Assembly (NCBI GenBank): GCA_022644775.1 | Contig: JALCHN010000014.1 | Span: forward strand, 1-41,835 | DNA: 41,835 nucleotides | Source of the DNA: Eggerthellaceae bacterium | GTDB taxonomy: Bacteria; Actinomycetota; Coriobacteriia; Coriobacteriales; Eggerthellaceae | Reading direction: 5' to 3' | Shown here: one piece after another, positions 1 to 41,835 of the stretch | How positions within the stretch are numbered: the stretch's first letter is position 1 | Layout: each line of letters opens with the position of its first letter | Translations under genes and position numbers: made by a program | Notes under the pieces: generated by a model | What the model was told of the DNA's origin: nothing | Databases searched by the model: none | Seen by the model: the letters and a program-made list of their open reading frames with translations, nothing else

Positions 1-52
1 CGACGTGATCGAGATCGAGTTCCGCAACCCGGGCCTCGCCTCGGCGCTCTAG
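1..52 (+). CDS. C-terminal end of an unidentified protein (partial)
   Basis: The frame starting at base 2 is open to a TAG at 50-52 and gives 16 residues ending FRNPGLASAL. A strong hairpin follows 8 bases after the stop, which supports a true gene end. The fragment is too short to assign a family. Confidence 0.45.
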   Translation, partial: DVIEIEFRNPGLASAL

Positions 53-60
53 CGCATCCC

Positions 61-86
61 GCAGGGCCCCGTGCGCGGGGCCCTGC
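61..86 (+). terminator. Terminator-like hairpin after the upstream gene
   Basis: A perfect 10-bp GC-rich stem (61-70 with 77-86) closes a 6-base loop. No T-run follows, so intrinsic termination is plausible but not typical. It separates the partial gene from the histidine operon. Confidence 0.5.
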
Positions 87-94
87 ATGATCGC

Positions 95-164
95 GTGTGA
101 CGACGGGGGCGCGTGATGTTGTCACAACAAGTTGTGACAACATCACGCGCCCCCGTCGTCACAC
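95..164. repeat. 70-bp perfect palindrome, TGTGACAAC family, copy 1
   Basis: Bases 95-128 are the exact reverse complement of 131-164 (34-bp arms) around a 2-base centre. The right half contains a unit beginning TGTGACAAC and ending GTCGTCACA (133-163) that aligns without gaps to the unit at 9150-9180. Related palindromes lie at 14642-14712 and at the right end of the window. All are intergenic. No transposase or coding content is seen, so this looks like a short non-coding palindromic repeat element. Confidence 0.85.
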
Positions 165-205
165 TCCACGCTGCGCTAGTCGTGAGGTTATCGTGCGCGG
201 AGATG

Positions 206-229
206 CTTTAGCGCTCTACCGTGCTAAAG
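206..229. promoter_or_regulatory. Dyad upstream of the his operon (possible operator)
   Basis: CTTTAGC at 206-212 is repeated inverted as GCTAAAG at 223-229 with a 10-base spacer. It lies about 130 bp before the hisZG start, in a 190-bp stretch with no other recognisable content. A role in his regulation is only inferred from position. Confidence 0.35.
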
Positions 230-321
230 TCATGTTTATGAAAGAACGGGACGTCGCCCGCGAACCGCCTGTTCGGGTGCCATTTCGCCAGTCTGCAGCC
301 AAGCGAGCCGCCCGTTCGTTC

Positions 322-327
322 TATACT
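322..327 (+). promoter_or_regulatory. Candidate -10 element of the his operon
   Basis: TATACT lies 31 bp before the hisZG start codon. A convincing -35 box is not visible at the usual spacing, so the assignment is weak. No his leader peptide or T-box motif was found between it and the gene. Confidence 0.3.
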
Positions 328-357
328 AGCGGGACACAGCAGAGGGAAGGATGCGAA

Positions 358-1977
358 ATGAACTTCGTGACACCTGCGGGATTCAGGGACGTCATGCCGC
401 AAGAAGCGCTTCAACGTGAGCACATCGCCAATCGCGTGCAGGAGCTCTTCGCCCACCACGGCTACGCCCCAATCGAAACGCCCACGCTCGAACGCCTGGA
501 CGTGATGGAGACCGCCGGCCACGTGCCCAACGCCCCCTTCAAGCTCTTCGACGCGGCAGGCGATCTTCTTGCCCTGCGTCCCGACGTCACCATGCAGGTG
601 GCCCGCCTGTGCGCCACGCGCCTGCGCGGCCAGGAAGGCCCCTTCAAATTCCGCTACACCCAGCGCGTCTTTCGCGAGGCCGACGCCCGGGCCGCCTCGC
701 GTGAGCTCACGCAGATCGGCCTGGAAAACATCGGTCCCGAAGGCCCCGACGCCGACGCCGAAGTGGTGGGCCTGTTCGCCGAGGCCCTGCGCGCGGCCGG
801 GCTCGAGGGCTTCAAGATCGCGATCGGCACGGTGGGCGTCCTGCGGGCCCTGCTCGAAACCTGCCCGGCCCCGGGCGACTGGAAAAACGAGGTGCTCGCC
901 GCCTACCACGCCTCCGACTTCTTGCGCCTCGACGAGCTCTGCGCCGAAGAGGGCATCCCTACGGCCTTCGCCCGCGCAATCGCCGCGCTGCCCTACATCC
1001 GCGGCGGGGAAGAGGCCATCCAGCAGGCGCGCGACCTGGCCGACCCGCTCGGCTGCGGCCGTGGCCTGGGCGATCTGCAGGTCACCTATGAAAAGCTCTG
1101 CGACGAGGGGCTTTCCGACAACCTTCTCGTCGACTTCAGCATCATGAGCTCGTTCGACTACTACACGGGCATCGTCTTCGAAGCCTTCGCCCCCGACGCG
1201 GGCGCCTCGCTCGGCTCGGGCGGCCGCTACGACGGCATGCTCGCCGCCTACGACGGGGCCCGTCGCCCGGCTGCCGGCTTCGCCTTCTATCTGGAACAGG
1301 TGATGGCGGCGCTCGCCAAGGGTGCGCCCGCGAAGCGGCCCCTGCGCATCGCGGTCCCCAAAGGCTCGCTCAACGCCGACACGATCCGCGTCCTCGCCGA
1401 AGCCGGGCTCGACACCACGGGGCTCGACGACCCGGGCCGCAAGCTCATCATCTCGAACCCCGGGGTCGACTTCGTCATCGTCCGCCCCACCGACGCGCCC
1501 GTCTTCACGGCGCTCGGCGGCTGCGACTGCGGCATCTGCGGCAAGGACAGCATCGTCGAAGCCGATGCCGACCTGGTGGAGCTCGTCGATCTCGCGTTCG
1601 GCGGCTGCCGCTTCGTCGTGGCCCAGCCCAAGGGCGCCACGCCGGCGGTCGAAGAGCGCTACCGCAAGCTCGGCTCGATCCGCGTGACCACCAAGTACCC
1701 GCGCATCACCAAGGCCTACTTCGACAAGATCGGCATGCAGGTCGACATCATCAAGCTGCACGGCAACATCGAGCTCGGCCCGCTCATCGGCCTGTCCGAA
1801 CGCATCGTCGACATCACCGCGACGGGCACCACCCTGCGCGAGAACAATCTGGAAGTGGTCGACGAGGTCATGCCCTCGACGGCCCGCTTCTTCGCCAACC
1901 CCTGCGCGTTCCGCACCGACGAGCGCGTGGTCAAGCTGGCCCGAATCCTGAAATCGAACGTGAACGGCAAGGAGTAG
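358..1977 (+). CDS. hisZG: HisZ-HisG fusion: ATP phosphoribosyltransferase, regulatory plus catalytic domains
   Basis: First step of histidine biosynthesis: ATP plus PRPP gives phosphoribosyl-ATP. The 539-residue protein has an N-terminal HisZ domain (about 1-320), related to class II histidyl-tRNA synthetase, with RPDVTMQVARL and ELTQIGLENIG. It continues without a break into a short-form HisG domain (about 327-539) with AVPKGSL near the start, GICGKDSIVE, and the PRPP-binding stretch VDITATGTTLRENN. Short HisG normally needs a separate HisZ partner; here both are one polypeptide. The open frame extends upstream to 97, but that part runs through the palindrome. The ATG at 358 has a GGGAAGGA ribosome site and begins where HisZ homology begins. 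It is the first gene of the his operon. Confidence 0.93.
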   Translation: MNFVTPAGFRDVMPQEALQREHIANRVQELFAHHGYAPIETPTLERLDVMETAGHVPNAPFKLFDAAGDLLALRPDVTMQVARLCATRLRGQEGPFKFRYTQRVFREADARAASRELTQIGLENIGPEGPDADAEVVGLFAEALRAAGLEGFKIAIGTVGVLRALLETCPAPGDWKNEVLAAYHASDFLRLDELCAEEGIPTAFARAIAALPYIRGGEEAIQQARDLADPLGCGRGLGDLQVTYEKLCDEGLSDNLLVDFSIMSSFDYYTGIVFEAFAPDAGASLGSGGRYDGMLAAYDGARRPAAGFAFYLEQVMAALAKGAPAKRPLRIAVPKGSLNADTIRVLAEAGLDTTGLDDPGRKLIISNPGVDFVIVRPTDAPVFTALGGCDCGICGKDSIVEADADLVELVDLAFGGCRFVVAQPKGATPAVEERYRKLGSIRVTTKYPRITKAYFDKIGMQVDIIKLHGNIELGPLIGLSERIVDITATGTTLRENNLEVVDEVMPSTARFFANPCAFRTDERVVKLARILKSNVNGKE

Positions 1978-1981
1978 AAAC

Positions 1982-3298
1982 ATGCGTCGCGTCATTCTTT
2001 CCCAAGGCGAAACCTTCAGCAACGATCACCTGCAGCGCACGAGCGCCTTCAACGCGGGCGCCCTCGAAGCGGCCACCAACATCGTGTCCCGCGTGCGCGA
2101 AGAGGGCGACGCCGCCCTGCGCGATCTCACCGCCAAGTTCGACGGCGTGGAAATCGAGGACTTCCGCGTGAGCCAGGAGGCCATCGACGCAGCGATCGCC
2201 CAGATCGACCCGCATCTGCAGAAGTCGCTCGCGCAGGCCGCGCGCCAGATCCGCGCGTTCCACGAGCGCCAGAAGCAGCAGAGCTGGTTTTCCGTGCGCG
2301 CCGACGGTGCCCTGGTGGGCAGCAAGGTCGAGCCCATCGAATCGGTGGGCATCTACGCCCCGGGCGGCCGCGCCCTCTACCCCTCGACCGTGCTCATGAA
2401 CGCGATTCCGGCGCACGTGGCCGGCGTGTCGCGCATCGCGTTGTGCACCCCGCCCACCAAGGACGGCAGCCTCGACCCGGCCGTGCTCGAGGCGGCGCGC
2501 CTGGCGGGCATTACCGAAATCTACACGGTGGGCGGCGCCCAGGCCATCGCCGCGCTCGCCTACGGCACCGAATCTATCGCCCCGGTCTCGAAGATCACCG
2601 GCCCGGGCAACGCCTTCGTGGCCGCCGCCAAGAAGATCGTGTCCGGCGACGTGGGCATCGACATGATCGCCGGCCCTTCCGAAGTCTGCGTCGTGGCCGA
2701 CGAGACCGCCGACCCCAAGATGGTTGCGATCGACCTCATGGCCCAGGCCGAGCACGACCCGCTGGCCAGCTGCTACCTGGTGACCTTCAGCACCGCCTAC
2801 GCCGACGAAGTGGAAGCCAACATCGCCGATCACATGAAGCGCTCCAAGCGCGCCGAGATCACCGCGGCCTCGCTCGAGCACGGCCTCATCGTCGTCGTGC
2901 CCGATATGGCCACCGCCATGGAAGCCGTCAACGTCATCGCCCCCGAGCACTTGGAGCTCCACATCGCCGACCCCATGGCCCAGCTGGGCGCCGTGCGCAA
3001 CGCCGGCGCGATCTTCCTGGGCGAATGGACCCCGGAAGCTGTGGGCGACTACGTGGCCGGCCCCAACCATACCCTGCCGACCGGCGGCACGGCCCGCTTC
3101 TCGAGCCCGCTTTCGGTGGACGACTTCATCAAGAAGTCGAGCGTGATCCAGTACACGCCCGCCGCGCTCGCCCGCGACGGCGAGGCCATCGTGGCGATCG
3201 CCGATCGCGAGGGCCTGTGGAGCCACGCCGAAAGCGTGCGCCTGCGCCTGGCCGAGCTGCCCGACAACGTGAAGATCCAGGAACCGGAAGATGAGTAG
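1982..3298 (+). CDS. hisD: Histidinol dehydrogenase
   Basis: Catalyses the last two steps of histidine synthesis, histidinol to histidine via histidinal, using NAD and zinc. The 438-residue length is typical. Family signatures in order are PGGRALYPSTVLMNA, ITGPGNAFVAAAKK, DMIAGPSEV, QAEHDPLA, APEHLELH, PTGGTARFSSPLSV and HAESVRLRL; the Gln and His of QAEHD and a late His are the expected zinc ligands. The ribosome site AAGGAG (1969-1974) overlaps the hisZG stop, so the two genes are translationally linked. The end overlaps hisC by 8 bases. Confidence 0.96.
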   Translation: MRRVILSQGETFSNDHLQRTSAFNAGALEAATNIVSRVREEGDAALRDLTAKFDGVEIEDFRVSQEAIDAAIAQIDPHLQKSLAQAARQIRAFHERQKQQSWFSVRADGALVGSKVEPIESVGIYAPGGRALYPSTVLMNAIPAHVAGVSRIALCTPPTKDGSLDPAVLEAARLAGITEIYTVGGAQAIAALAYGTESIAPVSKITGPGNAFVAAAKKIVSGDVGIDMIAGPSEVCVVADETADPKMVAIDLMAQAEHDPLASCYLVTFSTAYADEVEANIADHMKRSKRAEITAASLEHGLIVVVPDMATAMEAVNVIAPEHLELHIADPMAQLGAVRNAGAIFLGEWTPEAVGDYVAGPNHTLPTGGTARFSSPLSVDDFIKKSSVIQYTPAALARDGEAIVAIADREGLWSHAESVRLRLAELPDNVKIQEPEDE

Positions 3299-4367
3299 CC
3301 TGCGCGCCAACCCCCTGCTCGACGGGATCGAGCCCTACGACCCCAAGTACCTGCCGGCCCGCGTGATGATCTCGGCCAACGAGAACACCACCGACGTGCC
3401 GGCCCCGGTGCGCGAGGCCGTGCTCGCCCGCCTGGCCGCGCTGCCCTTCAACCGCTATCCCGATCCCCTGGCCAACGACCTGCGCGACGCGGTGGCCGCC
3501 GCCTGGGGGCTCGAGCGCGGCAACGTGATCATGGGCAACGGCGGCGACGAGCTGCTCTTCAACCTGGCCCTCGCCTTCGGCGGGGAGGGCAACGCCCTTC
3601 TGAACGTTCCGCCCACCTTTTCGGTCTACGAAAACAATGCCCGGCTCACGGGCACGCGCGTGATCGACGTCCCGCGCCGCGCCGATTTCTCCGTCGACGG
3701 AGACGCCGTGGTCGCGCGCGCCTCCCAGGGCGACGTGGGCCTCGTCATCATCACGAGCCCCAACAACCCCACGGGCACCCTGGCCGGCCGCGCCTTCGTC
3801 CGCCGCCTGCTCGAGGCCACGCGCGCGGTCGTGTTGGTCGACGAAGCCTACAGCGAGTTCGCCGCCCCCGGATCGAGCGTGGTCGACATGGTTCCCGCCT
3901 ACGAGAACCTCGTCGTTTTGCGCACCTTTTCCAAGGCCTACGCCCTGGCCGGCGTGCGCATGGGCTACCTGCTCACGTCGCCTTCGGTCGTCACCGAGCT
4001 CACCCGGGTGCGCCAGCCCTATTCGGTCGACGCGGTTTCGCAGGCCATCGCGCTCGAAGTGGTGAAGCGCCGCGAGGCCTTCGCGCCCGTCATCGAGCGC
4101 ATCAAGGCCCAGCGCGCGGTGCTCTTCGAAGGCATCAACGCCCTGCCCGGCGCCACCGCCTACCCCAGCGAGGCCAACTTCCTGCTGGTGAAGATCGACG
4201 ACGCGATCGACGCGGGCGCCGTGTGGCAGCGCCTCTACGACGCGGGCGTGCTCGTGCGCGACTTCAGCCGCGGGCCCCTCACGCGCAACTGCCTGCGCGT
4301 GAGCGTGGGCACCCCCGAAGAGGACGCCGTCTTCCTTTCCGCATTCGCCGACGCCCTGAAAGGATAG
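3291..4367 (+). CDS. hisC: Histidinol-phosphate aminotransferase
   Basis: PLP-dependent class II aminotransferase converting imidazole-acetol phosphate and glutamate to histidinol phosphate. The 358-residue protein has the family signatures ISANENTTDVP near the N-terminus, SPNNPTG, DEAYSEF, and TFSKAYALAGVRMGY, where Lys215 is the Schiff-base lysine. A C-terminal Arg in NCLRVSVGTPEED matches the carboxylate-binding region. The start overlaps the end of hisD by 8 bases, and hisB begins 3 bases after the stop. Confidence 0.96.
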   Translation: MSSLRANPLLDGIEPYDPKYLPARVMISANENTTDVPAPVREAVLARLAALPFNRYPDPLANDLRDAVAAAWGLERGNVIMGNGGDELLFNLALAFGGEGNALLNVPPTFSVYENNARLTGTRVIDVPRRADFSVDGDAVVARASQGDVGLVIITSPNNPTGTLAGRAFVRRLLEATRAVVLVDEAYSEFAAPGSSVVDMVPAYENLVVLRTFSKAYALAGVRMGYLLTSPSVVTELTRVRQPYSVDAVSQAIALEVVKRREAFAPVIERIKAQRAVLFEGINALPGATAYPSEANFLLVKIDDAIDAGAVWQRLYDAGVLVRDFSRGPLTRNCLRVSVGTPEEDAVFLSAFADALKG

Positions 4368-4369
4368 CC

Positions 4370-4987
4370 ATGGAAGCAGAAGCCTTCGCGATCGACGGCG
4401 CCCGCAGCGCCCGCGTGTCCCGCACCACCAAGGAAACCGACATCCAGATTGCGCTCGACCTCGACGGGGTGGGGCGCACGCGCATCGACACGGGCGTGCC
4501 CTTCTTCGACCACATGCTCGATGCCTTCGGCCGCCACGGTCTGGTCGACCTCGACGTGCATGCCAAGGGCGACATCGAAGTCGACGCCCACCACACGGTC
4601 GAAGACACGGGCATCGTGCTGGGCCAGGCGGTCGCGCAGGCCTTGGGCGACAAGCGCGGCATCGTGCGCTTCGGCACCTCGTTCGTGCCCATGGACGAAA
4701 GCCTGGTGCAGGCCTCGCTCGACATTTCGGGCCGCGGCCAGCTGCATTACGCGGTCGACGTGCCCCTGCAGATGCTCGGCATTTTCGACACCTCGCTTGC
4801 CAAGGAATTCTTCATCGCGTTCGCGACCAACGCGGGCATCACGCTGCACGTGCGCGAGCTCGCCGGCGAGAACGCCCATCATATCGTGGAAGCCTCGTTC
4901 AAGGCGGTGGGCCGCGCCCTCTGCGACGCCACGCGCGTGAACCCCCGCATCGCCGGCGAGCTCCCGTCGACGAAAGGAGCGCTGTAG
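4370..4987 (+). CDS. hisB: Imidazoleglycerol-phosphate dehydratase (monofunctional)
   Basis: Manganese-dependent dehydration of imidazoleglycerol phosphate to imidazole-acetol phosphate. The 205-residue length is that of the monofunctional form; there is no fused histidinol-phosphatase domain. Signatures are GVPFFDHMLDAFGRHG, DAHHTVEDTGI and the second metal motif NAHHIVEASFKA. The ATG at 4370 was chosen over a longer upstream frame because it follows the hisC stop directly, has an AAAGGA site at 4359-4364, and starts at the usual family position. No separate histidinol-phosphatase gene is visible in the window. Confidence 0.96.
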   Translation: MEAEAFAIDGARSARVSRTTKETDIQIALDLDGVGRTRIDTGVPFFDHMLDAFGRHGLVDLDVHAKGDIEVDAHHTVEDTGIVLGQAVAQALGDKRGIVRFGTSFVPMDESLVQASLDISGRGQLHYAVDVPLQMLGIFDTSLAKEFFIAFATNAGITLHVRELAGENAHHIVEASFKAVGRALCDATRVNPRIAGELPSTKGAL

Positions 4988-4988
4988 C

Positions 4989-5639
4989 ATGTCCGAAGCG
5001 AAGATCGCGGTCGTCGACTACTGCAAAGGGAACCTGAAGAGCGTCGAGCGGGGCCTGCGCTTCGTGGGCGGCCGTGGCGCGCAGATCACAGCCGATCCCG
5101 AAGAGATCGCTGCCGCCGACGCCATCGTGCTGCCGGGTGTGGGCGCTTACGCCGACGCCTCCCGCTTCATGCAGGACAGCGGCCAGATGGACGTCGTGCG
5201 CGACAAGATCCATGCGGGCACGCCCTTTTTGGGCATCTGCCTGGGCGAGCACCTGCTCTTCACCGAAGGCGTGGAAGGTGCGCCGGAAGGCCGGCCGGCG
5301 GTGGGTTTGGGCATCGTGCCGGGCGTGGTGGAGCGCATGCCGCGCCATGACGCCGCGGGCAAGAGCTACAAGGTCCCGCACGTGGGCTGGAACACGGTCG
5401 ATCAGGCGGAAGGCTGCGACACGCCCCTGCTCGCCGGCATCTCCGACCACGAGTATTTCTACTTCACCCATAGCTACATCGCCCCGGTCAACCCCTGCAC
5501 CCAGGCCACGACCACCCATGCGGCCACCTTCCCCTGCGTGATCGATTGGCACCACACGGCCTTCGGCGTGCAGTTCCACCCCGAAAAATCCTCCGATGCC
5601 GGCATGGCGGTGCTCAAGAACTTCCTCGCGCTCATCTAG
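4989..5639 (+). CDS. hisH: Imidazole glycerol phosphate synthase, glutamine amidotransferase subunit
   Basis: Class I glutaminase that supplies ammonia to HisF. The 216-residue protein has the triad expected for the family: nucleophile Cys84 in GICLGEH, and His197 with Glu199 in FHPEKS. Other signatures are VLPGVGAYADA, PHVGWNTVD and YFTHSY. The nucleophile loop reads GEHLLF where GMQLLF is common, a mild variation. It starts 1 base after the hisB stop. HisF is two genes downstream, with hisA between them. Confidence 0.95.
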   Translation: MSEAKIAVVDYCKGNLKSVERGLRFVGGRGAQITADPEEIAAADAIVLPGVGAYADASRFMQDSGQMDVVRDKIHAGTPFLGICLGEHLLFTEGVEGAPEGRPAVGLGIVPGVVERMPRHDAAGKSYKVPHVGWNTVDQAEGCDTPLLAGISDHEYFYFTHSYIAPVNPCTQATTTHAATFPCVIDWHHTAFGVQFHPEKSSDAGMAVLKNFLALI

Positions 5640-5688
5640 GGCGCCCGCAGCGAGCGTCGTGTCCCTGCAAGCAAGAAAGGCTTACCTT

Positions 5689-6414
5689 ATGGACCTGCTT
5701 CCCGCAATCGACATCCTCGACGGAGCGGCCGTGCGCCTGGCCAAGGGCGACTACGCGCGCGTGACGGTCTACAACGCCAGCCCCGTCGACCAGGCCAAGG
5801 AATTCGAGCAGAAGGGCGCCCGCTGGATCCACGTGGTCGACCTCAACGGCGCCCGGTCGGGCTCCCCGGAAAACATCGATTTGGTCGAGAGAATCGTCAC
5901 CCAGACCTCCCTTTCGGTGGAAGTGGGCGGCGGCGTGCGCGCGATCGACACGATCGCCCGGCTCGTCGACGCCGGCGCGGCCCGGGTGGTGCTGGGCACC
6001 AAGCTCGTGACCGACAAGGAATTCGCCCAGGCTGCGGTCGAAGACTTCGGTGACGCGCTCACCGCCGGCATCGACGCCAAGGGCGGGGAAGTGGCCATCC
6101 AGGGCTGGCGCGAGGGCGCGGGCGTCCCGGCGGCCGATTTGGTGCGCGAGATGGGCGCCATGGGCTATCGTCACCTGGTCTTCACCGACATCGCTCGCGA
6201 CGGCATGCAGACCGGCATCGACGCGGCGGCCTACGAGCGCATCGCTTCCGCCTTCGGCCACCCCGTCATCGCGAGCGGCGGCGTGGCCACGATCGACGAC
6301 GTGCGGGCCCTGCGCGCGGTGGCCAGCTCGATCGAAGGCGTGATCACCGGCCGGGCGGTCTACGAAGGCACGCTCGATCTGGAAGAGGCCCTCGCCCTGT
6401 GCGCGGACCTATAG
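5689..6414 (+). CDS. hisA: ProFAR isomerase (phosphoribosylformimino-AICAR-P isomerase)
   Basis: TIM-barrel isomerase converting ProFAR to PRFAR. The 241-residue protein starts [17 protein letters not shown], with the catalytic Asp in AID. Other signatures are [32 protein letters not shown], the second catalytic Asp in [12 protein letters not shown], and IASGGV. The ATG at 5689 was chosen over a longer open frame because AAGAAAGG lies 8 bases before it and the barrel begins immediately after. The 49-base gap after hisH contains nothing else recognisable. Confidence 0.95.
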
Positions 6415-6415
6415 C

Positions 6416-6444
6416 GAGTCGAAGGGGTCGCATCTCTTCGACTC
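6416..6444 (+). other. Intercistronic hairpin between hisA and hisF
   Basis: GAGTCGAAG (6416-6424) pairs with CTTCGACTC (6436-6444) around an 11-base loop. No T-run follows, so it is more likely to affect RNA processing or stability than to terminate transcription. Confidence 0.45.
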
Positions 6445-6466
6445 ACGGGAGAGTAAGGAGCTATCC

Positions 6467-7231
6467 ATGCTTGCAAAACGCGTAATTCCCTGCCTCGACG
6501 TGAAAGACGGGCGCGTGGTGAAGGGCGTGAACTTCGTCAACCTGCGCGATGCGGGCGACCCGATCGAGCTTGCCTGCCGCTACGACGAGCAGAAGGCCGA
6601 CGAGGTCGTCTTCCTCGACATCACGGCCACCCACGAAGGCCGCAAGACCACGGTCGACATGGCGTCGCGCGCCAGCGAGCAGCTCCACCTGCCCTACTGC
6701 GTGGGCGGGGGCTTCCGTTCGGTCGACGACATCCGCACGATGATCGCCGCCGGCGCCGACAAGGTGTCGGTGAACTCCGCCGCCGTCGATGACCCCTCGA
6801 TCATCACGCGGGCGGCTGAAGCCTTCGGCAGCCAGGCCATCCTGTGCGCGATCGACGCCAAGCAGATGCCGGGCAACCCCAACAAGTGGGAGGTCTACGT
6901 GCACGGCGGCCGCCAGAACACCCACATCGACGCCGTGGAATGGGCCGCCGAAGTGGCCAAGCGCGGCGCCGGGGAGATCCTGCTCACGAGCATGGACCGC
7001 GACGGCAGCAAGGACGGCTTCGACATCCCGCTTACGCGCGCGGTGGCCCGCGCCGTCGAGATTCCCGTCATCGCGAGCGGCGGCGTGGGCACCTTGGAGC
7101 ACTTCGCGGAAGGCATCGTCGACGGCGAGGCCGACGCGGTGCTTGCGGCGAGCGTGTTCCATTTCGGCACGTTCACGGTGCGCCAGGTGAAGGAATACCT
7201 GCGCAGCCAGGGCATTCCCGTGCGCCTGTAG
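6467..7231 (+). CDS. hisF: Imidazole glycerol phosphate synthase, cyclase subunit
   Basis: Uses ammonia from HisH to turn PRFAR into imidazoleglycerol phosphate and AICAR. The 254-residue TIM barrel starts [20 protein letters not shown], holding the first catalytic Asp. It continues with [32 protein letters not shown], the second catalytic Asp in [20 protein letters not shown] and IASGGVG. AAGGAG lies 8 bases before the ATG. It is the last recognised biosynthetic gene of the contiguous his operon. Confidence 0.96.
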
Positions 7232-7251
7232 CGATCGGCGAAGGAGAGCGC

Positions 7252-7524
7252 ATGTACGTTTCGGACCATCAGAGCGTGGCGGTAGTGTGGCACGACCGCT
7301 GCATCGGCAAGTTGGCCTGCAAGTGGGTCACCTTGCCGGGCGCGAAGGGCGTGAAGCTGCAGACCTGGGAGGGCACGGTGCTCAACGTGCCCATGAAGGC
7401 CCCGTCGCTGGTGGAAGCCGACGTGCGCATCCGCGTGATCATGGCCAACCACGGCATCGCCGGCTACCGCTACGAGAACGGCGACGCCTACCGCAACATC
7501 ACGATTCCGCCGACCAAGGGCTAG
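7252..7524 (+). CDS. Small protein of unknown function at the end of the his operon
   Basis: A 90-residue reading frame with a strong ribosome site (AAGGAG, 7241-7246) starts 20 bases after hisF, and the operon terminator follows it. The predicted protein is soluble, with no signal peptide or membrane segment, and alternating hydrophobic and polar stretches that suggest a beta-rich fold. I recognise no domain. It contains two Cys (17 and 23) and a Tyr-rich stretch [12 protein letters not shown] near the C-terminus. Its position implies co-transcription with histidine synthesis, but not a role in it. The gene itself is well supported by spacing, codon use and terminator. Confidence 0.75.
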
Positions 7525-7564
7525 GGCGCGGCGCCGGCGCGCTTCCCGCTCTACGTTCACGAAG

Positions 7565-7595
7565 GGCCGCTTGCCATGGGCAGGCGGCCATTTTT
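7565..7595 (+). terminator. Rho-independent terminator of the his operon
   Basis: GGCCGCTTGCC (7565-7575) pairs with GGCAGGCGGCC (7579-7589), with one G-U pair and a 3-base loop, followed by TTTTT at 7591-7595. Confidence 0.85.
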
Positions 7596-7663
7596 GTGGA
7601 GAGGGCCCGCGCCCAAGAGGCCGTCTGCGTCGTTTCGCACCTTGTTTCAGACTAATCCACGTC

Positions 7664-7713
7664 AATCGACTTGAAAAAAATGATATATTCGAATCAAAGA
7701 AACCAAGCCGATT
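7664..7713. promoter_or_regulatory. Near-palindromic half-sites upstream of the MocR gene
   Basis: AATCGACTTG (7664-7673) and CAAGCCGATT (7704-7713) are inverted repeats matching at 9 of 10 positions with a 30-base spacer. The spacer contains the AT-rich TGATATATTC, a candidate -10 region. The position just before the regulator start fits autoregulation, but this is inferred. Confidence 0.4.
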
Positions 7714-7726
7714 GAAAGAAGATAAC

Positions 7727-9133
7727 GTGCGCACCTACGACATGGACCAGCGCGGCCGCTACGCGAAATACGAGTACCTCTACCGGTGCCTGCGCGCCGA
7801 CGTCCGGTCGGGCACGATCGCCGCCAACACCCGCCTGCCTTCGAAGCGCGACCTGGCGCGCGAGATGGGCGTGAGCGTGAGCACGGTCGAGCACGCCCTC
7901 GACCTGCTCGTGAGCGAGGGCTACCTCCAGCCGCGACCGGGCAGCGGCTACTACGTCCTGCCCGTGCGCACCGGCACCGCCCCCGCCGAGCGTGCGCCCC
8001 GCGAGGCCGAAGCCGCCCCGCAGGTCTTCGACGCCAACGCCAACCGCATGGGCGTGCAGCTCTTTCCCTCCACCACTTGGGTGCGCTGCATGCGCCGCGT
8101 CCTTTCGGCCCAGAACCCCGAGCTCTTCGACACGGTGCCCCTGCCCGGTCTCTACCTGCTGCGGCGCGAGATCGCCGACCACCTTTTCGAGACGCGCGGC
8201 ATGGTCGTCGACCCCGACAACGTGGTGGTGGGCGCCGGTACCGAGTTCCTCTACAGCCGCCTGATCCGCATGCTCGGCGACCGGCCCCATATCGCCACGG
8301 CCGACATCTATTCGAACAACTTGGTCCAGCTCACGCGGGCGAGCGGCGCCATTTGGTCGTTCGTCCACACCGACTTCCATGGCATGCGCACCGACGAAGT
8401 GGAGGGCACGGGCGCGCGCATCGTGCACGTGTCGCCGGCGAACCTCTTCCCGATCGGCGCCGTTCTGCCGCAGAGCCGCCGCGAGGAACTGCTCTCCTGG
8501 GTGCACGCCAAGCCCCGCCGGCTCATCGTGGAAGACGACTACGACAGCGAGCTGCGCTACACGGGCCGCGCCCTGCCCACGCTGTTCGCCCAGGACGCGA
8601 TGGACAAGGTGGTCTACATGAACACCTTTTCCAAAACGCTCGTGCCGTCGGTGCGGATCTCCTACATGGTTCTGCCGCCCGATCTGGCCGACATCTACCA
8701 GCATCAGGCCGGCTTCTATTCCTGCACGGTGTCGAGCTTCGAGCAGGCGGCGCTCGCCGAATTCATGGCGCGCGGCCACTTCCGCCGGCACGTCAACCAG
8801 CTGCGCCGCTACTACCGGGCCCAGCGCGACGCCTTCGTCGCGGCGATCGAGGGCTCGCGCCTGTCCCGCATCGTGGAAATCCTGCCCATGCAGGTGGGCA
8901 CCCACATGATGCTTTCGGTCGACACGCGTAAAAGCGACGACGAGGTCGTGGAGGCGGCCCATGCCCGTCACCTGCGGCTCGACATGCTCTCGTCGCATGC
9001 CGTGCGGCCCACGGCAGACCGGGCCCACTACGTGATCTTGAACATCGCCAGCGTCGAGCGAGAGCGCATTCCCAGCATTGTGGCCCTGCTCGAAGACGTC
9101 TTCGCCGACGACGTGGCCCGCGCCGAAGCGTGA
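7727..9133 (+). CDS. MocR-type (GntR family) regulator with aminotransferase-like domain
   Basis: An N-terminal winged helix-turn-helix of the GntR type (about 15-80, [20 protein letters not shown]) is joined to a fold-type I aminotransferase-like domain (about 110-460). The PLP-binding region is kept: [11 protein letters not shown], then [12 protein letters not shown] with Lys303 as the likely PLP lysine. Such proteins sense PLP, an amino acid or an amine and control a nearby gene. The GTG at 7727 was chosen because GAAAGAAG lies 5-6 bases before it; an ATG at 7742 has no such site. The adjacent aldehyde and alcohol dehydrogenases are the likeliest targets. Confidence 0.88.
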
Positions 9134-9149
9134 GGGCAGGGCGCCTGCC

Positions 9150-9209
9150 TGTGACAACGTCACCTGCCATCGTTGTCATGTGACAACGATGGCAGGTGAC
9201 GTTGTCACA
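9150..9209. repeat. 60-bp palindrome, TGTGACAAC family, copy 2
   Basis: Bases 9150-9178 are the exact reverse complement of 9181-9209 (29-bp arms) with a 2-base centre. The left half is TGTGACAACGTCACCTGCC and continues to GTTGTCA, aligning without gaps to copy 1. It lies between the MocR gene and the aldehyde dehydrogenase. Confidence 0.85.
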
Positions 9210-9354
9210 TTCGCACACATTTGAGGCGCGTGTTGGGCAAACCGACCTGGAAAAAAAGTTATGAATCGGCCCTGTGCCCGTTCGAAGCGCAATCCTATCG
9301 TGCCAACCAACAGCCAAGGCGCTCCTCGAAGCGCCGCACGAGAAAGGATTTCAC

Positions 9355-10842
9355 ATGGCAGATGTCCAGCTGAAAGATACCTACGGCCTCTATATCAACG
9401 GCGAGTTCCGTCCCGCGTCCGACGGCGCCACCTTCACCACCGTCAACCCCGCCAACGGCGAGGCCCTTGCCCAGTGCGCCGAAGCCACAAAGGAAGACGT
9501 CGACGCCGCAGTCGACGCCGCCTGGGCCGCCTATCCGGCGTGGAAGGCCGTCGAGCCCGCCGAGCGCGCCGGCATCCTGCTGAAGATCGCCGACATCATC
9601 GACGAGAACGCCGATCTGCTCGCCGCCGTCGAGACCATGGACAACGGCAAGCCGATCCGCGAGACCAAGACCATCGACGTGCCCTTCTCCGCCGACCACT
9701 TCCGCTACTTCGCCGGCGTCCTGCGCTCCGAAGAGGGCTCCGCTACCGTGCTCGACGGCGGCTTCCTCAGCCTGATCCTGCGCGAGCCGATCGGCGTCGT
9801 GGGCCAGATCGTCCCCTGGAACTTCCCCTTCCTCATGGGCGCCTGGAAGCTCGCCCCGGCGCTGGCCGCCGGCGACTGCGTCGTCATCAAGTCCTCGTCG
9901 TCGACCCCGCTGTCGCTGCTCGTCCTCATGGAGCTCATCGGCGACGTCCTGCCGGCCGGCGTCGTGAACGTCATCACCGGCAAAGGCTCGCGTTCGGGCC
10001 AGTGGATGCTCGAGCACCCCGGCTTCCGCAAGCTCGCCTTCACCGGCTCCACCGAAGTGGGCAAGAACGTTGCCGAAGCCGCTGCCGACCGCTTGATCCC
10101 GGCGACTCTGGAACTGGGCGGCAAGAGCGCCAGCATCTTCTTCGATGACTGCAACTTCGAACAGGCCATCGACGGCCTGCAGCTGGGCATCCTGTTCAAC
10201 CAGGGCCAGGTCTGCTGCGCCGGCTCCCGCGTCTTCGTCCAGGAGGGCATCTACGACAAGTTCATCGAGGCCGCCGTCGACCAGTTCAACAAGGTCAAGA
10301 TCGGCGACCCGCTCGACCCCGAGACCCAGCTCGGCGCCCAGATCAACCCGGCGCAGGCCAAGAAGGTCCAGTCCTACATCGACATCGCCCGCGAAGAGGG
10401 CGCCACGATTCTCTGCGGCGGCGAGCCCTACACCGAAGGCGACTGCGCCAAGGGCGTCTTCTACAAGCCCACGCTGATCGCCGACGCCAACAACCAGATG
10501 CGCTGCGCCCGCGAAGAGATCTTCGGGCCGGTCGCCGTGGTCATCAAGTTCAAGACCGAAGACGAGGTCATCGCGATGGCCAACGATTCCACCTACGGCC
10601 TGGGCGGCGCCGTGTGGACCGAAAACATCAACCGTGCGATCCGCGTGTCCCGCGCCATCGAAACGGGCCGTATGTGGGTCAACACCTACAACCAGATTCC
10701 GGCGGGCGCCCCGTTCGGCGGCTACAAGGAATCGGGCATCGGCCGCGAGACCCACAAGATGATCCTGAACGCCTACACGCAGGCCAAGAACATCATGATC
10801 AACCTCAACGAGGCTCCGTCCGGCTTCTACCCCGAAAAGTAG
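9355..10842 (+). CDS. NAD(P)-dependent aldehyde dehydrogenase
   Basis: Oxidises an aldehyde to the acid. The 495-residue protein is a typical class 1/2 family member. It has PWNFPFLMGAWKLAPAL in the coenzyme domain, FTGSTEVGK, the general base Glu253 in LELGGKSA, the catalytic Cys287 in NQGQVCCAGSR, and EEIFGPV. AGAAAGGATT precedes the ATG. The substrate cannot be told from sequence. The neighbouring alcohol dehydrogenase and MocR regulator suggest an alcohol or amine degradation module, though a terminator separates it from the alcohol dehydrogenase. Confidence 0.92.
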   Translation: MADVQLKDTYGLYINGEFRPASDGATFTTVNPANGEALAQCAEATKEDVDAAVDAAWAAYPAWKAVEPAERAGILLKIADIIDENADLLAAVETMDNGKPIRETKTIDVPFSADHFRYFAGVLRSEEGSATVLDGGFLSLILREPIGVVGQIVPWNFPFLMGAWKLAPALAAGDCVVIKSSSSTPLSLLVLMELIGDVLPAGVVNVITGKGSRSGQWMLEHPGFRKLAFTGSTEVGKNVAEAAADRLIPATLELGGKSASIFFDDCNFEQAIDGLQLGILFNQGQVCCAGSRVFVQEGIYDKFIEAAVDQFNKVKIGDPLDPETQLGAQINPAQAKKVQSYIDIAREEGATILCGGEPYTEGDCAKGVFYKPTLIADANNQMRCAREEIFGPVAVVIKFKTEDEVIAMANDSTYGLGGAVWTENINRAIRVSRAIETGRMWVNTYNQIPAGAPFGGYKESGIGRETHKMILNAYTQAKNIMINLNEAPSGFYPEK

Positions 10843-10899
10843 CGTCCCGCGCAGCTGCGCTTCGCATCAGCCTGTACACCACGTTCCCATACGTTCACG

Positions 10900-10928
10900 A
10901 AGGGGCGGCCGCCGCGCCGCCCCTTTTT
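10900..10928 (+). terminator. Rho-independent terminator after aldehyde dehydrogenase
   Basis: AAGGGGCGG (10900-10908) pairs with CCGCCCCTT (10917-10925) around an 8-base loop, with TTTTT at 10924-10928. Confidence 0.85.
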
Positions 10929-10975
10929 GATACCTGTTTGCAGACGACGGCCACAGGGCCAAAGGAGGAAACGGC

Positions 10976-12193
10976 ATGCAGCAGTACACGAATCCCCGGT
11001 TCATCTACCATGGCGAGCACGCGCTCGACGCGCTGAAGACCCTGGACGGCAAGAAGGCCTTCGTCTGCATCGGCGGCGGATCGCTGAAGCGCAGCGGCTT
11101 CTACGACATCATCGAGGGCAACTTCAAGGAAGCCGGCTTCGAAATCGAGCTCTTCGAAGGCATCGAGAGCGACCCGTCGGTCGAAACGGTGAACGCCGGC
11201 GCCGCGGCCATGGCGGCATTCGAGCCCGACTGGATCGTCGCCATCGGCGGCGGGTCGCCGATCGACGCGGCCAAGGCCATGTGGGTCAAGTACGAGAACC
11301 CCGACATCTCCTTCGAGCAGATGACGACGCCCTTCGGCCTGCCGAAGATGCGCACCAAGGCCCGTTTCTGCGCCATTTCCACCACGTCGGGCACGGGCAC
11401 CGAAGTCACGGCCTTCGCGGTGATCACCGACTACGAAAAGGGCATCAAGTACCCCATGGCCGACTTCGAGATCACGCCCGACGTGGCCATCGTCGACCCC
11501 TTGCTCGTGTCGCGCCTGCCCGCCGGGCTCGTGGCCTTCACGGGTATGGATGCCCTCACGCACGCGATCGAATCGTACGTGTCGACGGCCCACAGCCCCT
11601 ACACCGACGCCATGGCCCTGCACGCGATCCGCATGATCCAGGCCAACCTGGTGCAGTCGTATGCCGGCGACCAGAAGGCGCGCGCAGCCATGCACGATGC
11701 GCAGAACCTGGCCGGCCAGGCCTTTTCAAGCGGGCTGTTGGGCATCGTGCATTCCATGGCCCACAAGACGGGCGCCGCGTTCGAAGCCGGCCACATCATC
11801 CACGGCTGCGCCAACGCCATGTACCTGCCCAAGGGCATCCGCTTCAACGCGGGCTTTGGCGAGACGGCCGATCGCTTCGCCGATATCGCCGACGTACTGG
11901 GCTTCGGCGGGCCCACGCGCGACGACAAGGTCGCCCACCTGATCGAGTGGGTGCGCTGGTTGAACGACCAGATGAACATTCCGCAGGCCATCCAGTCCTA
12001 CGGCCCCAAGGGCAAGCGGGTCGAAGCGGGGCAGGGCATCGTGCCCGAAGGCGAGTTCAAGGAGAAGCTGCCCGCGATCGCGGCCAACGCCCTGGCCGAC
12101 GCTTGCACCGCGTCGAACCCGCGCCCTGTCGACCAGCGCCAGATGGAGGCGATCCTTACCGCTTGCTACTACGACACGCCCATACGCTTCTAG
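10976..12193 (+). CDS. Iron-containing alcohol dehydrogenase
   Basis: Group III NAD(P)-dependent alcohol dehydrogenase, interconverting an alcohol and an aldehyde. The 405-residue protein has the nucleotide loop [13 protein letters not shown], then [12 protein letters not shown]. The iron ligands by comparison with lactaldehyde reductase FucO are Asp192 and His196 ([12 protein letters not shown]), His259 ([11 protein letters not shown]) and His273 (EAGHIIHG). AAAGGAGG precedes the ATG with good spacing. It follows the terminator of the aldehyde dehydrogenase, so it probably has its own promoter. Together the two could carry alcohol to aldehyde to acid. Confidence 0.92.
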
Positions 12194-12207
12194 CGAGGCG
12201 CGGTGCG

Positions 12208-12235
12208 GAAGGGGCGCCGTGCTGCGCGCCCCTTC
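12208..12235 (+). terminator. Terminator-like hairpin after alcohol dehydrogenase
   Basis: GAAGGGGCGC (12208-12217) pairs perfectly with GCGCCCCTTC (12226-12235) around 8 bases. The T-rich tract is weak (ATTCCTTTC). Confidence 0.65.
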
Positions 12236-12342
12236 ATTCCTTTCGCGATTTCGGGTGGGCGCCGTCGCTCTGTCCGGCGGCTCCGCTTGCGACGGGTAGA
12301 ATGGAAGCCACCTGTTGGCGGCAAGCGAAAGGACCGGTGCCC

Positions 12343-12698
12343 ATGGCCAGGGAAGACGGACGGATCGAGATCGCAGACCTCACCTACAACGAGGCGGGGC
12401 TCATCCCCTGCATCGTACAGGACGCGGACACGGGCCGCGTGCTCATGATGGCGTGGATGAACGCCGACACGGTGCAGCGCACGCTGGCCGAGCACACCAC
12501 CTGGTTCTGGTCGCGCAGCCGCCAGAAGCTCTGGCACAAGGGCGAGGAATCGGGCAATGTGCAACGGCTCGTCGACCTGCGCTACGACTGCGACGGCGAC
12601 ACCCTGCTCGCCCTGGTACGGCCCGCAGGACCGGCCTGCCACACCGGCCATACGACCTGCTTCTACCGCAGCTTCGAGGCGGGGGAGGTGGCCGACTA

Positions 12699-12699
<1 letters not shown>
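12343..12699 (+). CDS. hisI: Phosphoribosyl-AMP cyclohydrolase
   Basis: Third step of histidine synthesis, opening the adenine ring of phosphoribosyl-AMP. The 118-residue length is that of the monofunctional enzyme without a fused HisE domain. Signatures are [28 protein letters not shown], the metal-binding [12 protein letters not shown], and the zinc ligands in CHTGHTTCF. The ATG at 12343 follows GAAAGGA. The gene is 4.8 kb from the rest of the his genes and is coupled to recQ (TAGTG overlap). hisE is not found here. Confidence 0.95.
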
Positions 12700-14636
<1,937 letters not shown>

Positions 14637-14641
14637 GCGCC

Positions 14642-14712
14642 GTGTGGCAACGGGGCAGGTGGCGTTGACGCGCACAAGGCATGTGGAAACGTCACCCGCC
14701 CCGTTGCTCACG
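14642..14712. repeat. Imperfect palindrome, TGTGACAAC family, copy 3
   Basis: GGCAACGGGGCAGGTGGCGTT on the left pairs imperfectly with AACGTCACCCGCCCCGTTGC on the right. The right arm (TGTGGAAAC, GTCAC, CCGCCCC, GTTGC) is a diverged version of the unit in copies 1 and 2. It begins 6 bases after the recQ stop. Confidence 0.65.
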
Positions 14713-15121
14713 GTCGCGGCTGCGTGCGACTCGCGGGGCGCGGCGAGGCGCTCGCGCCCCTGCTGCCGAGTCGTGTTCCGCCTGCAGGGCGGGGCATGTG
14801 CGCTTTGTGCGAGCCCCTTGCGCGGGCGGCACTCCCTATTGCGCGCGCCTGGCGTTGGCGGAACGCACCCCGCTGGTGCCGGTCGCGCTCCCCGCCGCGC
14901 TGTCGCCCGCGATGCCTCTTCACGCTCCTCTGCGGAAAATCGCCGAAACATACGGTCAAAATGCATATGCTGTCCAAACAATTCCAGATGACTGCATAGG
15001 CTCTGCACGCTTACCTCTGAAAAGCGCTCGCTTGCCGCCACATGTGCTCGCCTTCGGCAAGTCGCTCCTATAGTCGAAGTACTGAGCGTTCAGCGCTCCC
15101 ATTTCGATCCGAGGAGTGAAT
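14713..15121. other. Gene-free leader region before the AldA-like gene
   Basis: About 410 bases without a convincing gene. The first half is very GC-rich; the second half (14935-15075) is more AT-rich and includes an 8-bp palindrome GCATATGC near 14963 and a possible -10 element TATAGT at 15069-15074, with no clear -35. The ribosome site GAGGAG is at 15111-15116. Short frames here lack ribosome sites and normal codon use. Confidence 0.4.
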
Positions 15122-16576
15122 ATGAAGCAAACCCAGCTTTTCATCAACGGTGAGTTTTTGGACAACGGCGATCGCGAGATGCGCCCCAACATCAATCCCG
15201 CAACCGAAGAAGTTATCTCCGAATTCCCCATGGCCACCGCCGCCGACGTCGACGCGGCGGTCGACGCAGCCTTCGAGGCGCAGAAGTCGTGGGAGAAGCT
15301 GCCCGCGATCGAGCGCGCCGGCTACCTCTACGAACTGGCCGATGCCATCCTGACTAAGCAGGAAACCTTCGCCCGCGCGACGGCCGAGGAAATGGGCAAG
15401 CCGCTTGCACAGGCCATGGACGAAGCCGGCTGGCTGCCCGCCTATATTCAGTTCTTCGCCGGCTTGGCCCGCCATATGAAGGGCGAGATCATTCCGTCCG
15501 ATCGCCCCAACGAGAACATCTTCATGTACAAGGTGCCTCTGGGCGTGTGCGCGGGCATCATGCCGTGGAACTTCCCCCTGTTCCTCATCGGCCGCAAGGT
15601 TGCGCCCGCGCTGGTCGCCGGCAACACGGTCGTGCTGAAGGCGTCGTCGGACTGTCCCAACGGCGCCTATGAATTCGCCAAGGTCGTGGCTGAATCGAGC
15701 CTGCCCAAGGGCGTCATCAACGTGATCACCGGCCCCGGAGGCGTGACGGGCGACGCCCTGTGCGCCAACAAGAAGGTCGCGATGATTTCGATGACCGGCT
15801 CCACCGAAGTGGGCAAGAAGATCATGGCCAACGCGGCGCAGAACGTCACCAAGGTCTCGCTCGAGCTGGGCGGCAAAGCTCCGGTCATCGTCATGAACGA
15901 CTGCGACCTCGATGCCACGGTCGACCACGTGATCGCCTCGCGCATCATCAACACCGGCCAGGTCTGCAACGCGGCCGAGCGCGTCTACGTGCAGGAAGGC
16001 ATCGCGGAAGCCTTCACGCAGAAGGTGATCGAGAAGATGAGCGCCGTCACCTACGGCCCCGCGCTCGGCGGCACCTTCGACATGGGCCCCATGGTCAACA
16101 AGAAGCAGCAGGAGCATGTGGCGGAACTGGTGCAGTCGGCCATCGACGAAGGCGCCACGATCGCCTGCGGCGGCAAAGCGACGACGGTCGACGGCAAGGG
16201 CTACTTCTTCGAGCCCACGGTTGTTACCGGCTGCACGCATGAGATGCGCATCATGAGGGAAGAGATCTTCGGGCCGGTGCTGCCCATCTCGACCTTCAAG
16301 ACGCTCGACGAGGCCATCGAAAAGGCCAACGACTGCGACTTCGGCCTCACGAGCTCGATTTACACGACCGACTACGACACGGCCATGAGGGCGCTCAACG
16401 AGATCAAGTTCGGCGAAACGTACATCAACCGCGAGCATTTCGAGGCGTTCCAGGGCTTCCACGCCGGCATGCGCATGTCGGGCCTGGGCGGCGACGACGG
16501 CGAGCACGGCTTGGAAGAATTCCTGCAGACGCACGTGTGCTACGTCGACTACGATCTGAAGCGCAACAAGCAGTAA
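15122..16576 (+). CDS. aldA: AldA-like aldehyde dehydrogenase (lactaldehyde/glycolaldehyde type)
   Basis: NAD-dependent oxidation of a small 2-hydroxyaldehyde to the 2-hydroxyacid. The 484-residue protein resembles E. coli AldA along its length: GEIIPSDRPNENIFMYK, MPWNFPLFLIGRKVAPAL, SMTGSTEVGKKIMA, LELGGKAPVIVM with general base Glu248, NTGQVCNAAERVYVQ with catalytic Cys282, LTSSIYT, and the C-terminal FGETYINREHFEAFQGFHAG. The start is the ATG at 15122; an upstream GTG at 15116 lies inside the ribosome site. It could make lactate-type acids, but no link to the dehydratase operon 11 kb away is shown. Exact substrate is inferred. Confidence 0.85.
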   Translation: MKQTQLFINGEFLDNGDREMRPNINPATEEVISEFPMATAADVDAAVDAAFEAQKSWEKLPAIERAGYLYELADAILTKQETFARATAEEMGKPLAQAMDEAGWLPAYIQFFAGLARHMKGEIIPSDRPNENIFMYKVPLGVCAGIMPWNFPLFLIGRKVAPALVAGNTVVLKASSDCPNGAYEFAKVVAESSLPKGVINVITGPGGVTGDALCANKKVAMISMTGSTEVGKKIMANAAQNVTKVSLELGGKAPVIVMNDCDLDATVDHVIASRIINTGQVCNAAERVYVQEGIAEAFTQKVIEKMSAVTYGPALGGTFDMGPMVNKKQQEHVAELVQSAIDEGATIACGGKATTVDGKGYFFEPTVVTGCTHEMRIMREEIFGPVLPISTFKTLDEAIEKANDCDFGLTSSIYTTDYDTAMRALNEIKFGETYINREHFEAFQGFHAGMRMSGLGGDDGEHGLEEFLQTHVCYVDYDLKRNKQ

Positions 16577-16600
16577 CGATCGACCGCAGACGATCGACCG

Positions 16601-16634
16601 GGGCCCGGAAGAGCGATCTTCCGGGCCCTTCTTC
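16601..16634 (+). terminator. Rho-independent terminator after aldA
   Basis: GGGCCCGGAAG (16601-16611) pairs perfectly with CTTCCGGGCCC (16618-16628) around a 6-base loop, followed by TTCTTC. Just before it, ACGATCGACCG occurs twice in tandem (16576-16586 and 16590-16600). Confidence 0.8.
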
Positions 16635-16680
16635 ATGGAACGTTCGCGTATTATGGGCGCACGAGAGAAAGCGAGAGCGC

Positions 16681-17079
16681 ATGGGTTATTCCATTGGGTG
16701 CGACGTGATGAGGGAGTCGCGCATCGATTGGTCGTCGTTGTCGGGCGACGACCCGTTCGTTCGGTCTAATTTCAGCTCCGAGGAATGGAGCGCGACATGC
16801 GCTTCGAGCGATCCAGCCCATGCCCGGGCGGCCTCGTTCGCAGCCAAGGAAGCTGTGTTCAAATGCCTGCACCTCGACGACGATTGCGTGCAGGAGCTCG
16901 AAGCGAAGCTTAACAGGCGCATTACCTTCGCCGACCTCGTCGTCGTTCGCGATCGCGCCTGGCCTGCGGTCGCGATAGCCGCCGATCTCTCCCAGGCCCT
17001 CGGCGTCCAGTCGGTCTCTCTCTCCCTTTCGAACGAAGACGGCCTCATCTTCGCTACCGCCCTTGTCGAATGGGTCTAA
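16681..17079 (+). CDS. AcpS-like 4'-phosphopantetheinyl transferase
   Basis: Expected to transfer phosphopantetheine from CoA to a carrier-protein serine. The 132-residue length fits the AcpS family. Both metal-binding positions are present: Asp8 in IGCDVM (usually GTDI) and Glu57 in SFAAKEAVFKCL. The C-terminal beta strand VSLSLSNEDGLIFATALVEW fits the usual hVSISH region, but His is replaced by Asn. The central part is divergent, so this is probably a specialised enzyme rather than the housekeeping AcpS. An acyl carrier protein is encoded 1.8 kb away, beyond the regulator. The stop overlaps that of the convergent PucR gene by 4 bases. Confidence 0.78.
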   Translation: MGYSIGCDVMRESRIDWSSLSGDDPFVRSNFSSEEWSATCASSDPAHARAASFAAKEAVFKCLHLDDDCVQELEAKLNRRITFADLVVVRDRAWPAVAIAADLSQALGVQSVSLSLSNEDGLIFATALVEWV

Positions 17080-18650
17080 TCAAACAAGGGAAGACCGCTG
17101 TCGATGATGCTGAGCGTGAAGGCTGCATCGAGATTGTCATGCCCTGAATAGGGATCGAGATCGAAGAGCTCCTTCATCTTGTTCAGGCGGTAGAAATACG
17201 TATTGCGGTGAATGTTGAGCTTTTCGGAAGCGTGCTTCACGTTTCCCATGCCCTGAAGGTACTCCCTGAGCGTGTCGAGGTAGGCGGTGTGGTGCGTTTC
17301 GTCATGTCGCTTCATCGCGAGAATCCGTTTGTCGAGGAGCGCGTTCACATCGTTGGTTTTCGCGAATTGGATTGCGATAATCTCCGATTTATGGTGCCAC
17401 GTGAAATGCACGGTTGTGCTGAGATGACGTCCTTCGGCAAGCCCAAGAGCCATTCGGTAAGAATCGGCGCAGCGAAGGATGTTTTCGAACGGGTCTCCGA
17501 AGACCGCGGTAAGGGAGTTTCTCTCTATCGTCTCTCTGAGTTCGTTATTGCTAGCAATGCGTTGTTCAAGTTGCCGGTAATAGGGAAACCCCTCTGACTC
17601 TTCCTTGTCGAGGGGAATAAGCACTACGACGATTCCATTGCGCGTTATCCAGGCGCAGTGGGGAACCGCTTTCGAAACGAGTCGTCCAAGATGGGCGTTG
17701 AAGCCTGGCGTGATAAAGGATTCGCTGCCTGAAACCACGCCAGCGGCATACACTCCCGTCGCGTCGAATCCCGCTTCGGACAAGAGCTTTTCTGCGCTCT
17801 TTGAATCGGTGAACTTTCTGTCGATGAGATCGTTGAGAATGCTGGCACCTTGGTTGGCGTAGCTGGTGACGTGGTCGTTTCTGTCAACGATGATGCCGGC
17901 GAGCGCACCTGCGTAGTCGATAAGTTCTAGATCGTAGGCCGTGAAGGGGTGGTCGCTGCCCATAACGTCGAATCGGCCGAGTTCGAGATCTTTGTATCGG
18001 ATGATCGACGTTACCCATTCGATCTCACTGTCTTTTCGGGGGTTCTTCGAGATGTAGGGGCCTTGAATCTCTCGCGCCTTTTCTACGAGCCGGTCCTCCC
18101 GCATTTGGGCGATGTTTTCCTCCAAGGTGTAGCCATTGGCGATTTGGGGGCTGAAATCGTCGCGGTTTGCTTCAAAGTCGCCCGCGGTCGCGAGTATGCG
18201 CTCGTCGGTATCGGCGACGATGATGGGGTTTCCCAGGATGGGAAAAACCCCATGAACGAATTGCTGAATGTTGTAGGTCTGCCTGAAGATATCGAACATG
18301 CGGCTTTTGGATGTTTCCAGCATCGCTTCGTTCTTGATGAGCATGAGAAAGCGTCGTTGAACTTCATAGAAGCTGTAGCGGCTTGTGCAGACAATGACGT
18401 TGGGTGAAGGATGCGCGAGACGTTTGGGAATCTGCGTGTTGACGACCACGAGCAATAAGCCGTTGCGGTGCGTTTTCACCACATTGGAGAATCCGGCTTC
18501 TCCCACCAAGGCGATGCTCCTCGTTGAAACGGCCTGATCGGTGCGGCTCGAGGCAAGCTGCACGCACACGGCATTTTCGTTGAGTAGTGATTGGTTGTAC
18601 AGGGCTATGTCTTGTGCGCCAAGGGCGAAAAGGATGCTGCGGATCTTCAT
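17076..18650 (-). CDS. PucR/CdaR-type transcriptional regulator
   Basis: A 524-residue protein with a C-terminal PucR-type helix-turn-helix (about 465-515: YLQGMGNVKHASEKLNIHRN, then TYFYRLNKMKELF). A central region (about 260-440) resembles the GGDEF-like domain of this family, and the N-terminal half is a likely sensor domain. PucR proteins usually activate catabolic genes in response to the pathway substrate. It is transcribed divergently from the acyl carrier protein operon with a 233-bp shared control region, so that operon is the obvious target. Codon use is less GC-biased than in the his and phe genes, consistent with accessory DNA. Confidence 0.88.
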   Translation of the reverse strand: MKIRSILFALGAQDIALYNQSLLNENAVCVQLASSRTDQAVSTRSIALVGEAGFSNVVKTHRNGLLLVVVNTQIPKRLAHPSPNVIVCTSRYSFYEVQRRFLMLIKNEAMLETSKSRMFDIFRQTYNIQQFVHGVFPILGNPIIVADTDERILATAGDFEANRDDFSPQIANGYTLEENIAQMREDRLVEKAREIQGPYISKNPRKDSEIEWVTSIIRYKDLELGRFDVMGSDHPFTAYDLELIDYAGALAGIIVDRNDHVTSYANQGASILNDLIDRKFTDSKSAEKLLSEAGFDATGVYAAGVVSGSESFITPGFNAHLGRLVSKAVPHCAWITRNGIVVVLIPLDKEESEGFPYYRQLEQRIASNNELRETIERNSLTAVFGDPFENILRCADSYRMALGLAEGRHLSTTVHFTWHHKSEIIAIQFAKTNDVNALLDKRILAMKRHDETHHTAYLDTLREYLQGMGNVKHASEKLNIHRNTYFYRLNKMKELFDLDPYSGHDNLDAAFTLSIIDSGLPLFD

Positions 18651-18883
18651 CCGATGTGTCTCCTTACGCGATTACAACTGTGCAAATGCACAAAGTATGT
18701 TTTGAATTCTAAGGAAAATTCATAGCATTGAACATATGAATGGGGTCTTATTCATTCATAAAATCCCCCATGTCACTAGATATCAGGCGCAATCGAAGGG
18801 ATTATGCAGGTTCTGCATACGAATCTCTTCATGGGTAAACGCCCATATCTAAGCATTTGCACAGTACATGGAAAGGATTTGCA
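18651..18883. promoter_or_regulatory. Divergent control region between the PucR gene and the ACP operon
   Basis: Several dyads are visible: TGTGCA-AA-TGCACA (18679-18692); TATGAATG/CATTCATA (18735-18742 and 18753-18760); TATGCAG-GTT-CTGCATA (18803-18819); ATGGG-TAAACG-CCCAT (18831-18846). In addition CTGTGCAAATGC at 18678-18689 recurs inverted as GCATTTGCACAG at 18853-18864, one copy near each gene start. GGTAAACGC at 18834-18842 recurs upstream of the CoA-transferase operon. These are likely regulator sites. No unambiguous -35/-10 pair was found. Confidence 0.6.
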
Positions 18884-19132
18884 ATGGCAGACGAAAAGCA
18901 ACAGGTAATGGATGCCCTCTGCACCCGCGTTGCGTCTCTGTTCGGCGGGGAGGCTTCCGACTACACCGAAGACACGACGTTCGCGTCTCTCAACATCAAG
19001 TCGGTTCAGTATTCCCAAATCACCACCTACCTCGAGGACGAGTTCGACATCGAGGTTCCTTTCATGAAGTTCCGCCGCAAGAAGACCCTGGGCGAAGCCG
19101 CCGATTACGTCGTTGAGCTCATGGATATGTAA
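18884..19132 (+). CDS. Acyl carrier protein, atypical phosphopantetheine site
   Basis: An 82-residue four-helix carrier protein. Phosphopantetheine would attach at Ser40 in LNIKSVQYSQI, which aligns with the usual GADSLDTVEL of fatty-acid ACP. The Asp before Ser is Lys here, and the recognition-helix acidic residues are replaced. EDEFDIEVPF and the third-helix end TLGEAADYVVEL are typical. A basic cluster FRRKK (72-76 region of the canonical alignment) is unusual for an ACP. GGAAAGGATT precedes the ATG at 18884. The gene leads an operon with a CocE-type hydrolase 36 bases downstream, and an AcpS-like enzyme sits beyond the PucR gene. A specialised acyl-carrier role outside bulk fatty-acid synthesis is inferred. 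Confidence 0.85.
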   Translation: MADEKQQVMDALCTRVASLFGGEASDYTEDTTFASLNIKSVQYSQITTYLEDEFDIEVPFMKFRRKKTLGEAADYVVELMDM

Positions 19133-19168
19133 CTGCGTTCGCATCGATCGCGAGAAGAGGTTGTTTAA

Positions 19169-21043
19169 ATGATCGAACCGAATATCCCCGAAGAGTGGGT
19201 CCGCATCACCGACAAGAAACTTTCTGACCTTATCGCCATGACGGGCGAGAACAAGGACCAGGAAGAGTGTCCGATCTACTTCGACCCCGACACCGAAGGC
19301 TACATCTATCTGCGCAAGGAAGAGTTCGAGGGCGAAGAGATCATGGCGGCCTACCGCGTTGCGCGCCGCCCCAATGACGACCAGGAAGAAGTGGACCTTT
19401 CCACATCCGAAGACCCCATGGCCCGTATGGGCCAGGGTTTCTGCCCGCCCTTCAACCCGCATACCTACGAGGCTGCCCCTGGGGTGCTCTGCATGCAGGA
19501 CCAGGAAGTGGTCATGCGCGACGGCACGAAGATCTACTGCGACATCTATCGCCCGGATACCGAAACGCCGGTTCCGGTGATCGTGTCCTGGTCGTGGTTC
19601 GGCAAGCGCCCGGGAGACGGCATGAGCGAATGGCAGATTATGGGCGTACCGCCTAAAACGGTGTCCAAGTGCGCCAAGTTCGAATCTCCCGACCCCTTGT
19701 ACTGGTGCTACCAGGGCTATGCCGTCGCGAACGTCGACGTGCGCGGCGCCGGCCATTCCGAAGGAAACGTGCACATGTTCACCCATCAGGACCGCCAAGA
19801 CGGCTACGATTTCGTCGAGTGGGCGGCGGCGCAATCCTGGTGCAACGGAAATGTGGGCATGTCGGGTAACTCGGGCGTCGCGATGCACCAGTGGGGCATC
19901 GCCGCAGAATGCCCTCCGCATCTGAAGTGCATCGCCCCATGGGAATCGACCACCGACCTCTACCGTGAGAGCTTCTTCGAAGGCGGTATTCCCGCGCTTT
20001 CCTTCAACAAGTTCATCGCGGCGCAGGTTACCGGCCCCAACGGCGTTGACGACCAGGTGGCAATGGCCAAGATGTACCCGTTCATGAACGCCTACTGGGA
20101 CGACAAGCGCGCCGACTTCACCAAGGTGCGCATCCCCGTCTACCAGACCGCCGGTTGGAGCCATTTCCACCTGCCCGGCTCCTTCAACGCCTTCCGCAAG
20201 TGCAAGAGCCGCCTAAAGTGGATGCGCGCTCACCGCGATTTCGAATGGCCCGATACCTACAATCCGGAGAACCTCGAAGACCTCAAGCGCTTTTACGACC
20301 GCTATCTGAAGGGCATCCACAACGGATGGGAAATGACCCCGCGCGTCCGCCTCGACGTCATGGACGCCTATGATTGCGATTACCAGACGCAGCGAGCCGA
20401 GACGGCCTTCCCGATTCCCGAGCGCACACATTACGAGAAGCTCTACTTTGACGCGGCGGACATCACGCTGAAGACCGCCGCCCCTGCTGAAGCGGCGTCT
20501 GCCTCCTACGATCCTGCCGACGGGCAGCTTGAGTTCGATTACACCGTGCCCGAGGACATGGAAGTGACAGGCTATATGAACCTCCGCTTGTACGTGTCTT
20601 GCGAAGGCCACAATGAGATGGACCTTTTCGTGAACATCCAGAAGGCCGCTGCCGACGGCACTTGGATTCCCTGGTACACGCTCGACGAACCGCATCCGGG
20701 CGCGTGGGGCAAGTGCCGCGTCTCCCGCCGCGAGCTCGACGAGAAGCTATCCAAGAAGCACATCCCCATTCTGTCGAACACCCACGAGGACAAGCTCGAA
20801 GACGGTAAAGTCTATCCGGTCGACATCGCCATCGTCCCCACGAGCCGCGTCTACCACAAGGGTGAGCGCTTCCGCGTGCAGATCGCCGGCCGCTACATTC
20901 GCGAGGGCTGGTTCGAGCCGCTTGCATGGGACACCGACAACGGCGGAACGCACACGGTGCACACCGGTGGCGACACCGCGTCCTATATCGAGATTCCGGT
21001 TGTAGAGCCGCGCTACGTCGCCGGCGACTACGTCCGTCGCTAG
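19169..21043 (+). CDS. CocE/NonD-type alpha/beta hydrolase (S15-like)
   Basis: A 624-residue protein of the X-Pro peptidase / cocaine esterase / acylase superfamily, which cleaves esters or amides. After a 100-residue N-terminal extension come RDGTKIYCDIYRP, PVIVSWSWFGKRPGDG (oxyanion region), VDVRGAGHSEG, and the nucleophile elbow GMSGNSGVAM with Ser235 the likely nucleophile. A C-terminal jelly-roll domain (about 420-620) includes FRVQIAGRYI. The usual Asp in the GWYD or SWSD segment is not evident: the sequence reads GWSHFH (329-334). There is no signal peptide, so it is cytoplasmic. It could free the substrate acid from a conjugate, or act on acyl-ACP. A terminator separates it from buk. 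Confidence 0.85.
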   Translation: MIEPNIPEEWVRITDKKLSDLIAMTGENKDQEECPIYFDPDTEGYIYLRKEEFEGEEIMAAYRVARRPNDDQEEVDLSTSEDPMARMGQGFCPPFNPHTYEAAPGVLCMQDQEVVMRDGTKIYCDIYRPDTETPVPVIVSWSWFGKRPGDGMSEWQIMGVPPKTVSKCAKFESPDPLYWCYQGYAVANVDVRGAGHSEGNVHMFTHQDRQDGYDFVEWAAAQSWCNGNVGMSGNSGVAMHQWGIAAECPPHLKCIAPWESTTDLYRESFFEGGIPALSFNKFIAAQVTGPNGVDDQVAMAKMYPFMNAYWDDKRADFTKVRIPVYQTAGWSHFHLPGSFNAFRKCKSRLKWMRAHRDFEWPDTYNPENLEDLKRFYDRYLKGIHNGWEMTPRVRLDVMDAYDCDYQTQRAETAFPIPERTHYEKLYFDAADITLKTAAPAEAASASYDPADGQLEFDYTVPEDMEVTGYMNLRLYVSCEGHNEMDLFVNIQKAAADGTWIPWYTLDEPHPGAWGKCRVSRRELDEKLSKKHIPILSNTHEDKLEDGKVYPVDIAIVPTSRVYHKGERFRVQIAGRYIREGWFEPLAWDTDNGGTHTVHTGGDTASYIEIPVVEPRYVAGDYVRR

Positions 21044-21054
21044 TTTTGCATGCC

Positions 21055-21090
21055 GCCGTCGGCGCGCATCGTCCCGCGCCGACGGCTTTT
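21055..21090 (+). terminator. Rho-independent terminator between hydrolase and buk
   Basis: GCCGTCGGCGCG (21055-21066) pairs perfectly with CGCGCCGACGGC (21075-21086) around 8 bases, followed by TTTTCT. It probably makes read-through into buk partial. Confidence 0.8.
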
Positions 21091-21107
21091 CTAAGGGAGA
21101 GACTCGT

Positions 21108-22235
21108 ATGGAGGATAGCTACACAATTCTTACGCTCTCGCCAGGGTCGACGTCGACCAAGGTGGCCGTGTTCAGGAATACCCAACAGGTGTTCAAGTCG
21201 AACGTGCGCCACGATCCGGCGGAGCTCGCCCAGTTCGACCAGGCGAAAGAGCAGCTCGACTACCGCATTGCGGCCATCAAGAAGGAGCTCGCTGCGAACA
21301 ACATCGATCTTGCTGACGTCGATGCCTATTCGGGCTATTGCGGCGGCATGGGGCCGACGGTGGGCGGCATTTTCGCAATCGACGACACGGTGTGCGACCA
21401 CGTGCTCAACGGGGGCTTCAACCACCCGGCCATCCTCGGCGCCCCGATTCTGCACTCCTTCGCCCAGGCGCACGGAAAGCCTGCGTTTGCGGTTAACCAG
21501 CCCGATACCGACGAGCTTGCCGACGTGGCGCGCATCACCGGTTATCCGGGCGTCTACCGCAAAAGCCACGTGCATTGCCTGAACCAAAAGGAATGCGCGA
21601 TCCGCTACGCGACCGAAATCGGCCGGTCCTACGACGACGTGAACGTCATCGTCGCCCACGTGGGAGGCGGCCTTTCGGTTGCCGCCCACAACCACGGGCG
21701 CATGACCGACACCAATGACGTGCTTGAAGGCTCGGGCCCGTTCGCGCCCAACCGTTCAGGGGATGTTCCCCTCATGCCGGTTGTGAAGATGTGCTTCGAC
21801 GGTGCGCACGACTTGAAGGAAGTCAAAAACGTCATCGGGAAGACGGGCGGTCTCAAGGGCCTGCTCGGCACTGACGACGCGATGGAAATCGACAAGCGCA
21901 TCGACGCGGGCGACGATTGGGCCGATCTCGTGTTCGACGCGATGGCCTACCAGGTCGGCAAAGCCATCGGCGGCTTTGCCGCGGCTCTCGACGGAAACGT
22001 CGACGGCATTGTCCTTACTGGCGGCGTGAGCAACGACCAGCGGTTCGTTTCGAAGGTGGAACAGCACGTCAGCTGGATTGCCCCGGTGAAGGTCTACGGC
22101 GGCGATTTCGAGATGGAGGCCTTGGCGGCCGGCGCCCTGCGCGCCCTGCGCGGCGACGAGCGCGTCATGGCCTACACGGGGCAGCCTTCGTGGGATGGAT
22201 TCGCGATGGAGGGCGCGATTCCGGCCGTCGAGTAA
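21108..22235 (+). CDS. buk: Butyrate kinase family acyl-phosphate kinase
   Basis: Transfers phosphate from an acyl-phosphate to ADP, giving the free acid and ATP. The 375-residue length and signatures fit Buk rather than acetate kinase: TLSPGSTSTKVAVF at the N-terminus, DELADVARITGYPG, SHVHCLNQK, IVAHVGGGLSVAAHNHGR, EGSGPFAPNRSGDVP and LTGGVSNDQRF. It has the ASKHA fold. Acyl specificity could be butyryl, branched-chain or aryl-propionyl. A phosphotransacylase gene follows after one MFS gene, giving a Ptb/Buk-type route from acyl-CoA to ATP. AAGGGAGAG precedes the ATG. Confidence 0.9.
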   Translation: MEDSYTILTLSPGSTSTKVAVFRNTQQVFKSNVRHDPAELAQFDQAKEQLDYRIAAIKKELAANNIDLADVDAYSGYCGGMGPTVGGIFAIDDTVCDHVLNGGFNHPAILGAPILHSFAQAHGKPAFAVNQPDTDELADVARITGYPGVYRKSHVHCLNQKECAIRYATEIGRSYDDVNVIVAHVGGGLSVAAHNHGRMTDTNDVLEGSGPFAPNRSGDVPLMPVVKMCFDGAHDLKEVKNVIGKTGGLKGLLGTDDAMEIDKRIDAGDDWADLVFDAMAYQVGKAIGGFAAALDGNVDGIVLTGGVSNDQRFVSKVEQHVSWIAPVKVYGGDFEMEALAAGALRALRGDERVMAYTGQPSWDGFAMEGAIPAVE

Positions 22236-22248
22236 CTTTGCTACCTAC

Positions 22249-22311
22249 GCTCGTGGGCCCGAACAGGTCGAACGGAAGGGCCCACGAGCTTCGAGCTCGA
22301 TTCCCGAGCTC
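22249..22311 (+). other. Two consecutive hairpins between buk and the MFS gene
   Basis: GCTCGTGGGCCC (22249-22260) pairs with GGGCCCACGAGC (22278-22289), a perfect 12-bp stem with a 17-base loop. GAGCTCG (22293-22299) then pairs with CGAGCTC (22305-22311), with CTTCATTTTA after it. They may attenuate or stabilise the transcript. Confidence 0.55.
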
Positions 22312-22374
22312 CTTCATTTTACTTGGTACAGAAGGGAGAATGCGCATTCTGCACAAGGGATGCGCGACCATACC

Positions 22375-23697
22375 ATGGCACAGAAGGAACATACCTGGAT
22401 TCCCAACCTGGGTGCGAAAGGTTGGGGCATCACCTTTATCTGCATCTGCTTCTATTTCTTCTACAACTTCTGGAACAACGCCTCGAATACGCTCTTCGGC
22501 GTACTGACCGGCATGTATGGCTGGGAAACCACCCAGATGTCGTTCATCGTCACGCTCGGCGGCTGGTGCTCGCTGCTCGGCATCATCGTCTTCGGTGTAA
22601 TCGGCCGCAAAGTGGGCGCCAAGAACGTGAGCATCATCGGCCTTATCGGCAGCATCATCGCATTCGTGATTTTGGCCACCATGTCGAACTTCACCATGTT
22701 TGCGGTGGGAACCTTGCTGTTCTACGTCACGATGGTCGGTTACGCGGTCATCGGCCTGGGCAAGTTCGGGTCCGAATGGTTCCCTCACAAGAAGGGCGTG
22801 TTCATGGGCTTCGCGACCATGGGCATGACGATTTGCGGCGCTATGATCAACCCGGTCATCCTCGCCTGCGCCGGCTCTTCTGCGGGTATCAGCAGTCTGT
22901 TCTGGGGCCTAGCCGTTTTCTGCGCGATCGTCATCGTGCTCATCGCCGCCTTTGCGAAAAACACGCCTGAAGAGGCCGGTGCCTTCCCCGACAACGACCG
23001 CTCCATCACCCGCGAGGCTCTTATGGCCGAGGCCAAGGCGGCTGAAGAGTACAAGAAGAACAGCCCCTGGACGATTCAGAAAGTGCTGAAGACCAAGGAG
23101 ACCTGGCTTATCGGCATCGGCTGGGGCCTTTCGATGCTGGCTGCCTCCGGCGTGATGGCGCTGCTCGTTCCGACGCTGGCTTCCTACGACCATGACCCGG
23201 TGAGCATCGTTGCCCTGCTGGCGTCCATGTGGCCCATGGGCCTGCTCGGCCACTACCTGATCGGCGTTATCGACCAGAAGATCGGCACCAAGAAGACGAC
23301 GGTCTTTGTCGTCGTGCTGCAGATGGTCGACTTCCTGTGCATCGCCTTCTTCGGCGGCAATTACGCCGTGTGCGCGATCGCTATCGGCCTGCTCATGTTC
23401 GCCATCTCCGGCAACGCCAACGTCTGCATGTCCATGACCACGTCGGTGTTCGGCCGCGCCGACTTCGAAATGGCGTGGACCCCTATTCAGGTCATCTACA
23501 ACATCTGCAACTTCTCGGGCGTGACGGTCATCGCCCTCATCACGGCAAGCTTCGGGCCGCATGCCGTCATGATCGGCGCTGCGCTCATCTGCCTCGTCTC
23601 GCTCGTCTTCATTGGGCTGTGCAGCGACAAGCAGATCGGAAGCCAGATTGGTGCTGCCAAGCAGGGCGATGGCGCTCCTGCCGTGACGGCGCAATAA
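22375..23697 (+). CDS. MFS transporter (unit A)
   Basis: A 440-residue membrane protein with about 12 hydrophobic segments in two halves and a charged cytoplasmic loop (about 200-235) between them. The first helix is ICICFYFFYNFWNN. The loop between helices 2 and 3 has GVIGRKVGAKN, a form of the MFS motif A. It probably imports the substrate or exports the acid product; direction and substrate are unknown. The start is uncertain: ATG 22375 begins a normal MFS N-terminus, while ATG 22360 would add five residues (MRDHT); AAGGGA lies between 22354 and 22359. A similar but distinct MFS gene sits in unit B. Confidence 0.85.
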   Translation: MAQKEHTWIPNLGAKGWGITFICICFYFFYNFWNNASNTLFGVLTGMYGWETTQMSFIVTLGGWCSLLGIIVFGVIGRKVGAKNVSIIGLIGSIIAFVILATMSNFTMFAVGTLLFYVTMVGYAVIGLGKFGSEWFPHKKGVFMGFATMGMTICGAMINPVILACAGSSAGISSLFWGLAVFCAIVIVLIAAFAKNTPEEAGAFPDNDRSITREALMAEAKAAEEYKKNSPWTIQKVLKTKETWLIGIGWGLSMLAASGVMALLVPTLASYDHDPVSIVALLASMWPMGLLGHYLIGVIDQKIGTKKTTVFVVVLQMVDFLCIAFFGGNYAVCAIAIGLLMFAISGNANVCMSMTTSVFGRADFEMAWTPIQVIYNICNFSGVTVIALITASFGPHAVMIGAALICLVSLVFIGLCSDKQIGSQIGAAKQGDGAPAVTAQ

Positions 23698-23728
23698 CCA
23701 GCACGTACTCGAATAGGTGGGACACAAC

Positions 23729-24730
23729 ATGTCAGGACTTATCAACAAGCTGATTTCCGAGGCGAAGCAGCAACCTAAGAACATAGCCATTCCCGAGGCG
23801 ACCGATCGTGACACGCTTGTGCTTGCGCGCAGAATCGTCGACGAAGGCATGGGAACGCCCTTCCTTATCGGTGAGCGCGCCCAAATCGAAGAAGCAGCGC
23901 AGGACGCAGGCGTCTCGCTCGAGGGGATGCGTTTTGAAGATGTGGCCGATGAAAGTGCACGCTTCGAAGTGGTCGACCGCTACCTGCAAGAGCCGCGCAT
24001 GATCTCATTGAAAGGATGTCGCCGCCGTTCGAAGGACCCGCTCAACTACGCGATGATGCTCGAGGCCGTGGGCGACGTCGACTGCACCTTCGCCGGCCAT
24101 GTGGCTACCACTGGCGAGGTTCTCATGGCGGCTCAGAATTTCATCGGCTTGAAAGACGGCGTCGATACGCCTTCAATCATGGCGATTGTCGAAGTGGAGG
24201 GCTTTGACGGCCCCGAAGGCGACACAATCGTGTTTGCCGATTGCGGTTTGAACCCAGAACCCGATGCGGAAGCTCTTGCGTCCATCGCTATCGCGACCGC
24301 CGATCAAGCGGAAGCGGTTCTGGGATGGGACCCCCGCGTAGCGTTCCTCTCGTTCTCGACGAAGGGGTCGGGGACGTCCGCGAGCACTGAGACCATCGAA
24401 GCCGCTTTGAAAGTCGCCCGTGAACGCCGCTCCGATCTGAAGATCGACGGCGAGTTCCAGCTCGATGCGGCGATTGTCCCTCGGGTTGCCGAGCGCAAGG
24501 TGAAAGCTCCTTCCGACGTGGCGGGAAAGGCGAACGTGCTTATCTTCCCCGACCTCGATGCCGCAAACATCGCGATAAAGACCGTGCAGCTCTTTGCGCA
24601 TGGAAACGGCTACGGCCATACGCTTTCAGGTTTTAACAAGCCGGTGAGCGATTCGTCCCGCAATTCGTCGGTTGAAGAGATGTTGGGCGATATTGCCATG
24701 CTCGTGCTGGCGGCATCACGTTCCAAATAG
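23729..24730 (+). CDS. Phosphotransacylase (phosphate acetyl/butyryltransferase family)
   Basis: Exchanges CoA for phosphate on an acyl-CoA, giving acyl-phosphate. The 333-residue protein has the Pta/Ptb core: AIPEATDRDTLVLARRI, FLSFSTKGSG, DGEFQLDAAIVPRVAERK, DVAGKANVLIFPDLDAANI and KPVSDSSRNSSVEE. The sequence reads closer to Pta than to classical Ptb, but the neighbouring kinase is Buk-like, so the substrate is probably not simply acetyl-CoA. With Buk it would recover ATP from the product acyl-CoA of unit B. It follows the MFS gene by 31 bases. Confidence 0.87.
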   Translation: MSGLINKLISEAKQQPKNIAIPEATDRDTLVLARRIVDEGMGTPFLIGERAQIEEAAQDAGVSLEGMRFEDVADESARFEVVDRYLQEPRMISLKGCRRRSKDPLNYAMMLEAVGDVDCTFAGHVATTGEVLMAAQNFIGLKDGVDTPSIMAIVEVEGFDGPEGDTIVFADCGLNPEPDAEALASIAIATADQAEAVLGWDPRVAFLSFSTKGSGTSASTETIEAALKVARERRSDLKIDGEFQLDAAIVPRVAERKVKAPSDVAGKANVLIFPDLDAANIAIKTVQLFAHGNGYGHTLSGFNKPVSDSSRNSSVEEMLGDIAMLVLAASRSK

Positions 24731-24829
24731 CTGTTCCTCTGTCCGGCGGCGCGCCTCCCGTCTCCCTTTTTACCTCCTGGGATTCGGCGGGCGCACCGTT
24801 CGGCCTTTTCTGTAAGGTCTGGTAGCACC

Positions 24830-25807
24830 ATGAATGATTTCGACGCGCTCAGGCGCATTGTTCCCTCCATTCGGGAGGCAACCGAAGACGCGATTGGCGA
24901 ATGCGCTCCCTTTGCGGGTCGTGAGCTCTCCGTCGCTCGCGACGGCGTTCCCGCTCCCGCGTTCTGGTATCCGATTGCGTCCGAAAGCGCGCCGCTGGTG
25001 ATTTATCTGCATGGCGGCGGTTTCGCATTCGGGGATTGCCGGAAGTCGGATGCCTTGATGGCCTGGACGGCGCGTGCCTATGGCGTTGCGATGCTCGGTG
25101 TGAACTACCGTCTTGCGCCCGAACATCCCTTTCCGTCTGCCTTGCACGACGTGGCGGATACGGTCGAATGGTGCGCCGACCATGCCGCAAAACTCGGCAT
25201 CGATCCTGCGCGCATCTATCTGCTTGGGTTCAGTGCGGGCGCCGACCTCGCATTTGCGAGCGCACTGCTGCTTCGTCGCGAGCACAGCTTCGCTCTTGCG
25301 GGGATTATCGCCCATTATCCCTTCCTCGACTGCGCAACGGATCCCCAAAGCAAGGGAGGCCGCGAAATAGATTTGCCAGGCGAGCTGACTCAGGCTTTCA
25401 ACGCATGGTATGTGAGCGGCTGCGACCCCGCTGACGCTCTGCTGTCGCCTGTGTATGCCAAGACAGACGAGATTGCCCTTCTTCCCCCGTGCGCCATCGT
25501 CCCTGTTGTGGGGGATTCACTGTTCGACGAGGCCAAGCTCATGGCCGACAAACTGGTCGAAGCCGGTGTTCCGTGCGCGTTCCAGGGCATCGAGGGGGCC
25601 TACCACGGCTACATTGAAGACGCTGCAAATCCGGCGGTGTATGCGGCCGTTGAAATGCCTGAAACGATTGCGGCCCGCCCGAAGAACTACTACGCAATTG
25701 CCGGTATGGCGTACGAAGCGAGCCTCCAGCGGTTTTTCAAGCGTCTGCCCGGTATAGGGCCGTTTCCGGGATTCACGAGAGGGGCGCAGGATGTGCCCGT
25801 GGAATAA
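24830..25807 (+). CDS. HSL-family alpha/beta hydrolase (esterase)
   Basis: A 325-residue hydrolase of the hormone-sensitive-lipase type. The oxyanion motif HGGGF starts at His61, followed by VNYRLAPEHPFP. The nucleophile Ser135 is in GFSAGAD, the acid Asp229 in VVGDSLFDEA, and the base His259 in GAYHGYIED, so the full triad is present. There is no signal peptide, so it acts inside the cell on a small acyl ester. It is the second hydrolase of unit A and, unlike the CocE-type protein, looks catalytically complete. The next gene overlaps its end by 17 bases. Confidence 0.9.
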   Translation: MNDFDALRRIVPSIREATEDAIGECAPFAGRELSVARDGVPAPAFWYPIASESAPLVIYLHGGGFAFGDCRKSDALMAWTARAYGVAMLGVNYRLAPEHPFPSALHDVADTVEWCADHAAKLGIDPARIYLLGFSAGADLAFASALLLRREHSFALAGIIAHYPFLDCATDPQSKGGREIDLPGELTQAFNAWYVSGCDPADALLSPVYAKTDEIALLPPCAIVPVVGDSLFDEAKLMADKLVEAGVPCAFQGIEGAYHGYIEDAANPAVYAAVEMPETIAARPKNYYAIAGMAYEASLQRFFKRLPGIGPFPGFTRGAQDVPVE

Positions 25808-26201
25808 ATGGACGATTCTTCAGGACCTCGTGTTGGCGGTGGTCATCAACACATCGGCGATGGCCCTTTCGGGCGCGCCGTTCAGCATTGCCTCGTGGTT
25901 CCCAGGGACGAGCACCGCCTTTTGCACGAACGTCCTCCTGCAGCTCGTATTGCCGGTGCCCGCTGCGGGTAGGGCGGCAAGCGGGTGTGTGGAAGGCCGT
26001 TCGTGGCGTCCCGTGCTTTCGGTGTTCGTTGAGAACCTGATTTTCGTGACGCTCATCTCTCTCACGATGGCCTATATGCAGACCGAAGGAGCGCACCTGT
26101 TGAAGGTGTGGCTTGCCACCTACCCTCAGCTCGTATGCATCGGCTACGCGACGTCGCTCGTGCTGTTCGCGGTAGGGAATAGACGGACGTTCAAGGGATA
26201 G
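25791..26201 (+). CDS. Small membrane protein of unknown function
   Basis: A 136-residue protein with about four hydrophobic segments: roughly 9-28 (QDLVLAVVINTSAMALSG), 40-58, 75-95 (VFVENLIFVTLISLTMAYM) and 107-128 (LVCIGYATSLVLFAV). The ATG lies inside the end of the esterase gene (17-base overlap), with GAGAGGGG upstream, so the two are translationally coupled. I recognise no family. It could assist one of the carriers or anchor an enzyme; neither is shown by the sequence. A terminator follows the gene. Confidence 0.7.
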   Translation: MCPWNKWTILQDLVLAVVINTSAMALSGAPFSIASWFPGTSTAFCTNVLLQLVLPVPAAGRAASGCVEGRSWRPVLSVFVENLIFVTLISLTMAYMQTEGAHLLKVWLATYPQLVCIGYATSLVLFAVGNRRTFKG

Positions 26202-26217
26202 AGGCCCAGGATGATCG

Positions 26218-26249
26218 GGGCTCCGGAAACGCGATTTTCCGGAGCCCTT
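26218..26249. terminator. Terminator between convergent unit A and the TetR gene
   Basis: GGGCTCCGGAAA (26218-26229) pairs perfectly with TTTCCGGAGCCC (26236-26247) around 6 bases, then TT. It lies between convergent genes and may serve both directions. Confidence 0.75.
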
Positions 26250-26254
26250 CGTAT

Positions 26255-26935
26255 CTAGTAGCGGCGCGTGGAAGACGTGATGCGGTTGAGCGGGTGCTTG
26301 CGAATCGAGGCCTGTATGCCCTCTTGGTAGAAATTCCAGAAGGGGTTCACCCGTTCATCGAGCAGTTTGTCGACATCGTTTGACGTAGTGAGCAAATGGG
26401 CTATCTGCATGATTTGCCCTGTGCCCAGCTGCGAAAGAAATCGTTTTGCCTCCGGGGAGAGATAGCGGGCGCCCAGCACGAATTCGAGGTCCTTCTTCAC
26501 TTGGGGGTAGTAGAGCGAGCAGAATTGGAAGTTGAACTCGTATTCCTTTTCGTCGAACAGCTTTGCGTAGAACGGCTTATTCGATTCAATCGTACGTGCC
26601 AATGCTTTGAGGAACGGCCCCTCGTCGAGTGCATGGAAGCCTATTTCGATTCTTGCGTAATAGGGCAGACAGATGGAGGGAGCCCCGCTTTTCACTTTCC
26701 CAATGGGTCCGCTGACAAGCTGCTCTTCGGGAGCCGTTTTGCGCAATTCGCGTGCGAGATCGCGCCGATAGATTTGCAGCGCGACATCGAATTTGCTTTC
26801 GAAGTGGTAGTAGAACGTGTTGCGGTTGATGCCTAAATCGGCGATGAGCTGGGAAATACGCACCTTCGAAAGCGACTCTTCCACGACGCGCTCTTTGAAC
26901 AGCGCGACAATCTGCTCGGGAATTGGTTGCGGCAT
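26255..26935 (-). CDS. TetR-family transcriptional regulator
   Basis: A 226-residue protein with an N-terminal helix-turn-helix (about 22-50: KVRISQLIADLGINRNTFYY, then HFESK), followed by an all-helical ligand domain with no recognisable subfamily. TetR proteins are mostly repressors released by a small ligand, often an acyl-CoA in CoA-based pathways. It is divergent from the CoA-transferase/dehydratase operon with 231 bp between, so it most likely controls that operon and itself. Base composition is less GC-rich than the his and phe genes. Confidence 0.88.
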   Translation of the reverse strand: MPQPIPEQIVALFKERVVEESLSKVRISQLIADLGINRNTFYYHFESKFDVALQIYRRDLARELRKTAPEEQLVSGPIGKVKSGAPSICLPYYARIEIGFHALDEGPFLKALARTIESNKPFYAKLFDEKEYEFNFQFCSLYYPQVKKDLEFVLGARYLSPEAKRFLSQLGTGQIMQIAHLLTTSNDVDKLLDERVNPFWNFYQEGIQASIRKHPLNRITSSTRRY

Positions 26936-27166
26936 GGCCGCCTCCCTCTCTTAGGCAAAACGAAAAGATGTCTAGCCTACCCTTTGTGATGGCGTTCAGA
27001 ATCTCCCCAGGTAAACGCAATATGGGTAAAAGCCTTAGCCCGTATATTGAACCGTAAACAGTCAATACCGAAGTATGTCTATATCACTGAATCTTCAATC
27101 CCTGCAGAATCTCCATAGAAGCTGTTGAGAGAACAGCGGTATCCAACATGGATAGGAGAGTAGCAA
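26936..27166. promoter_or_regulatory. Divergent control region between TetR gene and dehydratase operon
   Basis: AT-rich for this genome. It carries a direct repeat, GGTAAACGC (27010-27018) and GGTAAAAGC (27025-27033), spaced 15 bases start to start, with a related CGTAAACA at 27053-27060. The first copy is identical to 18834-18842 upstream of the ACP gene. TTGAAC at 27047-27052 is a possible -35 element but no -10 sits at ideal spacing. The CoA-transferase ribosome site (AGGAGAG) is at 27152-27158. Confidence 0.55.
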
Positions 27167-28408
27167 ATGGGAGAGATCAAGCGTCCGCTTGAAGGCGTGA
27201 AAGTCGTCGAAATGGCCACGTTCATCGCCGTTCCTGCCGTGGGCCGCATCCTTGCGGACATGGGCGCGGAAGTCGTGAAAATCGAATCGGCCAAGGGCGA
27301 CAACCTTCGTTTCACCGCGCCGAACGAGGGCCGTCCGTCCGACCCGCACGAGGATACGAACTTCGACCTCGAAAACGCCAACAAGAAGGGCATCGTCGTC
27401 GATTTGCGCACCCCCAAGGGCAAGGAAATCCTGTTCAAACTGCTTGATAAGGCCGATATCTTCCTGACCAACTGGCGTCCGCAGGCCCTTGCTCGTCAGA
27501 ACCTCACCTACGAGGACCTGAAGGAAAAGTACCCGAGCCTGGTGTACGGCAACCTGACCGGCTACGGCGAAAAGGGCCCCGACAAGGACCTGCCGGGCTT
27601 CGACTACACGGCGTTTTTCGCTCGCAGCGGTTGGAGCGGCTCGCTGTATCAGAAGGGCACCGTGCCTTCTAACCTGATCCCCGCACTGGGCGACCATCAG
27701 GGCGCTCTGGCCCTGACTGCCGGCGTCCTCGCTGCCCTTTACCGTGCCAAGCTCACCGGCGAGGGCGAGAAGGTGTCGACCAACCTGTTGCATACCGGCA
27801 TTTGGATCCAGTCCTTCCAGATTCAGGGCTGCCAGTACGGTACCGAGTTCAACGGCGTTTCCTATCCGTTCGATCGCCGCGAGAACCCGCTGCCTTATCA
27901 GCCCGCCGTCAAAACGTCCGATGGCCGCTTCCTGCAGGTAATGGGCCCGAACTTCTCCATCTACTGGCCGCGCATCATGAAGGCCATTGGCCGCGAAGAG
28001 CTCATCGACGACCCGGTGTTCGGCGATCAGAAGGCCATCCAGAATGCCGGCAAGGTGGGCGAAGCCTACGACATCGTGCAGGAAGGTTTCTCGAAGAAGA
28101 CCGCTGCTGAATGGATCGACATTCTCAACGAACTCGACGTGCCCGTCGCGCTGTGCCAGACCTACGAAGAGGTCGTCAAGGATAAGCAGGCTTGGGCTGT
28201 CGACACCTTCTACGAAATGGACTATCCGCGTGGTCCCAAGGCACTGGTTCGTCCTCCTATCGACATGGAAAACACCCCGCTTCCCGAATACAAGAAGGCG
28301 CCGCTTCTGGGTGAAGACACCGAAGCTGTGTTGTCCGACCTGGGCTATTCCGATGAGGAAATCAAGTCCATGGAAGAGGACAAGACGGTAGCCGCCTGGA
28401 AAGAGTAA
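27167..28408 (+). CDS. Type III CoA-transferase (CaiB/BaiF family, FldA/HadA-like)
   Basis: Moves CoA between carboxylic acids; in related pathways it passes CoA from the reduced product acyl-CoA to the incoming 2-hydroxyacid. The 413-residue protein starts LEGVKVVEMATFIAVPAVGR, then ILADMGAEVVKIE, KGIVVDLRTPKGKEI and GNLTGYGEKGPDKDLPGFDY. The likely catalytic Asp176 is in LGDHQGALALTAG, followed by ALYRAKLTGEGEKV. The family is certain. The FldA/HadA-like role comes from the adjacent dehydratase genes, which are in the same order as in fld/had clusters. It is the first gene of unit B. Confidence 0.9.
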   Translation: MGEIKRPLEGVKVVEMATFIAVPAVGRILADMGAEVVKIESAKGDNLRFTAPNEGRPSDPHEDTNFDLENANKKGIVVDLRTPKGKEILFKLLDKADIFLTNWRPQALARQNLTYEDLKEKYPSLVYGNLTGYGEKGPDKDLPGFDYTAFFARSGWSGSLYQKGTVPSNLIPALGDHQGALALTAGVLAALYRAKLTGEGEKVSTNLLHTGIWIQSFQIQGCQYGTEFNGVSYPFDRRENPLPYQPAVKTSDGRFLQVMGPNFSIYWPRIMKAIGREELIDDPVFGDQKAIQNAGKVGEAYDIVQEGFSKKTAAEWIDILNELDVPVALCQTYEEVVKDKQAWAVDTFYEMDYPRGPKALVRPPIDMENTPLPEYKKAPLLGEDTEAVLSDLGYSDEEIKSMEEDKTVAAWKE

Positions 28409-28429
28409 GCGTTCCATCAGGCATCGTAT

Positions 28430-28461
28430 CGAGGGGCTCGCGTGTTGGGGCGAGCCCCTCG
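28430..28461 (+). other. Intercistronic hairpin, CoA-transferase to dehydratase
   Basis: CGAGGGGCTCG (28430-28440) pairs perfectly with CGAGCCCCTCG (28451-28461) around 10 bases; no T-run follows. Similar hairpins occur at other junctions of this operon. Confidence 0.6.
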
Positions 28462-28507
28462 CTTCCCGAGCAGCCGGGTCGAGTTCGATCCGGGAGAAGG
28501 AGTTCAT

Positions 28508-29737
28508 ATGACTGAATTGACACCTGCGAAAAGCGTTGCGGGCAAGGTCGTCGCCGCTGTGGCGAACAACGTCTACGAAAGCGCCATCGAAGCGAAGAAG
28601 AACGGCGAGAAGATCGCATGGATCTCTTCTAACTTCCCTCAGGAGATTCCTACGGCGTTCGGCCTGCACTGCGTGTACCCCGAAAGCCAAGCTGCGGCCA
28701 TTTCTGCAAAAGGCGCTGGCCAGACCATGTGCGAGCATGCGGAAAACGAGCTCGGTCTTTCCAACGACATCTGCGCGTACGCACGCATTAGCCAGGCCTA
28801 TGCCGACCTTGGCAAATGCCCCAATGGAGAGCGCGAGATGCCGCTGCCCGATTTGGTTCTCTGCTGCAATAACATCTGCGATTGCATGTTCAAGTGGTAT
28901 GAGAACCTCGCGCGCACGCTCAATATCCCCATTGTGATGATCGACGTGCCGTTCAACAACAAATTCGACGTCGACGACAAGCGCATCAAGTACATTCGCG
29001 GCCAGTTCGACCAGGCTATCAAACAGCTCGAGGGCATCCTGGGCCAGAAGTTCGATGAGAAGAAGTTCGAAGAGGTCTGCAAGATTTCCTCGCAGGTTGG
29101 CGAAGAATGGCTGAAGGCGACCAAGTACCTGAACTACAAGCCGGCTCCGTATAAGGGCTTCGACCTGTTCAACCATATGGCTGTTGCCACTATGGCCCGT
29201 GGCCAGAAAGAATCGCTCGAGGCGTTCAAGGAGTTCAACGCCGAATGCGAGCAGTTCATCAAGGAGCACAAGTCCACGTTCAAGGGCGATGAAAAGCACC
29301 GCATCATGTTCGAGGGCATCGCTTGCTGGCCGTATCTGGGCGTGACCTACAAGACCCTGAAGAACATGGGCGTCAACGTCACCTCGTGCGTCTACGGCCC
29401 CTCGTTCGCCTTCACCTACAAGAACCTCGATGAAATGGCCGCGGCGTATGCGTCCATGCCCAACGCCACCAATCTCGAGCGCGCGACCCAACTGCGCGAG
29501 GAACTGTGCCAGGAAGGCAAAGTCGACGGCGGCCTTGTGCACATCAACCGCTCTTGCAAGATGTGGTCTTCGTTCATGCCCGAAATGGCTCGACGCATTT
29601 CGCGTGACCTCGACATCCCCGTCGTCATGTTCGACGGCGACCAATCCGACCCGCGTAATTTCAGCGAAGAGCAGTACGTCACGCGCGTTCAGGGTCTCGT
29701 CGAGATCATGGATAGCAACGCGAAGAAGGGGGAGTAG
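28508..29737 (+). CDS. 2-hydroxyacyl-CoA dehydratase, FldB/HadB-like subunit
   Basis: One half of an oxygen-sensitive heterodimer that removes water from a (R)-2-hydroxyacyl-CoA by a ketyl-radical mechanism, giving the 2-enoyl-CoA. The 409-residue protein is of the HgdB/BcrC family. Cysteines suited to bind the [4Fe-4S] cluster are Cys89 (NDICAYAR), the group Cys119/120/124/126 (LCCNNICDCMF) and Cys350 (NRSCKMW), with spacing like HadB. The ATG at 28508 follows GAGAAGGAG. The partner begins 3 bases after the stop. A benzoyl-CoA reductase role is less likely because only a single activator gene of HgdC type is present. Confidence 0.9.
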   Translation: MTELTPAKSVAGKVVAAVANNVYESAIEAKKNGEKIAWISSNFPQEIPTAFGLHCVYPESQAAAISAKGAGQTMCEHAENELGLSNDICAYARISQAYADLGKCPNGEREMPLPDLVLCCNNICDCMFKWYENLARTLNIPIVMIDVPFNNKFDVDDKRIKYIRGQFDQAIKQLEGILGQKFDEKKFEEVCKISSQVGEEWLKATKYLNYKPAPYKGFDLFNHMAVATMARGQKESLEAFKEFNAECEQFIKEHKSTFKGDEKHRIMFEGIACWPYLGVTYKTLKNMGVNVTSCVYGPSFAFTYKNLDEMAAAYASMPNATNLERATQLREELCQEGKVDGGLVHINRSCKMWSSFMPEMARRISRDLDIPVVMFDGDQSDPRNFSEEQYVTRVQGLVEIMDSNAKKGE

Positions 29738-29740
29738 GCA

Positions 29741-30868
29741 ATGGCCGACATCAAAGAACTTCTGGAAGGCTTCACCGAAGTCGCCGACCATCCCAAGGCC
29801 GAACTCGATCGCCATATTGCCGCCGGCAAGAAGGTAATCGGCGTGGGTCCCTACTACGTCCTGGAAGAGCTCGTCTATGCTGCGGGTGCAATTCCCTTCG
29901 GCGTTTGGGGGCGCGTGGGAACGGCCTCGAAGGCGCGCGAGTACTTCCCGCCCTTCTATTGCTCGATTTGTCAGATGACGCTTGAAATGGGCTTGAACCA
30001 TGAGCTCGACAAGCTTTCGGGCATCATGCTCACAGCGCTGTGCGATACCCTGCGCGGAGCTTCGCAGAACTTCCGCGTTGGCGTCACGCAGGTTCCGATG
30101 ATTTTCGTAACCCAGCCGCAGAACCGCGCCACCGAAGCCGGCCGCCAGTACGCTATCGATTCCTACACCGAGTTGAAAACCACGGTGGGCGAGGCGTGCG
30201 ATACGATTATCGACGATGACAAGCTGGCGGAAGCCATCAAGCTCTATAACAACTGGCGCGCCGCGATGCGCACCTTCCTTGCTGAGGCGGCCAAGCACCC
30301 CGCGCTTGTGAGCGTTGCCCAACGTGCCGCGGTGGTCGATGCCGGCTACTACATGGACAAAGCCGAGCATTTGAAGAAGGTCGAGGCTCTCAACGAGCTC
30401 CTCGCTGCTCAGCCGGCCAGCACCGACGGATTCAAAAAGGTGGTGCTTTCGGGCGTCTACTATGACATCCCGGCGCTTACCCAGATTCTTGATGAGAACC
30501 ACTTCGCCGTGGTTGCCGACGACATAGCCAAGGAGTCCCGTGCCCTGCAGCTGCAGGTTTCCGAAGAGGGCGATCCTACCGTGGCGCTGGCAGAGGCTTT
30601 CTGCAAGGCGGGCAACGACTCGATTCTTTTCGACGAGAACAAGGGCCATGTCGCCCATGTGGCCGATCTGTACAAAGAATCGGGCGCCGATGGCGTGGTG
30701 CTGCTGCTTGCGAAGTTCTGCGACCCCGAAGAGTTCGATGCTCCGCATGTGGCCAAGGCCTGCAAGGACGCCGGTGCGCCGTTCGTTCAGATCGAAATCG
30801 ACCAGTCGACGGAAAGCTACGAACAGGCACGCACCCAGCTCGAAACGTTTGCCGACATCATCGGCTAG
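29741..30868 (+). CDS. 2-hydroxyacyl-CoA dehydratase, FldC/HadC-like subunit
   Basis: Second subunit of the dehydratase, also of the HgdB/BcrC family. The 375-residue length is typical. It has IGVGPYYVLEELVYAAGAIP near the N-terminus, cysteines in FYCSICQMTLEMG and ALCDTLRG for a second cluster, and a C-terminal lobe with LLLAKFCDPEEFDAPHV. The 3-base gap to the previous gene suggests coupled translation and a 1:1 complex. Substrate specificity cannot be read from the sequence. Confidence 0.9.
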   Translation: MADIKELLEGFTEVADHPKAELDRHIAAGKKVIGVGPYYVLEELVYAAGAIPFGVWGRVGTASKAREYFPPFYCSICQMTLEMGLNHELDKLSGIMLTALCDTLRGASQNFRVGVTQVPMIFVTQPQNRATEAGRQYAIDSYTELKTTVGEACDTIIDDDKLAEAIKLYNNWRAAMRTFLAEAAKHPALVSVAQRAAVVDAGYYMDKAEHLKKVEALNELLAAQPASTDGFKKVVLSGVYYDIPALTQILDENHFAVVADDIAKESRALQLQVSEEGDPTVALAEAFCKAGNDSILFDENKGHVAHVADLYKESGADGVVLLLAKFCDPEEFDAPHVAKACKDAGAPFVQIEIDQSTESYEQARTQLETFADIIG

Positions 30869-30879
30869 CGTGCTGCATA

Positions 30880-30906
30880 CGGGCCCGCGCCGCATGTGCG
30901 GGCCCG
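30880..30906 (+). other. Intercistronic hairpin after the dehydratase
   Basis: CGGGCCCGC (30880-30888) pairs perfectly with GCGGGCCCG (30898-30906) around 9 bases; only TTC follows, so at most weak termination. Confidence 0.55.
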
Positions 30907-30931
30907 GTTCACTCAGGGAAGGAGAGAGACT

Positions 30932-32206
30932 ATGAGTGAAACGATCCAGAAGAAAGGCGGATTCCATTACGCCTTTTTGATTGTTGCCTCGTGCATCGTC
31001 ATCACGTGCATCCCCTGCGCGTTGGTGCTCAGTTGCGCAGGCATCTACTTCAAGCCTGTTGCCACCTATTTCCAGGTGTCGACGCCTGAATTCACCCTGT
31101 ACTTCAGTATTTTGAACATCGCAATGATGATTATGCTGCCTATTGCGGGCAAGCTGATGAGCAAGATAGACCTGCGGGCCATTTTGAGCATTTGCGCGGC
31201 GATCGACGGCGTTACCTATTTGGCCATGTCCCAGTTCTCTGCTGTATGGCAGTTCTATATCGCCGGCGTGCTGCTGGGCATCGGTACCGCTCCGCTCATT
31301 TACCTGTCGGTTCCTACGTTGATCAATGCATGGTGCAAGAAGAAGGTCGGCTTCTTCATCGGCCTGTGCATGGCGTTCACCGGCATCGGCGGCGTGATTT
31401 TCAACCCGGTAGGCACCGCGTTCATCAATTCCGGGGCCGATGGCTGGCGCACCGGCTATTTGGTGTTCGGCATCATCATGCTCGTCGTGACGCTTCCCTT
31501 TACCCTCTTCGTCGTGCGCTCTAAGCCTTCGGACAAGGGGCTTGAGCCCTACGGTGCCGAAGAGGCCGTGTCTCAAGAAGGCGCGAAGTCTTCCGAGCCG
31601 GTGCTCGGCGTCTCTGCAAGCAAAGCCATGAAGACTTCCGCGTTCTTCGCGGTGGCTGCCTTCTGCTTCCTCATCACCGTTAACCAGACCGTGTACCAAT
31701 TCCTTGCCTCTTACTGCCAGTCCTTCACGGGCTCCGACATCGCGGCTGCCGCCGGCATCGTGGCGAGCGCTTGCATGGCCGGTCAGGCTATCGGCAAGGT
31801 TATCCTTGGCGCGGTGAACGACAAGTCGATCAAACTCGGCATGTTCATGGGCATTGGTTGCGGCATCATCGGCGTGCTGCTCATGTGGCTGCTCCCCTTC
31901 GCGGTTGCGGTTCTTATGGTCGGCGCGTTCCTGTTCGGATTCGTGTACGCCTGCACCACGGTGGAAACCCCGCTTCTTACCCGCGGCGTGTTCGGTTCCC
32001 GCGACTACACCAACATTTATTCCCGCGTTTCCATGGCGGGCACCCTTGGCGCCGTGATCGCCTCGGTGTTCTGGGGCTTCATCATCGATATGCCCAACGG
32101 CTTCTCGATCATGTTCATCCTGAGCATCGTGATTATGGTTCTGTCCGCTCTGCTTGGCGTCTTCGCCCTCAAACAGGGCAAGAAGCTCGAACAAACGGCT
32201 GAATAA
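30932..32206 (+). CDS. MFS transporter (unit B)
   Basis: A 424-residue protein with about 12 membrane segments, a first helix FLIVASCIVITCIPCALVL, motif A-like GKLMSKIDLR, and a central charged loop (about 195-230). The general look resembles the oxalate/formate antiporter-type MFS carriers, which often exchange a substrate acid for its product. It probably handles the 2-hydroxyacid or the reduced acid of the pathway; exchange is only an inference. AAGGAGAGAG precedes the ATG at 30932. Confidence 0.87.
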   Translation: MSETIQKKGGFHYAFLIVASCIVITCIPCALVLSCAGIYFKPVATYFQVSTPEFTLYFSILNIAMMIMLPIAGKLMSKIDLRAILSICAAIDGVTYLAMSQFSAVWQFYIAGVLLGIGTAPLIYLSVPTLINAWCKKKVGFFIGLCMAFTGIGGVIFNPVGTAFINSGADGWRTGYLVFGIIMLVVTLPFTLFVVRSKPSDKGLEPYGAEEAVSQEGAKSSEPVLGVSASKAMKTSAFFAVAAFCFLITVNQTVYQFLASYCQSFTGSDIAAAAGIVASACMAGQAIGKVILGAVNDKSIKLGMFMGIGCGIIGVLLMWLLPFAVAVLMVGAFLFGFVYACTTVETPLLTRGVFGSRDYTNIYSRVSMAGTLGAVIASVFWGFIIDMPNGFSIMFILSIVIMVLSALLGVFALKQGKKLEQTAE

Positions 32207-32214
32207 CCTTTGGG

Positions 32215-32237
32215 GCGGCGCAGCGTTTGCGTCGCCC
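32215..32237 (+). other. Intercistronic hairpin after the MFS gene
   Basis: GGCGGCGCA (32215-32223) pairs with TGCGTCGCC (32229-32237), one G-U pair, 5-base loop, followed by CTCTCCCTC. The 140-base gap to the acyl-CoA dehydrogenase holds nothing else clear. Confidence 0.45.
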
Positions 32238-32346
32238 TCTCCCTCGGGCCAGCGCCCAATCCTCCTTCGAGGGCGAAGGAACGCACATTACCCTTCGCCC
32301 CCTCTATTTCTGTCGCCGAGAAGGCGTCCGTGAGAAAGGAACGAAC

Positions 32347-33510
32347 ATGGCAATTGACTTTTCCCTCACCGACGAGCAGGAGCTGCTCGTCGACAGCGTG
32401 AAGGAATTCTGCGAACGCAATCTCGATGAGCAGAAGATCAACGATATGTACGCGAACTACGGCATGTCCGACGAGCTTATCAAGGAATATCTTGATGCGG
32501 GCTTCGGTCTTATGGGCATTCCCGAAGAGCAGGGCGGCGTTCCGTGCGACCGCGTGACCCTCGGTATCCTTACCGAAGAGTTCGCCCATCATGCCGGTTG
32601 CGTGACTCCCTTCCTGAATAACACGCTCGCGATGCGCGATATGCTCGATTTCGGCAGCCCCGAGCAGGTCGAATTCTGCATGAGCCACTACATGGAAACG
32701 GGCAAGCCCATCTTCTCGCTGGGCTTTTCCGAACCGGGTGCCGGTTCCGATAACGCGTCGATGAGCTCGGTCACCGTCAAGCAGCCCGACGGCACCTACC
32801 TGCTCAATGGCCAGAAGACCTGGGTGACCGCCGGCGAAACGCTGCCTTACGTGCTCGTGGTCGCCAAGGACGAAGACCCGTCGCCCAAGAACCGCACGAT
32901 GAGCATGTGGCTGGTCCCCAAGGACACCGAAGGCCTTACCACGGCGCCTCTGCACAAGATCGGTCAGCAGATCATGCCGTTCTGCGAGATGTATTTCGAC
33001 GACGTGAAGCTCACTGAAGATATGCGCGTGGGCGAACCCGGCCGCGGTTTCTTCAACCTCATGAAGAACTTCGAGATGGAGCGTTGCCTGATCATCGCCC
33101 AGAGCGTGGGCCTCGCCCAGGCTGCCATGGACGATGCTGCCGCCTACGCGAGCGAGCGCGAGACGTTTGGCAAGCCCATCGGCGACTATCAGCTCATCCA
33201 GCTCAAGCTGGTCGAGATGGAAACGGCTATTCAGAACACGCGCAACATGCTCTACCACACGCTGTGGAAGATGGATAATGACGAGAGCGTGCGCATCGAT
33301 TCGGCGCTGCTGAAGCGCTACGGCGCCATGAACTGCGAAAAAGTGGCCAGCGAGGCCATGCAGATCTATGCGGGTCTTGGCTTCACGACCGAAACGCGTT
33401 TGGGTCGTCTGTGGAAGGACCTGCGTGGCAACGAAATCGCTGGCGGCACCGACGAGATCATGGTCTACATCGCGGGTCGTCAGCTCGTGAAGCAGTACAA
33501 GCGTAACTAA
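32347..33510 (+). CDS. Acyl-CoA dehydrogenase / enoyl-CoA reductase 1
   Basis: FAD enzyme of the acyl-CoA dehydrogenase family, 387 residues. In this setting it most likely works in the reductive direction, enoyl-CoA to acyl-CoA, as AcdA or CaiA do. Signatures are FGLMGIPEEQGG, FSEPGAGSDNASM (FAD and substrate loop), LNGQKTWVTAG, RETFGKPIGDYQLIQ, and catalytic Glu370 in AGGTDEIMVY, as in CaiA. No etfAB genes are in the window, so the electron donor must be encoded elsewhere. AAAGGA precedes the ATG at 32347. Confidence 0.92.
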   Translation: MAIDFSLTDEQELLVDSVKEFCERNLDEQKINDMYANYGMSDELIKEYLDAGFGLMGIPEEQGGVPCDRVTLGILTEEFAHHAGCVTPFLNNTLAMRDMLDFGSPEQVEFCMSHYMETGKPIFSLGFSEPGAGSDNASMSSVTVKQPDGTYLLNGQKTWVTAGETLPYVLVVAKDEDPSPKNRTMSMWLVPKDTEGLTTAPLHKIGQQIMPFCEMYFDDVKLTEDMRVGEPGRGFFNLMKNFEMERCLIIAQSVGLAQAAMDDAAAYASERETFGKPIGDYQLIQLKLVEMETAIQNTRNMLYHTLWKMDNDESVRIDSALLKRYGAMNCEKVASEAMQIYAGLGFTTETRLGRLWKDLRGNEIAGGTDEIMVYIAGRQLVKQYKRN

Positions 33511-33531
33511 TCGAGCAGTGAGGAGCGTTCC

Positions 33532-34299
33532 ATGTTCTACTTGGGAATGGACGTAGGTTCTACTGCGACCAAATGCATTGTGGTGGATGGCTCCGGAACG
33601 ATTGTGGGCAAGGGGCTTGCGCGCGGAGGGGCGGGGACGAAGGCTCCCGCTGCCGCCGAAGCCGAGGCCCTTGCCCAAGCTCAGGTGAGCGAGAGCGAAA
33701 TCGAGACGATTTGCGCAACGGGCTACGGTCGCCATTTGTTCGACCAGGCCAATATGGAGAAGTCAGAGCTGTCCTGCCATGCGAAGGGCGCTTCGAGGTT
33801 GTTTCCCGGCGTGAGGACGGTAATCGATATCGGCGGCCAGGACGCCAAGGTGCTGCGTCTTGGCGTCGGCGGTTCGCTTGAGAACTTCGCGATGAACGAC
33901 AAGTGCGCTGCTGGTACGGGGCGCTTCCTCGACGTGATGGCGGGCGTGTTCGGTTGCGACGTGTCCGAGCTTTCCGACTACGACCGCCAGTCCGACCATT
34001 CGGTGTCCATTTCGTCTACGTGCACGGTGTTTGCCGAATCTGAGGTCATTTCAAAGCTTGCATCGGGTGAATCCATCTACGATGTCGCCGCCGGCGTTCA
34101 CGACTCGGTGGTAGACCGCACGGCTGGCCTGGCGAATCGACTGGGCATCGTGCCTCCCGTCGCGATGACGGGCGGAGTCGCTCTTAACGACGCGCTTCGC
34201 GAGCGGCTTGAGAAAAAGATCGGCTACCCGATTCAAACGTCCGAACTCGCCCAGTTCAACGGGGCGTTCGGAGCAGCTATCTACGCGCTTGAAGCGTAG
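33532..34299 (+). CDS. 2-hydroxyacyl-CoA dehydratase activator (HgdC/FldI-like ATPase)
   Basis: Homodimeric [4Fe-4S] protein that uses ATP to inject one electron into the dehydratase. The 255-residue ASKHA-fold protein has GMDVGSTATKCIVVD (phosphate 1), IDIGGQDAKVLRL, MTGGVALND, and the two cluster cysteines Cys125 (NDKCAAGTGRFLDVMA) and Cys164 (SSTCTVFAESEVISKLA), as in HgdC. It starts 21 bases after the dehydrogenase. Its presence confirms that the two upstream subunits are an ATP-activated dehydratase. Confidence 0.93.
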   Translation: MFYLGMDVGSTATKCIVVDGSGTIVGKGLARGGAGTKAPAAAEAEALAQAQVSESEIETICATGYGRHLFDQANMEKSELSCHAKGASRLFPGVRTVIDIGGQDAKVLRLGVGGSLENFAMNDKCAAGTGRFLDVMAGVFGCDVSELSDYDRQSDHSVSISSTCTVFAESEVISKLASGESIYDVAAGVHDSVVDRTAGLANRLGIVPPVAMTGGVALNDALRERLEKKIGYPIQTSELAQFNGAFGAAIYALEA

Positions 34300-34325
34300 C
34301 GACGGTCGTTTCGGCTATGCGAGAA

Positions 34326-34356
34326 CGAGGTACGGCGAGGGAGAAGCCGTACCTCG
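34326..34356 (+). other. Intercistronic hairpin before the ligase ribosome site
   Basis: CGAGGTACGGC (34326-34336) pairs perfectly with GCCGTACCTCG (34346-34356) around 9 bases. It ends just before the ribosome site (AGGTAGGGA) of the ligase, so it could affect ligase translation or RNA processing. Confidence 0.6.
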
Positions 34357-34377
34357 CGAAGGTAGGGAGTGTGCAGC

Positions 34378-35961
34378 GTGTCGAAAAGTGGGATACGGCT
34401 CTACAACGAGTCTAGGGAGCATGTGCCCCAGGAGTCGTTGATGAGCTTGGTGGAGGCCGGGTATCGGTATTCGCCGGGCAAGGCGATGATCGTTTGCGGC
34501 GATCGGACCCTCACCTACGGTGAAGCGTTCGTGCAAGCACGCTCGCTTGCCTGGTATATACGTTTCCAGCTTCATATTGATTACGGATGCACGGCGCTCG
34601 TGTCCATGCCGAATCGCGTTGAGTTCCCCGTTATCGTCGCGGCACTGCAGATGATGGGCATTCGCATCTGCATGGTGTCGAATACCGGCGGTCGCAATGA
34701 TTTTGCCCATGCCGTCGATTTGGTGAAGCCCGACTTGGCCATCGTGGCGCTCTCCCGAGCGGTCGACCACCTGCGGGCCCTCGATGTTGCGTTTCCCGTT
34801 CTCACGATTGACGATGGCGCAGCTGGCGGCGATGAGACTATCGAGCATGCCATGCGCATGGTCCCGCGCGACCAGCGGCTTGAGATTACTGCCTGGTCGG
34901 GCGAAGACACGGCGATCGTGCTCTTTTCGTCTGGGTCGACGGGCAAGCCGAAAGCGATCGCCAATCGGTCTTCTTCGTTTAAATCGAATGCTTATAAGCT
35001 GTCTTCTGCGCTTGGGATCAATCGAGACGACGTGCTCTACGTTCCTGTTCCCTTCGCGCACGTCTACGGAATCATCGGCATGTACGCCGCACTGCTCCAG
35101 GGTGCCACGATGGTCACGATATCGAAGTACTATCCTGAAGCTTCGCTTTCTGCGCAAGCAAACTCACGCGTGACGGTGTACTTCGGCGTGACGACGATGT
35201 ACATGCGCGAGATGCGCGTGAATGCAAACGACGGATGGGACCTTTCCTCGCTTCGGCTCGGCATGCTCGCTGGGGCGCCTTGTCCGGAATCGGCGATTCG
35301 GGAATTCGAAACGCGTTATGGGTGCACGCTTGTGCAGTCCTACGGTATGACCGAAACGGCAGCGACGCTTACCGTGAACAGCGTCAACGATCCGCTGCCC
35401 GTTCGTGCCAAGAGCGTGGGGGTTCCCATTCCGGGTGTCCGCATAGAACTGGCGCCTGAAACGGGGGAGATTCTCGTGAAGACGCCTGCTCTCATGATCG
35501 GCATTGTGAGCGGGGAAGGGTACAAATTAGTCGATGTCGACGAGGACGGCTGGCTGCATTCGGGCGATATCGGTCGTTTTGACGATGAGGGGCGACTCTA
35601 CATCGTGGGGCGCATTAAGGACATTATCATTCGCGGGGGCATCAACGTGTTCCCCAAGGAGGTCGAGTCGGTGTACCAGGGGCATCCCGATATCGAGATG
35701 TGCTGTCTCGTGGGGTATCCCGATGCGGAGCTCGGCGAACGCACCTGCTTATGCGTCATCCCGAAAACCGGACATACAATCAACGCTCGTGCGATGCGCG
35801 ACTACGCGAAGGGCGTGCTCGAAAAGTGCATGCTCCCCGACACGGTGATGCCCTTTGATACGTTTCCGCAGCTCGCGAATGGTAAAATCGACAAAAAAGC
35901 GCTTCGCGCGCAGGTAGAGGATGCGATGAGCAACATTAAGCATCCGGGTCTACCTTCATAG
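34378..35961 (+). CDS. Acyl-CoA ligase (AMP-forming, ANL superfamily)
   Basis: Activates a carboxylic acid to its CoA thioester with ATP through an acyl-adenylate. The 527-residue protein has the phosphate loop SSGSTGKPKA (184-193), SYGMTETAAT, the hinge region GWLHSGDIGRFDDEGRLYIV and GRIKDIIIRGG, and adenylation Lys503 in LANGKIDKKALR. The start is most likely the GTG at 34378, 10 bases after AGGTAGGGA; a GTG at 34369 is too close to that site. Like FldL in the fld cluster, it may prime the cycle so that the CoA-transferase has a CoA donor. Confidence 0.9.
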   Translation: MSKSGIRLYNESREHVPQESLMSLVEAGYRYSPGKAMIVCGDRTLTYGEAFVQARSLAWYIRFQLHIDYGCTALVSMPNRVEFPVIVAALQMMGIRICMVSNTGGRNDFAHAVDLVKPDLAIVALSRAVDHLRALDVAFPVLTIDDGAAGGDETIEHAMRMVPRDQRLEITAWSGEDTAIVLFSSGSTGKPKAIANRSSSFKSNAYKLSSALGINRDDVLYVPVPFAHVYGIIGMYAALLQGATMVTISKYYPEASLSAQANSRVTVYFGVTTMYMREMRVNANDGWDLSSLRLGMLAGAPCPESAIREFETRYGCTLVQSYGMTETAATLTVNSVNDPLPVRAKSVGVPIPGVRIELAPETGEILVKTPALMIGIVSGEGYKLVDVDEDGWLHSGDIGRFDDEGRLYIVGRIKDIIIRGGINVFPKEVESVYQGHPDIEMCCLVGYPDAELGERTCLCVIPKTGHTINARAMRDYAKGVLEKCMLPDTVMPFDTFPQLANGKIDKKALRAQVEDAMSNIKHPGLPS

Positions 35962-35974
35962 CAGGAATCGAGGC

Positions 35975-37126
35975 ATGGTTGTGGAATACACGGATAGCCA
36001 GAAGCGCATCATCGAGCAGGTCGATGAATTTTGCGATAGCCATGTGACCGAGGAACAGGTGCGGCAGTGGGTCTCATTCGGGGACGTGCCCCTGTCTTTC
36101 AATGACGACTTGCGCCAAACGAAACTGTGGGACTACATTCTGCCGCCTGTACTCGGCGGCGTGGATGATCGACACGTCGAGCGCGCGACCATCATCGAAC
36201 GTTTCATGTATCGGGCGGGAGCGACCCTGCCTCTGCTTTCTGACATGATGTCGTTCGCCTTCCTTTCGACGATGCGCGACAAATCGCAGAAGGAAATCCT
36301 CGAAGAACTTACCACGCGCAATCGCCTTGCGTTCTCCATCGCGTTCACCGAATCGTCTTCCGGCAGCACGTCGGGAACTGTTGGAACCACCGTTTCCTGG
36401 AGCGGAACCGCAGCGCATCTCGACGGCGAGAAAACGTTCGTGAGCGGCGGGCAGTTCATGCCCGAAGTGCTGGTACTCGCAAACGATCCTATCTTCGGTG
36501 CAAAAGATGGCGGTCTGTCTCTTTGGCTTGTGCCCGTCGATGCTCCCGGCGTTCAGACGTTTCCCATCGATGCGGTGGGCCAGCAGATGTTGTGTCCCGC
36601 TGTGGTGTCTTTCGAGGGCGTGAAGCTCGATCTCGATTGGCAGATCCAGACCGAGGGCAAGCTTGATTCTATGCTCAAGCGCATGTACGAACTGGGTCGC
36701 TTGTTCGTGTCCGCTTCGAGTTTGGGCCTCGCCGAAGCGGCGCTCGACGATGCCGTGAATTACGCCGGTCAGCGCATGGTGAAAGGTCGCTTGCTTTCGT
36801 CTCTGCCCGATATTCAGCAAAAGATAGTTGAGATGGAAGCGCGCGTGCGCGAGATGCAGATGTTCGTCTACGATGCGGCGAGCGTAATGGGCGATGGAGA
36901 CGAAACGCATCTGAATGTGGCGCTTATGAAGCACGAAGTGCCTGCAAAGGCTGTGCAGGTGGCATCCGATGCGATGCAGATTTTCGGTGCTCGCGGGTAC
37001 ACGAGCGCGGTTCGCGCTGGGCGTATCTGGCGCGATTGCCGTGGCAATCAGGTTGCGCAGGGCACCGATGAAGTGATGACGCACATCGCGTCCAAGTTCA
37101 TCGTGAAGAAATACCGAGATCGGTAG
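35975..37126 (+). CDS. Acyl-CoA dehydrogenase 2 (divergent paralogue)
   Basis: A 383-residue acyl-CoA dehydrogenase family protein, clearly related to the first (32347-33510) but diverged. The glycine-rich loop FSEPGAGSD becomes FTESSSGSTSG, GIPEEQGG becomes ILPPVLGG, and RETFGKPIGD becomes RMVKGRLLSSLPD. The position of the catalytic base is kept as Glu366 in QGTDEVM. It could form a hetero-oligomer with the first, act on another chain length, or be a second reductase. The gene starts 13 bases after the ligase and ends unit B. Confidence 0.87.
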   Translation: MVVEYTDSQKRIIEQVDEFCDSHVTEEQVRQWVSFGDVPLSFNDDLRQTKLWDYILPPVLGGVDDRHVERATIIERFMYRAGATLPLLSDMMSFAFLSTMRDKSQKEILEELTTRNRLAFSIAFTESSSGSTSGTVGTTVSWSGTAAHLDGEKTFVSGGQFMPEVLVLANDPIFGAKDGGLSLWLVPVDAPGVQTFPIDAVGQQMLCPAVVSFEGVKLDLDWQIQTEGKLDSMLKRMYELGRLFVSASSLGLAEAALDDAVNYAGQRMVKGRLLSSLPDIQQKIVEMEARVREMQMFVYDAASVMGDGDETHLNVALMKHEVPAKAVQVASDAMQIFGARGYTSAVRAGRIWRDCRGNQVAQGTDEVMTHIASKFIVKKYRDR

Positions 37127-37855
37127 CGTTTCGCTCCCACGGTGCTTTTTTATATGAGAGAACCGGCCGTCTGCCGTGCGATCGGCAGGTGGACGGTTCT
37201 CTTCGTTCCGGGAAAATGCTTTCCCTTTCTGTTCTACGACCGCGGGGTTTTCGGCAGCGAAGCTTACAGCTGGCAGAACATTTCACTTTCCCGAACGGGG
37301 TGGAGCTGCAGTAGGTATTTTCGAAGGCAAACGTCGAACGTCGTTTAACCGCACGGTTCCGGCGATCCTCTCTTCCAAACGCTGCAAAGTTGGGCATGCG
37401 GCGTTCTGGCGCGGAAACGACGTGTCCATGGCATGCCGATTAAGTTTTCGATCGATTCCGCTCTATCAGAAGCGATATAACCAACGGAACATGAGCGAAT
37501 GTTGAAGAACATTGCGCGATACGGCAGTACGAGGGGCAATTTTCTTCGAAAACTTGATTGGCAGACCATGGCGCCCGTCAAATCATTTTCAAAGGAAGAA
37601 GGGCAGGCCGCATTCCCACACGAGCGCACCGACCGGCCTTCCCGGGCCGACTGGCAACGCGCCGCTACAATCGTCGACGGCGTATCTTCCGCTCATGTTT
37701 CGCGTTTCGACGTCATCTCGCGCGCCGGCATCAAGGCGGACCGCCTGCGCGCCTGCGGGCTCATTTAGCGCCTACGTGCCCGCGCCGCCTTGCGCATTAT
37801 GGAGCCGCCGTGGAAGCGGCCGGCGTTCGCCTGCGAGCCGGCCGGGCGCATGCGC
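37127..37855. other. Gene-free region between the accessory island and pheST
   Basis: About 730 bases without a gene I can support; short open frames on both strands lack ribosome sites and normal codon use. T-rich GCTTTTTTA at 37144-37152 may end the unit B transcript, though no good stem precedes it. A long imperfect hairpin follows: AGAGAACCG (37157-37165) with CGGTTCTCT (37194-37202), and inner CTGCCG (37171-37176) with CGGCAG (37183-37188). The stretch 37300-37600 is more AT-rich than its surroundings. Confidence 0.45.
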
Positions 37856-37861
37856 TATAAT
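37856..37861 (+). promoter_or_regulatory. -10 element of the pheST promoter
   Basis: Perfect TATAAT, which would start transcription near 37868, just ahead of the T-box leader. The -35 region is GC-rich and no consensus is visible at 17 bp. Confidence 0.6.
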
Positions 37862-37867
37862 GCCTCC

Positions 37868-38152
37868 GCAATCGAATACGCAAAGGCAATGACGAAGACA
37901 GCATCGCGCATTCCCGCCGAAGCAGAGAAGGGCCCCACCGGCTGAAAGAGCCCCGAAGCGCGCGCGATGATTCCCTTCACCAGCTGTGCGGTTGAACGGC
38001 GCCCGCCCGCGGGCCTGCCCAGTAGGCTGCATCGGCCCGCCCCCGTCACCGGGCAGCAAGTGGATGCGCGGCCCGCACGGCCGCGGTCAACCAGGGTGGT
38101 ACCGCGAGAGCCCCTTCTCGTCCTTGGATCGAAGGACGAGAAGGGGCTTTTT
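37868..38152 (+). ncRNA. T-box riboswitch leader, phenylalanine type
   Basis: The hallmark T-box AGGGTGGTACCGCG is at 38093-38106, directly followed by a long terminator. The TGGT inside it would pair with the ACCA end of uncharged tRNA-Phe. Upstream, AGAGAAGGGGCCCC followed by GGCTGAAAG (about 37924-37949) resembles the distal part of stem I. ATCGCGC (37903-37909) can pair with GCGCGAT (37962-37968) to form the lower stem. Just 3' of that pairing lies TTC (37971-37973), a Phe codon in the expected specifier position. The start is set from the TATAAT promoter. Uncharged tRNA-Phe should stabilise the antiterminator and allow pheST expression. Confidence 0.88.
38109..38152 (+). terminator. T-box controlled terminator before pheS
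   Basis: A perfect 17-bp stem (38109-38125 with 38132-38148), 6-base loop, then TTTTT. The 5' arm overlaps the region that would be remodelled when the T-box antiterminator forms. Confidence 0.9.
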
Positions 38153-38170
38153 CCGTGGAAGGAGACATGC

Positions 38171-39253
38171 ATGGCAATCGTTGACGAAATCAACGCGCTG
38201 CAGGCCGAAACGCTCGCCGCGATCGACGCAGCCGACAGCACGGCCGCGCTCGAGCAGGTCCGCGTGCACGTGCTCGGCAAGCAGGGCACGCTCACCGGCT
38301 ACCTGCGCTCGATGGGCAGCGTCCCCAAAGAGGAGCGCGCTTCGGTAGGCAAGACGGTCAACCTGGCTCGCGCCGCCGTGGAAGGCGCGCTCGCCGCTCG
38401 CAAGGAAGCCCTGGCCCGCGCCGAGCTTTCGGCCAAGATCGCCGACAGCGCCGTCGACGTCACCCTGCCGGGCCGCGCCCAGCAGGTGGGCTCGCGCCAT
38501 CTGATCAGCCGCATCACCGACGAAATCGCCGAAGTCTTCATGGGCATCGGCTATTCGGTCGTCTCGGGCAACGAGGTCGAAAACGACTACTACAACTTCG
38601 AGGCCCTGAACACCCCGCCCGACCATCCGGCCCGCGGCATGCAGGACACCTTCTACGTCGTCGACCGCTCGGGCGACACGGCCGCCGTGCGCGGCGAGTC
38701 CGACGTCCTTCTGCGCACCCAGACTTCCGGCGTGCAGGCCCACGTGATGGAAGAGCAGGAACCGCCCATCTACATCATCGCGCCGGGCAAGGTCTACCGT
38801 CGCGACGTGGCCGACCCCAGCCACCTGCCCCAGTTCAACCAGATCGAGGGTCTCGTGGTCGACAAGGGCATCACCTTCGGCGACCTGAAGGGCACGATCG
38901 ACTACATGTGCAAGCAGATCTTCGGCGAAGACCGCCGCACCCGTCTGCGCGCCCACTATTTCCCCTTCACCGAACCGTCGGCCGAAGCCGACGTGTCCTG
39001 CGGCGTCTGCGGGGGCACGGGCCACTTGCACAACGGCGACCGCTGCCGCATGTGCAAGGGCACGGGCTGGATCGAGATCCTGGGCTGCGGCATGGTCGAC
39101 CCCAACGTGTTCGCCTACGCGGGCATCGACCCGGAAGTCTATTCGGGCTTCGCCTTCGGCATGGGCGTCGAGCGCATCGCCTGCCTGAAGTACGACGTTC
39201 CCGACCTGCGCATGCTGCTCGACGGCGACATGCGGTTCCTGCGACAGTTCTAG
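38171..39253 (+). CDS. pheS: Phenylalanine-tRNA ligase alpha subunit
   Basis: Catalytic subunit of the alpha2-beta2 enzyme that charges tRNA-Phe. The 360-residue protein has an N-terminal coiled-coil arm (about 1-85), then the class II core: motif 1 ISRITDEIAEVFMGIGY, motif 2 YRRDVADPSHLPQFNQIEGL, FPFTEPSAEADVSC, and motif 3 FAFGMGVERIACLKY. Between motifs 2 and 3 is a Cys pair region (CGVCGGTG, then CRMCKGTGW), a likely zinc knuckle seen in many bacterial PheS. The ATG at 38171 follows AAGGAGA; the ATG four bases earlier is out of frame. It is controlled by the T-box upstream. Confidence 0.96.
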   Translation: MAIVDEINALQAETLAAIDAADSTAALEQVRVHVLGKQGTLTGYLRSMGSVPKEERASVGKTVNLARAAVEGALAARKEALARAELSAKIADSAVDVTLPGRAQQVGSRHLISRITDEIAEVFMGIGYSVVSGNEVENDYYNFEALNTPPDHPARGMQDTFYVVDRSGDTAAVRGESDVLLRTQTSGVQAHVMEEQEPPIYIIAPGKVYRRDVADPSHLPQFNQIEGLVVDKGITFGDLKGTIDYMCKQIFGEDRRTRLRAHYFPFTEPSAEADVSCGVCGGTGHLHNGDRCRMCKGTGWIEILGCGMVDPNVFAYAGIDPEVYSGFAFGMGVERIACLKYDVPDLRMLLDGDMRFLRQF

Positions 39254-39265
39254 AAAGGCGCGAAG

Positions 39266-41725
39266 ATGAAGGTATCTCTGAAATGGCTGCGAAACTACGT
39301 CGACGTGCCCAGCGACACGAAGGCGTTCTGCGATAGGCTCGACCTCACCGGCACGGGCGTGGAAGGCGTCGACGAAACCGGCTGCGGCTTCAGCGGGGTT
39401 TACGTGGGCCGCGTCGACAGCATGGTGCGCCATCCCAATTCCGACCACATGTTCATCACCCAGATGAACGTGGGCGAGCGCCATCTGGGCGAAGACGGCG
39501 AGCCCGCGCCCCTGCAGATCGTCTGCGGCGCCCAGAACTTCAAGGAAGGCGACCGCGTGCCCGTGGCGATGATCGGCGCCAAGCTGCCCGGCGACGTCAC
39601 GATCAAGAAGGGCAAGCTGCGCGGCGAGGTGAGCTACGGCATGAACTGCAGCCAGCGCGAGCTCGGCTTGGGCGAAGGGGTCAACGGCCTCTACATCCTG
39701 CCCGAAGACGCCCCGCTCGGCGTCGACGTGGCCAAGTACCTGGGCCTTTCCGACACGGTGCTCGATCTGGAAATCACGCCCAACCGCCCCGACCAGCTTT
39801 CGATCGAGGGCATGGCCCGCGAGGTGGGCGCCATGTACGGCAAGCCCGTCGCGCCGGTGACCAGCGACTTCACGCTCGAAGAAGGCACGGTGCCCACGAC
39901 TGATCTAGTCGATGTGGAAATCGCCGACGAAGACCGCAGCCCCCGCTATACGGTCCGCGTGATCCAGAACGTGAAAATCGGCCCGAGCCCGGCCTGGCTT
40001 TCCGAGCGCCTGGCTACTTGCAACTGCCGGTCGGTCAACAACGTGGTCGACGCGACCAACTACGTGCTCTTCCTGCTGGGCCAGCCCCTGCACGCCTTCG
40101 ACTACGACAAGCTGAAAGGCGATGGCGACAAGGCCCATATCGTCGTGCGCGCGGCGAAGGACGGCGAGGTGCTCACCACGCTCGACGGCCAGGAGCGCGA
40201 GCTCACCGGCGACATGACCGTCATCGCCACGCCCGAGCGCGCCGTGGCGCTTGCGGGCGTCATGGGCGGCCTGGAAACCGAAGTGACCGACGCCACGACC
40301 AACGTCCTGCTCGAAACGGCCACCTTCGATTCGGCCCACACGAGCCGCACGAGCCGTAACCTGGGGCTCATCAGCGAAAGCTCGATGCGCTACGAGCGCA
40401 AGGTCGATTCCGCCGACATCGAGCGCCGCGCCGATTACGCAGCCGCGCTGATCGCCGCGATCGCGGGCGGTACCCCGAGCCGGGGCCTGGTCGACGTGGC
40501 CGTGCAGGTGAACGAGCCTACCGAGCTCACCTTCCGCGTGGCCCGCTTCCAGCAGATGATGGGCGCCGAAATCCCCGAAACCTTCGCCGTCGACGCGCTT
40601 TCGCGCCTGGGCTGCCAGGTTTCGGAATTCGAGCCGGGCGTCTACCGCGTGCTTGCCCCGACCTTCCGCCCCGATCTCGAGCGCGAGATCGACCTCTACG
40701 AAGAGGTCCTGCGCCTCTACGGCATGGACCAGGTTCCGCCCACGCTGCCCGGCGGCCGCGGCCGCATCGGCAAGCGGTCCTGGGCCGAGCAGATCAAGGG
40801 CAAGCTGCACGATGCCCTGCGCGCGAGCGGCATGAACGAGACGATGACCTATTCGTTCGCACGCCCCGGCGATCTGGCCGACCTGCGCATGGATGGGGTC
40901 GTTTCGGGCGAGGCGGTCGAGCTCATCAACCCGATCAACGCCGACCAGAGCGTGATGCGCCAGAGCATCATCCCCGGCCTTCTGCGCAGCATCGTGCATA
41001 ACCAGAACCACGGCGTGAAGAGCGTCCAGCTCTACGAGATGGGCAACGTCTTCAGCATCACCGAAGGCCACAAGCTGCCCAAGCAGCGCGAGCGTCTCGC
41101 CGGCGTGCTGGTGGGCTCGATGCATCCTGCGGGCTGGAACCGCCATGAGGTGCCGGCCGACTTCTTCGACGGTAAGGGCGTCGTGGAAAACATCGTGCGC
41201 GAGCTCGCCCTGCCCAAGGTGCGCTATAAGGCCCTCGACGCCGACGAGGCCCCCTTCCTGCAGCCGGGCCGCGCGGCCGAGGTGCTCTCTAACGGCAACC
41301 AGATCGGCTGGGTGGGCGAGATTCATCCGCTCGCCGTGGCCGCCTTCGAAGCGGAAGGACCTGTGGTGGCTTTCGAGCTCGACGTCGCGGCGCTCGTGAA
41401 CAACGCCCGCATCGAGCGCGACACCTTCGAGCTGTCTGAGTTCCCGCCGGTGACCGTCGACGTGGCCTTCGTGGTCGACGAGGCCGTTACCAACGAGCGC
41501 CTGGAGCAGTGCATGCGCTCGGCCGGCGGCAAGCTGCTTGCGAGCGTGCGCCTCTTCGACGTCTACCGCGACGCCGACCGCCTGGGCGCGGGCAAGAAGT
41601 CGATGGCCTATGCGCTCGAATACCAGGCCATGGACCGTACCCTTTCCGGCGACGAGGCCGAAAAGGCCCACAGCCGCCTGGTGAAGAAGGTCTGCGCCGC
41701 CACCGGCGCCGAGATTCGCGCTTAG
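39266..41725 (+). CDS. pheT: Phenylalanine-tRNA ligase beta subunit
   Basis: Beta subunit of phenylalanyl-tRNA synthetase, 819 residues, typical length. It starts MKVSLKWLRNYVDVP and has an EMAP II-like tRNA-binding domain (about 40-160, HPNSDHMFITQMNVG). The B3/B4 editing domain follows with NCRSVNNVVDATNYVL and GQPLHAFDYDKL, then B5, the catalytic-like core, and a C-terminal FDX-ACB anticodon-binding domain (about 725-819, LSEFPPVTVDVAFVVDE). It follows pheS by 12 bases with GAAAGG as ribosome site and is ended by a strong terminator. Confidence 0.96.
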   Translation: MKVSLKWLRNYVDVPSDTKAFCDRLDLTGTGVEGVDETGCGFSGVYVGRVDSMVRHPNSDHMFITQMNVGERHLGEDGEPAPLQIVCGAQNFKEGDRVPVAMIGAKLPGDVTIKKGKLRGEVSYGMNCSQRELGLGEGVNGLYILPEDAPLGVDVAKYLGLSDTVLDLEITPNRPDQLSIEGMAREVGAMYGKPVAPVTSDFTLEEGTVPTTDLVDVEIADEDRSPRYTVRVIQNVKIGPSPAWLSERLATCNCRSVNNVVDATNYVLFLLGQPLHAFDYDKLKGDGDKAHIVVRAAKDGEVLTTLDGQERELTGDMTVIATPERAVALAGVMGGLETEVTDATTNVLLETATFDSAHTSRTSRNLGLISESSMRYERKVDSADIERRADYAAALIAAIAGGTPSRGLVDVAVQVNEPTELTFRVARFQQMMGAEIPETFAVDALSRLGCQVSEFEPGVYRVLAPTFRPDLEREIDLYEEVLRLYGMDQVPPTLPGGRGRIGKRSWAEQIKGKLHDALRASGMNETMTYSFARPGDLADLRMDGVVSGEAVELINPINADQSVMRQSIIPGLLRSIVHNQNHGVKSVQLYEMGNVFSITEGHKLPKQRERLAGVLVGSMHPAGWNRHEVPADFFDGKGVVENIVRELALPKVRYKALDADEAPFLQPGRAAEVLSNGNQIGWVGEIHPLAVAAFEAEGPVVAFELDVAALVNNARIERDTFELSEFPPVTVDVAFVVDEAVTNERLEQCMRSAGGKLLASVRLFDVYRDADRLGAGKKSMAYALEYQAMDRTLSGDEAEKAHSRLVKKVCAATGAEIRA

Positions 41726-41758
41726 CAAAAGGCTTCGGCCCGGCATAGAGCGTTTCGC

Positions 41759-41785
41759 AAAGAGCCCGCTTCGGCGGGCTCTTTT
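41759..41785 (+). terminator. Rho-independent terminator of pheST
   Basis: An 11-bp perfect stem (41759-41769 with 41774-41784) with a stable TTCG tetraloop and a TTTT run at 41782-41785. Confidence 0.92.
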
Positions 41786-41786
41786 C

Positions 41787-41835
41787 GTGACAACGGGGCA
41801 GGATGGTGACAACGGGGGGGGGGGGGGGGGTGGGG
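41787..41835. repeat. Broken copy 4 of the TGTGACAAC repeat running into poly-G
   Basis: GTGACAACGGGGCAGG (41787-41802) matches the reverse complement of the repeat core (CCTGCCCCGTTG in copy 3), and GTGACAAC recurs at 41806-41813. The sequence then becomes 17 G, one T and 4 G to the end. The repeat start is believable; the poly-G is probably a sequencing or assembly artefact. Confidence 0.6.

Follow-up and report, generated by a model that had tools for sequence, protein, structure and literature searches.

Clusters of the Had/Fld type encode a two-subunit Fe-S dehydratase, an activator, a class III CoA-transferase, an acyl-CoA dehydrogenase and a ligase, and EtfAB is encoded within the cluster. 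In fermenters phosphotransacylase (Pta) and butyrate kinase (Buk) commonly act on acyl-CoA, and the reactions of acid kinases and phosphotransacylases are reversible. Citrate lyase and malonate decarboxylase are catabolic enzymes which use an acyl carrier protein (ACP). The alpha-amino acid ester hydrolases (AEHs) of the S15 family are known acyl-transfer catalysts, and phloretin hydrolase (Phy) is a hydrolase unrelated to CocE/NonD. Had/Fld clusters with their 2-hydroxyisocaproyl-CoA and phenyllactyl-CoA dehydratases are described from Clostridioides difficile and Clostridium sporogenes (PMC11574389). The cleavage of C-acylphenols by Phy feeds the PGR-DPGC-dehydrogenase-TAL pathway (PMC10470551, PMC11170127).

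The locus described here is located on contig JALCHN010000014.1 of an Eggerthellaceae bacterium, an anaerobe of gut type (GCA_022644775.1); the window, which is the whole stretch of DNA that was analysed, has a length of 41,835 nt. It contains an island (16681-37126) made up of two halves, unit A (16681-26201) and unit B (26255-37126). GC3 lies at 0.67-0.84 inside the units and at 0.85-0.92 in the neighbouring his, aldA and pheST genes, which sets the island apart in composition. Rfam and tRNA scans of the whole window gave no match, and long antisense ORFs which overlap the unit genes (e.g. 27095-32194, minus strand) were taken as high-GC shadow ORFs. All genes named in a preliminary description of this DNA were recovered in place by Pfam and NCBIfam profile scores. 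Unit A comprises the following genes:

16681..17079 (+), AcpS-type 4'-phosphopantetheinyl transferase (PF01648, 35.4 bits, cut-off 25)
17076..18650 (-), PucR/CdaR-type regulator, divergent from the ACP gene (PF13556, PF17853)
18884..19132 (+), dedicated acyl carrier protein, attachment Ser40 (PF00550, 29.7 bits vs 20.8)
19169..21043 (+), CocE/NonD (S15/PepX_C) serine hydrolase, nucleophile Ser235, proposed ACP acyltransferase (TIGR00976, 230 bits vs 66)
21108..22235 (+), butyrate kinase (TIGR02707, 385 bits, cut-off 289)
22375..23697 (+), MFS carrier, conjugated bile salt / oxalate-formate / lactate-like (PF07690; NF038246, 76 bits, below cut-off 400; start codon inferred)
23717..24730 (+), divergent phosphotransacylase (PF01515, 268 bits)
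24830..25807 (+), second alpha/beta hydrolase, HSL type with GFSAG motif (PF07859, 162 bits)
25791..26201 (+), small membrane protein of 136 aa (no Pfam or NCBIfam match)

The ACP has a PP-binding domain with an attachment serine, Ser40, which is invariant among 16 aligned ACPs, and its modification by the AcpS-type transferase is predicted. Ser235 of the hydrolase aligns with Ser117 of cocaine esterase (CocE), the nucleophile is conserved, and PDB 3ib3 was also compared; His355 is invariant and aligned to a His of 3ib3, and no alignment was obtained for the canonical catalytic Asp of cocaine esterase. The closest solved relative, 3ib3, is itself named just CocE/NonD family hydrolase. The Pta of unit A remains under the NCBIfam cut-offs for both Pta (235 bits vs 311) and Ptb (85 bits vs 410), whereas a separate canonical Pta of the host genome reaches 380 bits and passes the Pta cut-off of 311. 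ACP-linked Ptas score below both cut-offs, and it is on these profile scores that their divergence is based.

Unit B comprises the following genes:

26255..26935 (-), TetR-like regulator (PF00440, 20.5 bits, below cut-off 24; TIGR02366, N-terminal match of 36.8 bits, below cut-off)
27167..28408 (+), class III CoA-transferase (PF02515, 299 bits)
28442..29737 (+), 2-hydroxyacyl-CoA dehydratase subunit, HadB-like, HGD-D (PDB 3o3m_A, E=1.5e-119)
29741..30868 (+), 2-hydroxyacyl-CoA dehydratase subunit, HadC-like, HGD-D (PDB 3o3m_B, E=1.1e-80)
30896..32206 (+), MFS carrier of unit B (PF07690, 132 bits)
32353..33510 (+), acyl-CoA dehydrogenase/reductase 1 (NF008997, 469 bits, cut-off 537; PDB 6fah, caffeyl-CoA reductase CarC, E=8e-55; start inferred from profile match)
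33532..34299 (+), dehydratase activator, HadI/FldI type (TIGR00241, 243 bits, cut-off 125.4)
34369..35961 (+), AMP-forming acyl-CoA ligase (PF00501, 193 bits)
35975..37126 (+), acyl-CoA dehydrogenase/reductase 2, last gene of the island (PF00441)

The HadB-like cysteines C111/C146/C372 align with C84/C117/C346 of 3o3m_A, which we take to be Fe-S ligands, and three cysteines of the HadC-like subunit are aligned as well. Both subunits stay under the NCBIfam equivalog cut-offs of the C. difficile type (474 bits of 750 for the HadB-like and 323 of 700 for the HadC-like protein). No etf genes were found in the window; Etf genes are located on contigs C9 and C25 of the host genome. The gene set and most of the gene order are kept in several genera, and in relatives too the TetR-like gene is divergent from the CoA-transferase gene. 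By its gene content unit B is a predicted Had/Fld-like 2-hydroxyacyl-CoA dehydratase/reductase operon, of which the protein families are observed and the function is assigned by homology.

The preliminary description had joined both units into one 2-hydroxyacid reduction system, to be recognized by conserved co-occurrence in related genomes. Among 138 genomes of the family a hadB homologue is present in 14 and the hydrolase in 15, and both are found in three, where 1.5 are expected (P = 0.18). An enrichment at genome level is thus not seen and the idea of an obligate pair is not supported; since A and B are mostly apart in these genomes, each of them appears to work without the other. What did stand is their physical linkage. 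In 3/3 family genomes having both, the units are close together, with a chance of ~7e-5 for the two besides the source genome. They are adjacent in reversed order in a member of another genus (G114), ~10 kb apart and surrounded by a wider catabolic cluster in a third genus (G216), and arranged as a single co-directional run in L125, a rumen Eubacterium. The cocE genes of G114 and G216 belong to a different clade from that of the island, and A and B were brought together separately in another lineage. A relative of the same genus (G001) carries a deletion scar reaching from acpS to acd2, in which the last codons of acyl-CoA dehydrogenase 2 are left. These observations support the view that the two units form one linked island, physically and evolutionarily. 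A pheST-linked insertion hotspot was rejected as the cause of the adjacency, as no pheS occurs within the ~58 kb examined in G114.

The alternative which survives best, although it is unlikely, is a chance meeting, in a gene-gain hotspot, of two catabolic cassettes which have nothing to do with each other. The presence of only one unit in most genomes, the genome-level P value, the atypical GC3 of both units and the wider cluster in G216 are all in line with it; the close linkage in every family genome with both units, the other cocE clade in G114 and G216, the opposite order in G114 and the co-directional run in L125 argue against it.

Unit A deserves attention as a module of its own. Its core consists of ACP, CocE/NonD hydrolase, phosphotransacylase and butyrate kinase, often with AcpS and PucR added, and extends over Coriobacteriales, Lachnospiraceae, Oscillospiraceae, Bifidobacterium and Chloroflexota. 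Of 80 homologous loci, which come from several phyla, 69 have an ACP gene <=1 kb from the hydrolase gene; Pta and Buk each occur in 55, a PucR-like gene in 49 and an AcpS-like gene in 33. The second alpha/beta hydrolase has homologues in 21/80 loci, the small membrane protein in 8/80. In 21/75 hydrolase ORFs the hydrolase is even fused to one (n=7) or two (n=14) ACP domains. As 11/80 loci are without an ACP, some of the hydrolase homologues may be plain hydrolases. A minimal set, ACP-CocE-AcpS-Pta-Buk-MFS, is seen in Slackia equolifaciens (L174). A second ACP of the host genome is followed by Pta-Buk-MFS and preceded by genes for a thiolase and a DUF35-like protein; this locus is a sibling set, in which thiolase-DUF35 replaces the hydrolase. 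Conservation of the unit B set in several genera and of the unit A core across phyla indicates that the gene sets are more than chance assemblies. Unit A as a specific part of a 2-hydroxyacid pathway was dropped, because most carriers of the module are without unit B. The module is widespread and apparently undescribed: our literature searches brought up no paper in which ACP appears together with butyrate kinase and with hydrolase, flavonoids, CocE or substrate-level phosphorylation, nor one with such a combination of the two units; the preliminary description likewise knew of no fld/had cluster with additional ACP, PPTase, hydrolase and Ptb/Buk-type genes.

This distribution also bears on the scheme proposed there, in which the hydrolases split conjugates by plain hydrolysis, the reduction of the 2-hydroxy acid falls to unit B, Pta and Buk yield acid and ATP from the reduced acyl-CoA, and the ACP is a side player. 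Every gene it needs is present, and acyl-CoA is the common substrate of Pta and Buk in fermenters. However, both remain beside ACP and CocE where unit B is absent, many CocE homologues are fused to ACP, and the unit B clusters of G001, G006 and G009 stand without the cocE of unit A, where their CoA-transferase could release the product. We therefore regard this scheme as improbable, slightly more so than a chance meeting of the units. Its ATP-recovering exit for the unit B product is not borne out; Pta and Buk accompany ACP and hydrolase also where unit B is missing, which makes it more likely that ATP stems from an ACP-bound acyl group at the entry cleavage. To call the entry itself hydrolytic is, on the same grounds, probably wrong, acyl transfer to the ACP being the better fit.

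We thus prefer to read the island as a unit A, which passes an acyl group to ACP and recovers ATP by Pta and Buk, joined to a unit B for 2-hydroxy acid reduction, and give this reading a probability of about one half. A carrier would import an ester or C-acyl conjugate, which the CocE/NonD enzyme would attack via Ser235. The dedicated ACP would be charged by AcpS, and its phosphopantetheine thiol, instead of water, would take the acyl group. The divergent phosphotransacylase would convert acyl-ACP and phosphate to acyl phosphate, from which butyrate kinase would form ATP and the free acid, so that the cleavage step would conserve the energy of the bond. The gene core of unit A is observed; its chemistry, with acyl transfer to ACP, we infer from linkage and fusion. 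In unit B the CoA-transferase or the ligase would activate the 2-hydroxy acid, whether freed or imported. The radical Fe-S dehydratase and its activator would then remove water from the CoA ester, and the reduction of the resulting enoyl-CoA by the acyl-CoA dehydrogenases, for which Etf is encoded elsewhere, would serve as electron sink. The carriers would take substrate in and the reduced acid out. That unit A runs in reverse, Buk and Pta spending ATP to make acyl-ACP and the CocE-type enzyme acylating an acceptor or being the thioesterase of a small biosynthetic pathway, is the least probable explanation: the ACP-alpha/beta-hydrolase fusions do look like carrier-thioesterase arrangements and both reactions are reversible, but the minimal operons are without recognised acceptor-making or condensing enzymes, MFS carriers are common among the loci, and phloroglucinol-degradation genes and reductases are among the neighbours.

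With the enzymes of phloroglucinol degradation taken as in PMC10470551, complete or partial sets adjoin the module in L176, L177 and L162. Judged from such neighbours of homologous modules, the substrate class is most likely a phenolic conjugate. Phloroglucinol degradation by the host of the island was dropped as a candidate; a search of its genome (G000) for a triacetate acetoacetate-lyase (BKACE) homologue gave no match, which makes a breakdown of phloroglucinol itself by that route improbable there.

Ester or C-acyl hydrolysis normally loses the bond energy; if the ACP captures the acyl group, anaerobes could gain ATP from the cleavage. As a tentative generalisation, which we hold to be quite possible, energy would be conserved in a widespread way that has not been described: a hydrolase or thiolase-DUF35 would pass the acyl group to a dedicated and often fused ACP, from which an ACP-specific Pta and Buk would produce ATP, and some anaerobes would link this to the radical dehydration of the released 2-hydroxy acid and its reduction. 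Conjugated plant or host compounds would then be an ATP source and the matching 2-hydroxy acid an electron acceptor. The module occurs in gut and rumen taxa (Slackia, Olsenella, Flavonifractor, Lachnospiraceae, Bifidobacterium simiarum), whose growth on polyphenol-type conjugates it could explain, and many proteins named 'CocE/NonD family hydrolase' as well as orphan ACPs would receive a function.

Compared to the known systems, unit B resembles Had/Fld clusters in its two-subunit dehydratase, activator, class III CoA-transferase, acyl-CoA dehydrogenase and ligase. It differs by an operon without etf, two acyl-CoA dehydrogenases, its own MFS carrier and TetR-like regulator, HadB/HadC equivalog cut-offs which are not reached, and the junction with unit A. 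Like Pta-AckA and Ptb-Buk, unit A combines a phosphotransacylase with an acid kinase for ATP formation from acyl phosphate, but its divergent Pta has a dedicated ACP, AcpS and a serine hydrolase as partners in place of a CoA-dependent pathway. The gene families of the PGR-DPGC-dehydrogenase-TAL pathway adjoin the homologous module in L177 and L176; Phy, in contrast to unit A, is without ACP, Pta or Buk, and TAL is absent from the genome of the island. With citrate lyase and malonate decarboxylase unit A shares a dedicated carrier protein predicted to hold the acyl group during catabolic cleavage. The gene annotation of unit A includes neither their lyase/transferase subunits nor a CitG/MdcB-type synthesis of the prosthetic group; here a CocE-type serine hydrolase would cleave, the transferase is of AcpS and not CitG/CitX type, and the acyl group would proceed to acyl phosphate. 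The hydrolase of unit A finally agrees with CocE/NonD esterases and AEHs in sequence family and nucleophile serine, from which hydrolases of the unit A type differ by their ACP partner or fused ACP domains.

All genes listed in the preliminary description were found in the window, where unit A is followed by unit B:

16681-26201, unit A: acpS (4'-phosphopantetheinyl transferase of the acyl carrier protein, ACP), a divergent PucR-type regulator, acp, cocE (CocE/NonD hydrolase), buk (butyrate kinase), an MFS carrier, pta (phosphotransacylase), a second alpha/beta hydrolase and a small membrane protein
26255-37126, unit B: a divergent TetR-like regulator, a class III CoA-transferase, hadB and hadC (dehydratase subunits), an MFS carrier, acyl-CoA dehydrogenase 1, an activator, a ligase and acyl-CoA dehydrogenase 2 (acd2)

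The window has a GC content of 62% and belongs to a genome of 1.96 Mb, apparently from the order Coriobacteriales and, judging by related genomes, probably from Eggerthellaceae. GC3 is 0.67-0.84 in units A and B, in contrast to 0.85-0.92 in the his, aldA and pheST genes on either side. The open reading frame at 97-1977 joins a HisZ-type (histidyl-tRNA synthetase-like) domain to HisG and seems to encode a fused ATP phosphoribosyltransferase.

Unit A is a module in its own right. A homologue of the CocE hydrolase is encoded by 43 of the 299 genomes of the order, with identities of up to 83% (Atopobiaceae). When 84,980 species genomes were scanned, more than 500 related stretches turned up, and the best 80, which were examined as loci, include Lachnospiraceae, Oscillospiraceae, Bifidobacterium simiarum with the full unit A gene set, Nocardia, Chloroflexota and others. 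In 69 of these 80 the hydrolase has an ACP no more than 1 kb away; Pta and Buk were each found in 55, many contigs being short. Since the loci were picked with the hydrolase alone as query, this linkage is not an artefact of locus choice. The ACP, whose attachment serine is invariant, is fused to the hydrolase by Ala/Pro-rich linkers in 21 of 75 hydrolase reading frames (7 single-ACP, 14 double-ACP); the tandem ACP-ACP-CocE fusions of Lachnospiraceae and relatives (L128, L130, L143 and other loci) comprise 813-841 aa. Ptas linked to an ACP score under both the Pta and the Ptb cut-offs, unlike the ordinary Pta of the window genome, which passes the Pta cut-off. A clade of close CocE homologues (L145, L148, L150, L152-L154) has no ACP, Pta or Buk detected nearby; in the first three loci FAD reductase and Fe-S flavoprotein genes follow.

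Mainly because of the ACP-hydrolase fusions together with AcpS, Pta and Buk, the entry, previously described as hydrolytic, is probably an acyl transfer. The hydrolase would load the acyl group onto ACP, Pta would turn it into an acyl phosphate, and Buk would form ATP from the latter; the acyl-ACP intermediate, the specificity of the Pta and the direction of unit A are what we infer here. The ATP, formerly placed at the exit, is then probably earned at the entry.

A search of the window genome for ACPs and Ptas revealed a second set (contig C36, L192:9896-17171) of thiolase, DUF35-like protein, ACP, Pta, Buk and MFS carrier, preceded by a protein resembling, and probably being, an Sfp-type phosphopantetheinyl transferase. 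The DUF35-like assignment was made by eye from the zinc-ribbon sequence, which has no NCBIfam match. In several members of Olsenella and related bacteria (L105-L107, L121) this same set sits next to the hydrolase module. That two unlike acyl-cleaving front ends share one ACP-Pta-Buk back end speaks for a general scheme.

As genome content the two units are independent. Of the 138 family genomes, 14 carry hadB, 15 carry cocE and three carry both (expected 1.5, P = 0.18). Co-occurrence of A and B at the genome level is not above chance, but the units lie close together in all three genomes with both. G114 contains a complete B set followed by an A set with a weakly matched PucR-like gene, and in G216 the units are about 10 kb apart within a larger cluster. 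The cocE genes of these two genomes belong to a clade other than that of the window gene, which makes separate origins of the two arrangements likely. In a rumen Eubacterium (L125) one co-directional run comprises MFS, CoA-transferase, activator, hadB, hadC, dehydrogenase, etfBA, an ACP-CocE fusion, Pta, Buk and two reductase genes. In G001, from the genus of the window, acpS breaks off after 14 codons and runs on, at a CGCGC, into the final codons of acd2 (C9:306776-306940; window counterparts 16681-16722 and 37013-37116); aldA lies on one side of this junction and a second unit B, which is divergent, on the other. The simplest reading of this scar is that one deletion would have taken out an ancestral island with the window's ends. 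We regard this as good evidence that the A-B link is functional but non-obligatory, the units presumably being coupled.

On thermodynamic grounds, cleavage of aryl esters and C-acylphenols releases energy enough for one ATP, that of alkyl esters hardly. Genes for an SDR, a cyclase-family protein, a 3-hydroxyacyl-CoA dehydrogenase and a BKACE lie next to the module at L177 and L176, and those for the SDR and the cyclase at L162; these are families of the Clostridium scatologenes phloroglucinol pathway (PMC10470551). The phloroglucinol lyase family has no match in the window genome. Next to the module, L180 carries Gfo/Idh and xylose-isomerase-like genes, which may serve C-deglycosylation. The flavoprotein that frequently lies downstream resembles vinyl phenol reductase most closely, scoring under its cut-off. 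Catenibacillus makes 3,4-dihydroxyphenyllactate out of flavonoids (PMC11170127); this 2-hydroxy acid could be reduced by a system of the unit B type. Because of the module neighbours, this product and the bond energies, a phenolic conjugate is our best guess for the substrate, with a probability of perhaps one in three.

The unit B cluster is kept in G001, G006, G009 and G057 and partly in other genomes. More HGD-D and activator-like genes lie outside it on contig C21 (L195), beside an aminotransferase-V/cysteine-desulfurase-like gene, and the Etf genes are located on contigs other than that of the window. Relatives of the unit B dehydrogenases include, among others, the caffeyl-CoA reductase CarC. 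At the YEGT site of CarC, the usual position of the catalytic Glu, the two dehydrogenases (32353-33510 and 35975-37126) have AGGTDE/AQGTDE, and PDB 4rm7 likewise has ADGTDE. HadB and HadC score below their respective curated cut-offs, which leaves room for a substrate other than isocaproyl-CoA. Unit B belongs to a recognised kind of system: HadB and HadC align almost end to end with the solved C. difficile-type 2-hydroxyisocaproyl-CoA dehydratase, and the HadB cysteines C111, C146 and C372 fall opposite C84, C117 and C346 in the solved chain, which we take to be its cluster ligands.

Follow-up and report, generated by a model that had tools for sequence, protein, structure and literature searches.

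The window, by which we mean the whole 41,835-nucleotide stretch of Eggerthellaceae DNA analysed here, contains a close-packed row of plus-strand genes (18884-26201) encoding an acyl carrier protein (ACP), a CocE/NonD hydrolase, butyrate kinase, an MFS transporter, a phosphotransacetylase-family enzyme (PTA), an esterase and a small membrane protein. The stand-alone ACP (18884-19132, plus strand) comes first, in agreement with the first-pass annotation, which had placed it at the head of an operon. It is followed by the CocE/NonD alpha/beta-hydrolase (19169-21043, plus strand; Pfam Peptidase_S15 and PepX_C), a proposed acyltransferase to the ACP, and by a terminator-like hairpin of 12 pairs, 11 of them G-C, ending in TTTTC (21055-21086, plus strand; a consensus match only), which separates the ACP-hydrolase pair from the butyrate kinase gene. 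The product of the latter (21108-22235, plus strand) scores 385 bits against the butyrate kinase equivalog TIGR02707 (cut-off 289) and thus belongs to a family that interconverts acyl phosphate plus ADP and acid plus ATP. The remaining genes, all on the plus strand, encode the MFS transporter (22321-23697, start uncertain; MFS_1, 95 bits), the PTA (23717-24730; PTA_PTB, PF01515, 268 bits), the esterase of the Abhydrolase_3 or hormone-sensitive-lipase type (24830-25807; 162 bits) and the small conserved membrane-like protein (25791-26201); both the esterase and the small protein recur beside the module described below.

Upstream of the row lie a gene for a small, divergent AcpS-type 4'-phosphopantetheinyl transferase (PPTase; 16681-17079, plus strand), the proposed dedicated activator of the ACP, and a PucR-type regulator transcribed divergently from the operon (17076-18650, minus strand; Pfam HTH_30, 50.1 bits, and GGDEF_2, 30.5 bits). 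PucR-type genes are recurrent at related loci. Downstream, the segment 27167-37126 carries genes for a CoA-transferase III, two 2-hydroxyacyl-CoA dehydratase-like subunits and a further MFS protein, together with an acyl-CoA dehydrogenase-like gene, a BadF-type activator gene and ligase-like genes. The last genes of this segment have homologues that adjoin a CocE module at another locus (L034). Rfam and tRNA scans of the whole window returned no matches.

The ACP is encoded by an 82-aa open reading frame with an AAAGGA ribosome-binding site upstream of the ATG at 18884, so that a longer frame starting at a TTG is not needed. The protein matches Pfam PP-binding (PF00550) at 29.7 bits (cut-off 20.8), which bears out its identification as an ACP, and its Ser40 aligns with Ser36 of AcpP from E. 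coli, which served as the numbering reference here, as did AcpS of B. subtilis for the PPTases below. Ser40 is the predicted attachment site of the phosphopantetheine. The residue directly before it is Lys39, within the motif NIKSVQ, and KSV thus replaces the DSL of fatty-acid ACPs; the corresponding equivalog, TIGR00517, is matched with only 22.1 bits (cut-off 70.45), and a separate DSL-type ACP is present elsewhere in the genome. Relative to AcpP, residues D35, D38, E41 and D56 are changed to K, Q, Q and F, respectively, and most acidic residues of the surface contacted by AcpS are gone. The acidic AcpP positions E47/E48/E49/D51/E53 are retained as EDEFDIE, and distal helix II is still acidic (LEDEFD). 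Thus, the first-pass statement that the helix after the serine lacks acidic residues holds for the first turns of helix II, where D35, D38 and E41 are lost, and fails for the remainder. The basic stretch FRRKK that it had also pointed out was found at residues 63-67.

The replacement of Asp-Ser by Lys-Ser, noted from the window sequence, is a feature of the whole group: the residue before the serine is Lys in 32 and Arg in 1 of the 33 module ACPs, whereas 26 of the 29 other carrier proteins that these genomes contributed have Asp at this site. At AcpP positions 35, 38, 41, 48 and 56, the AcpS-contact sites of the AcpS-ACP complex, the net charge is 0 in the module ACPs versus -3.7 in the other carrier proteins. 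In the PPTases, the ACP-contact helix (B. subtilis AcpS residues 10-25) has a mean charge of -1.5 in the module enzymes (n=15) versus +1.9 in housekeeping AcpS (n=17), with a Mann-Whitney p of about 2e-6 that is only indicative, the compared rows being related. One of the 17 control rows (L107) was mis-read and counted as 0, and the real contrast is therefore slightly larger. Most of the 15 module enzymes carry a D-P-F motif; in the enzyme of the window, SGDDPF occupies the site of the basic residues of housekeeping AcpS, and helix alpha1 has a charge of -2. This protein exceeds the cut-off of the Pfam ACPS superfamily (35.4 versus 25 bits), falls below that of the holo-ACP synthase equivalog TIGR00516 (36 versus 59.8 bits), and keeps the metal and catalytic residues, D8 and AAKEAVFK with the KE motif, in the alignment with B. 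subtilis AcpS. The charge of the module ACPs has thus shifted one way and that of the module PPTases the other, which is what a dedicated pair would be expected to show.

A divergent PPTase gene is located next to the module in all 7 clostridial loci and within 8 kb of it in 12 of 20 coriobacterial genomes; in the other 8, no PPTase gene was found within this distance on the contig that carries the module. Furthermore, in several coriobacterial genomes (L074 among them) a different type of PPTase is found in the neighbourhood. Since the type of the neighbour varies, the pairing is with a divergent PPTase, not always the same one.

The Lys-Ser ACP, the CocE/NonD hydrolase, the divergent AcpS-type PPTase, the PTA and butyrate kinase make up a module that is conserved in Coriobacteriia and Clostridia. 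The closest ACPs elsewhere, 55-60% identical, come from Clostridium, other Clostridiales, 'Eubacterium' and Ruminococcaceae, and at all seven loci of the closest clostridial-type ACPs, the genes for the hydrolase, PPTase, PTA and butyrate kinase are all found beside that of the ACP. In five clostridial loci (L010-L014, for example L010:9992-12490), the hydrolase carries two tandem ACP domains at its N-terminus as a natural fusion. A hydrolase homologue with E <= 1e-60 was detected in 52 of 396 sampled Coriobacteriia genomes, and the ACP gene is adjacent or within the same short gene row in 30 of the 38 hydrolase loci read, although these counts are not frequencies because the search tools sampled genomes and loci unevenly. 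For comparison, if about 4 ACP genes per 2 Mb are assumed, chance alone would place a carrier protein gene no more than 2 kb away from any given gene in roughly 1% of genomes. At six loci (L072-L076 and L095), neither a PTA nor a kinase of the CocE-type module was found within the stretch read.

In a maximum-likelihood tree, the 30 ACP-linked hydrolases form one branch (support 99/97), and the 8 homologues outside it have no nearby ACP. The ACP-free sister clade, whose members mostly lie beside a TetR-type gene (L082, L083, L087-L090 and L096), is a natural control for what the ACP adds. Within the family to which the window belongs, strong matches to the ACP occur in G000, G098, G017, G063 and G101, exactly the genomes in which a hydrolase of the ACP clade was found. 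The first-pass annotation had suggested that the ACP is served by its own partners, and the genomic data support this: a single CocE clade, five fusions, a nearby divergent PPTase and charge-complementary surfaces. Its choice of the enzyme at 16681-17079 and the CocE-type hydrolase as those partners also proved right, judging from co-occurrence, fusion and proximity of the PPTase. Altogether, there is good support for a partnership between the ACP, the hydrolase and the PPTase, which we hold to be very probable.

The hydrolase scores 230 bits against the CocE/NonD subfamily model TIGR00976 (cut-off 66.3), and its nearest solved structure is 3ib3. A nucleophile-type Ser235 (in GNSG) and His355 are invariant in 38 homologues. 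Residues 325-362 include an HFH segment, with H332 present in 37 of the 38, and an invariant EWPD after His355. The HFH segment presumably corresponds to the region of the catalytic Asp of cocaine esterase, and it is possible that the clade has an altered catalytic triad. AlphaFold2 models of the hydrolase (pLDDT 45) and of the fusion of two ACP domains with the hydrolase (pLDDT 51) were built from alignments that were too shallow, and the latter yields no docking; because the models are too poor, we make no claim on the active site or docking.

The PTA of the module also departs from its housekeeping relatives. The protein of the window falls below the cut-off of the phosphate acetyltransferase equivalog TIGR00651 (235 versus 311 bits) and lacks the equivalents of R87 and R133 of Methanosarcina thermophila Pta, keeping S309 and R310. 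Among 28 module PTAs, R87 is missing in 27 and R133 in all, whereas the catalytic S309 and R310 are kept throughout; the housekeeping Pta of the genome retains all four residues. In Methanosarcina Pta, the two arginines form a second CoA site, and in characterised Ptas, their mutation alters mainly the Km, the arginines being dispensable for catalysis (PMC6461089). The loss of R87 and R133 is consistent with a substrate that lacks the CoA nucleotide. In PlsX of the same genome, an acyl-ACP enzyme, the R133 column likewise holds no Arg. However, a Ptb-like enzyme (L160) also lacks R133, so that the arginine loss is not confined to ACP-using enzymes and is consistent with ACP use, not diagnostic of it. 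In addition to the two divergent PTA/kinase pairs, the genome encodes, on another contig, a canonical Pta and AckA (409 and 510 bits, respectively), so that the module copies are extra.

A second, parallel module was found on another contig of the same genome (C36 of G000; L036:9968-15936). It consists of a thiolase, a DUF35/zf-ChsH2 protein, an ACP (GGSMNM), a PTA and butyrate kinase; a fusion of an AcpT-like PPTase and a TetR-type regulator is encoded upstream. In six related loci (L073-L075 and L093-L095), this second module, whole or in part, adjoins the ACP-hydrolase pair. Relatives of the thiolase with solved structures include PhlC, although 7yvy and the benzoylsuccinyl-CoA thiolase score higher. 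Genes for flavodoxin-like and vinylphenol-reductase-like FAD enzymes are recurrent neighbours of the modules, and plant phenolics are a plausible, albeit unproven, substrate class. At two loci, a C-glycoside deglycosidase beta subunit and its TIM-barrel partner are encoded a few kb from the ACP-hydrolase module (L008:4519-5916 and L009:5818-7218).

Taken together, we favour, with modest confidence, a catabolic relay in which the ACP acts as a dedicated carrier and the acyl group passes from the substrate to an ACP thioester, then to an acyl phosphate and finally yields ATP. In this scheme, the AcpS-type PPTase of the operon (16681-17079) would attach phosphopantetheine to Ser40, the Lys/Arg-rich face of the ACP and the acidic helix of the PPTase forming a matched pair apart from the housekeeping fatty-acid ACP and AcpS. 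The CocE/NonD hydrolase would form an acyl-serine with the acyl group of an imported substrate, an aryl or alkyl ester or an activated ketone, and transfer this group to the thiol of the ACP rather than to water. The PTA-family enzyme would then phosphorolyse the acyl-ACP to an acyl phosphate, which butyrate kinase would use to make ATP, releasing the free acid. That a general acyl relay is at work is argued most strongly by the finding that two unrelated types of acyl-cleaving enzyme, the hydrolase and the thiolase, are each accompanied by an ACP, a PTA and butyrate kinase. While the gene composition, its conservation, the fusions, the restriction to one clade, the complementary charges and the missing CoA-site arginines of the PTA are observed, the phosphopantetheinylation, the acyl transfer to the ACP, the direction of the relay and the substrate are inferred. 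A broader and more tentative proposal is that gut anaerobes perform ACP-dependent substrate-level phosphorylation, in which the hydrolase or the thiolase/DUF35 pair might move the acyl group of dietary aromatic esters or acyl-phenols to the Lys-Ser ACP for ATP formation. Energy that hydrolysis or C-C cleavage normally wastes would in this way be conserved.

The PTA and kinase reactions being reversible, gene content does not fix the direction of the relay, and the same genes could run it backwards: butyrate kinase and the PTA would load an organic acid onto the ACP at the expense of ATP, and the CocE enzyme would acylate a metabolite or envelope component. All the enzymes are reversible in principle, the gene set would be identical, and a dedicated ACP is typical of biosynthesis. 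However, a transporter, an esterase and a PucR-type regulator, of a kind that usually controls catabolic genes, travel with the module, and no recurrent glycosyltransferase or synthase was seen in the loci read, so that we consider the reverse direction unlikely. We judge rather unlikely, too, that the ACP tethers a substrate, with the kinase and PTA loading an acid, flavin reductases acting on it and the CocE enzyme releasing the product as a thioesterase. Such a role would account for the flavodoxin-like and FAD-dependent reductases recurring beside the modules, but hydrolases of the sister clade function with no ACP nearby, and in the second module, the ACP, PTA and kinase are paired with a C-C cleaving type of thiolase, not with a thioesterase.

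Finally, the protein could be an ordinary second ACP of fatty-acid or lipid synthesis that lies in the operon by chance and is served by the housekeeping AcpS, given that it matches the general ACP models and that all the genomes have several ACPs. This we regard as very improbable, because the fatty-acid ACP equivalog is missed by a wide gap (22 versus 70.45 bits), Lys precedes the serine throughout the clade, the ACP is inherited together with the hydrolase, in some loci as a fusion protein, and the genome has its separate DSL-type ACP.

A widespread module that links hydrolase action with ATP formation by way of an ACP would, if true, account for the ability of these anaerobes to live on acylated compounds. 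It would also provide an orthogonal ACP/PPTase pair for engineering and a function for many genes annotated merely as 'CocE/NonD hydrolase'. No description of such a module was found in a search of the open-licence literature.

To our knowledge, nearly all known carrier proteins serve biosynthesis, and there are few catabolic exceptions, such as those of citrate lyase and malonate decarboxylase. In these systems, CitD and MdcC are small dedicated ACPs that carry an acyl thioester during substrate breakdown and, in this respect, resemble the ACP described here as part of a catabolic enzyme system. They differ in their prosthetic group, a phosphoribosyl-dephospho-CoA moiety for which they have attachment enzymes of their own, and in not feeding a PTA/kinase pair, whereas the partners in the module are an AcpS-type PPTase, a CocE hydrolase, a PTA and butyrate kinase; in a general scan of the neighbours, no lyase or prosthetic-group genes of citrate lyase or malonate decarboxylase were recognised. 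The step proposed for the module PTA, acyl-ACP plus phosphate to acyl phosphate, is that of PlsX, with which it shares the missing Arg at the R133 column, although PlsX is of another subfamily and serves phospholipid synthesis, the module enzyme being of the PTA_PTB family. Cocaine esterase and 3IB3 of S. aureus belong to the same family as the hydrolase, which keeps their Ser and His positions but differs from cocaine esterase in having a His in the Asp segment and in belonging to a clade tied or fused to an ACP. PhlACB of 2,4-diacetylphloroglucinol resembles the second module, in that PhlC is related to its thiolase and both have a small Zn-ribbon/OB partner, but the relationship is distant and the biosynthetic cluster includes no ACP, PTA or kinase. 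The sequence from thioester to acyl phosphate to ATP is shared with Pta-AckA, Ptb-Buk and glycine reductase; the former two use CoA and the last a protein-bound selenium/sulfur intermediate, whereas for the module we propose a dedicated phosphopantetheinyl ACP.

Follow-up and report, generated by a model that had tools for sequence, protein, structure and literature searches.

A predicted reductive 2-hydroxyacid pathway in Eggerthellaceae combining a radical dehydratase with a carnitine-type enoyl-CoA reduction module

Aryl-propionates such as indolepropionate and phenylpropionate have been studied for their effects on the host, and their producers in the gut are usually sought among the fld-bearing clostridia. 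In 2-hydroxyacyl-CoA dehydratases, a ketyl radical permits the loss of the hydroxyl group, and by the established chemistry of the family an activator spends ATP to send one electron first to the cluster of the beta subunit and from there to that of the alpha subunit (PMC11574389). In this study, we report the computational characterisation of an operon encoding such an enzyme in a window (the whole stretch of DNA analysed) of 41,835 nucleotides, from an Eggerthellaceae genome of 1.96 Mb in 56 contigs (assembly 95% complete). The operon is best read as encoding a reductive 2-hydroxyacid pathway that would serve as an electron sink, with aryl-lactates as the most likely substrate, and we assign this reading a probability of about 0.6. 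A search of open-access papers returned no earlier description of the pathway in this family; with most subscription papers outside its scope, the search is weak evidence of novelty.

Operon organisation and distribution

The eight open reading frames, all on the plus strand and spanning 27167-37126, were verified and assigned to families using Pfam and NCBIfam in the order given in Table 1, the alpha subunit starting at an ATG internal to the GTG frame originally listed. They form a real operon of eight co-directional genes, accompanied by a divergent TetR-type gene whose ortholog (37-45% identity) also adjoins the operon in loci L027, L033, L035, L036, L038, L039 and L040. A search of the window sequence for a conserved operator in the gap between tetR and the caiB-type gene gave no inverted repeat of 8 or longer. 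A tie of pheST to the operon was rejected, these genes being adjacent to it in the same-genus genome G070 and not in the other relatives compared.

Table 1. Coordinates of the operon, its putative regulator and the adjacent module within the window
Feature	Coordinates	Strand	Basis or remark
Adjacent module	17076-26201		upstream of tetR
PucR regulator	17076-18650	-	adjacent module
Carrier protein	18857-19132	+	adjacent module
CocE/NonD hydrolase	19169-21043	+	adjacent module
Butyrate kinase	21108-22235	+	adjacent module
MFS	22195-23697	+	adjacent module
Phosphotransacylase	23717-24730	+	adjacent module
HSL-type esterase	24830-25807	+	adjacent module
Small membrane protein	25791-26201	+	adjacent module
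TetR-type regulator, probable operon regulator	26255-26935	-	weak TetR_N / DhaS match
Type III CoA-transferase, FldA role	27167-28408	+	CoA_transf_3 8e-89
Dehydratase alpha subunit	28508-29737	+	HadB 3o3m_A 403 bits; alignment
Dehydratase beta subunit	29741-30868	+	HadC 3o3m_B 275 bits; alignment
MFS transporter, oxalate-formate/monocarboxylate antiporter-like	30932-32206	+	family match
Acd1, CaiA/YdiO-like enoyl-CoA reductase	32347-33510	+	PRK12341 469 bits
Activator (component A / archerase)	33532-34299	+	1hux 266 bits, 4eht 234 bits, TIGR00241 243 bits
AMP-forming acyl-CoA ligase	34369-35961	+	AMP-binding 9e-57
Acd2, degenerate acyl-CoA dehydrogenase paralog	35975-37126	+	alignment

The class of each enzyme is evident from these matches. 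The best solved relatives of the alpha and beta subunits are HadB (PDB 3o3m, E=1e-119) and HadC (E=1e-80), and both are HGD-D proteins with the three cluster cysteines expected of a 2-hydroxyacyl-CoA dehydratase: alpha C89/C124/C350 align with HadB C84/C117/C346, and beta C74/C101/C327 with HadC C72/C99/C325. The scores against the NCBIfam HadB and HadC models lie below the cutoffs (474 against 750 and 323 against 700 bits). The activator matches BcrAD_BadFG (3e-60), HgdC (1hux, 3e-78), HadI (4eht) and TIGR00241, the last above its cutoff of 125 bits, and both of its cluster cysteines, Cys125 and Cys164, are present. In an alignment to formyl-CoA transferases, Asp176 of the CoA-transferase falls where the catalytic Asp would be expected. 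These results bear out the sequence-only reading, which had recognised a radical dehydratase operon for 2-hydroxyacids in a probable actinobacterium, with the Coriobacteriia considered, and had named both activator cysteines. Its further claim that the first three genes follow the clostridial organisation is only approximate, since the activator is the sixth gene here, in contrast to the order fldA-I-B-C.

The operon is not isolated. The main type of alpha subunit (at least 61% identity) was found in 12 of the 138 family genomes, the window's own and 11 others, and orthologs of Acd1 (at least 68%) in exactly the same 12 genomes (Fisher p 1.6e-17, a value that is indicative only, because the genomes are related). 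G013, G063, G038 and G070 share the gene order of transferase, dehydratase, transporter, Acd1, activator, ligase and Acd2, all with the MFS transporter at the same place; G018 shares it too, but with other genes where the transporter would be. Two genomes (G062, G054) carry only a variant dehydratase operon with a different CoA-transferase, and G063 has both types. The variant operons (L037, L042, L043) encode a dehydratase of the same clade, another CoA-transferase (34%), another ligase and an acyl-CoA dehydrogenase in which the isovaleryl position is occupied by Glu and the MCAD position by Ala. Further HGD-D genes with activator homologs lie on another contig of the window's own genome (L050, C21:13360-17088) and also in G070, apparently as a separate double-cubane/activase-type locus.

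The predicted enoyl-CoA reduction module

Acd1 shares 42% identity with the YdiO protein of E. coli and 33% with CaiA. It carries Glu245 at the catalytic position of isovaleryl-CoA dehydrogenase and Gly366 at that of MCAD, which is exactly the arrangement of CaiA and YdiO; all of the compared clostridial operons that have an acyl-CoA dehydrogenase carry Glu at the MCAD position, and in those mapped, Etf genes lie near it. The clostridial module of acyl-CoA dehydrogenase and EtfBA is replaced here by a carnitine-type (Cai/Ydi) reduction module. The sequence-only reading had overlooked this predicted step of enoyl-CoA reduction, together with its FixABC association and its degenerate partner subunit.

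That partner, Acd2, has Gly241 and Gln362 at the two known positions of the catalytic Glu, and in all of its orthologs that are readable there the first position is Gly, while the second is Gln, or Trp in the case of L040. Acd2 diverges faster than Acd1, with a mean pairwise identity of 52% compared with 79%. Human LCAD is reportedly inactivated by a Glu-to-Gln substitution at the catalytic base (PMC11153573). Acd2 is thus probably a non-catalytic partner of Acd1; that Glu is missing from both positions throughout the readable orthologs is an oddity open to direct testing.

The genes fixA-fixB-fixC lie within the same cluster as the operon in L027, L040 and L041. The window operon itself is without Fix genes, and its own genome encodes FixABCX on contig C9, flanked by a further pair of Acd1-like and Acd2-like genes. 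Since most members of the family have FixC homologs, co-occurrence of FixC alone is weak evidence. The contig C9 cluster (L060:1696-10415) reads TetR, Acd1-like, FixA, FixB, FixC, FixX, Acd2-like, MFS; its Acd2-like protein has Glu at the MCAD position, and its Acd1-like gene has a broken reading frame in this assembly and an open one in the same-genus G070. A separate cluster on contig C25 (L061:187-4764) encodes a VOC/epimerase-like protein of 150 aa, EtfBA, an FAD reductase and an SDR, the FAD reductase being nearest to vinylphenol reductase (315 of 600 bits); the cluster is presumably similar to the gene clusters for equol formation from isoflavones.

Source of the 2-hydroxyacid

As the sequence-only reading had stated, the operon contains no 2-hydroxyacid dehydrogenase, and across the assembly, which is 95% complete, only three generic members of the family were found, SerA among them, none more than 31% identical to FldH. 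An FldH ortholog is likewise absent from G000, G070, G063, G018, G038 and G013, where the best matches reach 30-36%; in G017, G116, G119 and G124 a candidate of 40-42% is located elsewhere. The substrate is therefore probably exogenous.

At the transporter place of the operon, G017 and G018 carry an NPN (LarA-type) isomerase assigned above cutoff to NCBIfam group 22. Isomerases of this group are also found within clostridial Fld-related operons (L101, L102, L103). To our knowledge no substrate of group 22 is known, and none was found in the literature examined; its occurrence in Fld-related operons predicts 2-hydroxyacid substrates, which would give this group of nickel isomerases a candidate substrate class. 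Characterised relatives of LarA act as racemases on 2-hydroxyacids, phenyllactate and further hydrophobic acids among them (PMC7583248, PMC11770544).

Upstream of tetR lies a module containing a CocE/NonD hydrolase and a phosphotransacylase (Table 1). G063 has a matching module directly past its operon, and G017 a smaller version at a distance of about 8 kb, so that module and operon occur near each other in three genera. The chance of finding them within 10 kb in all three is approximately 5e-7 if their positions are independent, given that each genome has both. The proximity suggests that the adjacent module is functionally linked to the operon; alternatively, the two may have been inherited as one block. 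The module is also found in other genomes away from any such operon, and its CocE/NonD hydrolase in a dozen that have no dehydratase. Neither the predicted isomerase in place of the transporter nor the putative CocE/Pta module adjoining the operon in relatives had been recognised from the window alone. Given the isomerases and the hydrolase module at related loci, and the absence of an FldH ortholog, uptake or hydrolytic release of the hydroxyacid, as proposed previously, is the probable source.

Substrate class, proposed pathway and comparison with known systems

The dehydratase was placed among DEHYDRATASES, with reference loci of the class Clostridia typed by gene content. The Had reference (L113) is 99.5% identical to the HadB of 3o3m. 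In L096-L099 the order is ligase-FldA-FldI-FldB-FldC-Acd-EtfB-EtfA, followed by a D-2-hydroxyacid dehydrogenase and an aminotransferase (families checked in L096), which we take to be the Fld layout; L100 has a similar gene set. The Lcd-type references (L118, L119) carry a Pct-type CoA-transferase, and the Hgd-type reference L108 has GcdA beside the dehydratase, with a similar-sized gene there in L109 (judged by eye) and L110. In the tree of concatenated alpha and beta subunits, the Eggerthellaceae dehydratases form one clade (support 100/100) that is sister to the GcdA-linked Hgd set (98/97); Fld joins next (96/92), and Had and Lcd fall outside. Constraining the Eggerthellaceae with Had is rejected strongly (AU p 6e-66) and with Fld weakly (AU p 0.0375). 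The earlier label of Fld/Had type thus fails for Had and is doubtful for strict Fld orthology. Since the sister group is the GcdA-linked Hgd set and not Fld, aromatic specificity is not readable from the phylogeny.

Among the residues aligned, alpha Asn42 sits beside a conserved Ser; this position is Val in Had and Lcd, Lys in GcdA-linked Hgd, and Asn in Fld, the other clostridial set and the Eggerthellaceae. Asn42 may be a weak sign of Fld-like rather than Hgd-like specificity. Ala227 and Ala272 are common to the Fld-type and Eggerthellaceae proteins, with Ile and Pro in GcdA-linked Hgd. A literature search on the active-site residues of HadBC returned nothing usable. The CoA-transferase, an enzyme that binds the substrate too, is sister to the clade holding the FldA-type proteins (SH-aLRT 96), with HadA outside. 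The operon thus combines an FldA-type transferase with subunits outside the Fld clade and without linked FldH or EtfBA. Our best guess for the substrate is an aryl-lactate (phenyllactate, 4-hydroxyphenyllactate or indolelactate), and aryl-propionates would then be produced.

The same chemistry might act on a non-aromatic substrate, either 2-hydroxyisocaproate, 2-hydroxyisovalerate or another aliphatic acid, or a 2-hydroxyacid freed by the CocE hydrolase from an ester or amide. We consider this unlikely, although the dehydratase forms a clade of its own that may differ in specificity, the literature gave no substrate for the group 22 isomerases, and in three genera a module with a hydrolase and an esterase adjoins the operon; the position of the CoA-transferase beside the FldA-type clade speaks against it, and the Had type, to which the known branched-chain enzymes belong, is strongly excluded. 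The conversion of 2-hydroxyglutaryl-CoA through glutaconyl-CoA to glutaryl-CoA, which the sister position of the GcdA-linked Hgd set and the best PDB match of the activator (HgdC) would favour, is improbable, as the operon has a type III CoA-transferase instead of GcdA and GctAB, and the Lys42, Ile227 and Pro272 of Hgd are replaced by Asn, as in Fld, and Ala. Still less probable is the acrylate pathway from lactate to propionate: the transporter resembles lactate/monocarboxylate carriers of the MFS, and Acd1 shows a distant similarity to acryloyl-CoA reductase, scoring 198 bits where the cutoff is 640, but there is no Pct-type CoA-transferase and the Pct-linked Lcd subunits lie far outside the clade. 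A benzoyl-CoA reductase or other double-cubane reductase, the grouping on which the sequence-only reading would have fallen, belongs to the same superfamily and gives weak model matches of about 100-130 bits, but is refuted at the sequence level by scores of 104 and 128 bits (cutoffs 487 and 421) compared with 474 and 323 for HadB and HadC, with an equally wide gap among PDB matches.

In the favoured aryl-lactate pathway, the 2-hydroxyacid would enter via the MFS transporter, or be freed inside the cell by the neighbouring hydrolases. The ligase would form the first CoA thioester, priming the CoA pool in the proposed role of FldL, and the CaiB/FldA-type transferase would then move CoA from the product onto fresh substrate. 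The activator would donate one high-energy electron, with ATP spent, and the two-cluster dehydratase would remove water to yield the 2-enoyl-CoA. Acd1, presumably in complex with the non-catalytic Acd2, would reduce the enoyl-CoA with electrons from FixABC(X) and not from a clostridial EtfBA, and the saturated acid would be released and then exported, possibly through the same transporter. Tentatively, the system may be a radical dehydratase of new specificity coupled to a CaiA-type reductase in a hetero-complex with an inactive Acd2, fed by FixABCX and possibly tied to the quinone pool; this would constitute a respiratory sink for 2-hydroxyacids shed by, or cleaved from esters of, gut organisms and the diet. 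If the pathway operates as proposed, Eggerthellaceae would be users of the hydroxyacids that bifidobacteria and lactobacilli secrete, and because the reductase differs, the route would escape searches for the full clostridial gene set.

Among the known systems, the Fld cluster (FldAIBC) of Clostridium sporogenes and Peptostreptococcus has in common with the operon a ligase, a type III CoA-transferase, an activator, two dehydratase subunits and an acyl-CoA dehydrogenase, with about 48% identity for the CoA-transferase and 57% for the alpha subunit against the Fld-type loci L096-L099. The window operon differs in having no FldH, aminotransferase or EtfBA, in its Cai/Ydi-type reductase with a degenerate paralog, and in its separate dehydratase clade. 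The cluster cysteines of the beta subunit are retained in the Eggerthellaceae, whereas the Fld-type beta subunits of L096-L100, unlike HadC, have lost all three (Ala/Ser/Ser); the GcdA-linked set is mixed. The Had cluster (HadAIBC) of Clostridioides difficile shares the fold, the two clusters and the activator, and provides the best solved structures (3o3m, 4eht), but its transferase is only 35-40% identical and its LdhA and EtfBA are missing here. From Hgd, its sister in the subunit phylogeny, the system is set apart by gene content and by Asn42. Caffeyl-CoA reductase (CarCDE), like the proposed pathway, performs an Etf-linked reduction of an aryl enoyl-CoA, but CarC belongs to the enzymes with the MCAD-type Glu, is 29% identical to Acd1 and Etf-bound, and is accompanied by no dehydratase. 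The E. coli CaiTABCDE-FixABCX and YdiO-YdiQRST systems share the CaiB-type transferase, the ligase, the CaiA/YdiO-type acyl-CoA dehydrogenase with the same arrangement of the catalytic Glu and, in relatives of the window operon, the FixABC partners; where Cai has the CaiD hydratase, the Eggerthellaceae operon encodes a radical 2-hydroxyacyl-CoA dehydratase, and it has the degenerate Acd2 in addition.
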